Positions 1-64,000 of a stretch of DNA of 64,000 nucleotides are shown piece after piece (within the stretch, counting starts at the first letter, position 1; each line of letters opens with the position of its first letter). The DNA is from Leuconostoc carnosum (GTDB lineage: Bacteria > Bacillota > Bacilli > Lactobacillales > Lactobacillaceae). Location: the NCBI RefSeq assembly GCF_014207505.1, contig NZ_JACHGL010000003.1:1-64000 (forward strand), in the 5' to 3' direction. Below the pieces are notes generated by a model that worked only from the letters and a program-made list of their open reading frames with translations, searched no databases and was not told the origin of the DNA. Made by a program: the position numbers and the translations under genes.

Positions 1-107
1 GTCGTGCCATAAGGTAGATCACATAATATCATGTCCACACTCTTATCAGGCAGCTTTGCCATTTCTTCCAACGTTTCACCTTGTAGTAGTTTTACATAGT
101 CCTCCAA
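1..107 (-). pseudogene. N-terminal piece of a phage-type DNA methyltransferase, cut by window edge
   Basis: The minus strand reads as a peptide ending LPDKSVDMILCDLPYGT, the opening motif (S-adenosylmethionine site and catalytic DxPY-like DLPYG) of an N4/N6 DNA methyltransferase. The gene runs off the left edge. A good Shine-Dalgarno (GGAGG) sits about 5 nt before an ATG, but that ATG is followed directly by TAA in its own frame. The coding frame is reached only from a TTG that overlaps the Shine-Dalgarno. This looks like loss of one base just after the start codon, so the gene may be broken. It sits beside an integrase remnant, which suggests an old prophage. Confidence 0.55.
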
Positions 108-230
108 ATTATATTAAATTGCTTGCTATACAAGCACAACAGTTTTATGCAGCTATTTTTCTGCAAAAAAATAACCAAGCGCGTTGGCTTGATTATTTCA
201 ATAATATTATTATTACACATTTTTCAGGGT

Positions 231-359
231 AAAAGCGGGCACAAAAATACCCGTGTTACTTTAGATGTGTATGCGCATCTGCTAAAAGAAAAAGAGCAGT
301 CTCAACGAGAGCTTGCTCTTAATTTTTTAAACGTCAAGTCCCCAAATGTCCCCAAGTGA
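231..359 (+). pseudogene. C-terminal remnant of a phage tyrosine integrase
   Basis: About 40 codons ending in TGA read SGHKNTRVTLDVYAHLLKEK, the last conserved block of tyrosine recombinases: the GH motif and the tyrosine nucleophile in DVYAHL. Nothing upstream in this frame resembles the rest of an integrase. The preceding residues are hydrophobic and unrelated, so only the tail survives. It lies next to a methyltransferase start on the other strand. Together they mark a decayed phage or integrative element beside alsS. Confidence 0.65.
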
Positions 360-418
360 GAAAATAGACAATTTTTAAAATATATTATAAATACTTATAA
401 ACACTGATATATCAACGT

Positions 419-2104
419 TTATCCTTCAGGTTGAATTAATTGTGAACCTAATTCATAGTTATGAGAATAGTCAACCGGAATATCAACAACTACTGGACCT
501 TGCGTGGCAAAAGCTTCATCCAATACGGCATCTAGTTCATCTGGTCTCGTCACGCGTAACCCTTTAGCACCAAAACTATCCGCATATTTAACAATATCGA
601 TATTGCCAAAATCAACACCGGCGGATTGACCGTCATACTTCATCTCTTCTTGGAATTTGACCATGTCATAATGGGCATTATCATTCCAAACAATATGCAC
701 TGTATTTAAATTCAAACGTACTGCCGTTTCCAGTTCCATAGCTGAAAAGAAGAAACCACCATCACCAGAAACCGAAACAGATTTAACATTTGGCCGTACC
801 ATCGCAGCAGTCATCGCCCATGGTAACCCAACGCCCAATGTTTGCATACCATTAGAAATTAAGAAATGGCGAGGAACGTAAGATTTAAAATGACGTGCCA
901 TCCAAATATAGTGTGAGCCAATATCTGTGGAAACTGTCATATCATCAGTAACATGATTTTGGATTGATTGAATAACATCCAATGGATGATTCAAATTCCC
1001 TTCTGCAGGCGTATAAGTTGGCTCATCAGAAGCACGCAAATCAGCTTTCAATAATTTCAGAGTTGCTTGACTGTCATCTGGCAAAACATATCCTTTGATG
1101 TTGTCTGTCAGAATAGACAAACTCTGCGCTAAATCACCAATCAATTGGCGTTGCGGTACAAAATTATTATCAATTTGTACATGAGTTGTATCTAAAGCAA
1201 CAATATTAAGAACATTTTCTTTATTCCAGTTACGTGGTTCATATTCGATAGCATCATAACCGATTGTAATTACTAGGTCAGATTGTTGCAATAATCGATC
1301 ACCAACTTGATTTCGAAATAGACCAATCCGACCAAAGAAAGTGTCAGCTTCCAACTCACGTGAAATCACGCCAGCGCCCTGGAACGTTTCCACAACAGGT
1401 AAGGTTGTTTGTTCAAGTAACTGATGTAATGCCGCTACAGTGGCATCATCGGATCCACGCGACCCAACAAGCAACACTGGTAGTTTAGCCTGACGTATTT
1501 GCTCTGCTAACCATGATAAATCCGCTAGTGCAGCAGGACCTGACTTGGCTTGATGTACTTTTGGTAACGCATTAATTGATACTGGCGCGTCGTCAACATC
1601 TTGTGGTAATGACACAAAAGCAGCGCCTTTTTTAGCGCCATTAGCGGCAGCGAATGCATTAGCTATAATTTCAGATATATTATTAGGATCTTGAATTTCT
1701 GAACTGTACTTAGTAATTGAATTAAATAGTGCTACTGAATTTGTTGATTGGTGAGTCAAGCGATATAAATCTTTACGCTGTACTTGACCACCAATGGCAA
1801 CCACAGGATCACTTTCAGCATTAGCTGTCATTAATCCTGTAACCAAATTACCAACACCAGGGCCAGAAGTAACGACCACTACACCAGTTTTTCCAGTGAT
1901 TCTAGCAAATGCTTGCGCCATGAAGGCTGCATTTTGTTCATGACGCGTCACAATTAATTTTGGTACCTTCTGACCTGTAGATGGATGTTCTAATGTTTCA
2001 AATAAACGATCAATTTTAGCACCTGGAATACCAAAAAGTAAATTAACGCCTTGATTTGTTAGACTATCGACAACGAGATCTGAACCATATTTTTGTTCTG
2101 ACAT
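419..2104 (-). CDS. alsS: Catabolic acetolactate synthase
   Basis: A thiamine diphosphate enzyme that condenses two pyruvates to 2-acetolactate, feeding acetoin and diacetyl formation and consuming excess pyruvate. The 561 residues match the AlsS length. The N-terminal pyrimidine-binding domain has the catalytic glutamate in RHEQNAAF (about residue 56), and the C-terminal domain has the ThDP motif beginning GDGGFFFS and running to WNDN. No regulatory small-subunit gene and no alsD is adjacent, which fits the catabolic rather than the branched-chain enzyme. An extended -10 box lies about 130 nt upstream. The ATG has no near Shine-Dalgarno; the only strong one is about 105 nt upstream, beyond nested stems. 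Confidence 0.93.
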   Translation of the reverse strand: MSEQKYGSDLVVDSLTNQGVNLLFGIPGAKIDRLFETLEHPSTGQKVPKLIVTRHEQNAAFMAQAFARITGKTGVVVVTSGPGVGNLVTGLMTANAESDPVVAIGGQVQRKDLYRLTHQSTNSVALFNSITKYSSEIQDPNNISEIIANAFAAANGAKKGAAFVSLPQDVDDAPVSINALPKVHQAKSGPAALADLSWLAEQIRQAKLPVLLVGSRGSDDATVAALHQLLEQTTLPVVETFQGAGVISRELEADTFFGRIGLFRNQVGDRLLQQSDLVITIGYDAIEYEPRNWNKENVLNIVALDTTHVQIDNNFVPQRQLIGDLAQSLSILTDNIKGYVLPDDSQATLKLLKADLRASDEPTYTPAEGNLNHPLDVIQSIQNHVTDDMTVSTDIGSHYIWMARHFKSYVPRHFLISNGMQTLGVGLPWAMTAAMVRPNVKSVSVSGDGGFFFSAMELETAVRLNLNTVHIVWNDNAHYDMVKFQEEMKYDGQSAGVDFGNIDIVKYADSFGAKGLRVTRPDELDAVLDEAFATQGPVVVDIPVDYSHNYELGSQLIQPEG

Positions 2105-2213
2105 ATTACTTGAGAGTGAGCGCTGCGCCGTTAAAATTTACGATGTGATCCAACAAAATATACCAATAGTTAAATATCACAAGATAACCAGCGTGGTGAC
2201 ACTCGTTTCCTCC
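2105..2213 (-). promoter_or_regulatory. alsS leader: Shine-Dalgarno, nested stems, then start codon
   Basis: GGAGG (2209-2213) is followed by complementary arms 2200-2204 with 2114-2118, 2189-2193 with 2121-2125, and 2176-2181 with 2144-2149. Nine nucleotides then lead to the ATG. A 10-codon GTG reading frame also starts 6 nt after the Shine-Dalgarno, so a leader peptide is an alternative. Arms are short (5-6 bp) but properly nested. Confidence 0.45.
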
Positions 2214-2225
2214 ATCATTTGTTAA

Positions 2226-2241
2226 TAACCATATCATAGCA
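2226..2241 (-). promoter_or_regulatory. Probable alsS promoter, extended -10
   Basis: TATGAT at 2233-2238 is preceded by TGC, an extended -10 box. No convincing -35 is seen. Transcription would start near 2226. Confidence 0.45.
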
Positions 2242-2323
2242 CTTTTATATAATAAATTGTGAGTGAAAGATTGTGAAGTTTATCTTTATATCAACGTTTG
2301 TAGATTCACAATGTTATTTTTGC

Positions 2324-2354
2324 ACAAAAAAACCAGCTCATAAATAACTGGTTA
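2324..2354 (-). terminator. Terminator after obg
   Basis: On the minus strand the stem AACCAG/CTGGTT is followed by a run of seven T. It lies just downstream of the obg stop codon. Confidence 0.75.
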
Positions 2355-2377
2355 TCTATCATCTATTAATTTTTTAA

Positions 2378-3697
2378 TTAGTCACTGAACTCAAAAACAA
2401 AGTCAGAATCATTAATACGAACATCATCACCATCTTTAGCGCCAGCCTTACGTAAGGCATCATCAACGCCCATATGACGTAATTGACGTCCAAAACGCAT
2501 AATTGTAGCATCCCGCTGAATATTAGTCATCAAGAATAGCTTCTCAACTTCATCACCGCCAACGACCCACTGTTCATCCTCTGCTGACCAATTAATTGTG
2601 AAATCATGCTTTTCTGGCTTAAAGTCATAAGTCTTTTCTGTCTCATCAACTTCAATTGCTGGACGATAACTTTCAGGAGATGGAGCTTTTTCAAGCATTT
2701 CCGCTGTTAAAGTCATTAATTCTTTCACATGATCACGTGTTAGTGCAGAAATCGGCAGAATAGTTGGTGTCTCTAATAAGCCTGAATCAGCTGCTACTTT
2801 TTCTCTAAACTCAATCAAATTCTCAGCTGAATCTGGCATATCCATTTTTGTTGGTACCACAATTTGTGGACGATTAAGAATGGTTTCATCATATTGTTGT
2901 AATTCTGTTAAGATTTTACGATATTGTGTATAAGGATCTGTTCCTTCAATACCTGACATATCAACTAAATGTAAAATAACCTTTGTTCGTTCCACATGTC
3001 GTAAAAATCGGAAACCTAAGCCAATCCCTTCAGAAGCCCCTTCGATTAATCCGGGTAAGTCAGCCATGACGAAGTCTCGCCCATCATCTAAACGTACCAT
3101 CCCAATATTTGGTGCTAAAGTTGTAAAATGATAAGCTGCTATCTTTGGTTTTGCATTTGAAACAACTGACAATAAAGTAGACTTTCCAGCTGATGGAAAT
3201 CCAACTAATCCAACATCAGCCAGTACTTTCAGTTCTAATTTCAAATTACGTAGCTCACCTGGTTCTCCGTTTTCAGAAAGTTCAGGCGCAGGGTTAGCCG
3301 ACGTCGCAAAATGAATATTACCACGACCGCCACGACCGCCACGAGCTACAACGAGTTCTTGCCCATTCTCTAATAAATCACCTAAAACTTCACCCGTATC
3401 AATGTTACTTACTGTCGTGCCTTGTGGCACTTTAATATAACGGTCGTCAGACGAGGCACCAGTCATCCCTTTTGTGCCACCATTACCACCTGGTTGTGCT
3501 TTAAAATGGCGATTATAACGAAAGTCCATCAAGGTACGTAATCCTTCATCAACTTTAAAAATAATGGATCCACCGTGACCACCATCACCGCCAAAGGGAC
3601 CACCCATTGGTTCGAATTTTTCGTGACGAAACGAAACGATGCCGTCGCCACCTTTTCCAGCTTTTACTTCAATTTCTGCTTGATCTACAAATGCCAT
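2378..3697 (-). CDS. obg: Obg GTPase, ribosome assembly and stress
   Basis: An essential GTPase that binds the 50S subunit. It has the glycine-rich Obg fold at the N terminus (starts [19 protein letters not shown]), a G domain with the P-loop GFPSAGKST and DLPGLIEG switch II, and the C-terminal OCT domain typical of Firmicute Obg. About 439 residues from this start. An in-frame TTG six codons upstream lengthens the frame, but the family starts at MAFVDQ. The ATG has no adjacent Shine-Dalgarno; AAGGAG lies about 105 nt upstream beyond three nested stems. Confidence 0.95.
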
Positions 3698-3809
3698 ATT
3701 GTTTAGAGCACGCAAGAAAAGTCATTAAGAGGTTCCTAATCTCAGTAAATAGTCATTAAACTATTCAATACGGAACATTGATTTTTCCCAACTCGTGCCT
3801 TTTCTCCTT
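3698..3809 (-). promoter_or_regulatory. obg leader: Shine-Dalgarno, three nested stems, then start codon
   Basis: AAGGAG (3804-3809) precedes arms 3794-3799 with 3707-3712 (one G-U), 3772-3776 with 3732-3736, and 3760-3765 with 3748-3753 (6-bp apical hairpin, loop 3754-3759). Nine nucleotides separate the last arm from the ATG. No other Shine-Dalgarno is near the start. Confidence 0.5.
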
Positions 3810-3885
3810 GTCTGCCTATAATTCATGAGCTTGCGATAATTAACACTCTAGTTTAACATAAAACAAACTTTAGTGCGAATAACTG

Positions 3886-5697
3886 CTATATTTCAGCCTT
3901 GAGTCCTGATCCAGTTTGTAAACTCATATGGATCACACGTGCTAGTTTTTCATTAATCCCAATGGCTTCTAATTCTTTAACACTCGCTGCTGCAATTTTT
4001 GGTAATGACCCAAATTCACGTAATAACTTTTGTCGTGTTTTTGGTCCAACACCGTCAATTGTATCTAAACGTGAAGCCAGTGAATTCTTACTACGTAATT
4101 GCCGATGAAAATTAATCGCAAATCGGTGCACTTCTTCTTGCACACGCTGAACTAAAAAGAAACCTTCTGATTGCTTATCTAACGTTACAATTTGCTCAGT
4201 TTTACCATCAATTAAATCAGCCGTCTTGTGTTTGTCATTTTTAACCATCGCTGCGATTGGCACATTTGTCATACCTAATTCATCTTCTAGTACTTCTTTG
4301 GCAGCATGTAATTGTATCTCACCACCATCCATCAGAATCAAATCAGGCATCGTGCCACCCTCTTTAAGCAGGCGACCATAACGTCGACGGATAACTTCTT
4401 GTGTTTCTGACCATTCATCGGCATGATCAACTGACTTAATTTTATATTTTCGATATAAATCCTTATTCGGTACACCATCATCGAAAACGACCATTGCGCT
4501 AACAATCTCAACGCCTTGTGTATGCGAATGATCAAATGCTTCAATGCGATGCCCCAATGGTAGATTTAATGCATTTGTAATTTCAGCCATTGCGCCGGTT
4601 GTTTTTTTCTCGTTTAATTGCATTAATCGAAATTTTTCTTCCAATGCAATTCTAGCATTCTTACCTGCTAAATCTAATAAATCACGTTTTTCTCCTCTAA
4701 TCGGTGTCCGTACAGGTACTGATAACACCTCAGATAATGCTATGGTATCAATGCCTTTAGGTACGAGAACCTCACGTGGTTTTTGAATATTACGCTGTAA
4801 ATAAAATTGTTGGATAAAGCTGAGGACTTCTTCTTCAGCTTCGCCAACAACAGAAAAAGTACGCTTGAATTGGCGAATTAATCGAGCTTGACGTAAGAAG
4901 AATACTTCAACAGTCATCCACCCTTTATCCAAATAATAATTGAATAAATCACGTGGCGTTGTATCTTTAGACAACACACGTTGACTTTCAACAGTTTCAT
5001 CAATATATTTCAATTGATCTCTCAAATCAGCAGCACGTTCAAATTCTAATGTATCTGCAGCAATTTTCATTTTTTCATTTATTGAACGTTTAACAGTGGC
5101 AGTATCCCCGTCTAAAAAGCGCTTAATCCGCTCAATTTGTGTTTGATACTCACTGGCCGACACTTCGTGCCAACATGGTCCTAAACACTGACCCATATTG
5201 TAATATAAACAAGGGCGTCCTTGATAACCATTACAACGACGTAAAGGATAATTTTTTTCTAAAAAACGCAAGGTTTCTTGTGCAGCGTAAACGTTTGGAT
5301 ACGGACCAAAATAAAAGCCGCCATCTTTTTTCACTTCATTGACTAGCGACATTTTTGGATCACGTTCTTTGCTAATTTTAATATAAGGATAGCCTGTACC
5401 ATATTTTAGTCGAATATTGTAATATGGTTTATACTTTTTAATCAACTCATTTTCTAACAAAAAAGCTTCTTTATCAGAATTAGTAACAATAAAATCAAAA
5501 TCAACAATATTTTGGACTAGCTCGGCTGTCTTGCCATCATGATCTTGCTTGAAGTAAGAACGTACACGATTCTTTAGATTTTTAGCTTTACCAACATAAA
5601 TAATTTTATCGTTTTTATCCTTCATTTGATATGACCCAGGTTCTGCTGGCAGTAACGTGAGTTTTTGTTCGATGTGTTTCGAGGGATTTGCTAACAT
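3886..5697 (-). CDS. uvrC: Excinuclease ABC subunit C
   Basis: The dual-incision nuclease of nucleotide excision repair, acting with UvrA and UvrB. An N-terminal GIY-YIG domain (LPAEPGSYQMKD then IIYVGKAKNLKNR) makes the 3' cut. It is followed by a UVR motif (EFERAADLRDQLKYI), an RNase H-like domain and a C-terminal helix-hairpin-helix pair (DTIDGVGPKTRQKLL). About 603 residues, normal size. The start MLANPSKHIEQ is preferred over an upstream in-frame codon because a promoter lies between them: TGG-TATAAT ends six bases before this ATG. That spacing and the absence of a Shine-Dalgarno suggest a leaderless mRNA. Confidence 0.94.
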   Translation of the reverse strand: MLANPSKHIEQKLTLLPAEPGSYQMKDKNDKIIYVGKAKNLKNRVRSYFKQDHDGKTAELVQNIVDFDFIVTNSDKEAFLLENELIKKYKPYYNIRLKYGTGYPYIKISKERDPKMSLVNEVKKDGGFYFGPYPNVYAAQETLRFLEKNYPLRRCNGYQGRPCLYYNMGQCLGPCWHEVSASEYQTQIERIKRFLDGDTATVKRSINEKMKIAADTLEFERAADLRDQLKYIDETVESQRVLSKDTTPRDLFNYYLDKGWMTVEVFFLRQARLIRQFKRTFSVVGEAEEEVLSFIQQFYLQRNIQKPREVLVPKGIDTIALSEVLSVPVRTPIRGEKRDLLDLAGKNARIALEEKFRLMQLNEKKTTGAMAEITNALNLPLGHRIEAFDHSHTQGVEIVSAMVVFDDGVPNKDLYRKYKIKSVDHADEWSETQEVIRRRYGRLLKEGGTMPDLILMDGGEIQLHAAKEVLEDELGMTNVPIAAMVKNDKHKTADLIDGKTEQIVTLDKQSEGFFLVQRVQEEVHRFAINFHRQLRSKNSLASRLDTIDGVGPKTRQKLLREFGSLPKIAAASVKELEAIGINEKLARVIHMSLQTGSGLKAEI

Positions 5698-5703
5698 AGT
5701 TTT

Positions 5704-5712
5704 ATTATACCA
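5704..5712 (-). promoter_or_regulatory. uvrC promoter abutting the start codon
   Basis: Extended -10 box TGG plus TATAAT (5704-5709) with only 6 nt (AAAACT) before the ATG. Transcription starting 6-7 nt after the -10 would begin at the start codon. Confidence 0.6.
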
Positions 5713-5732
5713 AGCCTTGTATACTTTTTGGC

Positions 5733-5760
5733 AAAATAAAAACACGCGTTCGCGTGTTCC
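5733..5760 (-). terminator. Terminator after pyrG
   Basis: GC-rich hairpin AACACG/CGTGTT at 5741-5758, followed on the minus strand by a T-rich stretch. It separates pyrG from the uvrC promoter. Confidence 0.75.
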
Positions 5761-5806
5761 TACTTATCATTCTACTAAATGAATGATTTAAACATTTAGT
5801 CATGTA

Positions 5807-7435
<1,629 letters not shown>

Positions 7436-7486
7436 TCATGATTCAGCGCGATGCGCGCACAACGTTTCAGGGGTAAAAATAAAATA

Positions 7487-7580
7487 GAAAAGCCCCCAAG
7501 ATTACCTTGGGAGCTTTTAACGTCTGTCCCAATAAATGGGAGCCCTAATATATAATACAGAGTTAACCTATATTTGTCAA
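7487..7580 (-). promoter_or_regulatory. pyrG promoter and CTP-sensing attenuator
   Basis: A consensus promoter (TTGACA 7575-7580, 17-nt spacer, TATTAT 7552-7557) would start transcription at GGGCTCCC (from 7545). Downstream, arms 7506-7518 and 7488-7500 form a stem with GCTCCC in the 5' arm, followed by a T-rich tract: an intrinsic terminator. This matches the pyrG mechanism of B. subtilis and L. lactis. At low CTP the polymerase stutters, adding extra G residues at the GGG start. The G-run then pairs with the pyrimidine-rich terminator arm and prevents termination. Confidence 0.88.
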
Positions 7581-7621
7581 ATATTTATTTAAGTTGTTAC
7601 ACAATAAGTCCCAAAACATGA

Positions 7622-9016
7622 CTACTTGTTAACACGCTTAAATACTGTAATAGCTTCAACATGCGTTGTTTGAGGGAATTGGTCAATAGGTTGTACAGGA
7701 CCATCAATTTCAAACCCTTCGTCCAAAATTTGAACCGCATCACGTGCTAATGTCGCTGGATTACAACTAATATAAACAAAAGTCTCAGGTTTCATCGCAC
7801 TCACTGCTGAAATCAGTTCTGCTGTCAATCCCTTTCGTGGTGGATCAACAAAAACAACATTTGGTTTTAGACCTTCTGTTGCCCATTTTTCCATTTGTTC
7901 GGGTGCATCTGCTGTGACAAATTCAACATTATCAACATGATTATTCTTAGCATTCTTTTTGGCATCAGCTACAGCATCTGCCACAACCTCAACACCATAA
8001 ACTTTCTTCACCTGGTCAGCGATTGATAAAGTAATTGTTCCAATACCAGAATAAGCATCCACCACAATATCAGTTGGCTTCAAATTAGCTTTTTCGGCTG
8101 CTAATGAATACAATACCGCCATGGTTTGTGGATTAACTTGATAAAACGAATTAGGTCCGATAACAAAATCTTTGCTCATTAATTGGTCATGAATTTCATT
8201 AGCACCCCAAATAGTCTCATTTTGTTCACCCATAATCACGTTATTGTCTTCATGATTAATGTTGTGGATAAAGCTCTTTAATTCAGGGAGTTTTGCCTGT
8301 AACTGTGTAGCAATTGCCTCTGCTTCTGGTAACTTTTTACTATGTGTCACAATAACTACCATTAATTCATATGAATAGTATCCACGGCGTGCCATAATAT
8401 GACGGATAACACCTTTTTTAGTCGTCTCATCATAAGCTGAAATGCCTAAATCACGTAAAATATCTCGTGTCACAGTCACTGCTTCATCAACTTTTTCATC
8501 TTGAATATAAAAATCTTCAATTGGTACCAGTTTATGTGATCCGCGACGGTAAAAACCAGTTTCCAAACGACCATTTATCATTTTTACTGGTACTTGTGCC
8601 TTATTTCGATACCTATATGGATTTTCCATACCAATTGTTGCATTTACATCAACATCGATATTAACTTTCTTAAATAATTGCACAACCTGTTCCTGTTTAA
8701 AAATTAATTGTGCGTCGTATTTCAAGTTAGCTAGTGGTGCAATACCAGTTGCAATAGCATCTTGATTCACATTTTCGGCACGATTAGGTGATGATTGTAT
8801 GCGCTTTGATACACGTCCAAAAGCGTAACTCTTCAATACTTTTGTAATACCAACTCTAACTATTTCACCAGGAATTGCATCTACCACAAAAATAGGAAAG
8901 TTATCAATTTTGATAACCCCCATGCCTTGATAGGTTATATCCACGACAGTAGCTTCAACCTCTTGATTTTTGACTACTGGTGCCTTCTCTTTGTATACAC
9001 GATTAGCTTTTGCCAT
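7622..9016 (-). CDS. rlmCD: 23S rRNA (uracil-5-)-methyltransferase, RlmCD type
   Basis: A TrmA/RumA-family SAM-dependent enzyme that makes 5-methyluridine in 23S rRNA. It has an N-terminal TRAM RNA-binding domain (about residues 15-75), the SAM-binding motif VDAYSGIGTITL and the catalytic cysteine in YISCNPATLARD. Firmicutes carry two or more paralogues, so the exact target (U747 and/or U1939) cannot be assigned from sequence alone. It follows dagK on the same strand. Its Shine-Dalgarno AAAGGA is separated from the ATG by a perfect 8-bp hairpin. Confidence 0.85.
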   Translation of the reverse strand: MAKANRVYKEKAPVVKNQEVEATVVDITYQGMGVIKIDNFPIFVVDAIPGEIVRVGITKVLKSYAFGRVSKRIQSSPNRAENVNQDAIATGIAPLANLKYDAQLIFKQEQVVQLFKKVNIDVDVNATIGMENPYRYRNKAQVPVKMINGRLETGFYRRGSHKLVPIEDFYIQDEKVDEAVTVTRDILRDLGISAYDETTKKGVIRHIMARRGYYSYELMVVIVTHSKKLPEAEAIATQLQAKLPELKSFIHNINHEDNNVIMGEQNETIWGANEIHDQLMSKDFVIGPNSFYQVNPQTMAVLYSLAAEKANLKPTDIVVDAYSGIGTITLSIADQVKKVYGVEVVADAVADAKKNAKNNHVDNVEFVTADAPEQMEKWATEGLKPNVVFVDPPRKGLTAELISAVSAMKPETFVYISCNPATLARDAVQILDEGFEIDGPVQPIDQFPQTTHVEAITVFKRVNK

Positions 9017-9065
9017 AATTTTTTGCGTATCACAATAATAACTTAATGTGATACTACTTTCCTTT
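9017..9065 (-). promoter_or_regulatory. rlmCD leader: Shine-Dalgarno, 8-bp hairpin, then start codon
   Basis: AAAGGA (9060-9065) is followed by perfect 8-bp arms 9047-9054 and 9027-9034 (GTATCACA/TGTGATAC) with a 12-nt loop, then 10 nt to the ATG. No start codon follows the Shine-Dalgarno at normal distance, so a leader peptide is unlikely here. Confidence 0.6.
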
Positions 9066-9093
9066 CAGGGTTTTTCGACACCCACTTAAAATA

Positions 9094-10083
9094 TTAGTTC
9101 GTATTTAGCTTTTCAACATCTTTTACAAACTGTTGTGCTTTCTGAGTAGAAATAGTAGCTGCTTCAGGCATCCCTGATCGATTAGCAACAAATTCAATAT
9201 GCTGCTGAAGATCATTAAATACCATTGGCGCATCGCCACCATACTCACCATCTAAGTTGACTTTCAATTGATCATCATCAAGTGGTGTGATTTCTACTTT
9301 ACTGGTTTTTTTGTAAATCATTTGTGAATTATCAATATGCTTGCCACCATTTAACATTTGAGCAATCATTTGTAAAATTTGCGCCAAGTTCGACTCTTTA
9401 ATGATTAACAGTGTAAATTTACCATCATCTAATTTAGCATCAGGAACGATTGACTCAAAACCGCCCACTGAGTTCGTTAGCGCCAAAAAAATCATTGATA
9501 TTTTACCAGAATATTCGCCATCATCGTACGTTACCTTGGCATTAACTGGCTTAATACGCGTAATTAATTCTGCACCCTTCACTAGATATGCAACGTAACC
9601 ATACAAAGATTTCATTAAAGAAGGTACAGTGTAAGTTACTTCACTAATCGTTCCCAACGCTGCAATATTCATAAAATATTTTGTTTCATCATGATTGCTC
9701 ACTTGACCAATATCCATCTTGATCGTCTCATGTTGAAAAATGACCTTTGCAGCTTCTAACGGTTCATCTCGTGGCAATTTTAAAGCACGGGCATAATCAT
9801 TGGTTGTACCGGCTGGAATAACAGCCATCATGGGTCTTTTAGTTAATGGGGCTAATCCATTAACAACTTCATTGATTGTACCATCACCACCTGCGGCTAC
9901 AATCAAATCAAACCCTACCTTTGCTGCTCGCGCTGCTTCTTTTGCTGCAGACATTGGTTCTGGTGTAGTAGCAAAAGCGGACGTCTCATAACCTGCTTGT
10001 TCGTATACTTGTAATATATCTAACATTTCACGTTTGATCGTTTCGCGCCCTGACGTTGGATTATAAATAATTCGTGCTTTCAT
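9094..10083 (-). CDS. dagK: Diacylglycerol kinase, DagK/DgkB family
   Basis: A soluble lipid kinase that phosphorylates diacylglycerol, recycling it into phosphatidic acid during lipoteichoic acid synthesis. About 329 residues, starting MKARIIYNPTSGRE, where the DAGK catalytic domain begins. The nucleotide-binding signature is VAAGGDGTINEVVNGL. The upstream in-frame codons are not used in homologues and lie inside an RNA stem. It is downstream of gatB and upstream of rlmCD. A second paralogous domain protein occurs at 33.7 kb. Confidence 0.88.
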   Translation of the reverse strand: MKARIIYNPTSGRETIKREMLDILQVYEQAGYETSAFATTPEPMSAAKEAARAAKVGFDLIVAAGGDGTINEVVNGLAPLTKRPMMAVIPAGTTNDYARALKLPRDEPLEAAKVIFQHETIKMDIGQVSNHDETKYFMNIAALGTISEVTYTVPSLMKSLYGYVAYLVKGAELITRIKPVNAKVTYDDGEYSGKISMIFLALTNSVGGFESIVPDAKLDDGKFTLLIIKESNLAQILQMIAQMLNGGKHIDNSQMIYKKTSKVEITPLDDDQLKVNLDGEYGGDAPMVFNDLQQHIEFVANRSGMPEAATISTQKAQQFVKDVEKLNTN

Positions 10084-10215
10084 TTTAAAGTGTGACCTGA
10101 CAGCTGTCTGCAAGATACTAGTGAACAAATAGTTTTTCTAATTATCAATTAGAAAAACTATTTGTTCACTAAAATCATTACACTGTCCAACACGTTTCCG
10201 TGCACACTATCCTTT
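10084..10215 (-). promoter_or_regulatory. dagK leader: Shine-Dalgarno, multi-stem structure, then start codon
   Basis: AAAGG (10211-10215) is followed by closing arms 10203-10208 and 10089-10094 (AGTGTG/CACACT). Inside are a CACG-GAAA-CGTG tetraloop hairpin (10191-10202), arms 10183-10187 with 10099-10103, and a perfect 24-bp hairpin. Five nucleotides follow to the ATG. A 9-codon GTG frame starting 2-3 nt after the Shine-Dalgarno is an alternative reading. Confidence 0.6.
10120..10170. repeat. Perfect 24-bp inverted repeat with 3-nt loop
   Basis: Arms 10120-10143 and 10147-10170 are exact reverse complements around ATC. No T-run follows on either strand, so it is not a standard terminator. 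It is the apical part of the dagK leader structure. Confidence 0.95.
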
Positions 10216-10256
10216 CATCATACTATGTACACAGGCCAAAGCCTGATTAAAAATTA

Positions 10257-11696
10257 TTATCGTTTTGCGAGTTCTTCTAACAGCAGCTTATTCATAACAC
10301 CAGGGTTGGCTTGACCTTTAGACATTTTCATCAATTGCCCGATCAAATAACCAGTTGCACGGTCTTTACCGCCCTTAAAGTCTTCAATTGACTGTGGATT
10401 ATTATCCAAGACTTCTGTGATCCAGCCAAGCAAAACTGTTGGATCACTAATCTGTACTAAGCCATTTTTCTTAGCAAAAGCTTCAGGTTCTTCACCCGTC
10501 ATGATTGCTTCAAAGACTTGCTTAGCTTGCTTCGTTGAAATTGTGCCAGATTCAATTAATTTAATCATTCCTGATAGATGTTCTGGTGTTAATTTTGTCT
10601 CTTGTAGTTCGACTTGATGCTTGTTCATGTAGGCATTAACATCCCCAATGAGGTAATTGGCTGCGCGCTTAGCATCAGCACCATCAGCCACTGTGGCATC
10701 ATAAAAATCAGCCATTGCCAAAGTCTGTGTTAAGACTTCGGCATCATATGGCGCAATCCCAAGCGTATCAACATAATCTTTTTGACGTTGACTAGCTGAT
10801 TTTGGCAACTCGGCTGCCACTTCAGAAATCCATTGTTGGTCAATCACAACGGGTGCTAAATCAGGTTCGGGGAAATAACGATAGTCATCAGCCCCCTCTT
10901 TCACACGCATCAACATTGTTGACTTTGTTGGTTCGTTGTAACGACGCGTCTCTTGTTGAATAACGCCACCTGAACGTAATACTTCTGCTTGACGTTGCTC
11001 TTCAAAAATTAAAGCATTACGGACATAGGTAAATGAATTAATATTCTTCATTTCTACCTTCGTACCATATTCGTTAGAACCATAAGGACGAATTGAAATA
11101 TTGACATCAGCACGCATTTGTCCTTCTTGCATCTTAGCTTCAGACACACCTGTAAACAAAATAGCTTGGCGTAATTGTTCTAAGTAAGCATACGCCTCAT
11201 CAGGTGAAGCAATATCTGGTTCTGATACAATTTCAATCAAGGGAGTCCCTTGACGATTCAAATCAACATATGAATAGCCATCATCACCATGGGTATTTTT
11301 ACCCGCATCTTCTTCCACGTGCATTTCTTTAATCCGTACACGTTTGATTGTGCCATCGGTCAATGTCACATCCAAGTGCCCATTGGTTCCAATTGGTGTT
11401 TGTGATTGTGTTGTTTGATATGATTTCGGATTATCAGGATAAAAATAATTTTTACGATCCCAACGAATAAAAGGTGATACTGTCGCATTCAAAGCTAATG
11501 CCACCCGCATACCATATTCCAACGCCCCTTTGTTGGCTACTGGCAAAACACCAGGATAACCAAAATCGATGACGTTCGTGTTTTCATTCGGCTCATCACC
11601 ATAATGTACCGGTGAAGGTGACAACAGTTTTGAGTTTGTTTGCATCTCAACATGGACTTCAAGCCCAATTGTTGTTTCAAAATTTCCAGTTCCCAT
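10257..11696 (-). CDS. gatB: Asp/Glu-tRNA amidotransferase subunit B
   Basis: The tRNA-binding and kinase subunit of GatCAB, which converts misacylated Glu-tRNA(Gln) (and Asp-tRNA(Asn)) to the amide. It has 479 residues, with the GatB/GatE catalytic domain at the N terminus ([21 protein letters not shown]) and the YqeY-like tail domain in the last 150 residues. It is third in the gatC-gatA-gatB operon, 17 nt after gatA, with its own AAGGAGG. The presence of GatCAB implies that Gln-tRNA is made indirectly here. Confidence 0.97.
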
Positions 11697-11713
11697 TAAT
11701 GTGTCCCTCCTTT

Positions 11714-13180
11714 TTAATATGCTTTAGCAATATCTGGCTTTTTTTCAAAAAGACGACTCGCTTGTTCGTAAGCAAAACCAGTTTGATAAACTGTTTGTTC
11801 ATCAAATGGCTTACCAATAATTTGCAAGCCAACTGGCAAGCCATCGACAAATCCAGCATTGACTGATAAGCCTGGCAATCCAGCTAAGTTCACCGGTATC
11901 GTCAATACGTCTGCCAAATACATCGCTGTTGGATCATCAATTTCTTCACCCAATCCATATGCCACTGTTGGTGCAGTTGGTCCCACAATGACGTCATAAT
12001 CTTCAAAGACTTTATTGAAGTCCTCAATGAGTAAGGTACGGATTTTAGCTGCTTTCTTAAAGAAAGCATCATATGCACCTGCTGAAAGTGAGAAAGTTCC
12101 TAACATAATACGACGCTTAACTTCGTCTCCAAAACCTTCTGATCGTGTTTTAACGTACAAATCTTCCAGCGTTTTAACATTATCAGCACGGAAACCATAA
12201 CGCACACCGTCATAACGTTGTAAGTTCGATGAGGCTTCGGATGACATAATAATATAGTAAGCAGCCACACCATATTTTGTATGTGGTAAAGTCACTTCAT
12301 CAACTATGGCACCTAACGCCTCTAATTGTGCGATAGCAGCTTTCACCGTTGCGGCAACTTTAGGATCAATACCTTCGCCAAAATATTCTTTCGGTACGGC
12401 AATTTTAAGGCCTTTAACATCTCCCGATAACTTAGAAGTGAAATCTGGTACATCACGATTAGATGACGTTGAATCTTTGGCATCAAAACCAGCAATCGTA
12501 TTTAATACCAAAGCATTGTCTTTTACAGTCCGTGTAAATGGTCCGATTTGATCTAATGAAGAAGCCATAGCAAAGAGCCCCCAACGGGAAACGCGACCAT
12601 ATGTTGGTTTTAAACCAACAATACCATTAAATGCTGCAGGTTGTCGGATTGAACCACCAGTATCTGATCCTAATGCAAATGGAACTAGTCCTCCAGCGAC
12701 AGCTGCCGCTGAACCACCAGATGAACCACCAGGCACCTTAGTGTGATCCCAGGCATTAGTCGTTTGCTTGTAATAAGACGTCTCTGTAGAACCACCCATA
12801 GCAAATTCATCCATGTTAGCCTTACCCACAGAAATCGCACCCGCATTTTGTAGCTTATCAACAACTGTTGCATCATAAACTGGCTTGAAACCTTCCAAAA
12901 TATGTGATGCACCAGTCGTTGGGATGCCTTTGGTTGACAAATTATCTTTTAAAGCTACCGGTAAACCAGACAAAACATGCGTAAACTCACCTTTTTCGTC
13001 AATCTCACTGGCCTTTTTCATAGCTTCTTGTGCATTTGTCGTGATAAATGCATTCAGCTGATCATCTGTCTTTTCAATATTATCTAATGTAGCTTGTGTT
13101 AACTCAGTAACTGTTATTTCTTTATTCACTAATTTATCGTGCAGTGAATTCAAATCATTATCAAAAAAATTAATTGTCAT
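11714..13180 (-). CDS. gatA: Asp/Glu-tRNA amidotransferase subunit A
   Basis: The glutaminase subunit of GatCAB, an amidase-signature enzyme that releases ammonia from glutamine for transfer to the charged tRNA. It has 488 residues. The Ser-cisSer-Lys triad is visible: lysine in ALKDN (about residue 77), [12 protein letters not shown], and the nucleophile in [12 protein letters not shown]. It starts 2 nt after the gatC stop with its Shine-Dalgarno inside gatC, so the two are translationally linked. Confidence 0.97.
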
Positions 13181-13182
13181 GA

Positions 13183-13491
13183 TTACTTTCCCTCACCATC
13201 CAAAATTGCTGGTACCTTAATTAAGTCGGCAGCTGATGATGATGCATTGCTCAGTAATGCCTCTTTTTGGTGCCAATTATCGGCAATATCATCACGTAAA
13301 TGATTAATATTTTCTGTCACTGAATAAGTTGGTTCGACATTGTCAGTATCCACTTCACTAAGTGTATTAAAGATATTTAAGATATCGCTCAATTGCGTTG
13401 TAAATTGCTCAAGTTCAGCGTCATTAAATGCTAACTTAGCTAAACTAGCAACATGAGCAACTTCTTCTTTGGAAATGGTTGTTTCAGACAT
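13183..13491 (-). CDS. gatC: Asp/Glu-tRNA amidotransferase subunit C
   Basis: A 102-residue small subunit that belts GatA and GatB together. The family pattern is clear: [12 protein letters not shown] near the N terminus, then the region ending NINHLRDDI. It is first gene of the operon, with AAGGAG about 8 nt before the ATG. It is divergent from rpsO, so a promoter lies in the 230-nt gap. Confidence 0.95.
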
Positions 13492-13594
13492 TTACTTACT
13501 CCTTTAAATGTGTTTCAGTTCTCTTATTTACTACTGCAACTAAAACTTTTTGTTATACTTAATCATTTTACCATAACTCCCTACATCTCTCCTC

Positions 13595-13709
13595 TTGCAT
13601 TTTAATGATAATCGCGTATAATTAATCCTGTTGTAGAAACAACGCGACCGACCACTTTGTTTAGCGTCTCACCGTCGCTTTACACAGTTCTCGGCGACAT
13701 TTTAGAAAG
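13595..13709 (+). promoter_or_regulatory. rpsO promoter and leader
   Basis: TTGCAT (13595-13600) and TATAAT (13617-13622) with a 16-nt spacer give a start near 13629. The roughly 90-nt leader holds GTCGC/GCGAC complementary segments around 13673-13697. S15 often represses its own leader in other bacteria; here that is inference only. Confidence 0.6.
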
Positions 13710-13721
13710 GTGGATATGATT

Positions 13722-13991
13722 ATGGCCCTTACACAAGAACGTAAGAACGAAATCATCACGGAATATGCTCGCCACGAAGGCGATACTGGTTCAGCTGAAG
13801 TACAAATCGCAGTTTTAACTGCTGATATTAACGAACTGAACACACACATGGCAGCTCACAAGCATGATTTCCACTCACAACGTGGATTGATGAAGAAGAT
13901 TGGTAGCCGTCGTAACTTGTTACGTTACCTCCGCAACACTGATATTCAACGTTATCGTGAATTGATCCAACGCTTAGGTTTGCGTCGTTAA
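13722..13991 (+). CDS. rpsO: Ribosomal protein S15
   Basis: A primary 16S rRNA binding protein of the small-subunit platform. 89 residues from [11 protein letters not shown], the standard length, with the conserved [11 protein letters not shown] and [10 protein letters not shown] blocks. Two earlier in-frame starts (GTG, ATG) are too close to the Shine-Dalgarno AAAGG; the ATG at 13722 is correctly spaced. It is followed 49 nt later by rpsT. Confidence 0.97.
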
Positions 13992-14040
13992 TCCTCGGAT
14001 TACATGAAAACCTCGTATCAAATTTAAGGAGAAAAGACAT

Positions 14041-14292
14041 ATGCCTGTTATTGAATCAGCTATTCAACGTGTTCGTCTTGCTAAGAAGCAACACGACCGT
14101 AATGAACCTCAAGCCAGTGCCTACCGTACAGCTGTTAAGCGTTTTGAAAAAGCTGCAGCTGCTGGTGAAGACAACTTGGCAGAATTGTACAAGACTGCTT
14201 CTTCAGCTATTGATCACGCCTACTCAAAAGGTTTGATTAAGAAGAACAAGGCTTCACGTGAAAAGTCACGCCTAGCTAAGTACGTTAAGTAA
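14041..14292 (+). CDS. rpsT: Ribosomal protein S20
   Basis: An 83-residue basic helical protein that binds 16S rRNA. It shows the S20 pattern: MPVIESAIQRVRLAKKQ at the N terminus and AYSKGLIKKNKASREKSRLAK at the C terminus. AAGGAG lies 9 nt before the ATG. It shares the rpsO transcript and is closed by a strong terminator. Confidence 0.96.
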   Translation: MPVIESAIQRVRLAKKQHDRNEPQASAYRTAVKRFEKAAAAGEDNLAELYKTASSAIDHAYSKGLIKKNKASREKSRLAKYVK

Positions 14293-14296
14293 TCAA

Positions 14297-14338
14297 TAAA
14301 AAACACGTAGATTTTTAAATAATCTACGTGTTTTTATT
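14297..14338 (+). terminator. Terminator after rpsT
   Basis: Long stem AAAACACGTAGATT/AATCTACGTGTTTT followed by T on the plus strand; symmetrical enough to work on both strands. Confidence 0.85.
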
Positions 14339-14352
14339 TATACTCGAATGAT

Positions 14353-14396
14353 AAAAAAAGCACCTGAGAAGTTCTTCACTTCACAGATGCTTTTTA
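14353..14396 (-). terminator. Terminator after holA
   Basis: Stem of about 14 bp with two mismatches (AAAAAGCA...TGCTTTTT), ending in a T-run on the minus strand just after the holA stop codon. Confidence 0.75.
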
Positions 14397-14411
14397 TCAT
14401 AGTCACTATCA

Positions 14412-15413
14412 CTACATCGTATCATTTAATATAAAACGTTCAAAAAGTAATTCTGGGTCTTGTGCCGTTGATTTCAACTGAACTTCAATGTCAACCATGC
14501 CTAAATACCCGGAACGTAAAGCTTTCGCTGTATATTTTTTTAATGCTTGCTTTGCTAATTTGACTCGATATGGGTGCACTCCGAGTTGCCTACCAATTTC
14601 TTGTTCAGTACCCGAAAGACCCGCTACTTGAATCAACAAACGAAATTGTCCAGTCAAAACTGCATTAATACGTAAAGCCACTTCCCCATTTTGTAATAAA
14701 TCACGATAAATCATGAGTGCTGACTTAATTTTTCTGGTCATCACCGCATCTACTAAATCAAAAACATTAGAAGTCAATGTTTTTGGCACTAAACCAGTTA
14801 CAGCTGCTAAATTAATTCTTTTACTCGCCACCGTATAGGCAATTAACTTTGGTAATTCATTTTGCATAGTTGTAAAATGAGCGTTGGTCCTTAACGTTAA
14901 TTCCTGCAATGCATCTTGATCAATTTTATAGGCACGTTGATTCAATTGTTGCATAATTGCTTGTTGCGCTTGTTTTTCAGTTAAGGCAGGTAATTCAATA
15001 TGTTCTGCCACTTTAAGTAACTGTTTCGTAATTTTTTTACGTTTGTCAACTTTCAAATCATTAATGAACAATACCACAACATTTTCAGCAACAGGACGTT
15101 CTAGTAACTGCAAAAATTGTGCTTGAGTATGCTCAGTTAATTTCCCCTTTGGTGTTAAAAACTCAGGATTTTGAACAATGATGACCCGCCGATCACCAAA
15201 AAAAGGCATTGACATTGCATCGCTTATCACATCATCTAATGACTGATTGGTAAGATTGAATTGTGAATAATTCATATCTTGATCAGCAACCGAAATAAGC
15301 TGTTTAAAAGCAGATTGTGCGCGTTGAATCAATGCTTCTTCATCACCAATGACAACATAAAAATTTGCCAAAGCATTATTATCAATGTTCTGCTGTAGTT
15401 GTTGTAAATTCAT
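14412..15413 (-). CDS. holA: DNA polymerase III delta subunit
   Basis: The clamp-loader subunit that opens the beta clamp and loads it on DNA. 333 residues with the family's features: an AAA+-like N-terminal domain (FYVVIGDEEALIQRA near residue 20), MPFFGDRRVIIVQNPEFL, and a C-terminal collar domain. It overlaps the end of comEC by 32 bp, so the two are cotranscribed. The comEC-holA order next to rpsT is common in Firmicutes. AAGGTCAAATTAACTG before the ATG is a weak ribosome site. Confidence 0.92.
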   Translation of the reverse strand: MNLQQLQQNIDNNALANFYVVIGDEEALIQRAQSAFKQLISVADQDMNYSQFNLTNQSLDDVISDAMSMPFFGDRRVIIVQNPEFLTPKGKLTEHTQAQFLQLLERPVAENVVVLFINDLKVDKRKKITKQLLKVAEHIELPALTEKQAQQAIMQQLNQRAYKIDQDALQELTLRTNAHFTTMQNELPKLIAYTVASKRINLAAVTGLVPKTLTSNVFDLVDAVMTRKIKSALMIYRDLLQNGEVALRINAVLTGQFRLLIQVAGLSGTEQEIGRQLGVHPYRVKLAKQALKKYTAKALRSGYLGMVDIEVQLKSTAQDPELLFERFILNDTM

Positions 15414-17667
15414 CAGTTAATTTGACCTTAAAATGACCCTTTTCTCTGAAATAACTATATTTTATCATACCATGCGCCTGTGTATTATAGACAAGAATCT
15501 GATTATCTTGAGCAGTCTTTAATGTTTCCTCACTGGGGTGATTGTAACGATTATGCCGGCCAGCCGATACAATTCCAATCTGTGGGTGCCAACGTTTCAT
15601 AATTTCTGGATTAGTCGATGTTTTAGAGCCGTGGTGCCCAAATTTAATTAAATCAACAACCAGATTTGGATAACGATTGGCTATTGCAACCTCACCATCT
15701 TGATCTAAATCGCCAGCAGTAAATAGTTGCTTGCCACCTATCTTACCAAACAAAGCAATAGAGTTTTCATTATCAGCTTCACCAGCAACAAATGGATGTA
15801 AAATCTGTAATGGTAATTTGGGTACCTTTGTTCCAGCGATTGCTTCAATAACTTGCGCTTTTTTCAAATAGGGTTGTATTTCTCGCATATACGCCTCTTT
15901 TTTCATCATACCTGCAGGCAGAATCACATATTTAACTGACATTTTCTGTAAAATAATTTTAGCGTCACCGATATGGTCAAAATCCTGATGAGTTAAAACC
16001 AAGTGGTCCACTCGCGAAATACCACAGCTATGTAAATAATTAACTATCACAGCTTCACCATTTGTTTGTGTAAAACGTTGCTTCTGCCAATTTTTTTGCT
16101 GACCAAAAGTCACCTTTCCACCTGTGTCAATAAGTGTTACCGTACGATTAAATGGTGTTCGAATCAATGCAGCATCCCCCTGCCCAATATCAAATGTCGT
16201 CAGTTCACCATGTACTGGAAAATGTGTCCAAATCAAAGTTATTGCAAATATAGTAGGCCATAATACTCGTGAATAAAGGGCGACTTTCTTTTCTCTTACA
16301 AAACACAACAAGCCTGCTATGAGTAATAACAAAACAAATAACCAAGGTATTTTACCTACAATTAGATCTCCCGGCCAAGTTGCCAACCAATCTAGTGTTT
16401 TGGCAAAGCTAGCAATCGTTGCATTCATCCAATAAACCACCCCAGTAACTGATTGACCAAAGTAACCGATCATCACACATGGTACAATCAATGTACCAAA
16501 CACCGGTATTGCCGCAAAGTTAGCGCATGTTTGTAAGAGATGCCAATGATATTGTTGCACAACAATTAAGGGAAAGCTGACAACACTCAATAATAAATTG
16601 ACCTGCCAAAAATTAAGTTTTTGTGTAAATAATAAACAAAAAGTCAGAGCAAATGATAATTGTCCGCCTAAAGTTAATAAAATACCCGGTGCATAGATTA
16701 AACTACCTAATAAACTCAGTGCCCAAATATTGAATGATTTTATTTTACAATGGCTCGCTTGCTGAAACATGAGTAGTAATCCAGCAATTAGTGCTCTAAC
16801 CAATACTGCTGGCTCACCGGCAAAAATGAAATACATAATTAATGCCAGTGCCCCAATACCTGAAGCAATTTCTTTTGGTATATACAATCGTTTAAAACCA
16901 GCCATTAATAGCATCAATAAGTATGAAACATGAAAGCCAGAAACACTAAATAAATGTATAAGCCCCAATACCTGGACACCAGGATTATTTTCATACAGCG
17001 TTTGTGGCGTTTTTCCCAAAATTAATGCCTGGGCATAGTCACTTAAAGGTTGCGGTAATTTTTCAGCATTTTGCAAACTCATCGCATGCCATATATGCAG
17101 TTGATATCGGATTTTTTGGTACCAATTTTTTGCTTGTCCGCTATCACAATGCAAAAATTCAACATTCGCTTGATGTGTTATATGCTTAGTTTCATAATAT
17201 TTTTGAGCATCAAATTGATTGAAATTCGTTGCTGGTTTTATTCGAGAAACTTTGGCACTGGCACTAAACCGTATAACGTGCGTTTCACATAGCCAATTAT
17301 TTTTTTCTGTTTCAGAAGTTAACGTGTAATATAATCGGACAACTTGACCGTTTTCAAGATGCGCATCTGTTTTTAATTTATCCCCATCTATATTGACGCT
17401 ATCTGGGAAAATAATGCCATTAATTTGTTGTTTATCTGGATGTACTTGACTGATTTGTTGTTTTAAATCATGCGCATCATATATAAAATATAGCGTGAAT
17501 GGCACAGCCAAGCTCAATAACAAAATGAACAAGTAACGATTAAAATTAATCATTAATAAGAGTACACAAATCAACATCAATGTTATCGTTATGGCATTGA
17601 TACGATAAATAACTGCCCCAATAGCAGCAATCGTCAAACTAACTAGTAATAAATGACGTCCTGGCAT
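15382..17667 (-). CDS. comEC: Competence DNA-uptake channel ComEC/Rec2
   Basis: A membrane channel for single-stranded DNA during transformation. It has 761 residues: N-terminal membrane segments with the DUF4131 region, a central Competence domain of many helices (LFSVSGFHVSYLLMLL), and a C-terminal metallo-beta-lactamase-like domain with LTHQDFDHIGDAK and FGHHGSKTS. The reading frame is intact. It starts at the comEA stop codon (overlapping TAATG), with no clear Shine-Dalgarno, which points to translational coupling. Competence in Leuconostocaceae is poorly documented. Confidence 0.93.
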   Translation of the reverse strand: MPGRHLLLVSLTIAAIGAVIYRINAITITLMLICVLLLMINFNRYLFILLLSLAVPFTLYFIYDAHDLKQQISQVHPDKQQINGIIFPDSVNIDGDKLKTDAHLENGQVVRLYYTLTSETEKNNWLCETHVIRFSASAKVSRIKPATNFNQFDAQKYYETKHITHQANVEFLHCDSGQAKNWYQKIRYQLHIWHAMSLQNAEKLPQPLSDYAQALILGKTPQTLYENNPGVQVLGLIHLFSVSGFHVSYLLMLLMAGFKRLYIPKEIASGIGALALIMYFIFAGEPAVLVRALIAGLLLMFQQASHCKIKSFNIWALSLLGSLIYAPGILLTLGGQLSFALTFCLLFTQKLNFWQVNLLLSVVSFPLIVVQQYHWHLLQTCANFAAIPVFGTLIVPCVMIGYFGQSVTGVVYWMNATIASFAKTLDWLATWPGDLIVGKIPWLFVLLLLIAGLLCFVREKKVALYSRVLWPTIFAITLIWTHFPVHGELTTFDIGQGDAALIRTPFNRTVTLIDTGGKVTFGQQKNWQKQRFTQTNGEAVIVNYLHSCGISRVDHLVLTHQDFDHIGDAKIILQKMSVKYVILPAGMMKKEAYMREIQPYLKKAQVIEAIAGTKVPKLPLQILHPFVAGEADNENSIALFGKIGGKQLFTAGDLDQDGEVAIANRYPNLVVDLIKFGHHGSKTSTNPEIMKRWHPQIGIVSAGRHNRYNHPSEETLKTAQDNQILVYNTQAHGMIKYSYFREKGHFKVKLTDEFTTTTAEH

Positions 17668-18302
17668 TAGACTGTTATTTTATCTTGGATGGCTTCGAAA
17701 CGTTTATCACCAACCCCAGCAACTTGTTTAATTTCTTCAATCGATTTAAAACCACCATGTTCGTCACGGTAAGCAATAATTTGTTCAGCTTTTTTTGCGC
17801 CAACACCCTCTAAAGTTTGTAATTCCTCAATTGTGGCCGTGTTTAAATTAACCTGAGTCTGATTACTATTAGTATTTGGTGTATTGGCTGTTGAATGATT
17901 TGGTAAACGCTCACCTTTCACCGGTATGTAAATCATTTGACCATCAGTCAATTTTTGCGCTAAGTTGACTTGGTTTATGTCTGCTTGTGCAGTCACGCCA
18001 CCTGATCTAGCAATCAAAGTTTGCACGCGTGGGTTATCAATAATATCATAAACACCAGGCGTCTTAACAGCACCTTTAATATCAACCATAATCGCAGTAG
18101 TTGATTTAACAGTAGATGACGTGCTGCTAACCGTATCGCTAACACTACTCACAGCCTTGGCACTATAAGCTGCTACTGGGGTATTTTCTGTTCTAGTGTG
18201 CACTAAAAGAAAAATCCCGCTAACTAAAATCACGAAAACTATAGCTATTAATATCTTATAATCAGCTAATTTATTTTTTATGACATCAAATGTATCCATC
18301 AT
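17667..18302 (-). CDS. comEA: Competence DNA receptor ComEA
   Basis: A membrane-anchored protein that binds double-stranded DNA and passes it to ComEC. An N-terminal transmembrane helix (about residues 15-35) is followed by a Ser/Thr-rich linker, an SLBB domain (VDIKGAVKTPGVYDI...MIYIPVKGE) and a C-terminal helix-hairpin-helix domain (INLNTATIEELQTLEGVG-like, then VAGVGDKRFEAI). It starts at a double ATG with GAGG about 9 nt upstream. A separate structured RNA gene lies just before it and ends in a terminator, so comEA needs its own promoter in the short gap. Confidence 0.92.
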   Translation of the reverse strand: MMDTFDVIKNKLADYKILIAIVFVILVSGIFLLVHTRTENTPVAAYSAKAVSSVSDTVSSTSSTVKSTTAIMVDIKGAVKTPGVYDIIDNPRVQTLIARSGGVTAQADINQVNLAQKLTDGQMIYIPVKGERLPNHSTANTPNTNSNQTQVNLNTATIEELQTLEGVGAKKAEQIIAYRDEHGGFKSIEEIKQVAGVGDKRFEAIQDKITV

Positions 18303-18348
18303 AGTATTTACCTCTATGATATGATACGATAATTTGTTTGTCAGCACT

Positions 18349-18586
18349 AAAAAGCACCTAACAAAAGTTAGGTGCTAGTTCGGCATGTAGAATACGCTTC
18401 TACGGGCGGTTATTGGTTGTCACGCCAACAACAAAGTCGCGTCACCGCAGTGCAAGCACTGTTAGTCATGGTGAGAAAACGGCGGTTCCACAACCACCAT
18501 TAACACCTGCATCTATACGAGATTTGTGATTAAACACGGCAGGCCGCCTTCGGCGCTAATTTTTCAAGCGCTTCGACTCATCGCAT
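18349..18586 (-). ncRNA. Unassigned structured RNA, about 240 nt, with own promoter and terminator
   Basis: On the minus strand an extended -10 box (TGC-TATACT, 18593-18601) would start transcription near 18586. A strong terminator (10-bp stem 18353-18376 plus five T) ends it before comEA. Between are GC-rich local stems that stand out from the AT-rich surroundings: 18558-18576 (GCGCT/AGCGC), 18446-18459 (CAGTGC-TT-GCACTG) enclosed by TCACC/GGTGA, and 18385-18401 (GTAGAA/TTCTAC). AACCGCC occurs twice (complement of 18405-18411 and 18481-18487) and both can pair with the GGCGG complementary to 18544-18548. No open reading frame fits. It lacks RNase P, SRP, tmRNA and standard riboswitch signatures. 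Confidence 0.7.
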
Positions 18587-18592
18587 AAAACA

Positions 18593-18601
18593 AGTATAGC
18601 A
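18593..18601 (-). promoter_or_regulatory. Promoter of the structured RNA
   Basis: TATACT (18593-18598) preceded by TGC; the -35 region is poor (TAGTTT at 17-nt spacing). Confidence 0.6.
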
Positions 18602-18674
18602 TATAATTAAGAAAAAAACTATTCAAATATATATCATTTGATTGATCAACATGATGCTATCACTAACACAAAGC

Positions 18675-18683
18675 TGATATAAT
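18675..18683 (+). promoter_or_regulatory. Promoter abutting the start codon at 18690
   Basis: Extended -10 TGA plus TATAAT (18678-18683), then 6 nt to the ATG. No Shine-Dalgarno is present, predicting a leaderless mRNA. Confidence 0.6.
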
Positions 18684-18689
18684 AACTAT

Positions 18690-18947
18690 ATGATTAAACT
18701 AACAAAACTTGAAAAACATAGTATTCGACGTACAGCCAATCCAACACATACCGTTATGGCAGATCTTTACATACCTAACTTTCATGGTGATACTCGACAA
18801 GCCATTGCCGAATATGTTATTGATACCTATGACCTAGGTGTATTAAATAGCGTAAAAAACTCAACCACACGGCATGTTTTAGATTTTACCGCCATCAGCG
18901 GCAATCAAATAACACGTACCACTGGAAAAATTGAATATATTGACTAA
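18690..18947 (+). CDS. Small protein of unknown function, 85 residues
   Basis: I do not recognise the family. The protein is soluble, mixed charge, with a central run ADLYIPNFHGDTRQAIAEYV and no membrane segment or cysteine. It is likely real: it has a textbook extended -10 box at the right distance for leaderless translation and fills the space between the structured RNA and the next gene. It converges on the 163-residue gene with a 9-nt gap. Confidence 0.6.
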   Translation: MIKLTKLEKHSIRRTANPTHTVMADLYIPNFHGDTRQAIAEYVIDTYDLGVLNSVKNSTTRHVLDFTAISGNQITRTTGKIEYID

Positions 18948-18956
18948 ACCCAATGT

Positions 18957-19448
18957 TTATTCTTTTGTTTCCGTTGCGGTTTCTTCTTTTTCTAATTCTT
19001 GTTGTACCGTCACAATATGTGCTAGCTGTTCATCAAACCAATTTGAAATTTTACTTTTGACGCTATCTGATTCATCAAGATAAGCAGCCACTGAACTAGC
19101 TAAACTAATTTTCAATCGCGACTGACTGACATTTGGATTTTCTACAATCATGTATAAATAAACGTCATTGTCTTCTTTTTCGGTCAAGATAAGCTTTTTT
19201 AATTGGTTCGTATAACGTAATGGCAAATTAATAACATTAGTTTCTAAACTTAACGTTGTCCCATCTTCTTCTATACCGCCATTAATTTGTACTTCAAGGT
19301 GCATAAAAGTATCAGCTTGTATATGTTCATCTAAGCCGTCAAATAACTCATCTAATGCAATTTCTGTCCCATCCTCAAGAACATAAATCGCACTATAGTA
19401 ACCATTTTCTGAGATATTTGTTAGCGCCTTTTCGCCTGTAATTTGCAT
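18957..19448 (-). CDS. Acidic protein of unknown function, 163 residues
   Basis: Not recognised. It is an acidic, beta-rich-looking soluble protein (ENGYYSAIYVLEDGTEIALD near the N terminus) with a Glu/Lys/Thr-rich C-terminal tail and no signal peptide. AAGGAC stands 8 nt before the ATG, supporting translation. It lies downstream of the glmU terminator and convergent with the 85-residue gene. Confidence 0.65.
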   Translation of the reverse strand: MQITGEKALTNISENGYYSAIYVLEDGTEIALDELFDGLDEHIQADTFMHLEVQINGGIEEDGTTLSLETNVINLPLRYTNQLKKLILTEKEDNDVYLYMIVENPNVSQSRLKISLASSVAAYLDESDSVKSKISNWFDEQLAHIVTVQQELEKEETATETKE

Positions 19449-19512
19449 AAAATTGTCCTTATCAGTGAATTCTAAGTATGATTTACTATATATTACCTGG
19501 CATCAAAATACA

Positions 19513-19564
19513 AAAACTATAACAGCACGTTGCTACCAATTAACTGGTAGCAACGTGCTGTTAT
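19513..19564 (-). terminator. Terminator after glmU, 20-bp perfect stem
   Basis: Perfect arms 19519-19538 and 19545-19564 with a 6-nt loop. A T-rich stretch follows on the minus strand, the direction of glmU. Confidence 0.85.
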
Positions 19565-19579
19565 TAGTCAAGATTGACA

Positions 19580-20956
19580 TCATTTTTTATGTGGCATACG
19601 TTTCCAAAAATCATCTTTATTCGTTTGGCGTGTCCTTGCAATGCCCATTGCATGTTCTGGCACATCATTAGTAATCGTCGAACCTGCAGCCGTAATGGAC
19701 TCAGGCGCAATATGAACAGGTGCTACCAGTTTTGTATTAGAACCAATAAATGCACGATCGCCAACCGTTGTATTTGATTTATTTACACCGTCATAATTAA
19801 CAAATATGGTACCAGCACCGATATTGACATCTTCGCCAATCGTAGCATTGCCAATATATGTCAAATGACCAGCCTTTGTATTAGCCGCTAATTTAGCCTG
19901 CTTAACCTCAACAAAATTACCAACATGAACGTAATTACCTAACTCAGCATCTGGACGTAAATGCGCAAAAGGTCCAATAGTCACATGATCGGCTACTACG
20001 GCAGCTTCCATATGTGATGATGTGATCGTTGTCATGTTACCTATAAGACTATCTGAAATTCTTGATCCTTGTGTAATCACACTATTCTCACCAATTTTAG
20101 TGTGTCCCAAAATAGTCACGCCACCTTCAACAACTGTATCTTGTCCGATCACAACATTAGCATCAATATAAGTATGTAATGGATCCAATAATTCAACACC
20201 AGCAAGCATTAACTTATGATTGATTCTTTCCCGCATCACATGATTAGCTGTTGCCAATGCTACACGGTCATTAACTCCCAAGGATTCTGTAAAATCTTGT
20301 AATGTGTGGGCACCAATTTGCTGATTTGCCTGGCGCAAAATATTCAATGTGTCTGGTAAATAGTACTCACCCTGCGCATTATCATTTTTAACTTCTGCTA
20401 AAGCCTTAAATAACAACTTATTATCAAATATATAAACCCCAGTGTTGATTTCACGAATTCTTCGTTCAGTTACACTGGCATCTTTTTGTTCTACAATTTT
20501 TAATACTGTATCATCATCTGAACGAACAATTCGACCATACCCAGTTGGATCATCAGCAATCGCTGTTAGTACAGTCACTGTATTATTTGACTTTTTGTGT
20601 TCAGCAATAAATTCTGCTAGTGTTTCAGTACGAAACATAGGTGTATCACCAGACATAATCAAGGTAACACCTTCACTATCAACTAATTGTTCTTCTGCCT
20701 GTTGAACAGCATGACCAGTTCCCAACTGTTCTGACTGAAGCACAAAATCACTGCGTTTGCCTACGTGATTTTGAACACTTTCTGCACCCACACCAATTAC
20801 AGTAATCGGTCTGCGTGTGGATAATGGTTCGACTGCATCTAATACCCAATCGATCATTGTTTTACCAGCTACCTGATGTAACACTTTAGGTGTCACTGAT
20901 TTCATACGAGAACCATGTCCCGCTGCCAATACTAAAACATTTACTTCATCAATCAT
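19580..20956 (-). CDS. glmU: Bifunctional UDP-GlcNAc pyrophosphorylase/GlcN-1-P acetyltransferase
   Basis: Makes UDP-N-acetylglucosamine for peptidoglycan and teichoic acids. The N-terminal uridyltransferase domain has the nucleotide loop LAAGHGSRMKS. The C-terminal half is a left-handed beta helix of hexapeptide repeats with the acetyltransferase residues around LTYIGNATIGEDVNIGAGT. 458 residues, normal. It starts 6 nt after purR ends, as in B. subtilis, where purR and glmU are close. GAGG lies about 11 nt before the ATG. Confidence 0.97.
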   Translation of the reverse strand: MIDEVNVLVLAAGHGSRMKSVTPKVLHQVAGKTMIDWVLDAVEPLSTRRPITVIGVGAESVQNHVGKRSDFVLQSEQLGTGHAVQQAEEQLVDSEGVTLIMSGDTPMFRTETLAEFIAEHKKSNNTVTVLTAIADDPTGYGRIVRSDDDTVLKIVEQKDASVTERRIREINTGVYIFDNKLLFKALAEVKNDNAQGEYYLPDTLNILRQANQQIGAHTLQDFTESLGVNDRVALATANHVMRERINHKLMLAGVELLDPLHTYIDANVVIGQDTVVEGGVTILGHTKIGENSVITQGSRISDSLIGNMTTITSSHMEAAVVADHVTIGPFAHLRPDAELGNYVHVGNFVEVKQAKLAANTKAGHLTYIGNATIGEDVNIGAGTIFVNYDGVNKSNTTVGDRAFIGSNTKLVAPVHIAPESITAAGSTITNDVPEHAMGIARTRQTNKDDFWKRMPHKK

Positions 20957-20962
20957 GAAAAA

Positions 20963-21796
20963 TTATGCCTCATGTTTATAAATTTCTTCTAGATAGTTTC
21001 CTGCAGTCACTAAAATTGGTTCACCATTTTTCAAATTAGTATCAACGTGCAATAGTGATGTAAACCGATCAAGTAACCTTGTTGTAGAACGTCCTTCGGC
21101 AAAAACAGCTGTTCCAACCACAGTGCCATCAAATTCACTGACCAACGTTTGCATGCCTTGTATTGTGCCGCCAGCTTTCATAAAATCATCCACAATTAAA
21201 ACACGAGAACCGGTACGTAATGAGCGTCTTGACAATTCCATTTTTTCAACACGTTTCGATGAACCCGTTAGATAATTGACCGATACAGTTGGTCCTTCCG
21301 TTACTTTGGCATCATCGCGGACAATGACAAATGGCACATTTAGCTGTTCAGCAACTGCTTGAGCTAATGGGACCCCTTTTGTGGCAGCAGTCATCACGGC
21401 ATCAATATTATCATGTAAATATTGTGTTGCAATTAAACGTCCAGCTTGGCGCAAGACATCCGGACGGCCCAATAAATCAGATAAATAAACATATCCACCA
21501 GGCAACACACGTGTTTCGTCATTAACTTCCTGACGAATTCCTTCAATAAATTCTTTAGCTTCTTCTTCTGTCATATATGGCGTAAAACGCGTACCACCTG
21601 CTGCACCTGGTACTGTTTCTAATAAACCAGTGCCACGTTCATGAAATGTACGTTTTAAAATAGATAAATCCTCAGAAATAGAAGATTTCGCTGAATCATA
21701 ACGCTTAGCGAAGTAAGACAAAGATATTAGTGTACGTGGGCGCTCAAGCATATAGCGCGCCATATCAACAAGACGATCAGAACGACGTGTTTTCAT
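20963..21796 (-). CDS. purR: Purine operon repressor PurR
   Basis: A Gram-positive PurR that binds PurBox operators and responds to PRPP. It has an N-terminal winged helix (KTRRSDRLVDMARYMLERP then SAKSSISEDLSILK) and a phosphoribosyltransferase-like domain with the PRPP loop VLIVDDFMKAGGTIQGM. 277 residues from MKTRRSDR. Paired PurBoxes lie over its promoter, suggesting self-regulation. Its AAAGGAG is separated from the ATG by a 9-bp stem. An upstream in-frame ATG would give four extra residues but lies in the stem's 3' flank. Confidence 0.93.
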   Translation of the reverse strand: MKTRRSDRLVDMARYMLERPRTLISLSYFAKRYDSAKSSISEDLSILKRTFHERGTGLLETVPGAAGGTRFTPYMTEEEAKEFIEGIRQEVNDETRVLPGGYVYLSDLLGRPDVLRQAGRLIATQYLHDNIDAVMTAATKGVPLAQAVAEQLNVPFVIVRDDAKVTEGPTVSVNYLTGSSKRVEKMELSRRSLRTGSRVLIVDDFMKAGGTIQGMQTLVSEFDGTVVGTAVFAEGRSTTRLLDRFTSLLHVDTNLKNGEPILVTAGNYLEEIYKHEA

Positions 21797-21840
21797 ATTA
21801 TATAACATGCCAAAAACATATTTAGCACGTATTCTCCTTT
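21797..21840 (-). promoter_or_regulatory. purR leader: Shine-Dalgarno, 9-bp stem, then start codon
   Basis: AAAGGAG (21834-21840) is followed by arms 21822-21830 and 21805-21813 (nine pairs, two of them G-U) with an 8-nt loop, then 8 nt to the ATG. An 11-codon GTG frame starts 5 nt after the Shine-Dalgarno and its TGA overlaps the purR ATG, so coupling to a leader peptide is the alternative. Confidence 0.5.
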
Positions 21841-21863
21841 ATAAGTAGTCATATTTAAATTTA

Positions 21864-21898
21864 ATTATAACAGTATTCGAACCTAAATGTTCGGTATT
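21864..21898 (-). promoter_or_regulatory. purR promoter with paired PurBoxes
   Basis: Extended -10 TGT-TATAAT (-10 at 21864-21869). On the minus strand AATACCGAACATT (21886-21898) matches the PurBox consensus AWWWCCGAACWWT. An inverted, slightly weaker copy (AGTATTCGAACCT) is at 21872-21884 on the plus strand. The pair spans the -35 region. Confidence 0.7.
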
Positions 21899-22689
21899 TA
21901 AGCGTTTTTTTGAAATTGCCACACAGATATTAAATAAATAATAACTTCAATAATAGCAATAAAGAAACTCGTTGGTAAATTCGTTAGATAGGCTAAAGTC
22001 AATCCAGCCCATGTACCAAACAAAGCTAAAACAATAGCTAACCCCATTAATTTGATAACCGTCGTCGTATAGTACCTTGCACTTGCAGCTGGTAGCGTAA
22101 CTAAAACAAAAATTAACAGTGAACCAACTAATTGTGATGAAATACTAACTGATAGTGCAATCATCACCAAAAAGATATAACGTACTGATTTTTGACGCCA
22201 ATTTTGCAAGAAAATACCCGTTTCATCAAAAGCTAACTGCCGTAATGATCGATAGTTAACCAATAAAACAGCCACAACAAGTATGGCTAACGCCACCAAT
22301 AGCCACAAATCGTCACGACTAATGCCCAACACTGAACCAAACAAAATACCAGTTGCAGCGGTCGTACTTGTATGCCCTAATGCTAAAAATAAAATACCCA
22401 GACCAATGGCTAATGCTGAAATAGCACTCGTCACATTATCACGTTTTGTATAACCTGACTCCAATGCCCCAATAGCGATAGAAGCACCACTAGTGGCTAT
22501 CATCATACCAAGCAGTGCTGGCCAACCAGCAAATAATCCAAATGCTGCGCCGGCAAAACCAATTTCACTCAAACTGTGCGTTAAAAAGGCGTAATTTCGG
22601 GCCACAACGAAAGTGCCAACGATACCTGCAACAATGCTAACAATCGTACCAGCTATAAACGCGTTCTGCATAAAACTATAACTAAACAT
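21898..22689 (-). CDS. Metal ABC transporter permease, ABC-3 family
   Basis: An integral membrane subunit of a zinc/manganese-type ABC importer (ZnuB/AdcB/MntB family). About 263 residues with 7-8 hydrophobic helices; the SHSLSEIGFAGAAFG-like segment (THSLSEIG) is typical of this family. It starts MFSYSFMQN, 7 nt after GAGG, and overlaps the ATPase gene by 8 bp. Third in a solute-binding protein-ATPase-permease operon. The metal cannot be deduced, especially as the partner binding protein lacks the usual metal ligands. Confidence 0.88.
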   Translation of the reverse strand: MFSYSFMQNAFIAGTIVSIVAGIVGTFVVARNYAFLTHSLSEIGFAGAAFGLFAGWPALLGMMIATSGASIAIGALESGYTKRDNVTSAISALAIGLGILFLALGHTSTTAATGILFGSVLGISRDDLWLLVALAILVVAVLLVNYRSLRQLAFDETGIFLQNWRQKSVRYIFLVMIALSVSISSQLVGSLLIFVLVTLPAASARYYTTTVIKLMGLAIVLALFGTWAGLTLAYLTNLPTSFFIAIIEVIIYLISVWQFQKNA

Positions 22690-23383
22690 GATGTACCTCG
22701 TCTTCAAAATGACTATATGTCAAACGTGTTGTCAAAGATTGTAACTGACTAGCTTCGCCTTGCGTAGCTTCCCCATTTTCAAACAATAAATAACCATCGG
22801 CAAATTCCGAAACCAATTTAAGTTCATGAGTAATAAATAAGATGGTCAAATTTTCTGTTTCTTGTAATTGTTTCACAATACGTAATAACTGTACTTTATG
22901 CTCATGATCAAGACTTGCTGTTGATTCATCTAAGATTAAAAGATCTGGATTTTGAACAAGTGCTTGCGCAACAAAGGCACGCTGCTTTTGGCCACCAGAA
23001 GCTAGGCCTAAGCGTTTATTCTGTATGTCTAATAAATCCATTCGCTTTAAGGCATCTTGAATGGCTTCTTTTTCGGAACTATTGGTCCACAAATGCCAAC
23101 CCTGATTATAGTTAAGCCCAACAAATTCTGAAACAGTGAGTGGATAATCTCGCGTAATTTCTCTAAACTGCGGTACAAAACCAATTCGTTGTGCATTAAC
23201 TTGTAAGTCACCACTAATTTGTTGATTTTGACCAATTAGTGCCTTGACGAAGCTCGTTTTCCCTGCACCATTTTCACCCAAAACAGCAAAAAAACGTCCT
23301 ATGGGCACGTCAATATTGGCGTGCGACAACACAATTTTTTCGCCGTAGCGTATGCCAAAATCTTTTGTTTTGATAATACTCAT
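22682..23383 (-). CDS. Metal ABC transporter ATPase
   Basis: The nucleotide-binding subunit of the same importer, 233 residues. Walker A is GENGAGKTSFV, the signature is LASGGQKQRAFVAQAL and Walker B is DLLILDESTASLD. The signature's first residue is alanine-flanked (LASGGQ) rather than LSGGQ. It overlaps both neighbours by 4-8 bp, so the three genes form one operon. Confidence 0.9.
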   Translation of the reverse strand: MSIIKTKDFGIRYGEKIVLSHANIDVPIGRFFAVLGENGAGKTSFVKALIGQNQQISGDLQVNAQRIGFVPQFREITRDYPLTVSEFVGLNYNQGWHLWTNSSEKEAIQDALKRMDLLDIQNKRLGLASGGQKQRAFVAQALVQNPDLLILDESTASLDHEHKVQLLRIVKQLQETENLTILFITHELKLVSEFADGYLLFENGEATQGEASQLQSLTTRLTYSHFEDEVHHV

Positions 23384-24234
23384 ACTCTACCACTTCCTAT
23401 TGTAACAGCATTTTCTAATTGTTTAACCAGCTGCAATTGCCACTGCCAGACCTTCTGATCATGCGGTAATACTTGATTAAAAGTAATTACTGGTATTTTA
23501 GCATTATCTGCTAATTTTACCAATCGCCTATCATGCTCGGTTTGATCTTGACTGGCTCTTAAAATGAACTGTATTTTGCCAGACTTGAGTTCCTTTTCAA
23601 GGTGATTAAAATCATCATCAGATAGCGATTCTAAATTAGGTACCACTGATTTATAGCCAAGTTGAGACATGAAAACTTGTTGTGCCTGATTCGTTGCTAC
23701 ATAATTAACATTCTTTTTGGTTTTTAATACTTCAATTTTATCAGCTAAAAGTTGTGTCTCTTGACTCATTTTTTCGCTATTTTTAACATAACTATTACGA
23801 TATTGTGGATCCATATCACTTAATAAATTAGTTAAGCGCGTGATTGTTTGTAAAATGACATCTGGGCTGAGCCAGTAATTTGTGTAGTTTTGATTATCTA
23901 AAACATCACTAGCAATCAAAAGTTTAGAATGTAATTTCATTTTACGCCGCTGTGTGAGTAACTGACTTTGATGACTGTCAGTGATTACTACTTCAGCTGC
24001 TTTGAAATTCTGTTTATCAGTTGTTGTCATCAGCGCCCCATTGACGACGACAACATGTCCATTCTTATAAGTAAGCGATTCAGCTATTTGTTGATAAGCA
24101 GTATTATCGGTTACAATTTTAACTGGTGTGTGTGCTGGTTGTGGCATTTCAACTGTCATTCTCATAAAAATGAGTAAAATACCGATCGGCACTAGTGCAA
24201 TTGTCAAAATAGCATAAAGAGTTTGTTTATTCAT
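23380..24234 (-). CDS. Atypical metal-type ABC solute-binding protein
   Basis: Placed first in the operon and shaped like the TroA/ZnuA/AdcA family (long helix in the middle, NYWLSPDVILQTITRLTN-like region), 284 residues. It departs from the family. An N-terminal membrane anchor (about residues 7-25) has no lipobox cysteine, and the usual metal-binding histidine before W-L-x-P is asparagine (YTNYWLSP). The ligand may therefore not be free Zn or Mn. Upstream, TGA-GATAAT ends 6 nt before the ATG with no Shine-Dalgarno: a likely leaderless mRNA. Confidence 0.7.
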   Translation of the reverse strand: MNKQTLYAILTIALVPIGILLIFMRMTVEMPQPAHTPVKIVTDNTAYQQIAESLTYKNGHVVVVNGALMTTTDKQNFKAAEVVITDSHQSQLLTQRRKMKLHSKLLIASDVLDNQNYTNYWLSPDVILQTITRLTNLLSDMDPQYRNSYVKNSEKMSQETQLLADKIEVLKTKKNVNYVATNQAQQVFMSQLGYKSVVPNLESLSDDDFNHLEKELKSGKIQFILRASQDQTEHDRRLVKLADNAKIPVITFNQVLPHDQKVWQWQLQLVKQLENAVTIGSGRV

Positions 24235-24240
24235 AAATAG

Positions 24241-24249
24241 ATTATCTCA
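24241..24249 (-). promoter_or_regulatory. Promoter abutting the solute-binding protein start
   Basis: Extended -10 TGA plus GATAAT (24241-24246), 6 nt before the ATG. TTGGGC lies 17 nt upstream as a possible -35, within the veg terminator. Confidence 0.55.
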
Positions 24250-24255
24250 TAGTCA

Positions 24256-24277
24256 CAAAAAAAGCCCAATAGGGCAA
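24256..24277 (-). terminator. Terminator after veg
   Basis: GCCC-TATT-GGGC stem followed by seven T on the minus strand. Confidence 0.7.
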
Positions 24278-24283
24278 TCTTAC

Positions 24284-24517
24284 TTAATCAGCAAAGGTAA
24301 TATCAATATTATTTGTCAATACATCAGTATAGCTATACGAAGCACGTTCAAAATTGGCGTCTTCATCTAATTCCACTACGAATAGTGAAGGAAATGTGGA
24401 ACGAAGTACACCGCTACGTTCCGTTATTTTCTTGCGACCCGCTTGTGCCACGACAGTGACTTCTTCTCCAACATGAGCATCAAGCTTGGTCTTAATGTCT
24501 TGTAAACTACTTGGCAT
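24284..24517 (-). CDS. veg: Veg family protein
   Basis: A 77-residue protein of the Veg/DUF1021 family, with the typical DIKTKLDAHVGEEVTVVAQAGRKK-like opening and GVLRSTFPSLFVVELD. In B. subtilis Veg promotes biofilm gene expression; its molecular role is unsettled. The location just downstream of rsmA matches B. subtilis. AAAGGTGG stands 7 nt before the ATG. Confidence 0.88.
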   Translation of the reverse strand: MPSSLQDIKTKLDAHVGEEVTVVAQAGRKKITERSGVLRSTFPSLFVVELDEDANFERASYSYTDVLTNNIDITFAD

Positions 24518-24620
24518 TTTTATACCACCTTTCGTGAAAAACTTATTTAATTATAACATAAATAAGCCTTAAAATCAAGGTATAGTGTATATTTAAATAA
24601 AAAAATGCAAAATTATACGG

Positions 24621-25508
24621 TTATTTGGTTAACCCTTGTGCCCTCAAAGCTAAGTATAGCGTTGTAAATTCTGCCAATTCCAAACGTTCCGCGCGAATTG
24701 CCGGTGAAATACCTGCTGATTCGAGTGCCGTTGTGATTTTTTCTTTAGTCGCAGCATCCTTACCATATGTCTGTAACATATTATTCCACAAGCTCTTACG
24801 GCGATGAGAGAAACTACCCTTAATCACACCAAATAAACGTTCTGGTTGATCCACGACAATTTCAGGTGTTAATGGCGTCAACTTGACAACAGCCGAATCA
24901 ACATTTGGTGCAGGATTAAATGATGCTGCGGCGACTTTCATTGCTAACTGTGCTTGAGCAAAATATTGTAATGTCAGCGTTAATACGCCATATTCTTTCG
25001 TTCCAGGCATTGCATTGAGGCGATCAGCCACTTCACGTTGCATCATGACGACAATATTATCCCAAGAAATATTAGCTCGTAAAAGCTGCATCAGAATGGG
25101 TGTCGTAATATAATACGGCAAATTAGCTACTACTTTAACAGTGGCATTTTGTCCAAATTCAGCAGCAATCAACTCATTCAAGTCAACTTTTAACACGTCG
25201 TTTTCAATTACTTTGACATTATCATATGGTTGTAAAGTATCTGATAATACCGCTACCATTTGTGAATCAATCTCAAGTGCAACAACTTTTTTGGCTGCAC
25301 GTGCTAACTGTTCTGTCAATGATCCAATACCCGGTCCGATTTCAAGCACAAAATCATCATTAGTAATTTCAGCTGTATCAACAATACCATGAAGTATGTT
25401 CAAATCAGTCAAAAAATTCTGACCTAATTTCTTTTTTGCATGCAACCCGTATTCATTTAAAATTGCTTGTGTCCTTATTGGATTAGCGATATCGATTACA
25501 TCTGCCAT
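24621..25508 (-). CDS. rsmA: 16S rRNA dimethyladenosine transferase KsgA
   Basis: Dimethylates the two adenines in the 3'-terminal hairpin of 16S rRNA late in 30S assembly. 295 residues. SAM motif I is VLEIGPGIGSLTEQLA and the catalytic motif is NLPYYITTPI. It directly abuts rnmV (its ATG follows the rnmV stop by 0-1 nt), in the conserved order tatD-rnmV-rsmA. GAAAGGAAATGATTAG before the ATG contains the Shine-Dalgarno. Confidence 0.96.
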   Translation of the reverse strand: MADVIDIANPIRTQAILNEYGLHAKKKLGQNFLTDLNILHGIVDTAEITNDDFVLEIGPGIGSLTEQLARAAKKVVALEIDSQMVAVLSDTLQPYDNVKVIENDVLKVDLNELIAAEFGQNATVKVVANLPYYITTPILMQLLRANISWDNIVVMMQREVADRLNAMPGTKEYGVLTLTLQYFAQAQLAMKVAAASFNPAPNVDSAVVKLTPLTPEIVVDQPERLFGVIKGSFSHRRKSLWNNMLQTYGKDAATKEKITTALESAGISPAIRAERLELAEFTTLYLALRAQGLTK

Positions 25509-26075
25509 CTAATCATTTCCTTTCAGTACGGTCAAAATTTGTAATTTAGTAATACCAAATTGTTGTGTTCGCCGCAAAAATTGCTTGCCATTGGCGTAAC
25601 CAATATGTAAAGCATCGCCAACCAATTGACGACGTTGCCGAGCATTAGCACCAGCCAACAGCCCTTGCTGCAACAAAAAAGCCTTATCAATATCGCTCAT
25701 TGCACTTTTTTTAGGGGTAACTAGCTGCGCTAACGCTGCTTGCAAATCTGCTGGTGAAGCATGTTCCACACCCAATGTCTGATGTGGATTATCCTTCGCT
25801 GCCCGACCTTGATTTTGCGTAATAAATGCTTGTTTTGCAGTTGGTACCACTTTGGTTACAAGTTCACGAATACGTTGCCCGTTAAAATCAGGATCAGTTA
25901 AAATAATTACGCCACGCGTTTTTTCAGCCAATTTAATTCGCTCTAATGCTGATGCATTAACCGCACTACCACCAGTTTCAATAGTATCTGCAACAACTGC
26001 TCGAGCTAAATTTTGTGTGTCTGAATGACCTTCAACGATGACCACTTCATTGATTTCTGGTAATAGTTTAGTCAT
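25509..26075 (-). CDS. rnmV: Ribonuclease M5
   Basis: A TOPRIM-domain nuclease that matures 5S rRNA in low-GC Gram-positives. 188 residues; the TOPRIM signature is visible as EVVIVEGHSDTQ near the N terminus and VIILTDPDFNGQRIR. It overlaps tatD by 8 bp. Confidence 0.94.
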   Translation of the reverse strand: MTKLLPEINEVVIVEGHSDTQNLARAVVADTIETGGSAVNASALERIKLAEKTRGVIILTDPDFNGQRIRELVTKVVPTAKQAFITQNQGRAAKDNPHQTLGVEHASPADLQAALAQLVTPKKSAMSDIDKAFLLQQGLLAGANARQRRQLVGDALHIGYANGKQFLRRTQQFGITKLQILTVLKGND

Positions 26076-26865
26076 GATTTAAAAATAAGCGATGCGCATT
26101 GGTGCGTGTAATATCTGACATCTCTTTAGGCGATAAATTCAACGTTTCAGCTAAAGAATCAACAACATATTTAACAAATGCAGGTTCATTATCTTTACCA
26201 CGGAATGGTGTTGGTGTTAGATATGGCGCATCCGTTTCGACCAAAAGACGTTCCAAAGGAACTGCTTGAGCTGCTTGGCGGACATCATCAGCTTTTTTAA
26301 AAGTAACAACCCCGCTAAATGAGATGTGCATGCCTAACGCTACAAATGCCAAAGCTTGCTCCGGTGTACCTGAAAAGCTGTGCATAACACCTTTATGTAC
26401 ACCACTTGCTTTCAGCATGTCATATACATCAGAAAATGCGTCACGATTATGAATAATTACTGGCAAATCATATTTTTTTGCTAAGGCCAGATGCTTTTTA
26501 AAAGCTTCTTTTTGCACATCGTGAGCTACTGTCTCCCAATAATAATCCAACCCAGTTTCACCAACACCTACAACCTTTTCTTGTTGTAACTGCATTTCTA
26601 ATTTTTCAGCCGCTGCGCTATCAAATGCCATTGTATCTTCTGGTTGAAAACCAAGTACAGCATAAATATTGTCATGTGCCTGTGCAATGGTTAAGGCACG
26701 CTCGTTAGCCAATGCATCATACCCAACAATATTCATCTCCATCACACGAAATTCATTTGCACGGCCAATATAGGCGGGCACATCATGAAAAAGTTTATCA
26801 TCATTCAAATGCGTATGTGAATCGTAGCTATCAGCTGGTGTTTTTGTTAAATCATAAATTGCCAT
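26068..26865 (-). CDS. tatD: TatD family metal-dependent hydrolase
   Basis: A TIM-barrel DNase/hydrolase of the TatD/YabD family. 265 residues with the metal site SHTHL near residue 15, VGETGLDYYW, VIIHNRDA and VETDAPYLTP. It starts the operon tatD-rnmV-rsmA. The ATG has no near Shine-Dalgarno; GGAGG lies about 70 nt upstream beyond a structured stretch. Confidence 0.92.
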   Translation of the reverse strand: MAIYDLTKTPADSYDSHTHLNDDKLFHDVPAYIGRANEFRVMEMNIVGYDALANERALTIAQAHDNIYAVLGFQPEDTMAFDSAAAEKLEMQLQQEKVVGVGETGLDYYWETVAHDVQKEAFKKHLALAKKYDLPVIIHNRDAFSDVYDMLKASGVHKGVMHSFSGTPEQALAFVALGMHISFSGVVTFKKADDVRQAAQAVPLERLLVETDAPYLTPTPFRGKDNEPAFVKYVVDSLAETLNLSPKEMSDITRTNAHRLFLNHD

Positions 26866-26938
26866 GTTATGTTTACACGTAATGCTAGATATTAGTATTT
26901 CTATGTATTAATACATCCGTAGCTTTACGCATTCCTCC
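26866..26938 (-). promoter_or_regulatory. tatD leader: Shine-Dalgarno, nested stems, then start codon
   Basis: GGAGG (26934-26938) is directly followed by arms 26929-26933 and 26881-26885 (AATGC/GCATT), enclosing a palindromic hairpin at 26903-26916 (ATGTA-TTAA-TACAT). Fifteen nucleotides follow to the ATG. The closing stem is short, so this is one of the weaker cases. Confidence 0.35.
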
Positions 26939-27030
26939 GTTTTCTTCGGTTTCATTTTTTGTTATTTAGATTATTCAATAAATACTGTTGCTTAGTAATA
27001 TAATGACAACACTTTTAAGTATAACATAAG

Positions 27031-27053
27031 AAAAAAGCCGCTTGGCGGCTTTT
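27031..27053 (-). terminator. Terminator after nusB
   Basis: AAAAGCCGC-TTG-GCGGCTTTT stem with a T-run on the minus strand, just after the nusB stop codon. Confidence 0.85.
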
Positions 27054-27059
27054 AATATA

Positions 27060-27476
27060 TCATTCAGTTGTTGATCCATCAACTAAAACAAAGTTTTTCA
27101 ACATACCGTTAACAAACTTACGATCGTCTTCGTCAGCAAAAGTTTTAGCTAAAATCAAGGCTTCATCAATCGCCACTTTATAAGGTACCAATTGATTCGT
27201 TAATTCATAAATCGCTAAACGTAAAATAACCAAATCTGCTTTGTTAATACGGTTAATTGCCCATCCATCAGCTAAATGCGCTGTAATTTGTTCATCCAAT
27301 TCAGATTTTGTACCCAACACACCATTAATTAATCGTGGTAAATAGTCATCAAAATCTTTCCCTTCTAAAACAATATCATATAAATCATCAATGTTATTGT
27401 TTTGTGGGTCTTTTTCAAGAGCAAATAAAATTTGGAACGCTGCTTGGCGTGCCTCATGCCGTGTTAAATTAGCCAT
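27060..27476 (-). CDS. nusB: Transcription antitermination factor NusB
   Basis: With NusE (S10) it binds boxA of rRNA leaders and supports antitermination. 138 residues, all-helical, with TRHEARQAAFQILFALE at the N terminus and VPYKVAIDEALILAKTFADED near the C terminus. It overlaps the Asp23 gene by 1 bp, as commonly seen in Firmicutes. Confidence 0.95.
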   Translation of the reverse strand: MANLTRHEARQAAFQILFALEKDPQNNNIDDLYDIVLEGKDFDDYLPRLINGVLGTKSELDEQITAHLADGWAINRINKADLVILRLAIYELTNQLVPYKVAIDEALILAKTFADEDDRKFVNGMLKNFVLVDGSTTE

Positions 27477-27937
27477 TAATCGACCACCTCAGTCGTTTCT
27501 GTTTTACCAAATAAGTTATTAGGGTCAATTTCACTGGGTACTTTTTCAGGAATAATGCCGCTGACGTGCACATTAGTTTGCGTAATACTAAGATCTGCTG
27601 TCGATGCAATTTGTGATCGGATCGCATTTTGAATCGCAAGCGCAACTTTAGGAACGGCTACACCGTATTGTAAAAAGACATAAGCATCAATCATCAAACC
27701 ATCTTCGGTTTGCGTCAATTCAACCCCTTTACCTCGAGCATTTGAACCAAAAGCACTAGTGAAACGATCAGATAGTTTACCACGCATTGAATAAACACCC
27801 GGCACTTCTTGTGTAGCAATTTGTGCGATCACTTCAATCACTTCTGGCGTGACTTGTGTCGTTCCCACAACCTGACTTTCTGTTGCCAAAATAATATTTT
27901 TTGTATTTTGCTTGTTATGCTTGATTTCTCTGGCCAT
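27476..27937 (-). CDS. Asp23/Gls24 family envelope stress protein
   Basis: A small protein of the alkaline-shock Asp23/YqhY family found upstream of nusB in many Firmicutes. 153 residues from MAREIKHNKQN. The family core is QVTPEVIEVIAQIATQEVPGVYSMRG. An upstream in-frame extension runs back into the efp terminator and is rejected; GAGGATGG stands before the chosen ATG. Function in this position (YqhY) is linked to fatty-acid metabolism in B. subtilis, not proven here. Confidence 0.9.
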   Translation of the reverse strand: MAREIKHNKQNTKNIILATESQVVGTTQVTPEVIEVIAQIATQEVPGVYSMRGKLSDRFTSAFGSNARGKGVELTQTEDGLMIDAYVFLQYGVAVPKVALAIQNAIRSQIASTADLSITQTNVHVSGIIPEKVPSEIDPNNLFGKTETTEVVD

Positions 27938-27965
27938 TATTCCATCCTCGAAAGTATTCTTTAGT

Positions 27966-27995
27966 AAAATAAAAAGTTCCACTGGGGAACTTTCC
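27966..27995 (-). terminator. Terminator after efp
   Basis: Arms 27973-27980 and 27986-27993 (AAAGTTCC/GGAACTTT) followed by T on the minus strand. It lies between efp and the Asp23-like gene. Confidence 0.7.
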
Positions 27996-28101
27996 ACCTA
28001 TGCTCCCCTGCCACAGAATCATGCGACATGTTGACATTTTATTTTTTTGATAATTGTTATTAAAAAATGGCATGCTCACACTTTAGGCTAGGGAATAATT
28101 A

Positions 28102-28662
28102 TTAGGCGCGACCTTTGTATGAACCATCTTCTGTGTTAACAATAATTGTTTCGCCTTCATTAATGAAGTCAGGCACAGTAATTGTTGCTCCAGTTTCAAC
28201 AGTTGCAGGCTTTCCTGAACCAGTAGCTGTTGCGCCCTTAATACCTGGTTGTGTTTCAGTCACTTTCAAAGTCACTGTTGATGGTAATTCAGCACCTAAA
28301 ATTTCATTACCATACATAGTAATCTTAACTTCCATACCTTCCAATAAGAACTTCAATGCTGAAGTAATCTTATCGTCTGGTAAATTAACTTGTTCGTATG
28401 TTTCAACATCCATGAAAACACGACCATCATTTTCGGCAAATAAATATGACATAGGACGTGTTGTAATATCAGCTTGTTCAAACTTGTCACCAGGACGGAA
28501 CGTCACTTCGTTAACTGCGCCAGTGCGCAAGTTCTTTAACTTCGAACGAACGAAAGCCCCACCTTTTCCAGGTTTAACGTGTTGAAAGTCCAAAACACGC
28601 CAAATTGAGTTTGAATATTCAATAGTCAAACCATTCTTCAAGTTGTTCATGCCAATTGCCAT
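28102..28662 (-). CDS. efp: Translation elongation factor P
   Basis: Relieves ribosome stalling at polyprolines. 186 residues in three beta-barrel domains: KOW-like N terminus ([23 protein letters not shown]), the modified-residue loop around lysine in PGKGG, and OB domains ending [22 protein letters not shown] precedes the ATG. An extended -10 (TGT-TATAAT at 28696-28701) serves as promoter. Confidence 0.97.
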
Positions 28663-28701
28663 GATTAGTATCCTCTTTTATTAATAATATAGTTTATTAT
28701 A

Positions 28702-28730
28702 ACAGAAAACGGCACTAATTACCGTTTTCA
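28702..28730 (-). terminator. Terminator after the MarR gene
   Basis: Arms 28705-28712 and 28722-28729 (GAAAACGG/CCGTTTTC) with the T side on the minus strand; partly overlaps the efp promoter. Confidence 0.6.
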
Positions 28731-28766
28731 GACTATTTTAAATCATACCACAAAAGCTGATATCCC

Positions 28767-29225
28767 TCAATCTTTTCCTTTATTAAGTTCTGGTTGGATA
28801 ATCAATTGATTTAAACGGTGAAATGTCTTTAATAAATCACGCCCTTCATCCAGCCCATATATATCTAACCACTTATCAAATCGCGCACCCACACGTTGCG
28901 TCACAATTTTTTCGACTCGTTGCCCTTCCACTGTTAAAGATAATAAGACACGACGGCGATCCTGGTCATCATGCGACTGTTTGAGATAGTCTCGTTCAAA
29001 AAGCGGCTTTAATTGGCGTGCAATCGCACCTTTAGTCACACCACGTTCTGTCGCAATTTCAGTCATTGTTAAAGGTACTGAACTTGCCGCTACCGAAGAC
29101 ATAATCAGCCATTGTTCAAATGACACGCCGAACTCACTTGTTGGCTGTGAAATTAATTTTTCTAGATTTTTCAATGCTGACATATAAATATTAATAAATT
29201 CTGCCATCAGCTCCAAATGAGCCAT
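28767..29225 (-). CDS. MarR family transcriptional regulator
   Basis: A 152-residue winged-helix protein. The helix-turn-helix is LTMTEIATERGVTKGAIARQLKPL and the wing is SHDDQDRRRVLLSLT, the standard MarR DRR wing. AAAGGG lies 9-10 nt before the ATG. Its target is not obvious; nearest neighbours are efp and a LOG-family gene on the same strand, both apparently independent. Confidence 0.88.
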   Translation of the reverse strand: MAHLELMAEFINIYMSALKNLEKLISQPTSEFGVSFEQWLIMSSVAASSVPLTMTEIATERGVTKGAIARQLKPLFERDYLKQSHDDQDRRRVLLSLTVEGQRVEKIVTQRVGARFDKWLDIYGLDEGRDLLKTFHRLNQLIIQPELNKGKD

Positions 29226-29283
29226 CAGTTAACGCCCTTTCTATTCTCAATATACCTTATGATTGCTAAGCAAAAGATAACAT

Positions 29284-29829
29284 CTAAAATTGATCAATGT
29301 AATCTAATGCCGCTTTTGTTGTGGTAAATATTTGAATATATTCCAAATCATGGTCATCTACAAATCCATGATGGACACTATCTATTATCCACTGCCATAA
29401 ACCATCATAAAAACCATCAATATTTAACAAAATTAATGGCTTGGCGTGCAATCCAATGCGGTTCCAACTAATAACTTGAGCTAGCTCTTCTAGCGTACCA
29501 AATCCACCAGGTAATACAATAAAAGCATCGGCATTATCCATTAGTAGTTGCTTACGCTCAGACATCGTATCCACCTTAATAAGCGTAGTAATTTCATCAG
29601 CTTCAATCGAATCTTCAGCCAAATTTCTTGGTGAAATACCTAAAACTTCACCATCATATGTCATCGCACTACGTGCAGTCAGTCCCATTAATCCTGCTCG
29701 ACCACCACCATAAACCAAACGCAGATGCTTTTCAGCAATCATTTGACCAACTTCTTCAGCGATGTCACCATATTTTACATTATTTCCACACTGTGCTCCC
29801 ATGAACACCGTTATTGATTTAACTGTCAT
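29284..29829 (-). CDS. LOG family protein (TIGR00730 type)
   Basis: A Rossmann-fold protein of the lonely-guy family, related to cytokinin-activating nucleotide phosphoribohydrolases. The two signatures are seen: YGGGRAGLMG and PGGFGTLEEL. 181 residues from MTVKSITVFMG, chosen because AAAGGA lies 7 nt before this ATG. In bacteria the physiological substrate is a nucleoside 5'-monophosphate; its role here is unknown. Confidence 0.88.
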   Translation of the reverse strand: MTVKSITVFMGAQCGNNVKYGDIAEEVGQMIAEKHLRLVYGGGRAGLMGLTARSAMTYDGEVLGISPRNLAEDSIEADEITTLIKVDTMSERKQLLMDNADAFIVLPGGFGTLEELAQVISWNRIGLHAKPLILLNIDGFYDGLWQWIIDSVHHGFVDDHDLEYIQIFTTTKAALDYIDQF

Positions 29830-29978
29830 ATACATATCCTTTGATATCAATTTAACAATATTTTATGCCTTTTTCAAGTCCATAATCAGACATTTCTCCC
29901 GTTTTAATGCGCTATGTGGTACACTATTATATAGGTTTTCGTCCGTGACAAATTAAAATTACTACTATTGGAGGCAAT

Positions 29979-30191
29979 ATGATTTACAAAGTTTATTATC
30001 AAGCACACCCTGAACGTAACCCCAAGCGTGAAACAACTGTTTCACTTTACTTGTCCGCAGAAAGTATGCCACAAGCACGGGAAATTATTGAAAGCAACAC
30101 AACTTATAATGTGGAGTTCATCGAAGAATTAAGTGACAAGGCTTTAACTTACGAAAAAGCCAACCCTAGCTTCGAAATTACAACATTCTAA
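29979..30191 (+). CDS. rpoY: RNA polymerase epsilon subunit
   Basis: A 70-residue small accessory subunit (DUF1447, RpoY) found only in Firmicutes, nearly always just upstream of rnjA, as here. MIYKVYYQAHPERNPKRETT is the typical opening. TTGGAGG lies 5 nt before the ATG. The stop codon is 2 nt before rnjA. Confidence 0.92.
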   Translation: MIYKVYYQAHPERNPKRETTVSLYLSAESMPQAREIIESNTTYNVEFIEELSDKALTYEKANPSFEITTF

Positions 30192-30193
30192 CT

Positions 30194-31876
30194 ATGACAT
30201 ATTCTGTAGATATTAAATCTAACGAAGTCGCAGTCTATGCGCTAGGCGGTTTAGGCGAGATCGGTAAGAATACGTACGGTATTGAATATCAAGATGAAAT
30301 TATCGTTGTCGACGCGGGTATTAAGTTCCCGGAAGACGACTTACTTGGTATCGACTACGTCATTCCTGACTATACTTATTTAGTCGATAATATTGATCGC
30401 GTGAAGGCACTGGTTATCACCCACGGACACGAAGACCATATCGGTGCAATCGCCTACTTTTTACAAGCAGTTAATGTTCCAGTGTATGCTGGCCCATTAG
30501 CCATGGCTTTAATCAAGAATAAACTTGAAGAAAAGCAGATGCTTAATCGTGTTGAACTACACGAAATTACAGATGGGACTGTCTTAGAATTTGACAAACT
30601 ATCTGTCGAATTCTTCCGCACAACCCATTCAATACCTGATGTTTTTGGTGTTGCAGTTCATACACCAGTTGGTACAATTGTGGAAACTGGTGACTTTAAA
30701 TTTGACCTGACACCAACAACAAAGCAGCCACCTAACCTTTGGTCAATGGCACGTATCGGTGAAAATGGTGTATTACTTATGATGAGTGATTCAACCAACG
30801 CTGAACGACCAGAATGGACTAAATCAGAGGCGTGGGTTGCGAAATCTGTTAATCGTATTTTTGATAAAATCGAACATGGTCGTATCATATTTGCAACATT
30901 TGCGTCAAATATGAACCGTGTGCGTATGGCAACAGATGCAGCAATTTCACACGGACGTAAAATCGCTGTATTTGGCCGTTCAATGGAATCAGCTGTAACA
31001 AATGGCCGTGCCCTTGGCTACTTGGAAATACCAGATGATATGCTTGTTGAACAATCTGAAATCAAACATATTCCAGATGACGAACTTTTGATCTTATCAA
31101 CTGGTTCTCAAGGTGAACCGATGGCTGCCCTTGCAAGAATTGCCGAAGGTACCCATAAACAAATTCGCCTGAAGCCAAAAGATAATGTCATCTTCTCCTC
31201 TTCTCCAATTCCTGGTAACACAGCTTCAGTCAATGCTGTGATTAACAAACTTGAAGAAGGCGGTGCTAACGTCATCTACGGTAAAGTTAACAACATTCAT
31301 ACTTCTGGTCATGGTGGCCAAGAAGAAGAAAAGTTGATGCTTGCTTTAATGAAACCAAAATATTTCATGCCAGTTCACGGTGAATATCGTATGTTAAAAG
31401 TTCATGCGTCACTGGCTCATGAATTAGATATTCCAGAAGATCATACTTTTATTTTAGGTAATGGTGATGTCTTAGCACTAGATGGTGAAAATGCTCGTGT
31501 TGCTGGTCATTTTCCTGGTGATGATACTTATATTGATGGTTCAGGTATTGGCGACATTGGATCGGTTGTCTTACATGATCGTCAAAAGCTATCACAAGAT
31601 GGTTTAGTTGTTGTCACGGCGACAATTAACCTCAAGAAAAAAGAAATTTTATCTGGACCTGATATCTTATCACGTGGTTTTGTCTACATGCGTGAGTCAG
31701 GTGACCTCATTAACGAAGGACGCCGTATCATATTTAGTACAATGCGCCGCGTGATGAATAATGCTAATGCTAGCGAAGCTGATATTCGTCAAGCAGTCAT
31801 TGATGACCTTTCGCGTTTCCTTTTCAAGGAAACCGCTCGTAAACCAATGATTTTACCAATGCTCATTATGATATAA
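30194..31876 (+). CDS. rnjA: Ribonuclease J1
   Basis: A beta-CASP metallo-beta-lactamase RNase with 5'-3' exo- and endonuclease activity in mRNA decay and rRNA maturation. 560 residues. The metal motif is THGHEDHIGAI, with further ligands in SDSTNAE and HTSGHGG and the C-terminal dimer domain ending RKPMILP. It follows rpoY by 2 nt without a separate Shine-Dalgarno, suggesting coupled translation. Confidence 0.96.
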   Translation: MTYSVDIKSNEVAVYALGGLGEIGKNTYGIEYQDEIIVVDAGIKFPEDDLLGIDYVIPDYTYLVDNIDRVKALVITHGHEDHIGAIAYFLQAVNVPVYAGPLAMALIKNKLEEKQMLNRVELHEITDGTVLEFDKLSVEFFRTTHSIPDVFGVAVHTPVGTIVETGDFKFDLTPTTKQPPNLWSMARIGENGVLLMMSDSTNAERPEWTKSEAWVAKSVNRIFDKIEHGRIIFATFASNMNRVRMATDAAISHGRKIAVFGRSMESAVTNGRALGYLEIPDDMLVEQSEIKHIPDDELLILSTGSQGEPMAALARIAEGTHKQIRLKPKDNVIFSSSPIPGNTASVNAVINKLEEGGANVIYGKVNNIHTSGHGGQEEEKLMLALMKPKYFMPVHGEYRMLKVHASLAHELDIPEDHTFILGNGDVLALDGENARVAGHFPGDDTYIDGSGIGDIGSVVLHDRQKLSQDGLVVVTATINLKKKEILSGPDILSRGFVYMRESGDLINEGRRIIFSTMRRVMNNANASEADIRQAVIDDLSRFLFKETARKPMILPMLIMI

Positions 31877-31877
31877 A

Positions 31878-31930
31878 TAAAAAACCACTTTCCCGCTAAA
31901 TTAATTATAGCGTTGGTCAGTGGTTTTTTA
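31878..31930 (+). terminator. Terminator after rnjA
   Basis: AAAAAACCACT / AGTGGTTTTTT arms flanking an imperfect inner stem, ending in T on the plus strand. Confidence 0.75.
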
Positions 31931-32077
31931 TTTTTAAAATTTATCATAGCGTGATATGTTAAATTAACGAACGTTAATGGAAAATCGAACATAATATTCG
32001 GTTAAAACCTAGAATCTACTTTTTTTATTTTTAACGCTTATGTTAGAATAGTATAAGTACAAGATTAAGGAGCTATC

Positions 32078-33595
32078 ATGGCACAACGAAAAATACCTTC
32101 AATTATGGGTACCCAGCATCCAGATAACGCTAATGCACCGTTCTGGGATTCTTCACAACAACCCTTTATTAGCGCCTATCGCGAAATGAACGAGGCCTTC
32201 GAGAATTTCAGTGAGCTTGATGTTGACGAATATATGTGGGATTGGGAAGGTAAGCACGCAGATGCTGCCGTTATAGATCGTTTATTTAGCACAGAATATG
32301 ACTATTTTAAATCACATCAAATCGGAAGAGATAAGTTTCTTACTTTCCGTTTCCCAAATATTTGGGAAGAAAAAGGCTACAATTTGATGCAAGCCATGAC
32401 AGCAATTCTAAGTTCAGAAGATTTTTCACATGACTTAGGGTTTGATCAACGACCATTATTTGAAACTATCTTACCAATGACTCAGCGCGCTGACCAACTC
32501 ATTGAAATGCAAATTTTGTTCGAAAAATTAGCTAAATTCAAGTCAGTAGAGTTTACGAAGTCAGATAAAAATAATCCTTACATCGAAATGATTCCTTTGT
32601 TCGAAGACTTCAATACACAATTACACGCCCCTGAAATTCTAAAAACTTACTTGAAGTTACATGAAGAACATTTTGGCTTCCGACCAAAATATCTACGTGT
32701 CTTCTTGGCTGGTTCTGATTCAGCTCTAACAGCTGGTTTCATGAGTTCAATTACCGGTAATAAACTTGCTATTGCACGTTTGCATGAATTTGCCCAAGAA
32801 GAAAACATTGAGATATACCCTATTTCGGGTACTGGATCTGCTATTTTCCGTGGTGGTTTGTCGCCAAAGCGTATTCAACGCTACCTTAAAGAATTCCCCG
32901 GCGTTCGTACAGCTACTGTGCAATCAGCCTTCCGTTATGATTTCCCGCTTGAAGAAGTTACAGCAGCCATTACTGAATTAAAAGCACAATTGCCTGTGGT
33001 TGAACCATTAAAAATTTCAGCAGCTGATCAAAAAATCTTGACAGAAGTTGCTGAAGAATCTGCAGAGTTTTATGCACACACGCTTGATCAACTCGTGCCA
33101 GACATGCAGCCAATTTTCAAAGCATTTCCTAAACGACGTGACCGCCGTCAACACGTTGGTGTTCTTGGCTATTCACGTTCAGTAGATGGTATTGAGTTAC
33201 CACGTGCGATTAACTTTACTGGTGCTTTTTATTCAATTGGTGTCCCACCCGAATTTATTGGTTTTGGTCGTGCATTGAAAAACTTAAAACCAAGTCACTT
33301 AGAGACATTTGTCCGACATTATCCAAGTATGGCAGACGACTTCCGTGAACTCGCCAACTATGTTAACCTTGACGCTTTAGAAATTTTAAAAACACACAGC
33401 TCAGCTTGGGCAGATGTGGCACGCGATATTATGATCATGAAAGATATTTTCAATCTTGAAATCGGTCCTAAAACACGCGAACAACAACAACACGCAGAAA
33501 TTGCACTTCAAGTTGTTCAAATCAAAGAAGGTTCTTCAATTGCTATTACTGCTTTGATTAACCGTATGGCACAACTTCGTCATTTCTTAGGTTAA
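32078..33595 (+). CDS. ppcA: Phosphoenolpyruvate carboxylase, archaeal type
   Basis: Carboxylates PEP to oxaloacetate, an anaplerotic source of aspartate-family precursors in an organism without a full TCA cycle. 505 residues, the short archaeal-type (PEPCase type 2) enzyme rather than the roughly 900-residue bacterial one. It opens RKIPSIMGTQHPDNANAPFW, a hallmark, and ends RMAQLRHFLG. AAGGAG is 6 nt before the ATG. Known in Leuconostoc, Oenococcus and Clostridium perfringens, and otherwise archaeal, so an ancient transfer is likely. Confidence 0.95.
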   Translation: MAQRKIPSIMGTQHPDNANAPFWDSSQQPFISAYREMNEAFENFSELDVDEYMWDWEGKHADAAVIDRLFSTEYDYFKSHQIGRDKFLTFRFPNIWEEKGYNLMQAMTAILSSEDFSHDLGFDQRPLFETILPMTQRADQLIEMQILFEKLAKFKSVEFTKSDKNNPYIEMIPLFEDFNTQLHAPEILKTYLKLHEEHFGFRPKYLRVFLAGSDSALTAGFMSSITGNKLAIARLHEFAQEENIEIYPISGTGSAIFRGGLSPKRIQRYLKEFPGVRTATVQSAFRYDFPLEEVTAAITELKAQLPVVEPLKISAADQKILTEVAEESAEFYAHTLDQLVPDMQPIFKAFPKRRDRRQHVGVLGYSRSVDGIELPRAINFTGAFYSIGVPPEFIGFGRALKNLKPSHLETFVRHYPSMADDFRELANYVNLDALEILKTHSSAWADVARDIMIMKDIFNLEIGPKTREQQQHAEIALQVVQIKEGSSIAITALINRMAQLRHFLG

Positions 33596-33608
33596 ATAAT
33601 ATTTATGA

Positions 33609-33629
33609 TAGCCCTTAACGGGCTTTTTT
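33609..33629 (+). terminator. Terminator after ppcA
   Basis: GCCC-TTAAC-GGGC stem followed by six T. Confidence 0.8.
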
Positions 33630-33670
33630 GTTACAATGAAACTAATTTTTATTGAAAGAAATAGCAGAAT

Positions 33671-34600
33671 ATGCCTAACTTTTACGTGATTAACAATCCT
33701 TGTGCAGGTGGCGGGGAACAATCAAATATTATAAATGATGTCAAAAAAATGCCAAATATTGTTGCTTGGCATGATACAAAGTATCGTGGACATGCCGTAC
33801 AATTGGCGAAGCACTTTGCGAAGACCCTTCAGGACAATAAAGCAGTCATTCTAGTAATTGGTGGTGACGGTTCTTTACATGAGACGCTAAATGGCTTACT
33901 ACAAGCCTCTCGTGCAGTGGCGATTCCTCTCGCCTATATTCCAACTGGTTCTGGCAATGATTTTGCTCGTGGTGCCCACATCGGTTCAGCCTCTGAAGCT
34001 TTACACCATTTAAAATCTGTCCATCAATCTCAAATTTTGACAATTGGTCGGATTGATGGTGATATTCCGCGACAAACAACAAAGTATTTTATCAATAGTC
34101 TCGGTATTGGCTTAGATGCTGCTGTTGTGTCTCTTACAAATAACAGTAAATTAAAACATTATCTCAATGCTATTGGCTTAGGTAGTATGAGTTATTTACC
34201 GGCAATCCTATCAGCTTTTACACATCAAGAGGCTTTCCAAATGACCATTATCAATGGTGATCAATATATTCAGATACCCAGCGCATTCTTGGTCGCGTTG
34301 ACTAATCAGCCGTACTTTGGTGGTGGCATTGCTATTTTGCCCGGTGCAGACTTACACGAAACACAATTGGATATTGTTATTGCCGCAAAAATGTCATTCT
34401 TTAAATTTTTGCGCATGTTTGCTGCACTCAAAAAAGATGGTAGCCATCTTAAATTTCATACTGTTCATCACATCAAATTATTACCCAATGCACAAATACA
34501 TGTGCGCAATATTCAACCCAGTCAAATTGATGGTGAAAATTTAGGTATTGGTACCTATGAGTTCACAGTTAATCATCAAGAATACCCTTTCTGGCTATAA
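33671..34600 (+). CDS. Diacylglycerol/lipid kinase family protein (YegS/BmrU-like)
   Basis: A second DAGK catalytic-domain protein, 309 residues. It has NNPCAGGGEQ near the N terminus and the nucleotide signature VIGGDGSLHETLNGLL followed by PTGSGNDFARG. It is a paralogue of dagK at 9-10 kb, but the exact lipid substrate is unclear. Only a weak GAAAG precedes the ATG. Terminators bound it on both sides, so it is monocistronic. Confidence 0.82.
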   Translation: MPNFYVINNPCAGGGEQSNIINDVKKMPNIVAWHDTKYRGHAVQLAKHFAKTLQDNKAVILVIGGDGSLHETLNGLLQASRAVAIPLAYIPTGSGNDFARGAHIGSASEALHHLKSVHQSQILTIGRIDGDIPRQTTKYFINSLGIGLDAAVVSLTNNSKLKHYLNAIGLGSMSYLPAILSAFTHQEAFQMTIINGDQYIQIPSAFLVALTNQPYFGGGIAILPGADLHETQLDIVIAAKMSFFKFLRMFAALKKDGSHLKFHTVHHIKLLPNAQIHVRNIQPSQIDGENLGIGTYEFTVNHQEYPFWL

Positions 34601-34643
34601 AAACACCGTATGGCAGTGTAATCACTACCATACGGTGTTTTTA
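34597..34643. terminator. Bidirectional terminator between convergent genes
   Basis: 13-bp arms 34601-34613 and 34628-34640 (AAACACCGTATGG/CCATACGGTGTTT) with A/T tails on both sides. Confidence 0.85.
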
Positions 34644-34649
34644 TATTCT

Positions 34650-35588
34650 CTAATTAAATCTGCCTAATCTTTCTGCTTGATTAATGACACTCATAATTAA
34701 TTTGCGCGATGTTAAATGTTGACTCGTATCGATAAACCACTCATCACGATAAACAATAGCCGCAATTGCACTTACAACCGCAGGCACAACATTGTTAGCA
34801 TGCCCATGAAAAAATGCATTCTGAATGGCCTGCTTATAATTATGACTATTAAGTAAAGCCCAGATAATTGCTTCTAGTGCACTTGAACTACGCCCATCAA
34901 GGCCTACACTGCCAAATTCAATATTAGCAAAATCTGGTAAATTTAACTTTTCAAATGCTTTGAGCTCTGATTCAAATACTTTATGTCTTGAATAATATTC
35001 GAAACCAAACGCCAATCCATTTTCCACAGCATCTTGTAACTCTTGTCCATCTAATATCTGACTCACAATCAGACTCAACATACCAACACTTACCAGCGCA
35101 CCCTCGTCATTGTGTGTTAACCCGGCAATACGGTGCAAGGTAAGCATGGCCACTTCATCATTAATAAACGATACCCCATATTCATGGTGTAAGTAGAGCG
35201 CAACTGGTAACATTCTAGCTAAAATATTTTCACTATCAGCCGTATCTTCTAAAATACCAGATGAGAGTGCATCATGATTTTTGATATAATTATCAATCGC
35301 ACGTTTTGTAATGGCATCGATTCGTTGTAATGTTTTTTCTGGTGCGAATTGTCTCTTCTTGTACCAATTTTGAAAATGATTCATCACATCAACTAACTGA
35401 TACCCGCGTGCTAAACTGGCAACAGTTGTTAAAGATAAACTAGTCTGCGTGCCCCAATGCAATTCACTCTGAAATGACTTAGAATCATTGAGTAAAATGG
35501 TCTGTTGGCTATTAGAAAGTTGTGTCATACTTTCACCAATTGCCATACCTAAAAGTAAAAATTGTATTGTGGATTGCTTTTTAGCCAT
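34650..35588 (-). CDS. Degenerate ADP-ribosylglycohydrolase-like protein
   Basis: 312 residues with the all-helical architecture and spacing of the DraG/ARH family, but the magnesium-binding motifs are lost. The first motif, usually W-x-DDT, reads WGTQTS (residues 45-50). The second, usually GGDADT, reads HGHANNV (about residue 265), followed by the normal helix VVPAVVSAIAAIVY. It is probably catalytically dead, a binding protein or a diverged enzyme. Upstream, TGT-TAAAAT ends 5 nt before the ATG with no Shine-Dalgarno, so the mRNA may be leaderless. Confidence 0.65.
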   Translation of the reverse strand: MAKKQSTIQFLLLGMAIGESMTQLSNSQQTILLNDSKSFQSELHWGTQTSLSLTTVASLARGYQLVDVMNHFQNWYKKRQFAPEKTLQRIDAITKRAIDNYIKNHDALSSGILEDTADSENILARMLPVALYLHHEYGVSFINDEVAMLTLHRIAGLTHNDEGALVSVGMLSLIVSQILDGQELQDAVENGLAFGFEYYSRHKVFESELKAFEKLNLPDFANIEFGSVGLDGRSSSALEAIIWALLNSHNYKQAIQNAFFHGHANNVVPAVVSAIAAIVYRDEWFIDTSQHLTSRKLIMSVINQAERLGRFN

Positions 35589-35593
35589 ATCTT

Positions 35594-35602
35594 ATTTTAA
35601 CA
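35594..35602 (-). promoter_or_regulatory. Promoter abutting the ADP-ribosylglycohydrolase-like start
   Basis: Extended -10 TGT plus TAAAAT (35594-35599), 5 nt before the ATG. The -35 is not evident. Confidence 0.45.
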
Positions 35603-35620
35603 TATTGCACGAATCAAAAA

Positions 35621-36787
35621 TTAAAACAGTGCTTTGATTTTATCTACCTGATCTAACGCTTCCCAAGGTAAATCAATATCTGTACGACCAAAGTGCCCAA
35701 AGGCAGCTGTTTGCTTATAAATTGGACGACGCAAGTTTAACTGATTAATAATGGCCAATGGACGAAAATCAAACAATTCAGCAACAATATCGTTGATTTT
35801 ATTTTCATCTATTTTACTTGTACCAAAAGTATCAACATTTAATGAAACTGGTTGAGCAACCCCAATAGCATAGGCAACCTGTAATTCCAGTTTATCAGCT
35901 ACACCAGCAGCAACTAAATTCTTTGCCACATAACGTGCAAAATAAGCAGCTGAACGATCAACTTTAGTTGCATCTTTACCAGAAAAAGCACCACCACCAT
36001 GATGCGCTGCACCACCGTAAGTATCAACAATAATTTTACGACCTGTCAATCCAGAATCGGCTTGCGGACCACCTAAGACAAAACGACCAGAAGGGTTAAT
36101 ATAATAGATAGTATTTTCGTCAACTAGGTCTTGTGGCAATACTTTATCAATTACAAACTCACGGACATCAGCACGTAATTGCTCTAAGGTTACTTCTTCA
36201 TCATGTTGTGTTGACAAAACAACAGCAGCAATACGCTTAACTTTGTTGTTATCATCAAGTTCCACACTGACTTCACCCTTAGCATCAGGACGCAAATAAG
36301 CTAATGTGCCATCTTCACGAACATCACGAATTTTACGCATTAAACGATGTGACAATGCCAAAGTTAACGGAATATAAGAATCCGTCTCATTCGTCGCATA
36401 ACCAAATACCATTCCCTGATCACCAGCGCCTAGCTGGTCTGGGTCATCATCAGCATTATCAACAGCTTGAGCAATATCACCTGACTGTTCAACAATTCTA
36501 TTTGAAACGTTAACTGAATCCGCCATAAAACCTAAATCAGCTTGATTATAACCAATTTCACGGATAGTATTAGTAGCGATTTGACGAATATTAACGTAAG
36601 CTGTTGTTGATAATTCACCAAATATTGACACATCGCCAGTAGAAGTAGTCACCTCTACTGCTGAACGCGCATGTGGATCTTGTTCTAAAACAGCATCCAA
36701 AATAGCATCAGCTATTTGATCCGCTATCTTATCAGGATGCCCAGCTGAAACTGATTCTGAAGTAAAAAATTTTGTCATGATTGACAT
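35621..36787 (-). CDS. metK: S-adenosylmethionine synthetase
   Basis: Makes SAM from methionine and ATP. 388 residues with [20 protein letters not shown] at the N terminus, [12 protein letters not shown], and [22 protein letters not shown] stands 3 nt before the first ATG and 12 nt before a second in-frame ATG (36778), so either could serve. A SAM-riboswitch-like leader precedes it, consistent with feedback by its product. Confidence 0.96.
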
Positions 36788-36829
36788 GATCCTCCTAAAA
36801 TTTCAAAATAAAAAAGCTAGATTGTCGCA

Positions 36830-37059
36830 AATTAAAAGCGCGAACCAACAAATAGTCGGTACGCGCTAACGTGACGACTATCTATACAGATGGACCACCT
36901 TGGTTAAAGTGTAACAGAGGCTTATCAGAATAAAACACGCCATAATCATTAATGGCTATTATCTTCTTATAAACACTTTGTCGGTCACTTTAAAACCGGT
37001 TGGTGCAGGGTCATCGTGCTGTATCACTCGCCTGCTCTTGATAGCTGTTTTTAAATTGT
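36830..37059 (-). promoter_or_regulatory. metK leader: SAM-I/SAM-IV-like riboswitch with terminator
   Basis: On the minus strand ATCAAGAG, GATGA and ACCAACC occur in SAM-I order. P1 is 37040-37045 with 36955-36963, P2 is 37031-37035 with 37005-37009 (GCAGG/CCTGC), and P3 is 36995-36998 with 36982-36985. The usual internal P4 is absent; a hairpin (36939-36943 with 36952-36956) follows P1, recalling the SAM-I/IV variants. Downstream a terminator (36837-36846 with 36858-36867, then T) competes with an ATAGTCG/CGACTAT antiterminator. Confidence 0.7.
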
Positions 37060-37065
37060 ACTTTA

Positions 37066-37094
37066 AGAATAGCAGAGCTAAAGAAAAAATGCAA
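37066..37094 (-). promoter_or_regulatory. metK promoter
   Basis: TTGCAT (37089-37094), 17-nt spacer, TATTCT (37066-37071). Transcription should start near 37059, at the head of the riboswitch. Confidence 0.75.
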
Positions 37095-37126
37095 CATTCA
37101 TTTATTTATGAGGTACAATATTACTT

Positions 37127-37948
37127 ATGGAAAGTAATTATCAACAAAAATCATATCAATTACCTGACGGTCGCCCAATGCCACACCGTCTGACATCAAA
37201 TCCACAAGCAAAACGTAGCTATGAAAGTTTTACGCCTGCTGGTTTATTTGATTGGCGACGATGGGTACCACTCATTGTTATCGTCATTAGCTTAAATATC
37301 ATTTGGTGGCGTCAACCTTTACTGCACACCAAGGCCTTACTTGGCTCTTCAATTACATCACAAGTCTTACCCTTATTCGGCTATACGTTAACCATAGCCA
37401 TTGGTGTAACATTAATGCTCACTCAGAATTTTCGTAGTTTACTTAGCTACTTATTCTTTGGTTTAAGTATTTTATTTACCTTTAGTTCACTGATTCAAAC
37501 ACGCCAAGAAATATTCTTTTTGTTACTCATTTTGAGTATTTTCTTGATTGCCATTCAGCAGTCATGGCTTGGTTTACAAAACTGGATGGGCTTATTATTG
37601 CTTAGTGTACTCGCAACATTTACTATTCCTGTCGCCATCTTTTACATACAAAACAGCTTTCTGACACAGCGCTTTTTATGGCAACTCGTACCTATGTTTT
37701 TAGGTTTTGGTTTCTATTTCACACCTATTTTGATGCCTAATCCTGATGGTCGTAAACTCAGTATTTTGACATTAGGTTTGTTCTGGGTAGCCTTATTTAG
37801 CCACACTGTTGCCTTGAGTACTATCTTTATCATCCTATTTAGCCTGCTAGCCTTTGTTTTACAATTTGTAAAAGCTAAAATTGGTAATTGGCAACACATG
37901 GGCTATGTTTTACTACTTGCCTTGTCGATGTTGCTTATCTACAAGTAA
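37127..37948 (+). CDS. Multi-pass membrane protein of unknown function
   Basis: 273 residues: a hydrophilic head of about 45 residues and then about eight hydrophobic helices. Not recognised. TACAAT ends 7 nt before the ATG and only a distant GAGG precedes it, so the mRNA could be very short-leadered. It is divergent from metK, with promoters that nearly overlap. A symmetrical terminator separates it from the DUF1054 gene. Confidence 0.7.
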   Translation: MESNYQQKSYQLPDGRPMPHRLTSNPQAKRSYESFTPAGLFDWRRWVPLIVIVISLNIIWWRQPLLHTKALLGSSITSQVLPLFGYTLTIAIGVTLMLTQNFRSLLSYLFFGLSILFTFSSLIQTRQEIFFLLLILSIFLIAIQQSWLGLQNWMGLLLLSVLATFTIPVAIFYIQNSFLTQRFLWQLVPMFLGFGFYFTPILMPNPDGRKLSILTLGLFWVALFSHTVALSTIFIILFSLLAFVLQFVKAKIGNWQHMGYVLLLALSMLLIYK

Positions 37949-37986
37949 AAACAGTCATTGCTTGAGTACCAGCAATGACTGTTTTT
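37947..37986. terminator. Bidirectional terminator
   Basis: 14-bp perfect arms 37948-37961 and 37972-37985 (AAAACAGTCATTGC and complement) between convergent genes. Confidence 0.85.
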
Positions 37987-38578
37987 ATTTTAATTTTTCA
38001 TAAATTGGCAGCAAGGTTTTTAATGCTGAAATCAACTTTTCTGTAACAGCTGATGTCCCTAAGTATGCATCACCACGCATAATTTTGATCCCAATTAAAA
38101 CCTCACTGTGTTTCACATTTTCAAAACGCGATACAGTCGCTTCATAAGCCGATAAAGGCACGTTCTGATTCACCATGTGGTCTTGACTAATCACAAATTG
38201 CTCTGGTAAATTAGCAATCATTGGGCTAACAGCTGTTAATTTACTAACTATTGGCGCTGTTTGCTTGGGTTTCATGTTCTCTTCAACAGCTAAGTATAAA
38301 TATATATGATCTGCCCATATACCTAATTCAAAATGCGGCATCATTTTATAGCCGCGTTTATTTGGTGCAAAAGCTACCCACGTATTATCCGGAGCATAAG
38401 TTGTACGACGAAGATGCTTAGCAATATGAGCAAACCAACTTTGCCCATCCTGATTCAAAATAGGCAAAGCAATTTCAGCAAATTGCTCAAATTTTGGATC
38501 AATCACATCGCGAATTAATGCCATGCGTCCGGCTAACGTTTGTTCATCAAAAATCTCAAAATCACTCGCTTCAAACAT
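37985..38578 (-). CDS. DUF1054 (UPF0637/YktB-like) protein
   Basis: 197 residues matching the uncharacterised YktB family: FEASDFEIFDEQTLAGRMALI opening-like segment and KRGYKMMPHFELGIWADH in the middle. Cytosolic, function unknown. It is 13 nt upstream-adjacent to the YihY gene on the same strand, so they may be cotranscribed. Confidence 0.85.
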   Translation of the reverse strand: MFEASDFEIFDEQTLAGRMALIRDVIDPKFEQFAEIALPILNQDGQSWFAHIAKHLRRTTYAPDNTWVAFAPNKRGYKMMPHFELGIWADHIYLYLAVEENMKPKQTAPIVSKLTAVSPMIANLPEQFVISQDHMVNQNVPLSAYEATVSRFENVKHSEVLIGIKIMRGDAYLGTSAVTEKLISALKTLLPIYEKLK

Positions 38579-38591
38579 TTAAATTACTCTC

Positions 38592-39464
38592 TCAACTTTT
38601 TTTAGGTATTCTCAAACGTGTCTCATCATCAAGTTGAAGAAGTGTTATCCACTTAATCAAAACGAAGCCTGCTACTAAAATCGTCGCAATAAGATTTAAC
38701 CAAATCAATAATACGATAATTGAGCTCATTGATTGGTAAAAATCGTATTGTCTAATACCAATTTTGGCGTACCATGTAAATCCAATATTCAGTAAATTTA
38801 ACATGATCAGCTCAATTATGCTACCAACCAAAACAAAGCGAACTGGTGCTCTCCCTGCCTTTGTTGGTAAAAAATAATTCAACATCACCAACGCAACCCA
38901 CATACCAATCCAGATAAACCATCGTGATTGATGTTGCAAAAAATGGGTCAAATCGTTATTTGGCAAAACTTGAATAACAAGTGTCAAAATATTACTACCA
39001 ATCATTAACGCAACAAATACGGCAATGATAACCAATAACCAAATAAAAGACCAGAGCCGAGTTAATAGATCACTAATCCGTTCATCAACATCTGAAATCA
39101 TATTAAAAGATTTTCTAAAAACAGCAATCACACGCGAAACGGTCCACAATGTAAACAAAACAGACAACGACAGTAACGATGTGCTCTGTGATGACAAAAC
39201 TGATTTTAAAATTGGCAATAATACCGTTTCAATGTTACTTGGCAATACATTTTCTACTGCCGTAATTAAGCTCGTTTGGCTGACATTAGTAATTGAAATA
39301 ATAATACCTGCAGATATCACAATTGGGAAAACCGTCAAAATCACATAATAAGCAAAAGTAGGTCCCACATATCCGACTTGGGATCGTGAGAACATTTCAC
39401 CTAATGTTGACAGTTTAAAACGCGTATCTAGTACCCGCCAATATTGTTTTACTTGATTAATCAT
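38592..39464 (-). CDS. YihY/BrkB family membrane protein
   Basis: 290 residues with about six transmembrane helices. YVGPTFAYYVILTVFPIVI and RVIAVFRKSFNMI are characteristic of the YihY family (once called RNase BN by mistake). Its role may be as a transporter, unproven. TGG-CATAAT ends 6 nt before the ATG; the intervening AGAGGT is too close to act as a Shine-Dalgarno. This suggests a leaderless mRNA. Confidence 0.85.
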   Translation of the reverse strand: MINQVKQYWRVLDTRFKLSTLGEMFSRSQVGYVGPTFAYYVILTVFPIVISAGIIISITNVSQTSLITAVENVLPSNIETVLLPILKSVLSSQSTSLLSLSVLFTLWTVSRVIAVFRKSFNMISDVDERISDLLTRLWSFIWLLVIIAVFVALMIGSNILTLVIQVLPNNDLTHFLQHQSRWFIWIGMWVALVMLNYFLPTKAGRAPVRFVLVGSIIELIMLNLLNIGFTWYAKIGIRQYDFYQSMSSIIVLLIWLNLIATILVAGFVLIKWITLLQLDDETRLRIPKKS

Positions 39465-39470
39465 ACCTCT

Positions 39471-39479
39471 ATTATGCCA
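39471..39479 (-). promoter_or_regulatory. Promoter abutting the YihY start
   Basis: Extended -10 TGG plus CATAAT (39471-39476), 6 nt before the ATG. Confidence 0.5.
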
Positions 39480-39509
39480 AATATTGACTAAATATTGTTG
39501 GAATTGTGT

Positions 39510-40217
39510 TTAAAATATTTTTCCAACGCCATAGTGGATCATAATTGTTACCAAACCAATGATAACATTGCGTAGCATTGCTCGTTTTACTAAACCATTT
39601 GACATTGAAGCACTTAAAAAGCCTGTTAAAGCTACTGCTACAACCGTAGCGCCAATTGTGGCTATGAATTGATAACGCACTGGTGACAAAATCAACGCAG
39701 CTAACGGAAATATACCACCGAGCGCCGCACTAAATAATGATGCCCAAGCAGCAGACCAAGGATTCAAATAATGTCCTAACGTAATATCGTATTTAACGCT
39801 AAGCATTGTTTCTAATGGACTTTTTGATAGTAGTTCATCTGCAATAAGTACTGCTGTATGACGCGTCACACCACGATCAACGTAAAAATTTTCAACTGTT
39901 TTATGTTCACTGGCAAAGTCTGTTTTCAATAGCTCTCGTTCTTGTTCAACAACAACTTTCTCACTATCTGATTGTGAACTAACTGATGCATATTCACCAG
40001 AGGCCATTGATAAGGCACAGGCTAATAAATCAGCTAAGCCAGCAATAAAAATTGCAAAACTATTTGTTGTAGCTGCAGCAACAGAAAACAACACACCGAC
40101 AACTGTTAAAATACCATCATTTGAACCTAACACACCGGCACGAACAGCATTTAGCTTTTCATCCATTGTCATGTGTTCTTTTTTTGATTTATTATTTTGT
40201 CTAATTTTTATATCCAT
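39510..40217 (-). CDS. VIT family iron/manganese transporter, second copy
   Basis: 235 residues of the VIT1/CCC1 family, with NDGILTVVGVLFSVAAAT in helix 1, a cytoplasmic metal-binding domain rich in Glu, and SMASGEYASVSSQSD. It lies 38 nt after its paralogue on the same strand, a tandem duplication. It probably moves Fe2+ or Mn2+ out of the cytoplasm. Its GAGGGGG is separated from the ATG by a 7-bp hairpin. An internal MTMDEKLN start is possible but has poor Shine-Dalgarno support. Confidence 0.85.
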   Translation of the reverse strand: MDIKIRQNNKSKKEHMTMDEKLNAVRAGVLGSNDGILTVVGVLFSVAAATTNSFAIFIAGLADLLACALSMASGEYASVSSQSDSEKVVVEQERELLKTDFASEHKTVENFYVDRGVTRHTAVLIADELLSKSPLETMLSVKYDITLGHYLNPWSAAWASLFSAALGGIFPLAALILSPVRYQFIATIGATVVAVALTGFLSASMSNGLVKRAMLRNVIIGLVTIMIHYGVGKIF

Positions 40218-40254
40218 TCTTTGTTAACAATGAGTTCAACACTCATTCCCCCTC
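40218..40254 (-). promoter_or_regulatory. VIT leader: Shine-Dalgarno, 7-bp hairpin, then start codon
   Basis: GAGGGGG (40248-40254) directly abuts perfect 7-bp arms 40241-40247 and 40229-40235 (AATGAGT/ACTCATT) with a 5-nt loop; 11 nt then lead to the ATG. Confidence 0.6.
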
Positions 40255-40255
40255 T

Positions 40256-40930
40256 TTATCTAAACAACGATCCTATCGCAAATGTGATAGCCATTGTAAA
40301 GACACCCGCAATGACATTACGAACTGACGCCCGCGTTTTGTTCGCACCATTTAATACAGCAGATGCATAACCTGTCAACGTTAAAGCAACAATAACCGCT
40401 AAGAAAGTAGTAATTTCACGCAAACTGGTGGGTGTCATAGAGATGGCGACCATTGGTAAAATAGATCCCACTGGAAAACTCACTAACGAAGCAAATGCTG
40501 CACCCTTGGCACTTAATTCATGATCCAACGTAAAATTATAACGCTCTCGTACAGTCGTAACTAATGGATCTTGTGCCATCATTTCTTGTGTGGCTTGTTG
40601 CGCTAAATGCGTTGAGATACCCGCCGTTTCATATTTTTCTTTCACAAAAGTAAATTCACTATCATAATCATTTGCCAGCGCAGCCATTTGTTCTCGACGT
40701 ACACGTTCTTGCGCATCATGTTGCGAACTGACAGAAACATACTCACCCATCGCCATTGAAACCGTACCAGCCAACATACCTGCAAAACCTGCTAACAAAA
40801 TTGTATCAGTATGACTTGTGGCACCCGCTACACCTAAAACAATACCAGAAACAGACAAAATACCATCATTAGCCCCCATAACCGCTGCACGAATAATATT
40901 GTTTCGTTGCATTAAACTTTGCTTGTCCAT
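40256..40930 (-). CDS. VIT family iron/manganese transporter, first copy
   Basis: About 224 residues from MDKQSLMQRNN; GGGGGAG stands 3 nt before this ATG and the longer frame is not supported. NDGILSVSGIVLGVAGAT and SMAMGEYVSVSSQHD are the VIT signatures, closely parallel to the second copy. It is divergent from the PerR/Fur gene. A PerR-type operator lies at its predicted transcription start, so it is likely derepressed by metal or peroxide signals. Confidence 0.87.
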   Translation of the reverse strand: MDKQSLMQRNNIIRAAVMGANDGILSVSGIVLGVAGATSHTDTILLAGFAGMLAGTVSMAMGEYVSVSSQHDAQERVRREQMAALANDYDSEFTFVKEKYETAGISTHLAQQATQEMMAQDPLVTTVRERYNFTLDHELSAKGAAFASLVSFPVGSILPMVAISMTPTSLREITTFLAVIVALTLTGYASAVLNGANKTRASVRNVIAGVFTMAITFAIGSLFR

Positions 40931-40941
40931 CTTCTCCCCCT

Positions 40942-40956
40942 TTAGAATTATTCTAG
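40942..40956. promoter_or_regulatory. PerR-type operator 1, at the VIT promoter
   Basis: TTAGAATTATTCTAG fits the PerR box NTANAANNATTNTAN exactly. It overlaps the +1 region of the VIT promoter (-10 TATAAA at 40963-40968 on the minus strand, preceded by TTGG). Confidence 0.8.
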
Positions 40957-40995
40957 TCTTATTTATACCAAACTTTAAGTCATAAATCAAGTTAA

Positions 40996-41025
40996 TTAGA
41001 AATATTCTAGATTACATGGTATAAT
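40996..41025 (+). promoter_or_regulatory. PerR-type operator 2 and perR promoter
   Basis: TTAGAAATATTCTAG (40996-41010) is a second exact match to the PerR box. It covers the -35 region of an extended -10 promoter TGG-TATAAT (-10 at 41020-41025). Self-regulation is likely. Confidence 0.8.
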
Positions 41026-41047
41026 ATTAAACATTAGGAGGTGTGCC

Positions 41048-41455
41048 ATGGATGATAAAAATGCTCGCGAAATACTGCAAAGTCACGGTTTTAAAATCAC
41101 TTTCCAGCGTTTATCAATTTTAAAATATTTAATGACACACAAAACGCATCCAACAGCAGAGATGATTCATGCTGATTTAACGGATATTAGTTTAGCCACG
41201 ATTTATAATACCCTTGATAAATTTGTCGATGATGGTATCGTCATTGTGATTGATACACATCAAGATGAAAAAAGGCATTATGATTTCTATGGTGAACCAC
41301 ATTATCACATTATTAATAATGTGACTAAAGAAATTATTGATGCTGATAATTTTGATGTTGAGCCGCTTTTTAAAGCAGCCCGTGAAGTTAGTGGGCTAAA
41401 TATTACAGGCTTTCATATAGAAGTTTATGGTGTTAACCCAGAAGATGCAAAATAA
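41048..41455 (+). CDS. perR: PerR/Fur family metalloregulator lacking cysteines
   Basis: 135 residues. The winged helix is ILQSHGFKITFQRLSILKYL plus SLATIYNTLDKFVDDG, and the dimerisation domain has HYDFYGEPHYHII with the regulatory histidines. The protein has no cysteine at all: the usual C-x-x-C zinc motifs are gone (HIINNVTKEI in place of HIxCxxCG). A Cys-less subset of the family occurs in lactic acid bacteria. Two PerR boxes flank its promoter, and it is divergent from the VIT pair. AGGAGG is 7 nt before the ATG. Whether it senses peroxide, Mn or Fe cannot be read from sequence. Confidence 0.85.
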   Translation: MDDKNAREILQSHGFKITFQRLSILKYLMTHKTHPTAEMIHADLTDISLATIYNTLDKFVDDGIVIVIDTHQDEKRHYDFYGEPHYHIINNVTKEIIDADNFDVEPLFKAAREVSGLNITGFHIEVYGVNPEDAK

Positions 41456-41492
41456 AAGAGCAACCAGATTAAATCTAGTTGCTCTTTTATTT
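41450..41492. terminator. Bidirectional terminator
   Basis: AAATAAAAGAGCAAC and its complement flank an imperfect AT-rich inner stem between two convergent genes. Confidence 0.8.
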
Positions 41493-41509
41493 ATAGCTTA
41501 TTTTCGTGT

Positions 41510-41953
41510 TCACATGTGTGAATTCATTATTTTTGACACTGCTGTTTGAATTTTCCCAAGGTATAGACCTTGTTCTTCTTCAGATTTTTCATACTTGGCA
41601 TCATCAATCTTTTGTTCAGATACAATAACAGCATCTGCCATTAATTCTGTTGCATCAGCGTAGTATGTGTAAGCAGCAGCCAGTGATTTGTGCGTTCCCA
41701 ATAACCGAACAGGCGCGACAGCTTGGTTTAACTGCTCAGCATTGTGACGATAATTTTCTACTGCATCTTCAAATTCTGCTTTGATTTCTGCAAATTCAGC
41801 AGCAGGTATTTCTGAAATCTTATCTGCTGTTTTAGCATCATCCAATTTTGTAAAAAATGGTTCCACATGTGTGGCTGTTTCTTCTGTATTTGTTAACACA
41901 ACCTGCAAAGTTTTCATGTAAGCTTGTGCTTGTTTTGGATTAAATTTTGGCAA
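41510..41953 (-). CDS. Helical protein of unknown function coupled to the ATPase gene
   Basis: 147 residues, all-helical and acidic, with no cysteine or membrane segment. Not recognised. It starts at TTG, 14 bp inside the end of the P-type ATPase gene, with AAGGAC 9 nt before the TTG, so it is translated from the same mRNA. That position under a manganese riboswitch suggests a cytosolic helper or regulator of the exporter (inference). Confidence 0.75.
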   Translation of the reverse strand: MPKFNPKQAQAYMKTLQVVLTNTEETATHVEPFFTKLDDAKTADKISEIPAAEFAEIKAEFEDAVENYRHNAEQLNQAVAPVRLLGTHKSLAAAYTYYADATELMADAVIVSEQKIDDAKYEKSEEEQGLYLGKIQTAVSKIMNSHM

Positions 41954-44630
41954 TATTCTTATGTCCTTTTTTGAAAATTGTACGTTGTATCAATTTTACC
42001 AATTCAACAATCAAAATGATACTAATACCTGCAAATAATACAATTGCCCATTGGTAGGTATCCAAATGAGATACGTGAAAGAGCGGGTTCAACGCAGGAA
42101 TGACCACAACCGCAGACATCACTAACAATGATCCCAACAACGCCCAGTTGAAACTCTTATTTTTAAATGCTTGCGGACCAAGCATTGAGCCATAAACTGA
42201 TTTAACGTTAATGGCATTAAACATTTGCATCAAACCAAGTGTCATAAATGACATTGTCAACGCATCTTGGTGCGCCAAATGATCACCCGCGTGTACGGGA
42301 TAGGCCAAAGCAAAACCGTAAACTGACAAAACGATAACCGCTTGCAATACACCTTGCCACATAATTGCAGGCCCAACACCACCAGATAAGAAACTAGCAG
42401 TACGACCACGTGGTTGGTGGGACATAACATCTTTTTCAGCTGGCTCAATACCTAATGCAATAGCTGGCAAAGTATCAGTCACCAAATTAATCCACAAAAT
42501 CATGATTGGTGCTAAAATGTTCCAGCCTAATAATGTCATAACAAAGATAGAAATGACTTCAGCCAAGTTAGATGCTAGCAAGTATTGCAACGCTTTTTGG
42601 ATGTTAGCAAAAACCTTACGTCCTTCTTCAACAGCGTGAACAATGGTAGCAAAGTTATCATCTGCTAGCACCATATCAGAAGCACCCTTAGACACTTCGG
42701 TTCCAGTGATTCCCATAGCAATACCAATATCAGCTGCTTTTAGTGCAGGCGCATCATTCACACCATCACCAGTCATCGCCACAACCTTGCCTTTGTTTTT
42801 CCAAGCATTAACAATCTTAACTTTGTGTTCTGGTGCAACACGTGCATAAACATTATACTTGTGCACATTTGCAGCAAACTCTTCGTCTGTCATGTTGTCT
42901 AAATCAGAACCAGATATAACAGCTGTCTCTTTGTCTGCTTCATCCAAAATACCTAAACGCATTGCAATTGCTGCGGCTGTGTCACGGTGATCTCCTGTAA
43001 TCATCATCGGACGAATACCGGCTGCCTTAGCTTCAGCGACAGCTTGTGCCACTTCTGGACGTTCTGGGTCAATCATGCCAACGAAACCAGTAAAAATCAA
43101 GTTATTTTCAACAAGTTCAGATGTCATGTCATCAGGAATAGGTACTTTATCACTTAGCTTATAAGCAAATCCCAACACACGTAAAGCCTGCGTTGCTAAA
43201 TCCGAGTTAATTGACAACAATTTAGCTCGAATATCTTCTGACAATGTGACAACTTCACCATTCATTTCAATTTGCGTTGCACGCTTCAATAATTCATCTG
43301 GCGCACCTTTAACCGTAATGATATAGCCTTCTGGTGCAGGGTGCACTGTTGACATTAGTTTACGCTCTGAATCAAAGGGAATTTCTGATAAACGTGGCAT
43401 ATCAGTAAATAACTTATCAATATCACGTTTATGGTTTTCATTAAACGCAATTAGAGCAGTTTCTGTTGGATCACCAACATAACCATTATCTGTACGTTTA
43501 GTGTCATTATTTAAAGCTAGTATATCAGCCAACCGGGCATACGTCCCTGTTAACTCTTCGGTTGTAGCCGCATCAGATACTTCAGCATTAACAACAAGTT
43601 TTTCCACAGTCATCTTATTCTGTGTCAATGTACCTGTCTTATCTGAACCAATAATTTCAGTTGAACCAAGTGTCTCAACAGCTGGCAACTTACGAATTAA
43701 CGCATTACGGGCAGCCATGCGTGTTGTACCAAGTGCCAATGTGATTGTCACAATAGCTGGCAAACCTTCAGGAATAGCGGCAACAGCAAGAGATATTGAT
43801 GTTAACAACATATCAATAATTGTCTCTTTACCACGAAGAATACCGACAACAAATGTCACAGCGGCAATACCTAAGATCAAATAAGTAAGGACACGACCTA
43901 ATTTCATCAAATCTTCTTGTAGTGGTGTCTTTGTATCATCGGCTTTTTCAAGCATACCAGCGATATGACCAATTTCTGTGTGCATACCAGTGCCTGTTAC
44001 CACACCAATACCACGACCATAAGTCACGTTTGTATTCATGAAACCAAGATTAGTCCGATCACCTAATGGTAAATCTGTATCGGACAACACGTCAGATACC
44101 TTATCTACCGGAACGGATTCACCAGTTAAGGAAGCTTCTTCAATTTGTAAGGAAACTGTTTTAATAAAACGTAGGTCAGCTGGAACAATATCTCCAGCCT
44201 CCAAGCTTACAATGTCACCAGCAACTAACTCTGTTGACTTTACCGACATGTCTTTGCCATCACGAACAACGTTAGCATTTGGTGTTGACATTTCCTTCAG
44301 CGCATTAATAGCATTTTCAGCCTTAGCTTCTTGAAAAACACCAAATACGGCATTAATAATAACAATAGCTAAAATAAAAACAGCATCAACTAATTCACCG
44401 GTAAATGCCGCTACTAAAGCAGCAACCAATAAAATAATAATCATAAAATCTTTAAATTGATTGATAAATTTTTCAAACAATGAAGTTGATTTTGCTTCGT
44501 TTAGTTGGTTAGGCCCATTCTTTTCTAAACGATTTGCTGCTTCCGAACTTGTTAATCCAGACTGTGCCTCTGTCTGTAAATCTGACAATACTGTCGCATT
44601 ATCTTGATTGTATAATGGCTTGTCTGCCAT
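41940..44630 (-). CDS. P-type cation ATPase, probably a manganese exporter (YoaB-like)
   Basis: 896 residues of the P2-type Ca2+/Mn2+ family. It has an N-terminal cation-ATPase domain, the actuator motif LTGESVPVDK, the phosphorylation site SDKTGTLTQNKM, KGAPDELLKR in the nucleotide domain, TGDGVNDAPALK in the hinge, and about ten membrane helices. PEGLPAIV in helix 4 fits calcium/manganese pumps. The leader contains a yybP-ykoY manganese riboswitch as in L. lactis yoaB, which argues for Mn2+ export rather than calcium. Confidence 0.88.
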   Translation of the reverse strand: MADKPLYNQDNATVLSDLQTEAQSGLTSSEAANRLEKNGPNQLNEAKSTSLFEKFINQFKDFMIIILLVAALVAAFTGELVDAVFILAIVIINAVFGVFQEAKAENAINALKEMSTPNANVVRDGKDMSVKSTELVAGDIVSLEAGDIVPADLRFIKTVSLQIEEASLTGESVPVDKVSDVLSDTDLPLGDRTNLGFMNTNVTYGRGIGVVTGTGMHTEIGHIAGMLEKADDTKTPLQEDLMKLGRVLTYLILGIAAVTFVVGILRGKETIIDMLLTSISLAVAAIPEGLPAIVTITLALGTTRMAARNALIRKLPAVETLGSTEIIGSDKTGTLTQNKMTVEKLVVNAEVSDAATTEELTGTYARLADILALNNDTKRTDNGYVGDPTETALIAFNENHKRDIDKLFTDMPRLSEIPFDSERKLMSTVHPAPEGYIITVKGAPDELLKRATQIEMNGEVVTLSEDIRAKLLSINSDLATQALRVLGFAYKLSDKVPIPDDMTSELVENNLIFTGFVGMIDPERPEVAQAVAEAKAAGIRPMMITGDHRDTAAAIAMRLGILDEADKETAVISGSDLDNMTDEEFAANVHKYNVYARVAPEHKVKIVNAWKNKGKVVAMTGDGVNDAPALKAADIGIAMGITGTEVSKGASDMVLADDNFATIVHAVEEGRKVFANIQKALQYLLASNLAEVISIFVMTLLGWNILAPIMILWINLVTDTLPAIALGIEPAEKDVMSHQPRGRTASFLSGGVGPAIMWQGVLQAVIVLSVYGFALAYPVHAGDHLAHQDALTMSFMTLGLMQMFNAINVKSVYGSMLGPQAFKNKSFNWALLGSLLVMSAVVVIPALNPLFHVSHLDTYQWAIVLFAGISIILIVELVKLIQRTIFKKGHKNIAKI

Positions 44631-44681
44631 AAAATTCCTCCTACGCCTGTTGCGGCTTTACTCCTGTGTCTCACTTCAAAT

Positions 44682-44853
44682 AAAAAAGCTCACATAAATG
44701 GGCTGAAACGATTACGCACCAGCCATTTACATGAGTCTCACTATTTAAGATAGTACCGGAACTGTCGTTCGATATAAGTAAGGCCTTTAGCCTTACTTGC
44801 TTTGACGGTATTATCGCGGAAAAAACCGCCAGTTACTCCCTCAGGAATTATCA
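44682..44853 (-). promoter_or_regulatory. yybP-ykoY manganese riboswitch with terminator
   Basis: On the minus strand GAGGGAGTAACTGG, ACCGTCAAAGC, GTTCCGG and GTGAGACTCATG fall in the order of the yybP-ykoY consensus (44728-44850). A terminator follows at 44682-44735: its 5' arm reuses the aptamer's last bases (CTCATGTAAATGGCTG) and six T follow. With Mn2+ bound the aptamer would sequester that arm and allow readthrough. Confidence 0.88.
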
Positions 44854-44860
44854 TAACTTC

Positions 44861-44889
44861 ATTGTACCAAAGCACTTGCACCCGCGCAA
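44861..44889 (-). promoter_or_regulatory. Promoter of the manganese exporter operon
   Basis: TTGCGC (44884-44889), 17-nt spacer, TACAAT (44861-44866) preceded by TGG. Confidence 0.7.
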
Positions 44890-45011
44890 GCAGTAATATA
44901 GATGATTTTTTACATAAAAAATACGAGTACCAAACCCCAAAATGGCTATCGTTAATTATAATTACCAAAATAGACTCGAATTAGCGTAAAATAAAAAAGT
45001 AAAAAAATTTT

Positions 45012-45075
45012 GGAAGGAACCGCACTATTCATGACTAATACCATTGTCATATACTAAGTGCTTACGTGCTTTAAT
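45012..45075 (+). promoter_or_regulatory. DUF1275 leader: Shine-Dalgarno, nested stems, then start codon
   Basis: GGAAGGA (45012-45018) precedes arms 45022-45026 and 45057-45061 (GCACT/AGTGC) enclosing 45031-45035 with 45046-45050 (ATGAC/GTCAT). A second GTGC (45066-45069) could also close the stem, 6 nt before the ATG. An 8-codon leader frame (ATG 45031 to TAA 45057) abuts an in-frame GTG and is an alternative. Confidence 0.45.
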
Positions 45076-45744
45076 ATGTCAGAAATTTGTACTGTACACC
45101 CCATTCACGAGCGACTACCTATAGCTTTATTACTAGCTACTAATGCAGGATTTGTCGATGCTTATACCTTTCAATACCACGCCGACCGTTTCGCTAGCTT
45201 GCAGACCGGTAATATTATTCAAGCTGGCATTTTTTTAGCTAGAGGACAATTTCTCGATGCTTTGGATTTTATCATACCGATTGTATTCTTTCTATTAGGT
45301 GCGGCTTTTAACAGTGTTTTGAAACACAACTTTAAACCTGGACTGTTATCCACACAACAACATAGCCTGCTGGTCGAATCAATAGGCATTATTATTGTGG
45401 TATTATTAAGTAGCCACCTATCTGGAACTGCTTTTATTACATTATTATCTTTTTTCTTAGCTATTCAATTAGACGCCTTTCCAAAAGTTCAAGGTCTCCC
45501 ATTCACTAGCGTGATGTCAACTGGTAATTTACGTAGTGTTGGTGCTAATTTGGTTACTTTTTTCTATACTAGAGAACCCAAAGCACGCCAAAATGCTGGC
45601 TTATTTTCATTAATTATCCTCGCTTTTTTATTTGGCGCACTGATATCCGCTTTTCTAACAAACTACTTTAAAGAACTAACCTTGGTGGTTTCTAGTGTAG
45701 TTCTGATTACTATCTTCTTTATTATCCATGATCATTCAAAATAA
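45076..45744 (+). CDS. DUF1275 (YoaK-like) membrane protein
   Basis: About 222 residues from MSEICTVHPIHERLP, with six hydrophobic helices. TNAGFVDAYTFQYHADRFASLQTGNI is typical of the DUF1275 family, and MSTGNLRSVG matches its second conserved motif. Function unknown in the family. A GTG six codons upstream immediately follows a short leader frame and could also be a start. Confidence 0.8.
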   Translation: MSEICTVHPIHERLPIALLLATNAGFVDAYTFQYHADRFASLQTGNIIQAGIFLARGQFLDALDFIIPIVFFLLGAAFNSVLKHNFKPGLLSTQQHSLLVESIGIIIVVLLSSHLSGTAFITLLSFFLAIQLDAFPKVQGLPFTSVMSTGNLRSVGANLVTFFYTREPKARQNAGLFSLIILAFLFGALISAFLTNYFKELTLVVSSVVLITIFFIIHDHSK

Positions 45745-45749
45745 AAGTG

Positions 45750-46092
45750 TTGACAAATAACGTGCTGATTAGTATGATTAAAGATAACGATTTTAGAAAT
45801 AAACAAGTTGAACAGAAAAGTAGTAGTTAAACAAAGCTTAGAAAACTAATGGTCGATGAAAATTAGTGTGCGTGCAACTGCGAAAATGACCTGTGATTGG
45901 TGTTAGCGAATTGGTTTACCATTTAGCTGACAACGGTTTGGCCCTCGTTACTGGGCACACCATTCGGTTAGGATCATATCCCGACACCCGATGGTTAGTG
46001 AGCAGCTCGTTAGTAATAACAGGCTAAAACTCAGAATGGTAACGCGCTTTTTAGCCGCTTCTGTATGTTAAATACAGGGCGGTTTTTTTGTT
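45750..46092 (+). promoter_or_regulatory. Promoter and methionine T-box leader
   Basis: TTGACA (45750-45755), 17 nt, TATGAT (45773-45778) start a leader of about 300 nt. Stem I shows AGAAAACTAATGGTCGATG-like loop features, and the specifier ATG (45886-45888) in GAAAATGACC is followed by the expected purine. The T-box segment AGAATGGTAACGCGC (46033-46047) precedes a terminator (46053-46088). Uncharged tRNA-Met would switch on the methionine uptake operon. Confidence 0.88.
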
Positions 46093-46191
46093 TTCTATTA
46101 ATTATGACACGTCCCTCACCAAAGCATTGGTTACTGTTTAATCGTATTTCTAAAATCTAAACAACAGACACATGTATAGGAGATTATAGTA

Positions 46192-47040
46192 ATGAGTAAA
46201 ACAAGTAAATGGCTTATCGGCGGTATTGCTGTTATCGTCATTGGTGGCATTGCATATGCTACTTTAGGTCGCAATTCATCCAAATCAGATGATAAAGTTG
46301 TTAAAGTAGGCATTATGTCAGGTTCAAAACAAGATGCCGAAATTTGGAAAACTGTTGCTAATACAGCCAAAGATAAGTATGGTATCACCTTGAAGTTCAA
46401 GGAATTTTCAGATTATACTCAACCAAACAAAGCACTAGCTGATGGTGATATTGATTTGAACGCTTTTCAACATTACTCTTTCTTAAATGCATCAAACAAA
46501 TCCACTGGTGACGACATTGTTGCTATCGGTGACACAGTTATCTCACCCATTCGTTTGTATTCAAATACCCACAAAAAATTGTCAGAATACAAAAAAGGTG
46601 ACACAATTGCAGTACCGAATGACACTTCAAACGAAAGTCGTTCATTGTATGTCTTAAAGGCAGCAGGATTAATTGATTTAAAGTCTGGCTTACAGACAGC
46701 TACCGCCAAAGATATTACTAAAAACCCTAAGCAACTGAAAATTAAAGAACTAGCTGCTGACCAAACAGCACGCTCATTATCAGATGTAGAAGGTGCTGTT
46801 GTTAATGGTACATACGCTGATACAGCTGGCTTAGACTATAAGAAAGCCATCTATGTCGAACCAATTAACAAAGATTCACATCAATGGGTCAATATCATTG
46901 CTGCTAACAAAAAAGATAAAGATAAAGCTATATTGAAAAATGTCGTCAAAGCCTATCAAACAAAAGCAACTAAAGATACCATCCAAAAAGAATACAAGGG
47001 TGTTGAGTTAGCTGCTTGGGATACTGATTTTAGTAAGTAA
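46192..47040 (+). CDS. metQ: Methionine ABC transporter binding protein MetQ, copy 1
   Basis: An NlpA/MetQ-family solute-binding protein, 282 residues. VKVGIMSGSKQDAEIW opens the mature domain, and DYTQPNKALADGDIDLNAFQ is the family core. Unlike most MetQ it has no lipobox cysteine: the N terminus (residues 6-26) is an uncleaved-type membrane helix. TAGGAG lies about 10 nt before the ATG. First gene under the Met T-box. Confidence 0.9.
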   Translation: MSKTSKWLIGGIAVIVIGGIAYATLGRNSSKSDDKVVKVGIMSGSKQDAEIWKTVANTAKDKYGITLKFKEFSDYTQPNKALADGDIDLNAFQHYSFLNASNKSTGDDIVAIGDTVISPIRLYSNTHKKLSEYKKGDTIAVPNDTSNESRSLYVLKAAGLIDLKSGLQTATAKDITKNPKQLKIKELAADQTARSLSDVEGAVVNGTYADTAGLDYKKAIYVEPINKDSHQWVNIIAANKKDKDKAILKNVVKAYQTKATKDTIQKEYKGVELAAWDTDFSK

Positions 47041-47082
47041 GTTACTAAATGACATATTTATATGTAAAAAAGGAGAAAATTT

Positions 47083-47925
47083 ATGAGTAAAAGAACAAAT
47101 TGGATTATTGCTGGTGTTGCAGTCGTTGTGGTCGCCGCTGTTGCTTATGTGAGTTTTGGTACATCAAAGTCAGCAGATAATAAAACTGTTACAGTTGGTG
47201 TGATGTCTGGTAGTAAAAGCGAAGATGAAATCTGGGATTCTGTTACTAAAACAGCTAAAGATAAGTATGGCATTACACTAAAAACGAAAAAATTCACAGA
47301 TTATTTGCAACCTAACAAGGCACTAGCAGATGGCGATATTGATTTAAACGCTTTCCAAAACTACCCATTCTTAGAAAACTGGAACAAACAATACAAAACA
47401 GATATTGTATCAATTGGTGATACTTGGACTACCCCATTACGTATTTATTCAAACCAGCATAAAAAGATATCAGAAATTAAATCCGGTGATCAAATTACAG
47501 TTGCCAATGATACTACCAACGAAGATCGTGGCATTCATCTTTTAGCTGATGCAGGCTTACTTAAAATTAAAGATACCAACACAGCTACACCAAAAGATAT
47601 CACCTCTAATCCTAAAAACTTAAAAGTCACACCAGTAGACGCTTCACAAACACCTTCATCACTAAAGGATCCCAAAGTCGGTGCGGCAGTTATCAATACA
47701 AACTTTGCTAAATCTGCTAAGTTAGACCTTGATTCAGCCATTTATATTGAAGGCCTGAATAAAGACACGGAAAAGTACTTCAACTTTATTGCCGCCAATA
47801 AGAAAGACAAAGATAAAGCCATTTATAAAGATGTTGTAAAAGCTTTCCAGACAAAAGAAACAAAAGATCTTGTTAAAAAACTTTATGGTTCATCACAAAT
47901 TACTGTATGGGACTATAAAAAGTAA
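47083..47925 (+). CDS. metQ: Methionine ABC transporter binding protein MetQ, copy 2
   Basis: A close tandem paralogue of copy 1, 280 residues. It has the same architecture: N-terminal membrane anchor without cysteine, VTVGVMSGSKSEDEIW and DYLQPNKALADGDIDLNAFQ. The pair may differ in ligand (L-Met, D-Met, methionine sulfoxide or Met peptides). AAAGGAG is 7 nt before the ATG; 42 nt separate it from copy 1. Confidence 0.9.
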   Translation: MSKRTNWIIAGVAVVVVAAVAYVSFGTSKSADNKTVTVGVMSGSKSEDEIWDSVTKTAKDKYGITLKTKKFTDYLQPNKALADGDIDLNAFQNYPFLENWNKQYKTDIVSIGDTWTTPLRIYSNQHKKISEIKSGDQITVANDTTNEDRGIHLLADAGLLKIKDTNTATPKDITSNPKNLKVTPVDASQTPSSLKDPKVGAAVINTNFAKSAKLDLDSAIYIEGLNKDTEKYFNFIAANKKDKDKAIYKDVVKAFQTKETKDLVKKLYGSSQITVWDYKK

Positions 47926-48011
47926 GTTTCTAATTTTTATATCAACACATGATAGTATAATCTGTCATGTACATACTGCAACAATTATTATTTTTAAAAA
48001 GGAAGTCAGCC

Positions 48012-49343
48012 ATGGAAATACGAAAACAGTATATTGAATTATTACGTGAATTGATTGCTATACCAAGTGTCTCTGCGAAAGAAGCCTATTTACCCGAAGC
48101 AGCACATCTCATAGCCGATGCTTTTCGTGGATTAGGTGCTGATGTCATCTATGACGATACTTATTTTGCACCATTCGTCCTAGCAACTTTCCAGAGCAAG
48201 GTACCAAATGCTAAGCAGCTTGTGATTTATAATCATTATGATGTACAACCTGCTGAACCACTAGATTTGTGGGCAACAGATGCTTGGACCCTAACAGAAA
48301 AAAATGGTAAGTTGTATGGCCGGGGTGTTGATGATGATAAAGGTAATTTAACGGCAAGGTTGTCAGCTATTGCGGAATATTTAACTGAACATAATAATCA
48401 ATTACCGATAAACATTACCTTTATTGTCGAAGGATCTGAAGAAACTTCATCACGCCATCTAGACGACTACCTGGCTAAACATCATCATCATTTAAGTGCT
48501 GACTTGGTTATTTGGGAGTCAGGCGGTAAAAATGTGAATGAGGAAATTGAGATTTTCGGCGGTAATAAAGGCATTGTTACCTTTGACATGACCGCTAAAA
48601 CAGCAAATAATGATTTACATTCGTCGTTATCTGCTATTGTTGATTCAGCATCACTGCGTTTATCACAAGCTATTGCGTCCTTATTTGATCATCATGGTAA
48701 CATCGCTGTTCCTCACTTCTATGATGACATTGCCATACCAAACGCGAGAGAGAAACAACTCGTTGCAGCGTTACCACTAACACGCGACTCACTAATTACG
48801 CAACATGGTATTAAAGTCCCACTATACACTGATCGTAACGGTGATGATTTAAAAGAAACCCTTTATTTCAAACCAACAATCAACATTGAAGGTATTCAGT
48901 CGGGTTATAATAGTGCTGGCGTTAAAACTGTTTTACCAGCTACAGCCACGGCTAAAGCCGAAGCTCGTCTGGTGCCTAATATGGATCCAGATGTTACTTT
49001 ACAGCGAATCAAAGATCATTTGCAAGAACAAGGTTTGTCAGATATAGTAGTAACCAAGACGCTGGGGCAACCTGGTTATCGTAGTGACATGTCTGATTCT
49101 GAAATTTTACGTGTTATTGATATCACTGCCCATTATTACAAAGCCCAACCAATAGTGATACCAACTTCTCCCGGAACTGGTCCTATGTTTTATATCCATG
49201 AGGCCCTACAAGCCCCTATCGCTAGTTTAGGTATTGGCTATAGCCATGCCTTAGACCATGCCCCAAATGAAAATATTCGTCTAACTGACTATAATCAACA
49301 TATAGACGTGATTAAAGAACTGATTAGGAGTTATGAATTATGA
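48012..49343 (+). CDS. M20 family metallopeptidase (dipeptidase-like)
   Basis: 443 residues from [15 protein letters not shown], chosen because AAGGA stands about 8 nt upstream. The zinc ligands are seen in [10 protein letters not shown] and [10 protein letters not shown], and the catalytic pair in VEGSEETSS. It sits between metQ and metN and overlaps metN by 4 bp, an arrangement known in lactobacilli. It may release methionine from imported dipeptides or N-acyl derivatives (inference). Confidence 0.88.
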
Positions 49344-50419
49344 GTAATCCCATTATTGCACTTGATAATATTAATGTGACTTTCCATCAAAAGAAACGCA
49401 CCATTGAAGCCGTTAAAAATGTCTCAGTACACGTCGAACGTGGTGATGTTTACGGTATTGTGGGCTATTCAGGTGCTGGTAAATCAACCCTTGTTCGTGT
49501 CATTAACCTCTTACAAGAACCAACCAGTGGTTCTGTTATTGTCAATGATGAAACTTTTTTCCAAGCTGATAGTGAAGGTGCTAAAAAAACACGCATTACC
49601 AATAACGACTTACGTAATCGTCGTCGTAAAATTGGCATGATTTTCCAGCATTTTAATTTGCTCAATGAACGTACTGTCACAGAAAACGTCGCTTTTGCAC
49701 TACAAAACAGTGAATTACCAGCAAAAGAAAAAGCTGAAAAAGTCCGTGATTTACTAGCACTTGTTGATTTATCAGATCGTGCCGAACAATATCCTTCACA
49801 ACTTTCTGGTGGACAAAAGCAGCGTGTTGCTATTGCACGTGCTTTAGCAAATGACCCTGAAATTTTAATTTCCGATGAAGCAACATCTGCTTTAGATCCA
49901 AAAACAACTAATCAAATTTTAGCCTTGCTTAAAAAATTGAATAAAGAATTTGGATTAACAATTGTTTTGATTACACACGAAATGCAAGCTGTTAAAGAAA
50001 TCGCCAATAAAGTTGCCGTCATGCAAGATGGTGAGATTATTGAACGCGGCTCATTGCTTGATATTTTCGCACAACCTAATGAACAACTAACCAAAGAATT
50101 TATTGAAACTGCCACAAATATTGATAAAGCCATCGCAACGATTAGTGCACAACCATTGGTCACAAATTTGAAGCCCAATGAATTGTTTGTACGATTATCT
50201 TATGTCGGTGACACAACCGATGAGCCTTTAATTACTGGTTTATTCCGAGATTTCCAAGTAACAGCTAACATTTTGTACGGTAATATTGAAATTTTACAGG
50301 ACACACCTGTAGGCTCATTATTAATCATTCTAGCTGGTACTGCTGAGCAAGTTAAGTCAGCCATCGCAACGTTGGCCGACCATCATGTTGTCATTGAAGT
50401 TATTAAAGGAGGCAAATAA
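49340..50419 (+). CDS. metN: Methionine ABC transporter ATPase
   Basis: 359 residues: ATPase domain with Walker [13 protein letters not shown], signature [15 protein letters not shown] and Walker [14 protein letters not shown], then the C-terminal NIL domain (about residues 275-359) that binds methionine and inhibits the transporter. Paired with metI, it overlaps the M20 gene by 4 bp. Confidence 0.95.
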
Positions 50420-50421
50420 TT

Positions 50422-51117
50422 ATGAGTAAATGGTTTGCAGATACATTTCCAAATGTTGTTTACCAAGGCTGGACTGGTGATACTGGTTGGCTAACTGCCA
50501 TCGGCCAAACATTTTATATGACTTTTGGATCAGCACTTTTTGGTGGTATATTGGGACTAATTTTTGGTATGGGTCTGATTATTACATCATCTAACGGTAT
50601 TTCTCCGAATCGAACAGTTTTTTGGATTCTTGATAAAGTTGTTTCTACGTTCCGTGCGGTCCCTTTTATTATTTTACTAGCCGCCATTGCCCCTCTAACA
50701 AAACTAATTGTTGGTACACAAATTGGTAGCACTGCAGCCCTCGTACCGTTATCATTAGGTGTCTTCCCATTCTATGCTCGTCAAATCCAAGTGGCTTTGG
50801 CAGAAGTTGATAGTGGTATTGTCGAGGCTGCTCAAGCCATTGGTTCATCCTTTTGGGACATTGTCTTCGGTGTCTATTTGCGTGAAGGCCGTTCTGAAAT
50901 TATCCGTGTGTCAACTGTTACTCTGATTAGTTTGATTGGTTTAACAGCCATGGCAGGTGCCATTGGTGCTGGTGGTCTTGGTACTATGGCCTTATCTTAT
51001 GGTTACCAACGATATGCGAATGATACCACTTGGTTAGCAACGCTACTTGTTTTGGTATTTGTATTAATTGTACAAGTTGTTGGTGACATCCTAGCCAAAA
51101 AGTTCAGTCACAAATAA
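50422..51117 (+). CDS. metI: Methionine ABC transporter permease
   Basis: 231 residues with five hydrophobic helices and the coupling motif EAAQAIGSSFWDIVFGVYL. FRAVPFIILLAAIAPLTK is typical of MetI. AAAGGAGG is 8 nt before the ATG. Last gene of the Met T-box operon, closed by a symmetrical terminator. Confidence 0.95.
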   Translation: MSKWFADTFPNVVYQGWTGDTGWLTAIGQTFYMTFGSALFGGILGLIFGMGLIITSSNGISPNRTVFWILDKVVSTFRAVPFIILLAAIAPLTKLIVGTQIGSTAALVPLSLGVFPFYARQIQVALAEVDSGIVEAAQAIGSSFWDIVFGVYLREGRSEIIRVSTVTLISLIGLTAMAGAIGAGGLGTMALSYGYQRYANDTTWLATLLVLVFVLIVQVVGDILAKKFSHK

Positions 51118-51119
51118 TC

Positions 51120-51170
51120 ATAGATGACAAAAAACGATGGTTAATCACACCATCGTTTTTTGTCATCTAT
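51120..51170. terminator. Bidirectional terminator, 22-bp perfect stem
   Basis: Arms 51120-51141 and 51149-51170 are exact complements with a 7-nt loop and internal A/T runs on both sides, between convergent metI and gntR. Confidence 0.85.
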
Positions 51171-51171
51171 T

Positions 51172-51882
51172 TTATCGTGTCAACGTAAATTCAAAACGTT
51201 CGCCAACATAGTACGAACGCACATATTCAAACGGTAACTCAGTATTTTCGGCAAATGACACTTGACGGACAGTCAAAATGGCATCCCCGCGTTTAATTTG
51301 CAAAAGTTCAGATAAACGTTCGTTAGCTAAACCAGCAGAAATTGTTTGTGTTGCCCGACCTGGAACAATGTTTGCTCCTTCAAGCGTCGCATAGAGCGAT
51401 TCAGTCAATTCATTTTTTGAAAAATCTTCAATTAATTTAACTGGTAATGTCGTTCGCTCTAACAAAATTGGTTCATCATCGCCCATTCGCAACCGTTCCA
51501 TCACTAAAACTTCATCATTTTCAAAGAGTTTCAGATGCATCATTTCTGATGCTGATGGTGACGTAATTTTGTAGCTTACCGTCTTTGTCTTGGCCACACG
51601 CCCTGTGCTTGCCATTAACTCAGTAAAACTTGTGATACCCAGCACACGCTCGGATACTTTTTGTTCAGCCACGTAGGTACCAGACCCTATTTTTCGTTCT
51701 AACAGACCCTCATCAACCAATGTTTGAATAGCTTGACGTAAGGTCATACGTGATACATCAAACTCATCTGCTAACTCACGCTCAGCTGGTAAACGCTCCT
51801 GTGCTCGCCATTCACCCGCCTCAACACGCGACTTGATTTGATTATGAATTTGAATATAGCGTGGTATTATTGGTTTTCCCAT
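51172..51882 (-). CDS. nagR: GntR family regulator, NagR/YvoA type
   Basis: 236 residues. N-terminal winged helix (PRYIQIHNQIKSRVEAGEW, then LADEFDVSRMTLRQAIQTLV) and a C-terminal UTRA effector domain. It overlaps nagA by 1 bp and its frame resembles NagR of B. subtilis, which binds glucosamine-6-P or GlcNAc-6-P. A matching operator lies at the nagA promoter. Confidence 0.9.
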   Translation of the reverse strand: MGKPIIPRYIQIHNQIKSRVEAGEWRAQERLPAERELADEFDVSRMTLRQAIQTLVDEGLLERKIGSGTYVAEQKVSERVLGITSFTELMASTGRVAKTKTVSYKITSPSASEMMHLKLFENDEVLVMERLRMGDDEPILLERTTLPVKLIEDFSKNELTESLYATLEGANIVPGRATQTISAGLANERLSELLQIKRGDAILTVRQVSFAENTELPFEYVRSYYVGERFEFTLTR

Positions 51883-53027
51883 TAACTTTCTCGTGCAAAG
51901 CGGCGACCATATGAATATGTTGCCACTAAGTGCATCCTTTCCTCGTCAAAAATATTAAAATCAGCATCTTTCCCAGCTGCCAGATGGCCTTTCTGAGTTA
52001 AACCAAATTCCTGTGCCTGATTAACTGAACTCATTTGTACTGCATCTTGAATACTTGCAGATGTAAATTTCTGAATATTACTAAAGGCATCATCGTATGA
52101 CAAAACTGATCCGGCTAAATGACCATTATCCAAGCGCGCCTGCTTATCTTTAACCGTAACTTTTTGTCCACCCAATTCAGAAATACCGTTTCCCAGTCCT
52201 TCAGCACGCATTGAATCTGTCACTAAATCTAATCTGTGCGCACCCTTTAATCTAAAGGCAATTTCTAACATTTCTGGTACGACATGGAAACCATCCGCAA
52301 TTAGTTCACCAGTAATTGATTCTTCAATCATACCATGCCCCGTCACACCTGGTTCTCGATGGTGTAGCGGGCGTTGCGCATTATACAAATGTGTCATGTG
52401 CGTGGCGCGTGAATGGCGTAATTGGTCACGTGTGGCATTAGAATGACCAATCGAAGGCACAATTTGGTGTGCCAACATGAATGTTTCAAAATCAGGTAAT
52501 CCACCATTTTCAGGGGCATAAGTAACCAAACGAATACGTTCACCTGATAATTCGTACCACTTTTTTAATAGTGCGGTGTCTGGATTGATAATGTATGCTT
52601 CAGGTTGCGCACCCATAAATGTTTTATTAATAAATGGACCTTCAAGATGAATCCCCTGAATAACTGGATTTGTTTTTGCTACTTGATTAATAGTTGATAA
52701 GGCACGTTCAATACGTTGCGGTGATTGTGTCATAGTCGTTGGAAATAGTGATGTAATACCTTCTGTGACCATTTTATTGACCATTTCATCGAGCGCATCA
52801 GCATCACCATCCATTGTATCTAACCCATAGCCACCATGCTTATGAACGTCAATAAAACCTGGCACAATTAACTTACCGGTTCCCTCTTTGACGATTTCAT
52901 CATCATTTTGTGCCACAAAGTCGACCATATAACCAACTTCTTGAATACTATCTGTAAACCGCATAAATGCATCCGGCATATGCTTGTAACCCGTATAAAG
53001 ATTAATATTTTTGAGTAATTTTGCCAT
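51882..53027 (-). CDS. nagA: N-acetylglucosamine-6-phosphate deacetylase
   Basis: Deacetylates GlcNAc-6-P to glucosamine-6-P, in amino-sugar use and cell-wall recycling. About 381 residues from MAKLLKNINLYTG. It is an amidohydrolase with the metal motif PGFIDVHKHGGYG, HLEGPFI, IGHSNAT and THLYNAQ. The longer upstream frame starts at an ATG 0-1 nt from AGGAGG, too close to use. The chosen ATG instead has the Shine-Dalgarno 50 nt away beyond a stem. Confidence 0.93.
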   Translation of the reverse strand: MAKLLKNINLYTGYKHMPDAFMRFTDSIQEVGYMVDFVAQNDDEIVKEGTGKLIVPGFIDVHKHGGYGLDTMDGDADALDEMVNKMVTEGITSLFPTTMTQSPQRIERALSTINQVAKTNPVIQGIHLEGPFINKTFMGAQPEAYIINPDTALLKKWYELSGERIRLVTYAPENGGLPDFETFMLAHQIVPSIGHSNATRDQLRHSRATHMTHLYNAQRPLHHREPGVTGHGMIEESITGELIADGFHVVPEMLEIAFRLKGAHRLDLVTDSMRAEGLGNGISELGGQKVTVKDKQARLDNGHLAGSVLSYDDAFSNIQKFTSASIQDAVQMSSVNQAQEFGLTQKGHLAAGKDADFNIFDEERMHLVATYSYGRRFARES

Positions 53028-53081
53028 TATTTCACGTATGCCAATGGCTACAAATGATACGCATCCACGACACATTCCTCC
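53028..53081 (-). promoter_or_regulatory. nagA leader: Shine-Dalgarno, 7-bp stem, then start codon
   Basis: GGAGG (53077-53081), 13 nt, arms 53057-53063 and 53033-53039 (TGCGTAT/ATACGTG, two G-U pairs), then 5 nt to the ATG. Short GTG and ATG leader frames are also possible here. Confidence 0.4.
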
Positions 53082-53096
53082 TGATTTATTAACTTT

Positions 53097-53119
53097 ATTA
53101 TAATTGGTATAGACCGATT
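53097..53119 (-). promoter_or_regulatory. nagA promoter with NagR (dre-type) operator
   Basis: AATTGGTATAGACCGATT (53102-53119, plus strand) resembles the dre operator of YvoA/NagR, a TGGTCTAGACCA-like palindrome. It lies directly upstream of the -10 TATAAT (53097-53102, minus strand), positioned to block polymerase. Confidence 0.75.
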
Positions 53120-53142
53120 TTGCAAATAAATATATTTAAAAT

Positions 53143-53166
53143 AAAAAAAGCGAAATATTATTTCGC
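53143..53166 (-). terminator. Terminator overlapping the end of the PgpA-like gene
   Basis: GCGAAAT-AATA-TTTCGC stem and seven T on the minus strand; the stem includes the last codons of the gene. Confidence 0.75.
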
Positions 53167-53676
53167 CAAGTGTTTATCAGAAGCCACAATATTGGTCGCA
53201 TATTTATGCGCCACCTTAGAAGCAGCTGCAGCCGCTAAAGCGCCAACAATGTCATCAGCAAAGGTTGTCACAGCAGATGTTGTCTTCCCTTTACGGTCTA
53301 GTTCGCCAACCAATCCGACTTTTATTTTATCAATGTAACCATAATTAGTGACGCCAATCGTGTCAAACGACATAGCAATAGCTGTACCAAGTGTTTCATC
53401 AACCCCAAACAAAGCATCATCGTTATCGATTAAATCTTGCAAAGGTGATTCCAATAAGTGTGCTTCAGCTAGACGATCTAATTCTAAAGCAACCCATATT
53501 TGATGCTGAACAACCCGCTTATGCAATATGCTAACAAGTGCCTCTTCAACTTGGACTATTGTCAGATTAGGTACATAAGAAGCTTCACTATCATAGGCGA
53601 TGACCGCAATATCATGTAAGGTAATGTCATGTTTTTTGAGTTTTTCAACGGTATTCTCGTATGTTGCGTACTGCAT
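53158..53676 (-). CDS. Phosphatidylglycerophosphatase A-like protein
   Basis: 172 residues of the PgpA/YutG family, with FDTIGVTNYGYIDK, KVGLVGELDRKGK and DDIVGALAAAAAS, the usual C-terminal signature. It may dephosphorylate phosphatidylglycerophosphate in phospholipid synthesis. AAGGGGG is 6 nt before the ATG. Confidence 0.85.
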   Translation of the reverse strand: MQYATYENTVEKLKKHDITLHDIAVIAYDSEASYVPNLTIVQVEEALVSILHKRVVQHQIWVALELDRLAEAHLLESPLQDLIDNDDALFGVDETLGTAIAMSFDTIGVTNYGYIDKIKVGLVGELDRKGKTTSAVTTFADDIVGALAAAAASKVAHKYATNIVASDKHLAK

Positions 53677-53746
53677 GGTGTTCCCCCTTAGGCTTTTTTA
53701 ATAGTATAAACGAAAAAACATTTTCTGACAAAGATAAAAATTGTAC

Positions 53747-53775
53747 TTGCAATACAAAGTAAAAGTATGTAAAAT
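53747..53775 (+). promoter_or_regulatory. tRNA-Gln promoter
   Basis: TTGCAA (53747-53752), 17-nt spacer, TAAAAT (53770-53775); start near 53782, just before the tRNA. Confidence 0.75.
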
Positions 53776-53787
53776 AGTTAGAGTAAT

Positions 53788-53859
53788 TGCCCCTTGGCCA
53801 AGCGGTAAGGCGGTGGCTTCTGGTGCCACTACGCGCTGGTTCGAATCCAGCAGGGGCAA
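53788..53859 (+). tRNA. tRNA-Gln (anticodon CTG)
   Basis: A complete cloverleaf: acceptor stem TGCCCCT/AGGGGCA (53788-53794, 53852-53858), D stem GCC/GGC, anticodon stem GTGGC/GCCAC around the loop TTCTGGT with anticodon CTG (53820-53822), T stem GCTGG/CCAGC around TTCGAAT, and discriminator A. No encoded CCA. It reads CAG codons, so a separate TTG isoacceptor should exist elsewhere. Confidence 0.95.
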
Positions 53860-53864
53860 TAACT

Positions 53865-53890
53865 TAGCGATCTGATTGATCGCTTTTTTT
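53865..53890 (+). terminator. Terminator after tRNA-Gln
   Basis: GCGATC-TGATT-GATCGC stem followed by seven T. Confidence 0.85.
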
Positions 53891-53972
53891 GTAGCTAATT
53901 TTTATCAAATAATCACCTGTTATTTTTTAAATATTCGTTTAATATTCTCATGTTAGTTATTCTCGATTTTGT

Positions 53973-54155
53973 TTGCGTAAAGCACACAATTATGTTAAAT
54001 TTAGTATGTAGTTTAATATTCAACAATCTGGGGTGCCCTTTGGCTGAGAGATACCCATTGAACCTGATCTGGCTAGCACCAGCGAAGGGAGAATTGCTTT
54101 TTTAGTAGAAAGATAAGCAAACTCTCGGCTCATTAATGACTCGAGAGTTTTTTGT
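53973..54155 (+). promoter_or_regulatory. TPP riboswitch with promoter and terminator
   Basis: A promoter (TTGCGT 53973-53978, TTAAAT 53995-54000) leads into the thi-box: GGGGTGCCC, CTGAGA, ACCTGATCTGG and GCACCAGCGAAGGGA (54022-54099), all conserved TPP aptamer parts. An intrinsic terminator follows (54119-54154, CTCTCG/CGAGAG then T). TPP would stop transcription of the thiamine-precursor uptake operon. Confidence 0.95.
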
Positions 54156-54248
54156 TTCCACTAATTCATAAGCAAAAACTGTGACTCAATTCTATTTGGA
54201 CCAGAAACGTGATAAAAGCTACAAAAAAATTCTGGAGGCATATTAATT

Positions 54249-54830
54249 ATGCAAACTATTTTAAAGTCAAAATCAACACGCTGGGCATTACGCGATGTCT
54301 TGTTACTAGCGTTCGTTGCCGTATTTATCGGTTTTATTTTCTGGGTCCTTGGTCCAGTTTATAATATCCTTTCAGCGGCCCTTACCCCTATGGGCCTAGA
54401 ACCTTTTGCAAATAACCTTTTGCTGGGTGGTTGGATGATGGCCGCACCATTAGCCAGTATCTTAATCAAACAAGCCGGTGCTGGTGTGCTTGGCGAAGTT
54501 TTTGCTGCAGCAGTTGAAATGTTACTTGGCGGTCAATGGGGTGTGGCAACACTACTCTCAGGATTAGTACAAGGTGTTGGTAGTGAAGCAGGATTTGCCA
54601 TTTTAGGCTACAAGAATTGGCGCTGGCAAGCGATTTTCGCTTCAGCTGTAACAGGAACTATCGTGACTTTTGTCTGGTCACTATTTAGAGATGGTTACAC
54701 ATCATATAGCTTTGGTCTACTCGTTGCACTATTCATCACACGCTTTATTTCTCTTCTTTTCTTTGGTGGTGTCCTTGTTGTTGCTATTCAAAAATTGATT
54801 GAGAAAGCTGGTGTCCTACGTCGTGACTAA
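54249..54830 (+). CDS. ykoE: HMP/thiamine ECF transporter substrate-binding component YkoE
   Basis: 193 residues with about five to six hydrophobic helices. It opens with TRWALRDVLLLAFVAVFIGF, as in YkoE. Together with YkoD and YkoC it imports hydroxymethylpyrimidine or thiamine. TGGAGG is about 10 nt before the ATG. First gene under the TPP riboswitch. Confidence 0.93.
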   Translation: MQTILKSKSTRWALRDVLLLAFVAVFIGFIFWVLGPVYNILSAALTPMGLEPFANNLLLGGWMMAAPLASILIKQAGAGVLGEVFAAAVEMLLGGQWGVATLLSGLVQGVGSEAGFAILGYKNWRWQAIFASAVTGTIVTFVWSLFRDGYTSYSFGLLVALFITRFISLLFFGGVLVVAIQKLIEKAGVLRRD

Positions 54831-56232
54831 TTTAATTGTTGAAGACGTTCACTTTTCTTATCCTACTGGTAAGGTGCTTTCTCACGTCTCCCTCAAATTA
54901 AAACCTAACAGTTTTAATCTATTAGTTGGTCCTAGTGGTAGTGGTAAATCGACCTTGTTAAAACTTCTTTCTGGTCTTTATCCGACCTTTAGTGGAGGTA
55001 CTTTAGATGGTAAACTGACTCTTGATGGCTATGATATCAATGATATTGTTCCTTTTCAACGTGTCGCACGTCTTGGCTATTTATTTCAAAATCCTACCCG
55101 TCAATTTGTGATGCAAACACCATTTGAAGAATTACGCTTTAGTTTAGAAAATTTACAAGTCACGCCAACAGACATGACAGATCGCATTGAAAAAGTATTA
55201 GAAACCGTTGGTATGACTGATTTCACGCATCATGACTTGTCAACATTATCTGGTGGTGAAAAACAAAAAATTGCCCTAGCCGCTGCTTTGGCAATGGACA
55301 GTGAGTATTTGCTTTTAGATGAACCGTTTGCCAATGTTGACCCTGTTGCCCGTTTACAACTCATTCAAGCCATTAAGCATTATCAACAACAAGGGAAAAC
55401 AATTCTAATAACTGATCATGATTGGAGTGGTTACACTGACATGATTGATGATGTCTTCGTCATGAACCATGGTCATCTCCATCAAGCAGACGAGGCTGAG
55501 CGGACCAAAATATTACATGAAGTACCAATTCAAACTCAAATTAAAACTGCATTACCGAATGAACAGGAACACATCATTGAACTCAAAAAAGTTGCCTTAA
55601 AAAATGGTACCCGTCAATTGTTACGCAACACATCGTTGGCTATTCCAAAAGAAAAACGTATTTTAATTACTGGCCCAAATGGTGTTGGTAAATCGACACT
55701 TTTTTCCACTTTAGTTAAGCTATATCCATATAGTGGTTTAATTACCTACAATCAACAAGATATTGCTAAGCGGAAAATTGCACAACATGTCCGTGATATT
55801 GCCTTAGTTTTTCAAAATGCAGAACAACAATTTGTTGCTATGACAATGGCTGAAGAATTAATTCAGGCACAACAATTTAGTAATCATCCTGAGATTTGGA
55901 CAGATGAAACAATAACAGAGATATTAACACAGCTCAATTTAGTTGACCTACGTCAACATGTTGTCTATCAACTATCTGGTGGACAACAGAAGAAACTGCA
56001 AGTCTTATTGATGCTCATTGTTGGTACACCTACCCTATTATTTGACGAACCATTGGCAGGATTAGATAATGACTCACAGCAATGTTTGTTAAACATCATT
56101 GCCGACTTTACCACCCGTCAACATCAAACTGTATTAGTGATTAGTCACCAATTACAAGCTGTCACAGATTGGTTTGATTTTCATTTGCATTTTGAAAATG
56201 AACAATTAAGTTATGTTGGAGGTGAAGTATGA
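54823..56232 (+). CDS. ykoD: ECF transporter duplicated ATPase YkoD
   Basis: About 469 residues: two ABC ATPase domains fused. The first has GPSGSGKSTLLK, LSGGEKQKIALA and LLLDEPFANVDP; the second has GPNGVGKSTLFS, LSGGQQKKLQV and LFDEPLAGLD. The start is probably GTG at 54823 (VTNLIVEDV), overlapping the ykoE stop by 8 bp. An upstream in-frame start lies inside ykoE. Confidence 0.93.
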   Translation: MTNLIVEDVHFSYPTGKVLSHVSLKLKPNSFNLLVGPSGSGKSTLLKLLSGLYPTFSGGTLDGKLTLDGYDINDIVPFQRVARLGYLFQNPTRQFVMQTPFEELRFSLENLQVTPTDMTDRIEKVLETVGMTDFTHHDLSTLSGGEKQKIALAAALAMDSEYLLLDEPFANVDPVARLQLIQAIKHYQQQGKTILITDHDWSGYTDMIDDVFVMNHGHLHQADEAERTKILHEVPIQTQIKTALPNEQEHIIELKKVALKNGTRQLLRNTSLAIPKEKRILITGPNGVGKSTLFSTLVKLYPYSGLITYNQQDIAKRKIAQHVRDIALVFQNAEQQFVAMTMAEELIQAQQFSNHPEIWTDETITEILTQLNLVDLRQHVVYQLSGGQQKKLQVLLMLIVGTPTLLFDEPLAGLDNDSQQCLLNIIADFTTRQHQTVLVISHQLQAVTDWFDFHLHFENEQLSYVGGEV

Positions 56233-56891
56233 ATCCATTAATGAAATTCGCCATCGTCATGGTGATTGCCTTGGAGCTAACTTTTATCAAAAGTGTCACC
56301 ATCAATCTGATTATCATTGGTGTGAGTGCATTTCTTTATCTGTTCTTGAAATTAAGCTGGAAACAATGGCTATGGTTATTCATCTTACCTTTGCTACCTG
56401 GTTTTGGTTCATGGTTCTCACTGATGTACTTTGGTACTGGTGACCATGTACATATGGCTTGGGTTATGCTAACACGTGTGTTTGCTTATCTTTGGTTAGG
56501 TGGTCTATTTACCCTCAAGTTAACTGAGGAACGTGATGTCTTCTTAGCAACGCTCGAACAAAAAGCTAAGTTAAGCGCCACATTTGTCTATGCGCTAGTT
56601 GGTGTCCTTAACTTTATGCCAGCAGTTAACCAACAAATTAAAACTATCCGTGTTGCTTCGCAAATGCGTGGTCAAACTTTGCACATTTGGCAAGCACAAT
56701 TGTATTTTAAAGCGATTTTATCAGCAATTCGCTGGTCACAAAATCTAGCTGAAGGTATGGTTAGTCACGGTTTCACTGAAGGTGCACCGCGCACGCATCT
56801 ACAAGTTGTCTCAATTGCCAAACGCGATTGGTTAATATTAATTATCATCTTGATTGCTTTTCAACTACTTTTAATCCCGAACTGGTACTAA
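56229..56891 (+). CDS. ykoC: ECF transporter transmembrane component YkoC
   Basis: 220 residues with four to five hydrophobic helices. It carries the coupling-helix motif VASQMRG (second short motif in the C-terminal half less clear). It overlaps ykoD by 4 bp. Completes the YkoEDC importer. Confidence 0.9.
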   Translation: MNPLMKFAIVMVIALELTFIKSVTINLIIIGVSAFLYLFLKLSWKQWLWLFILPLLPGFGSWFSLMYFGTGDHVHMAWVMLTRVFAYLWLGGLFTLKLTEERDVFLATLEQKAKLSATFVYALVGVLNFMPAVNQQIKTIRVASQMRGQTLHIWQAQLYFKAILSAIRWSQNLAEGMVSHGFTEGAPRTHLQVVSIAKRDWLILIIILIAFQLLLIPNWY

Positions 56892-56902
56892 GGAGAACTT
56901 TA

Positions 56903-57568
56903 ATGTCATTTTCACAAGACCTACTAACACGCGCGCAACCTACAATGGACGCCATTATGGTACATCCTTTTCTGAAAGCTATTGCTGAAGGTAATGTGCC
57001 TGATGATGTGTTAAATTATTATGTCGAACAAGACGAACATTATTTAAAAGATTATCTCACGATTACTGCCTTAGCAGTCACACAAACTGATAATCATGAA
57101 GATATTGCAAAACTACTTGATGTTGCCCAATTTATTGGTAATGAATCAAAGGCACATGAGGTGATGTTAGGCATTACTGGACACCAAGTCGAAAATTGGC
57201 GTCGTGGTCCTGAAACACTTCTTTATGTGAATCATATGTATGAATCTGCTTATCGAGGTACCTACGCTGATACATTAGCTGCATTGTTACCTTGCGCTTG
57301 GAGTTATGAAGTAATGGGTCGTGAATTGGTCGCAGCTGGTGCTAACAATGAGCAAAATCCACTAAAAGAATGGATTGAACTCTATGCCCCAAATGATGAT
57401 AGTAAAAGTTATACTATTTGGCGCTTTGAAGCATTAGATCGCGAAGTTGCTAAACTAACCCCACAACAACAAGAACATGTTGCACAAACATTCTTGTTAA
57501 GCTTGGAAATGGAATGGCGCTTCTGGGAAGCTGCTTGGGTCCAAGAAAAATGGCAATTTAACATTTAA
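56903..57568 (+). CDS. tenA: Thiaminase II / aminopyrimidine aminohydrolase TenA
   Basis: 221 residues. A helical TenA protein with the active-site cysteine in LPCAWSYEVMG, YYVEQDEHYLKDYL and EMEWRFWEAAW. It hydrolyses aminopyrimidine breakdown products of thiamine to HMP, a salvage step that fits an operon importing pyrimidine precursors. It starts MSFSQDLLTRA with AAGGAG 7 nt before the ATG; the longer frame overlaps ykoC and is rejected. Confidence 0.94.
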   Translation: MSFSQDLLTRAQPTMDAIMVHPFLKAIAEGNVPDDVLNYYVEQDEHYLKDYLTITALAVTQTDNHEDIAKLLDVAQFIGNESKAHEVMLGITGHQVENWRRGPETLLYVNHMYESAYRGTYADTLAALLPCAWSYEVMGRELVAAGANNEQNPLKEWIELYAPNDDSKSYTIWRFEALDREVAKLTPQQQEHVAQTFLLSLEMEWRFWEAAWVQEKWQFNI

Positions 57569-57571
57569 TTA

Positions 57572-57617
57572 AACAAAAAAACTGTTACTAAATAAATATT
57601 AGTAACGGTTTTTTTGT
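57572..57617 (+). terminator. Terminator after tenA
   Basis: GTTACTA/TAGTAAC stem within AACAAAAAAAC/GTTTTTTTGTT flanks, with a T-run on the plus strand. Confidence 0.85.
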
Positions 57618-57633
57618 TGTGCTTGTATTTAAA

Positions 57634-57674
57634 TTAGAATCATTCTTGATAAAGAAGTCATTCTGGTGTACTAT
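57634..57674 (+). promoter_or_regulatory. DyP peroxidase promoter with PerR-like box
   Basis: TTGATA (57646-57651), 17 nt, TACTAT (57669-57674). TTAGAATCATTCTTG (57634-57648) matches the PerR box with one mismatch at a conserved position and overlaps the -35. Confidence 0.65.
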
Positions 57675-57706
57675 GAAAGAAGGATAACAGTTATGGAGGA
57701 CACAAA

Positions 57707-58666
57707 ATGACAATTGATTCAGCAAAAGCACAGGACGTTTGGCGTGATATTGGCGAACATGTACAATTCACTGTTTTAAAGTTAAACAGAACCAATCAAT
57801 TAGCCGAACAAAAAGCGATTCAGGCGTTTGCTGATCGCTCACAGGCTATCATTAGATCGTTGAAAATTCGTGATTCACATTTAGCAACTGAATCTGGATT
57901 AAAAGTTGCCTTTGGTTTTAGTAATGCAGCATGGGATTATCTATTTCCCAACGCAACTAAACCAAATGAATTAGAAACTTACAAAACATTAAATGGTCCC
58001 AAATACAGCATGCCGGCGACTGAAGGTGACCTCTTTTTCCATATTCGTGCCAGTAACGAAGCTGTTGTTTATGAAGCACAAACACAATTTAGGCGTTTTT
58101 TGAAAGATTTTACCACCGTAGTCGACGAAACAAAAGGCTTTCGCTATTTTGAAGGTCGTGCCATTATTGGCTTTATAGATGGTACGGAAGCTCCAGCAGT
58201 TGAAGATGCGGCACAGTATGCACTTGTCGGGGATGAAGATAAATCGTTCATCAATGGGTCTTACGCTTTTGCGCAAAAATGGTTACATAATATGGATTTT
58301 TGGCAACATTTAAAAACTGAGGCACAAGAAAAAGCAATTGGACGAGAAAAATTTACTGATCTTGAACTAGAAGATAAAGACAAATTTAAAAACGCCCATA
58401 ATGTTGCTTCAAAATTTGAAAAGAATGGAGAGGAACAAAAAATCATTCGGATGAATGTGCCTTTTTCAGAGCCTGCTTCAGATAAAACTGGTACCTACTT
58501 TATGGGCTATTCCCGCTATTGGTCGGTTACCAAAGGCATGCTTGAAAACATGTTAGCACAATCAGATTTCTTGTTGAGCTTTTCAGATATCTTGTCCGGT
58601 CAACTCTTCTTTATTCCTTCTCGAGATACCCTCGCTGCGATTGCTGATGGTGAATTAAACAACTAA
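57707..58666 (+). CDS. DyP-type heme peroxidase
   Basis: 319 residues of the dye-decolourising peroxidase family. The distal motif G-x-x-D-G is present as GFIDGTEAP (about residue 150), and the proximal heme histidine is probably in KNAHNVASK. No Tat or Sec signal, so cytosolic. It may handle peroxide using imported heme. GGAGG is about 7 nt before the ATG. The PerR-like box upstream links it to the regulator at 41 kb. Confidence 0.88.
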   Translation: MTIDSAKAQDVWRDIGEHVQFTVLKLNRTNQLAEQKAIQAFADRSQAIIRSLKIRDSHLATESGLKVAFGFSNAAWDYLFPNATKPNELETYKTLNGPKYSMPATEGDLFFHIRASNEAVVYEAQTQFRRFLKDFTTVVDETKGFRYFEGRAIIGFIDGTEAPAVEDAAQYALVGDEDKSFINGSYAFAQKWLHNMDFWQHLKTEAQEKAIGREKFTDLELEDKDKFKNAHNVASKFEKNGEEQKIIRMNVPFSEPASDKTGTYFMGYSRYWSVTKGMLENMLAQSDFLLSFSDILSGQLFFIPSRDTLAAIADGELNN

Positions 58667-58677
58667 GGGTCAAATAA

Positions 58678-58720
58678 TCAAAAGCTTATGCACTGTACTA
58701 ATCATGCCTAAGCTTTTTTT
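58678..58720 (+). terminator. Terminator after the DyP gene
   Basis: AAAAGCTTA/TAAGCTTTT stem with an imperfect inner part and a seven-T tail. Confidence 0.8.
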
Positions 58721-58764
58721 AGCTATAAACTAGGATATAATAAGTTCAGGAGGTATATTACAAG

Positions 58765-59517
58765 ATGTCAGAAATTATTTCACGCCCCATTGTAACCGTC
58801 ACTAATGTGATTTGGAGTTACGATTTTACATCCGAAAAAGTTGTGTTATTACTGACTAAAAAAGCAGATGAACCCTTCAAAAATTTTTGGAGCTTACCAG
58901 AAACCTTTCTACGTGCTACTGAGGATGCTGATACCGCTGCTTTACGATTAATCTCAGACAAAATTGGTATTCAACTCGACAATTATCATACTGAACAGTT
59001 AGCTACTTTTTCATCAGTCAATCGGACATCAACTGACAGACAACTTGCGCTTGCATATATGACTTTTCTACCCAATCTACCTACTTTGACTGCCGGTGTT
59101 GGTGCCACAGATGTGGCTTGGGTACCAATGAATAGTACGGACACCATTTTTACTTTAAATCATCCTGATTTTGTTGTCACATTACCTGATATGCCGTCAG
59201 ATTTGTTCTATCAGGATCGCACCACAGGTAATCGACAACCACAATTGGCTTTTGACCATGAACTAGTCATACGAACAGCCATAACACGTGTCCGTAATAA
59301 ACTAGACTATGCACCTTCAATTTTACGTATTCTAGGGCCTACTTTCACACTCAAAAATGCACGTAAAATTTATGCTAATTTTCTCGGTGTTTCGGAATTA
59401 ACGATTGATAATTCAAATTTCCGAAAAACACATGATCATCTCTTTTCAGAAACTGGGCATGTTACCGTCGTTGGTAAGGGACGGCCAGCAAAATTATATG
59501 AATTAAAGTATATTTGA
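58765..59517 (+). CDS. nrtR: NrtR-like Nudix-derived transcriptional regulator
   Basis: 250 residues: an N-terminal Nudix fold (about 1-150) and a C-terminal winged helix (about 170-250, FTLKNARKIYANFLG and RPAKLYELKYI). The Nudix box is degenerate: where REUxEExGU is expected it reads LRLISDKIGI, so hydrolysis is lost, as in NrtR regulators that sense ADP-ribose. The next gene is a NiaP-like niacin transporter. Together they suggest control of NAD precursor uptake. AGGAGG is 11 nt before the ATG. Confidence 0.82.
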   Translation: MSEIISRPIVTVTNVIWSYDFTSEKVVLLLTKKADEPFKNFWSLPETFLRATEDADTAALRLISDKIGIQLDNYHTEQLATFSSVNRTSTDRQLALAYMTFLPNLPTLTAGVGATDVAWVPMNSTDTIFTLNHPDFVVTLPDMPSDLFYQDRTTGNRQPQLAFDHELVIRTAITRVRNKLDYAPSILRILGPTFTLKNARKIYANFLGVSELTIDNSNFRKTHDHLFSETGHVTVVGKGRPAKLYELKYI

Positions 59518-59569
59518 CTTTTAATTAATAGCATGTTATTCTTAACTCCAATAAAGGTATTATATACTT
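59514..59569 (+). promoter_or_regulatory. NiaP promoter with candidate NrtR operator
   Basis: TTGACT (59514-59519) and TATTCT (59537-59542) with a 17-nt spacer. An imperfect palindrome AGGTAT-TAT-ATACTT (59555-59569) lies just after the start site, a possible NrtR site (inference). Confidence 0.55.
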
Positions 59570-59584
59570 AAAAGGAGTTTTTTT

Positions 59585-60748
59585 ATGTTCTCATCTTTTG
59601 CTCGAAAAACATTGCTCATCATTGGCACAGCCTGGCTATTTGACGCCTTGGACGTCGCCTTACTCTCCTTTATCATGCCACTTGTGCAATCTGAATGGCA
59701 TTTGGCAGCGACACAAACTGGATTTTTATCTGCCATTAGTGCGGTTGGTATGGCTATTGGTGCGGTTGGTTTCGGTAAAGCTGCTGATAAATTTGGTCGT
59801 AAGAACGCCTTAACTGCTAGTTTATTATTATTTTCTCTCGGTAATCTAGCGTTGGCTTTTTCACCAAACTATACTTGGTTCTTAGTCATTCGTTTTTTCG
59901 TTGGCTTAGGTCTAGGTGGTGAATTACCTGTGGCAGCGACCTTTCTCGCTGATCACTTTAAAGGTACGTTGCAATCTCGTTTGCTCATTTTAGCTGATAG
60001 TTTCTGGGCTGTTGGTTGGTTAATCGCATCCTTATTAGCTTTTTTGTTTGCTGACAGTCTTGGCTGGCGTGGCTTGCTTATTCTGACAGCACTACCAGTT
60101 GGTTTTGCCTTGGTCATACGTAGTAAATTGACTGATGCCCACCCTATAGCTGCTTACACGCCAACGCTTGTCCAAAGTCTTAAATCTACTTTCAATTATC
60201 AAACCGCGCTATTGTGGTTAACTTGGTTAATGGTGATGTTTAGTTATTACGGTATGTTTATGTGGCTACCAACTATTTTAGCCACGCGTGGTAATACTTT
60301 AGTGACTGGATTCGGTTATACAGTCATCATCACGCTTGCGCAATTACCAGGGTATTTTTTGGCAGCCTGGTTAATGGGTAAAATACGTGTACGTTGGGTA
60401 TTTATCGCTTACATGTTAGGTACTGGTATCAGCGCGTTTGCATTCGGACAAGCACATAACACATTTACAACGCTGCTATTTGGTAGTTTACTCTCATTCT
60501 TTAATCTTGGTGCATATGGCACTATTATTGCCTTAACACCCGGCCAATATTTACCTGAACATCGTGGTACAATGACTGGTTTCGCACAAGGTATTGGCCG
60601 ATTAGGTGCAATCATTGGCCCGTTATTAGTTGGATTCCTATTAGATCGGCATATCACAGTGGATTACATTTTTATAATATTTATGATTGCCTTATTTATT
60701 GGGGCATTCTCGGCCCTGTTTTTACCTGATCGACGACAAGAAAACTAA
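59585..60748 (+). CDS. niaP: MFS transporter, NiaP-like niacin importer
   Basis: 387 residues with 12 hydrophobic helices. FDALDVALLSFIMPLV in helix 1 and GLGLGGELPVAATFLADHF are typical of the NiaP (YceI) branch. Adjacent to an NrtR-like regulator, which supports nicotinate or nicotinamide as substrate. AAAAGGAG is 7 nt before the ATG. Confidence 0.85.
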   Translation: MFSSFARKTLLIIGTAWLFDALDVALLSFIMPLVQSEWHLAATQTGFLSAISAVGMAIGAVGFGKAADKFGRKNALTASLLLFSLGNLALAFSPNYTWFLVIRFFVGLGLGGELPVAATFLADHFKGTLQSRLLILADSFWAVGWLIASLLAFLFADSLGWRGLLILTALPVGFALVIRSKLTDAHPIAAYTPTLVQSLKSTFNYQTALLWLTWLMVMFSYYGMFMWLPTILATRGNTLVTGFGYTVIITLAQLPGYFLAAWLMGKIRVRWVFIAYMLGTGISAFAFGQAHNTFTTLLFGSLLSFFNLGAYGTIIALTPGQYLPEHRGTMTGFAQGIGRLGAIIGPLLVGFLLDRHITVDYIFIIFMIALFIGAFSALFLPDRRQEN

Positions 60749-60790
60749 AAAGCATGTCAGTGTGATATCTCTCACACTGACATGCTTTTT
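60747..60790. terminator. Bidirectional terminator, 19-bp perfect stem
   Basis: Arms 60747-60765 and 60772-60790 (AAAAAGCATGTCAGTGTGA and complement), 6-nt loop, between convergent niaP and topB. Confidence 0.9.
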
Positions 60791-60802
60791 ATGTTGATTT
60801 AA

Positions 60803-62878
60803 TTAAGATTTCGGATTAAGTTTAAACCCATAAAATGTACTACCTTTAAATGTTTGTTTGGCTAGTTTACCAGTCGCCGTGTAGATTTTTCCACGTTTAG
60901 ACTTTGCTTGAAAACTAATTTCGGCACCGTTTAACATTTTGGTTAGCTCATCATCAGTAAAAACATGCCCACTCCATTCTTTGGCAAAAGTAATTTCTTC
61001 ACCTTTGAATATACCAGTCATTTTTTCTGTTACTTTTTTCTTTGGCACTTGTTTTGGCTTACCCAGAAGGGTTTCCAGTTGCTCTGCATTGGCTAACATA
61101 ATTGGCATATCATGTTCAACCACTTTCGTCACTGAATCCAATACTTGTGCCATCGTCATTTCAAATCGACCAACTTGGGTCATCATCTCAAATAAACGTT
61201 TTGTAATTTTAGGCGAGGCAATCCAGGTATCTTTCACCATGATAGCAGACACCTGCCCAGTTTCTGTCAATCCCAATTTACCACGCTTTTCAGTTAACAT
61301 GGCTTTAGTCCCACGAGACATCTCAGATAATGTAGACACGCGCGTTGCACCCGTACCAACATTATGTTTTTCCAAAAATGCCATAATCCATTTAGTTGTT
61401 GGTGTTTGTGGCTTTGGATTCGCTCCTTCATGCAAATATGGCTTCGCCTGCGGTCCTAATTGTGCAGCAGTTGAATTTTCTTCTTCAGTATCTTCAATTT
61501 TAATGGCTTTTTGTGAATCATACACTAACTTAAAATTCATCTTAAGTGGTCGATTAAATGCCGTTTTAAATTCAGGATAATCTTTTAAATTAGCCGTCAC
61601 ATGATCATACACATAATCTTCTGCTAACATGGCTAAATAGTTTTTCGCCAAAACTTCATAAATTGCTGGTCCACTAGCACCAAATTTCACTAAAGATTGT
61701 GTTGTTTGTGGTAAATTTTCACCAGGTCGGTTGGCCCCGTGTGCACCTTGCGATTTGACATGTGTTGCACGTGGGGAACGGTGTGTTAGCAGTGTTTTGT
61801 CGACACCGACAATGTCCGCAATCTGGTCAATCAACGGCAGTAATTCATTAAATTGCTCCGGGGTCACCGTCTTGTCTTCTGTACGTGGATAGGAAACAAT
61901 TTGTGCTTCATACATTTTTTGATAAGTACTCAACACTTCCTTTGAAGAAAATCCACGAGGTGCTAATATCGAAGCCAACCCCGCCAAATCTAACAACTTT
62001 CCTGGCGCTTGCGTCCGTGTTTGATGTTTTTCATTGATAACTGCGCTGTCGTGATACTGATTAAGATCAATTTTGGCTTGTTCTTTCGTCGTAAAACGCC
62101 ACGGTATAACATCCCCTTGTGGTGTTACTCTGCCAAAAACATGTACCGCTGGATCTTTAAATTTCACTTCAAAATATGGTGTTTTGACATAATTTTTAAT
62201 CGCATCAAGTTGTTGATAAATACGCCAAACAATGACGGACTTCAACCGGCCTTCACGCGCTACGACCTTGAACCCCTGTTTCTTAGCCGCAGTAGTAGCA
62301 ATTCGAGTCAACTGCATTGAAGCAAAATCCCACCGGTTACGGCTTTCACCCTTGACATACTCACCATCAGCTAGTTTATCCGAAACATCCCGTAGTTGAT
62401 ACATGGCCTTTTGAATGCCAGAAGCTGACTCGTCCATAAAGTTTGCACGTAAAACTTGACCATGCCAACTAATTGCATCCAAGGCTTCCCAGGCAAGTAA
62501 CTCACCCTCTCCAGAAGGGTCTGTGTCAGTTGCAATCACAATCGCATCGTATCTTAATTTTGATTCTTTTTTTAAGTCATCAATTATTTTTTTTGTGGAT
62601 TCAATCTTACCCGTACGCATATGACGTTGACGAATATACGTCCGTGCCCAAGAAAAATCAGACAAGTTCCATGGTAAATGCTTCACTAACCAAGACTTGT
62701 ATTGCTTTTTCAAATCTTCAGCAACCATTTCCTCGGGATCTTTTAGGGTCATCACATGACCACGCAAGTTGGTTATTTTATAAGTAAAGTCGTTAAATGA
62801 ACCAGTCTTACCACCAAGTGCTTTGGTAAAATTAGTTGCTGCGGATGGCTTTTCAGTTAAAATGAGATAGTTTGGCAT
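60803..62878 (-). CDS. topB: DNA topoisomerase III (type IA)
   Basis: 691 residues. An N-terminal TOPRIM domain (YLILTEKPSAATNF, then ATDTDPSGEGEL) and the type IA core with the active tyrosine in SYPRTEDKT (about residue 335). It decatenates replication and recombination intermediates. Only a weak Shine-Dalgarno (AAAAGAAC) precedes the ATG. It is bounded by a terminator and by a 343-nt gap, so monocistronic. Related copies occur on plasmids, but nothing mobile is seen here. Confidence 0.92.
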   Translation of the reverse strand: MPNYLILTEKPSAATNFTKALGGKTGSFNDFTYKITNLRGHVMTLKDPEEMVAEDLKKQYKSWLVKHLPWNLSDFSWARTYIRQRHMRTGKIESTKKIIDDLKKESKLRYDAIVIATDTDPSGEGELLAWEALDAISWHGQVLRANFMDESASGIQKAMYQLRDVSDKLADGEYVKGESRNRWDFASMQLTRIATTAAKKQGFKVVAREGRLKSVIVWRIYQQLDAIKNYVKTPYFEVKFKDPAVHVFGRVTPQGDVIPWRFTTKEQAKIDLNQYHDSAVINEKHQTRTQAPGKLLDLAGLASILAPRGFSSKEVLSTYQKMYEAQIVSYPRTEDKTVTPEQFNELLPLIDQIADIVGVDKTLLTHRSPRATHVKSQGAHGANRPGENLPQTTQSLVKFGASGPAIYEVLAKNYLAMLAEDYVYDHVTANLKDYPEFKTAFNRPLKMNFKLVYDSQKAIKIEDTEEENSTAAQLGPQAKPYLHEGANPKPQTPTTKWIMAFLEKHNVGTGATRVSTLSEMSRGTKAMLTEKRGKLGLTETGQVSAIMVKDTWIASPKITKRLFEMMTQVGRFEMTMAQVLDSVTKVVEHDMPIMLANAEQLETLLGKPKQVPKKKVTEKMTGIFKGEEITFAKEWSGHVFTDDELTKMLNGAEISFQAKSKRGKIYTATGKLAKQTFKGSTFYGFKLNPKS

Positions 62879-63222
62879 AAGTTCTTTTAATTATCTTTCT
62901 GACAGTCTTATCTTTCATTTTAACAGATTATTAATCATTCAGGAATGAGTAGTGATGCGGCTACACTATTAATCCTACTGAATTCACCGGGAATATAATA
63001 TGTTAACAAAATCAATGACAATAAAAATTCCCTATTCTAGAAAATCATAATAATAAGAGATTCTCACGTGCATCTGAGATAAAAGTCGTGTATGATAAGA
63101 ATATGATTTTTAATTTTGTGTGTTTTAGCACAAAGTTTATTATTTGAGTTAGCAGTAACTCAGAATTAATACGCGATGAGAGATTAAATATACAATTCAT
63201 AAAGTGTCGGTATGGGGGTAAA
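62879..63222. other. 343-nt AT-rich gap between topB and Nudix genes
   Basis: Holds the divergent promoters. TATGAT (63091-63096) is a possible -10 for the Nudix gene. Two small hairpins lie in its leader: 63115-63120 with 63129-63134 (TTTGTG/CACAAA) and 63146-63151 with 63156-63161 (GAGTTA/TAACTC). I see no gene or known RNA. Confidence 0.5.
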
Positions 63223-63723
63223 ATGGTAGTTAGAAAAAATTATATTGCGCGTATGCGTGAAAAAGTTGGTCACGAGGGAATGATTTTTGTATCAGCCTAT
63301 GGTGTCTTATGGAATGAAAAGCATGACGCAATCTTACTTGAAAAATGTTGGGACTCCGATGTCGGTTGGTGTTTTCCAGGGGGTTACTTGGAATATGGTG
63401 ATTCACCAATGCAAGCAGTTGTTAGAGAGTTTAAAGAAGAAACTGGTTTAGATGTTGAAGTGGTCCGCATGTTGGGGCTATCCACAAACTTGACAGCAAA
63501 AAATTCATGGGGCGATGCACAGGAAACTATTGGTGTCGGTTTTGAAGTCAGACAACTTGGTGGCATACTAAAAAAGGACGGGACAGAAACCATAGATTTA
63601 CAATTTGTGAACGTTTCACCTGAACCTAAGATGTTCGTACCAGAGGCTCAAAAAACCTTACATCGCGTACTAACAGAAAATGAAGTGAGTGATCGGCCCT
63701 GGCTTCGCGAGCATGAAAAATAA
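63223..63723 (+). CDS. Nudix hydrolase
   Basis: 166 residues. The Nudix box reads GGYLEYGDSPMQAV then VREFKEETGL; the last glutamates (REFKEE) are intact while the first glutamate of G-x5-E is aspartate (GD). Likely a nucleoside diphosphate-X pyrophosphatase of unknown substrate. A GGGGG stretch is 4 nt before the ATG. It appears monocistronic and is followed by a very strong terminator. Confidence 0.85.
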   Translation: MVVRKNYIARMREKVGHEGMIFVSAYGVLWNEKHDAILLEKCWDSDVGWCFPGGYLEYGDSPMQAVVREFKEETGLDVEVVRMLGLSTNLTAKNSWGDAQETIGVGFEVRQLGGILKKDGTETIDLQFVNVSPEPKMFVPEAQKTLHRVLTENEVSDRPWLREHEK

Positions 63724-63757
63724 ATTATTCAACCAGAGAAAACAAACTAATCGTTAA

Positions 63758-63815
63758 ACAAAAAAGACTTAGCGCTTAGATGTTAATTAACATCTAAGCG
63801 CTAAGTCTTTTTAAT
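63758..63815. terminator. Bidirectional terminator, 26-bp perfect palindrome
   Basis: Arms 63761-63786 and 63787-63812 are exact complements (AAAAAGACTTAGCGCTTAGA at the left end), between convergent genes. Confidence 0.85.
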
Positions 63816-63829
63816 TATAAAACATCAAC

Positions 63830-64000
63830 TTATTCGATTGCCATTCGTGACATCAATGTCTGGTAAACAATAGCAACCACATACACGCCAATCACTCGAT
63901 CTAAGTAATCCGTACCCACTTGTACCAAGAAAACTGACAGTGCTTGGTTCAAACCAAAACCATGTAAGACCTGAACAATCATACTTGATCCAGATGATGT
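63830..64000 (-). CDS. C-terminal end of an integral membrane protein, cut by window edge
   Basis: The last 56 residues of a gene entering from the right edge: GFGLNQALSVFLVQVGTD, then YLDRVIGVYVVAIVYQTL and the end SRMAIE. Two hydrophobic helices with a short D-x-x-D-R loop. This resembles the end of ECF-type substrate-binding components or similar small transporters, but the fragment is too short to assign. Confidence 0.6.
   Translation of the reverse strand, partial: TSSGSSMIVQVLHGFGLNQALSVFLVQVGTDYLDRVIGVYVVAIVYQTLMSRMAIE

Follow-up and report, generated by a model that had tools for sequence, protein, structure and literature searches.

Candidate split ribosome-binding sites with a hairpin between a distant Shine-Dalgarno sequence and the start codon in Leuconostoc carnosum and its relatives

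Nine leaders with a stem between a far SD and the ATG

The window, i.e., the whole stretch of DNA analysed (64,000 nt of Leuconostoc carnosum, NZ_JACHGL010000003.1, positions 1 to 64,000), contains nine genes in which a far Shine-Dalgarno sequence (SD) is followed by a spacer of 31–126 nt with a helix inside it: alsS, obg, rlmCD, dagK, purR, tatD, the second VIT gene (VIT2), a DUF1275 gene and nagA. The gene identities are backed by NCBIfam and Pfam. The gap between SD and stem is 1–5 nt, that between stem and ATG 5–11 nt. Coordinates and arms agree with the sequence-only reading, which had described such a stem at these nine genes. As in T4-type sites, a usable close SD is missing and the SD-AUG distance is too long (exception: dagK with a weak AGGT); the helix fills the spacer and ends near SD and AUG, with five of the nine helices being nonsignificant in this genome alone. 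In the following list, brackets give the result of the single-genome test, in which the best closing helix was compared with dinucleotide shuffles (shuffle p), and of the exchange of arms between species (arm swap P), or name the test bearing on a 3′ arm.

2209..2213, minus strand: alsS far SD GGAGG, 104 nt spacer to the ATG at 2104
2200..2204, minus strand: alsS 5′ arm GAGTG (shuffle p = 0.11 here; arm swap P = 0.0015)
2114..2118, minus strand: alsS 3′ arm CACTC, end 9 nt from the ATG (arm swap)
3804..3809, minus strand: obg far SD AAGGAG, 106 nt spacer to the ATG at 3697
3794..3799, minus strand: obg 5′ arm GGCACG (shuffle p = 0.06 here; arm swap P = 0.0035)
3707..3712, minus strand: obg 3′ arm CGTGCT, end 9 nt from the ATG (arm swap)
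9060..9066, minus strand: rlmCD far SD GAAAGGA, 43 nt spacer to the ATG at 9016
9047..9054, minus strand: rlmCD 5′ arm GTATCACA (shuffle p = 0.005; arm swap P = 0.0005)
9027..9034, minus strand: rlmCD 3′ arm TGTGATAC, end 10 nt from the ATG (shuffles, arm swap)
10210..10216, minus strand: dagK far SD GAAAGGA, 126 nt spacer to the ATG at 10083
10203..10208, minus strand: dagK outer 5′ arm AGTGTG (shuffle p = 0.06–0.08; arm swap P = 0.07)
10119..10174, minus strand: dagK inner long hairpin (24 bp as counted in the sequence-only reading)
10089..10094, minus strand: dagK outer 3′ arm CACACT, end 5 nt from the ATG (shuffles)
21834..21840, minus strand: purR far SD AAAGGAG, 37 nt spacer to the ATG at 21796
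21821..21830, minus strand: purR 5′ arm ACGTGCTAAA (shuffle p = 0.005; arm swap P = 0.0005)
21805..21814, minus strand: purR 3′ arm TTTGGCATGT, end 8 nt from the ATG (shuffles, arm swap)
26934..26938, minus strand: tatD far SD GGAGG, 68 nt spacer to the ATG at 26865
26925..26932, minus strand: tatD 5′ arm ATGCGTAA (shuffle p = 0.005; arm swap P = 0.001)
26875..26882, minus strand: tatD 3′ arm TTACGTGT, end 9 nt from the ATG (shuffles, arm swap)
40249..40255, minus strand: VIT2 far SD AGAGGGG, 31 nt spacer to the ATG at 40217
40241..40247, minus strand: VIT2 5′ arm AATGAGT (shuffle p = 0.033; arm swap P = 0.0025, from eight other species, this genome's SD being missed by the motif list used)
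40229..40235, minus strand: VIT2 3′ arm ACTCATT, end 11 nt from the ATG (shuffles)
45014..45018, plus strand: DUF1275 far SD AAGGA, 57 nt spacer to the ATG at 45076
45022..45025, plus strand: DUF1275 5′ arm GCAC (shuffle p = 0.24 here; arm swap P = 0.0005)
45066..45069, plus strand: DUF1275 3′ arm GTGC, end 6 nt from the ATG (shuffles, arm swap)
53077..53082, minus strand: nagA far SD AGGAGG, 49 nt spacer to the ATG at 53027
53065..53074, minus strand: nagA 5′ arm TGTGTCGTGG (shuffle p = 0.15 here; arm swap P = 0.001)
53035..53046, minus strand: nagA 3′ arm CATTGGCATACG, end 7 nt from the ATG

The weak AGGT of dagK in this genome lies 11 nt upstream of the ATG, and none of the 16 further dagK leaders compared showed the inner long hairpin. 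In nagA of this genome, an in-frame ATG stands right after the far SD.

Arm covariation and geometry across species

Four of the nine stems (rlmCD, purR, tatD, VIT2) reached p ≤ 0.05 against shuffles in the window genome. Since alsS, obg, dagK, nagA and DUF1275 missed this threshold, five of the nine are unconvincing from the window sequence, and the orthologues have to decide. The individual stems of DUF1275 and nagA in this genome are uncertain; that of DUF1275 is weak here and long in several relatives. For the cross-species test 17 genomes of the genus were used, not every gene being mapped in each. Far SDs without a close SD were found in 17/17 genomes mapped for purR and in 12/13 alsS orthologues. 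Among 185 gene-by-genome cells with this layout, 67 were significant at p ≤ 0.05 and 43 at p ≤ 0.01, compared with 6 and 4 of 145 control cells, in which a close SD is accompanied by a decoy far SD.

Pair counting in alignments was abandoned in favour of the arm swap because MAFFT shifted the purR stems by one column between two clades. Swapping arms between species reduced pairing (P ≤ 0.0035) in alsS, obg, rlmCD, purR, tatD, VIT2, DUF1275, nagA and gatB; no clear loss was seen for dagK (P = 0.07) or for a gene which we take to be gatC (P = 0.25, four sequences), and seven control genes gave P = 0.07–1.0. In lysS, glk and tsaD, which lie outside the window and were picked among scan matches, the swap gave P ≤ 0.0006, with a close-SD filter slightly looser than for the window genes due to errors in the automatic close-SD labels, and 30/43 distinct leaders reached p ≤ 0.05. 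The arm covariation that the sequence-only reading had proposed as a test was therefore found in eight of the nine genes and in gatB, lysS, glk and tsaD; the helix is conserved phylogenetically as in a T4-type site, with P = 0.07 for dagK. Letters and lengths of the hairpins turn over between species while the arms remain complementary, and within one gene family some stems are weak and others perfect over as many as 15 bp. In purR, the SD core AGGAG is unchanged in 15 aligned leaders and the arms are variable. Inside the helices, G-U outnumbered A-C oppositions (30 vs 10, P = 0.002; 85 stems of 147 leaders, Watson-Crick scoring), as expected for a sense-strand RNA helix; compared with shuffles, the G-U excess was not significant (Fisher P = 0.11).

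The helices end at preferred places. Geometry was taken from the 64 significant cells left after removal of three (metK, rnj, yihY) that are not family-wide. The gap between helix and ATG was 8–10 nt in 46 of them, against a null that is flat over 4–13 nt, and the gap between SD and helix was 1–3 nt in 41; the same geometry held across spacers of 31–124 nt. Both gaps together had a median of 12 nt (interquartile range 10–15 nt), a T4-type spacing which is somewhat longer than in T4. In lysS, glk and tsaD the helix-to-ATG gap was less sharp (8–10 nt in 16/30 significant leaders).

When folded with flanks, 89/120 cells retained at least three bridging pairs, but in the window genome the bridge was not favoured for alsS, obg and nagA, and the SD of obg was predicted to be paired there. 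Mean SD accessibility equalled that of ordinary genes (0.58 in 120 cells vs 0.56, n = 306); these are mean pairing probabilities, used in place of strict context sampling with every SD base free, which gave low values. By their effective distance in minimum-energy folds, real and shuffled spacers could not be told apart; this measure is uninformative, since random AT-rich spacers also give short exterior paths. The standard anti-SD string occurs once in the genome, judged by string match alone.

Exchange with a close SD and frequency in the genome

The bridged layout and a close SD replace each other between genomes. As the automatic state labels contained errors (for example, an AAAGG occurring by chance in the 3′ arm of gatB in G010 and G011, and GGTG and AGGT of lysS in G004 and G005, were scored as close SDs), the states of gatB and gatC were read by eye: gatB is bridged in 9/17 genomes and has a close SD in 8/17, gatC is bridged in 4/17 and has a close SD in 13/17. 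According to the automatic labels, a close SD is present at tatD in 5/17 genomes and at lysS in 6 far-clade genomes of 18. Among the window families, only purR has the layout in all 17 genomes. Its hairpin occurs in Leuconostoc, Convivina and Fructobacillus, with a close SD at the Weissella and Oenococcus loci listed; in the genomes sampled, the bridged layout is confined to one clade.

The claim of a bridge in about one gene in seven held within this window; elsewhere in the genome the share is about 3% to at most 8%. In 232 kb outside the window, 17 of 210 genes called by a home-made gene caller (trained on 20 window genes) had a far SD and no close SD, and 6/210 had a strong bridging helix, where the same scan finds 4 inside the window. 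A strict count (p ≤ 0.02) gave 3/56 genes in the window and 1/210 outside. A first scan with loose geometry gave 7 matches in this genome, no more than the controls (2–9), and 69 matches vs 1–26 for controls in 11 relatives. The scan for strong bridging helices, run on the region of the window in 11 relatives, found 58 matches vs 9.1 (maximum 14) for permuted motifs, a comparison in which orthologous leaders are not independent. Near-clade DNA elsewhere gave 6 matches vs a permuted-motif maximum of 6, and three other genera gave 3 vs a maximum of 3. Within the region, shuffles and permuted motifs yielded far fewer stems than real sequence.

Interpretation and comparison with known systems

Since the arms stay complementary while their letters change, the hairpin probably folds and joins SD and start codon. 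We consider it highly probable that these leaders are passive split ribosome-binding sites like those of T4 genes 25 and 38, a judgement drawn from sequence comparison; the earlier proposal that folding would bring the SD to working distance is supported by the arm covariation and by the excess over shuffles and permuted motifs. The 16S tail would pair with the far SD, and the segment between SD and AUG would fold into a helix, nearly free in sequence and size, that takes about 19 to 120 nt off the path in the nine genes. What stays unpaired would be a few nt next to the SD and mostly 8–10 nt next to the AUG, so that the AUG would come to lie in the P site. We infer helix formation on the ribosome, initiation at this SD and AUG, and a mainly passive spacing role.

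Chance combined with a selection of examples is barely credible. The window was chosen because of its examples and is 2–3 times as dense in them as the remainder of the genome sample, but the decoy-SD controls, the arm swap and the scan of the region in 11 relatives speak against it; for the whole set, we judge chance refuted by the arm swaps. It also appears rather unlikely that the bridge is a regulatory switch, whose helix would be opened or closed by temperature, Mg2+ or polyamines so that the genes are tuned together, an idea that would add to bridging and not replace it. Among the bridged genes found, many serve translation or RNA (obg, rlmCD, gatB, lysS, tsaC, tsaD, nusG, gatC), and E. 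coli has bulged SD-AUG stems that are stabilised by spermidine (PMC4191411). On the other hand, no sequence is conserved, stem strength varies greatly within a family, a close SD often substitutes, and purR is alone among the window families in its universal layout.

Elements for mRNA stability or RNase III that sit in the leaders by coincidence are improbable: the very long hairpin of dagK in this genome would suit them, but they leave the preferred AUG distance, the missing close SD and its exchange unexplained. Regulator-bound DNA palindromes or transcription attenuators would account for the maintained dyad symmetry and are nevertheless very improbable, as the sequence is common neither to distant species nor to different genes, G-U exceeds A-C in the helices, and no long T run directly follows the stems in the leaders listed (TTTTT occurs some nt further in several DUF1275 leaders). 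Further, none of the nine leaders matched Rfam at gathering score; the window gives only a TPP riboswitch and tRNA, both elsewhere. Equally hard to credit is a short upstream ORF to which the far SD would belong, translation of the main gene being coupled to it. The purR SD is followed 5 nt behind by a GTG start in 11/17 genomes, but this GTG is absent from the five far-clade purR leaders, and frames, lengths and ends differ. Across cells, a start codon lies 4–12 nt past the SD in 56/120 vs 45% in shuffles, i.e., without enrichment, and a conserved start codon and frame after the far SD was not found in the 120 cells.

Beyond the individual leaders, we tentatively suggest that in the Leuconostoc-Convivina-Fructobacillus clade bacterial ribosome-binding sites of a second type may be in regular use: a hairpin whose sequence is arbitrary would dock at a favoured position (helix base 8–10 nt before the AUG, SD duplex beyond) and be interchangeable in evolution with a close SD. 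The clade's ribosomes, or factors that handle its mRNA, may be adapted to accept this. A phage curiosity would become a testable rule on the amount of folded RNA that the 30S can accommodate between the SD duplex and the P site, and on its position. Genes that are bridged in some species and have a close SD in others offer natural replicates for measuring cost and benefit. Bridged genes may be misjudged where start prediction or expression design insists on a close SD; nagA, with its ATG behind the far SD, exemplifies a start open to wrong choice by prediction.

Split sites are already known as a kind, and no report of such a scale was found in the literature searched. The view that bridging is known only singly holds for T4 genes 25 and 38, but E. 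coli rmf, rpoE and cpxR, whose SD is linked by a bulged stem (PMC4191411), are further precedents. They belong with oppA to a polyamine modulon with obscure or distant SDs and, as described there, resemble our leaders in having a stem near or between distant SD and AUG in several genes of one bacterium; those stems contain bulges and are responsive to spermidine, whereas the Leuconostoc stems are compared by SD-stem-AUG layout alone. In structured standby sites, the ribosome copes with hairpins near its platform by tolerating, partly unfolding or displacing them at an energy cost (PMC3936740); there the hairpin is upstream of a normally spaced SD, in Leuconostoc between SD and AUG. An SD-hairpin-AUG layout was not found described in the accessible text on cold-regulated 5′ UTRs of Acetobacterium bakii (PMC6239172). 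The closest likeness is with T4 genes 25 and 38, where the AUG is too distant from the SD and a helix between them restores the effective spacing, from 22 to 5 nt and from 27 to 11 nt, with the gene 25 arrangement restricted to close T-even phages (review PMC3014915). According to that review these are single phage genes with experimental proof, while the Leuconostoc cases are known here from sequence. Unlike T4, they span 13 gene families on the chromosomes of a bacterial clade (dagK being the least certain), with spacers of up to 126 nt, a median of 12 unpaired nt and arms that turn over.

Stems at the nine window genes

Upstream regions were inspected for 59 ORFs, hand-picked out of the 129 listed in the window (bases 1–64000 of contig NZ_JACHGL010000003.1; whole genome 1.82 Mb). 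AlsS, ObgE, diacylglycerol kinase, PurR, TatD, the VIT protein, DUF1275, NagA and GatB are backed by NCBIfam and Pfam, as is the rlmCD product, a 23S rRNA uracil methyltransferase of the RlmD/RlmC type; beyond these ten, window genes carry the names we presume for them. At alsS, obg, rlmCD, dagK, purR, tatD, the second VIT gene (VIT2), the DUF1275 gene and nagA, the sequence-only reading had described a distant Shine-Dalgarno (SD) and a stem before the ATG. Measurement bore this out: SD-to-ATG spacers are 31–126 nt long, with gaps of 1–5 nt from SD to stem and 5–11 nt from stem to ATG.

The best helix closing each spacer was scored against dinucleotide shuffles. In the window genome alone, an excess over shuffled sequence was found for rlmCD, purR, tatD (p = 0.005) and VIT2 (0.033), but not for obg, dagK, alsS, nagA and DUF1275 (between 0.06 and 0.24), i.e., the window sequence by itself exceeds chance only partly. 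Folding with flanks, in a set leaving out dagK and VIT2, kept the bridge for rlmCD, purR, tatD and DUF1275 and lost it for alsS, obg and nagA; the obg SD was predicted to be paired. Whether the stems exceed chance is decided by the orthologues.

An exceptionally long hairpin with near-perfect pairing lies in the dagK leader of the window species (window 10119–10174, minus strand); none was seen in the 16 other dagK leaders listed for the genus. It is possibly a recent palindrome insertion, possibly an RNase III substrate.

Orthologous leaders and helix position

Matching regions of about 60 kb were taken from 16 of 18 other Leuconostoc genomes, and window proteins were mapped by tblastn. Two genomes of the set, G003 and G007, share their purR leaders letter for letter with L. 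citreum and L. lactis loci, which places the set in Leuconostoc. SD and stem are kept in the orthologous leaders, while the stem letters differ between species: rlmCD arms are GTATCACA/TGTGATAC in the window genome and ACGACGTAC/GTACGTCGT in Leuconostoc genome G011, and the stem of genome G006 comprises 15 perfect base pairs. With a far SD and no close SD, helices reached p ≤ 0.05 in 67/185 cells (one gene in one genome) and p ≤ 0.01 in 43/185, a set including gene families without any bridge, compared to 6/145 and 4/145 control cells, which combine a close SD with a distant decoy motif.

In an arm swap, each species' 5′ arm region was paired with the 3′ arm regions of all others for the same gene, using distinct leaders only; this null is conservative, since related species have arms in common. 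The covariation test proposed in the sequence-only reading was positive for eight of the nine genes, own pairing exceeding swapped pairing at alsS (P = 0.0015), obg (0.0035), rlmCD, purR and DUF1275 (0.0005 each), tatD and nagA (0.001 each) and VIT2 (0.0025); dagK gave 0.07. Of two further window genes, gatB reached 0.003 and gatC 0.25 (n = 4 sequences). Seven unbridged control genes ranged from 0.07 to 1.0.

Helix geometry was taken from 64 significant cells, whose spacers run from 31 to 124 nt; metK, rnj and yihY, with three cells in all, had been set aside. The helix ends 8–10 nt from the ATG in 46/64, where the null is flat over 4–13, and starts 1–3 nt past the SD in 41/64. Since the SD of ordinary genes of the genus ends 7–8 nt from the ATG in 152/439 cells, we infer from these distances that the helix base lies at about the usual end of the SD duplex, with the SD duplex just past the helix. 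Visual inspection showed a close SD at gatB in 8/17 genomes, including the window genome, and a bridged one in 9/17; gatC, inspected likewise, is bridged in 4/17. A close SD is present at tatD in 5/17 genomes, and at lysS in all six far-clade genomes out of 18. This exchange between orthologues argues that both layouts do the same job.

Bridged genes beyond the window

An annotation-free scan compared real SD motifs with 20 permuted motif sets (hits vs. mean, maximum in brackets). The window-equivalent region of 11 near-clade genomes gave 58 vs. 9.1 (14), although its orthologous leaders are not independent of one another. The window itself gave 4 vs. 1.7 (3), the far clade 12 vs. 2.9 (5), the window genome outside the window 6 vs. 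1.4 (3), and near-clade DNA elsewhere 6 vs. 2.0 (6). Three further genera yielded 3 vs. 2.5 (3), all glk; four genomes from other genera of the family yielded 1 vs. 1.2 (3), and four from other families 0 vs. 0.6 (2).

Candidates from scans outside the window are secA, nusG, a tsaC-type gene, tsaD, lysS and pgi in the window genome, and glk in three other genera. Three of them, lysS, tsaD and glk, were traced across the genus; arm-swap P was 0.0006 (12 leaders), 0.0002 (10) and 0.0002 (21), respectively. Together, 30/43 distinct leaders had a helix at p ≤ 0.05, ending 8–10 nt from the ATG in 16 of these 30. For lysS, two species carry the arms GTGCTCA/TGAGCAC and GTGTTCT/AGAACAC, respectively; a tsaD example is GTATCTGTAACGAA/TTCGTTACAGATAT. 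Translation, RNA and protein-export genes are numerous among the bridged genes found in the window and at loci L138, L118, L153 and L157 (obg, rlmCD, gatB, gatC, lysS, tsaC, tsaD, nusG, secA).

A PurR search of genome contigs gave 80 loci, 51 of which were examined. Visual inspection showed the SD-hairpin-ATG order at every Leuconostoc (10), Convivina (2) and Fructobacillus (10) locus among them and at one Lactobacillaceae locus (L170). The 13 Weissella and 2 Oenococcus loci examined carry a close SD, as does, on visual inspection, Leuconostocaceae locus L183. Automatic scoring of the 23 bridged loci placed 14 at p ≤ 0.05 and four at 0.055–0.144; at the other five it overlooked the SD or set it wrongly, owing to SDs of the AAGGGGG type or a stray motif upstream. 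Once the SD list was widened, the 20 distinct leaders of all 23 loci gave an arm-swap P of 0.0005. From the scan and this survey, the trait looks restricted to one clade within the genomes sampled. At most Weissella loci (L176, L178, L180–L182 and others), the close SD directly follows a GAACGTTCG palindrome resembling a regulator site; in Leuconostoc, related sequence sits further upstream. Loss of this SD-palindrome overlap may have opened the way for the bridged layout.

A frequency of about one gene in seven had been proposed. Using a home-made gene caller, this stands for the window, where 10/56 called genes have a far SD without a close SD, but not outside, where 17/210 (12/174 and 5/36) set an upper bound of 8% and the six scan hits amount to 3%. 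The scan's sensitivity may be about half, because it recovered only four genes inside the window. Strict counting (p ≤ 0.02) gives 3/56 in the window and 1/210 outside. The window's chromosomal region is unusually rich in bridged genes.

Alternative explanations and known split sites

Leader peptides translated from the far SD were considered and rejected, because a start codon just past it occurs in 56/120 cells, compared to 45% of shuffled sequences, and the frames and lengths vary. As for known RNA elements, Rfam hits at gathering score in the window were limited to a TPP riboswitch and an adjoining tRNA, with none at the nine leaders. The riboswitch lies upstream of an ORF at 54249, which we take to be a transporter gene.

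54019–54108, plus strand: TPP riboswitch (Rfam)
53788–53859, plus strand: tRNA (Rfam)
36788–36900, minus strand: metK upstream leader, core GTCGTCACGTTA, conserved in 15/15 leaders listed

The metK leader has no Rfam family at gathering score (one chance-level match, E = 0.48) and could be an undescribed S-adenosylmethionine-responsive leader. Inside helices found by Watson-Crick scoring alone, G-U outnumbers A-C 30 to 10 (P = 0.002; P = 0.11 against shuffles), which would be expected from a sense-strand RNA helix but not from a DNA palindrome. A single match to the standard anti-SD string is present in the genome. We conclude that the layout, a putative split ribosome-binding site, is real, covarying and clade-specific in the 13 gene families followed (the nine plus gatB, lysS, glk and tsaD), dagK being the least certain.

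Titles and abstract openings of the open-licence matches listed mention neither a bridged layout in Leuconostoc nor one as a genome-wide design; one paper naming both Leuconostoc and SD deals with spaced motifs of other kinds (PMC5217627). E. coli oppA, rmf, rpoE and cpxR are reported to have obscure or distant SDs and bulged stems stabilised by spermidine (PMC4191411). According to a review, helices in bacteriophage T4 shorten the distance from SD to AUG from 22 to 5 nt at gene 38 and from 27 to 11 nt at gene 25, backed by mutations and, at gene 25, also by probing (PMC3014915). At the sequence level, the Leuconostoc layout shares the characteristics of T4 genes 25 and 38.
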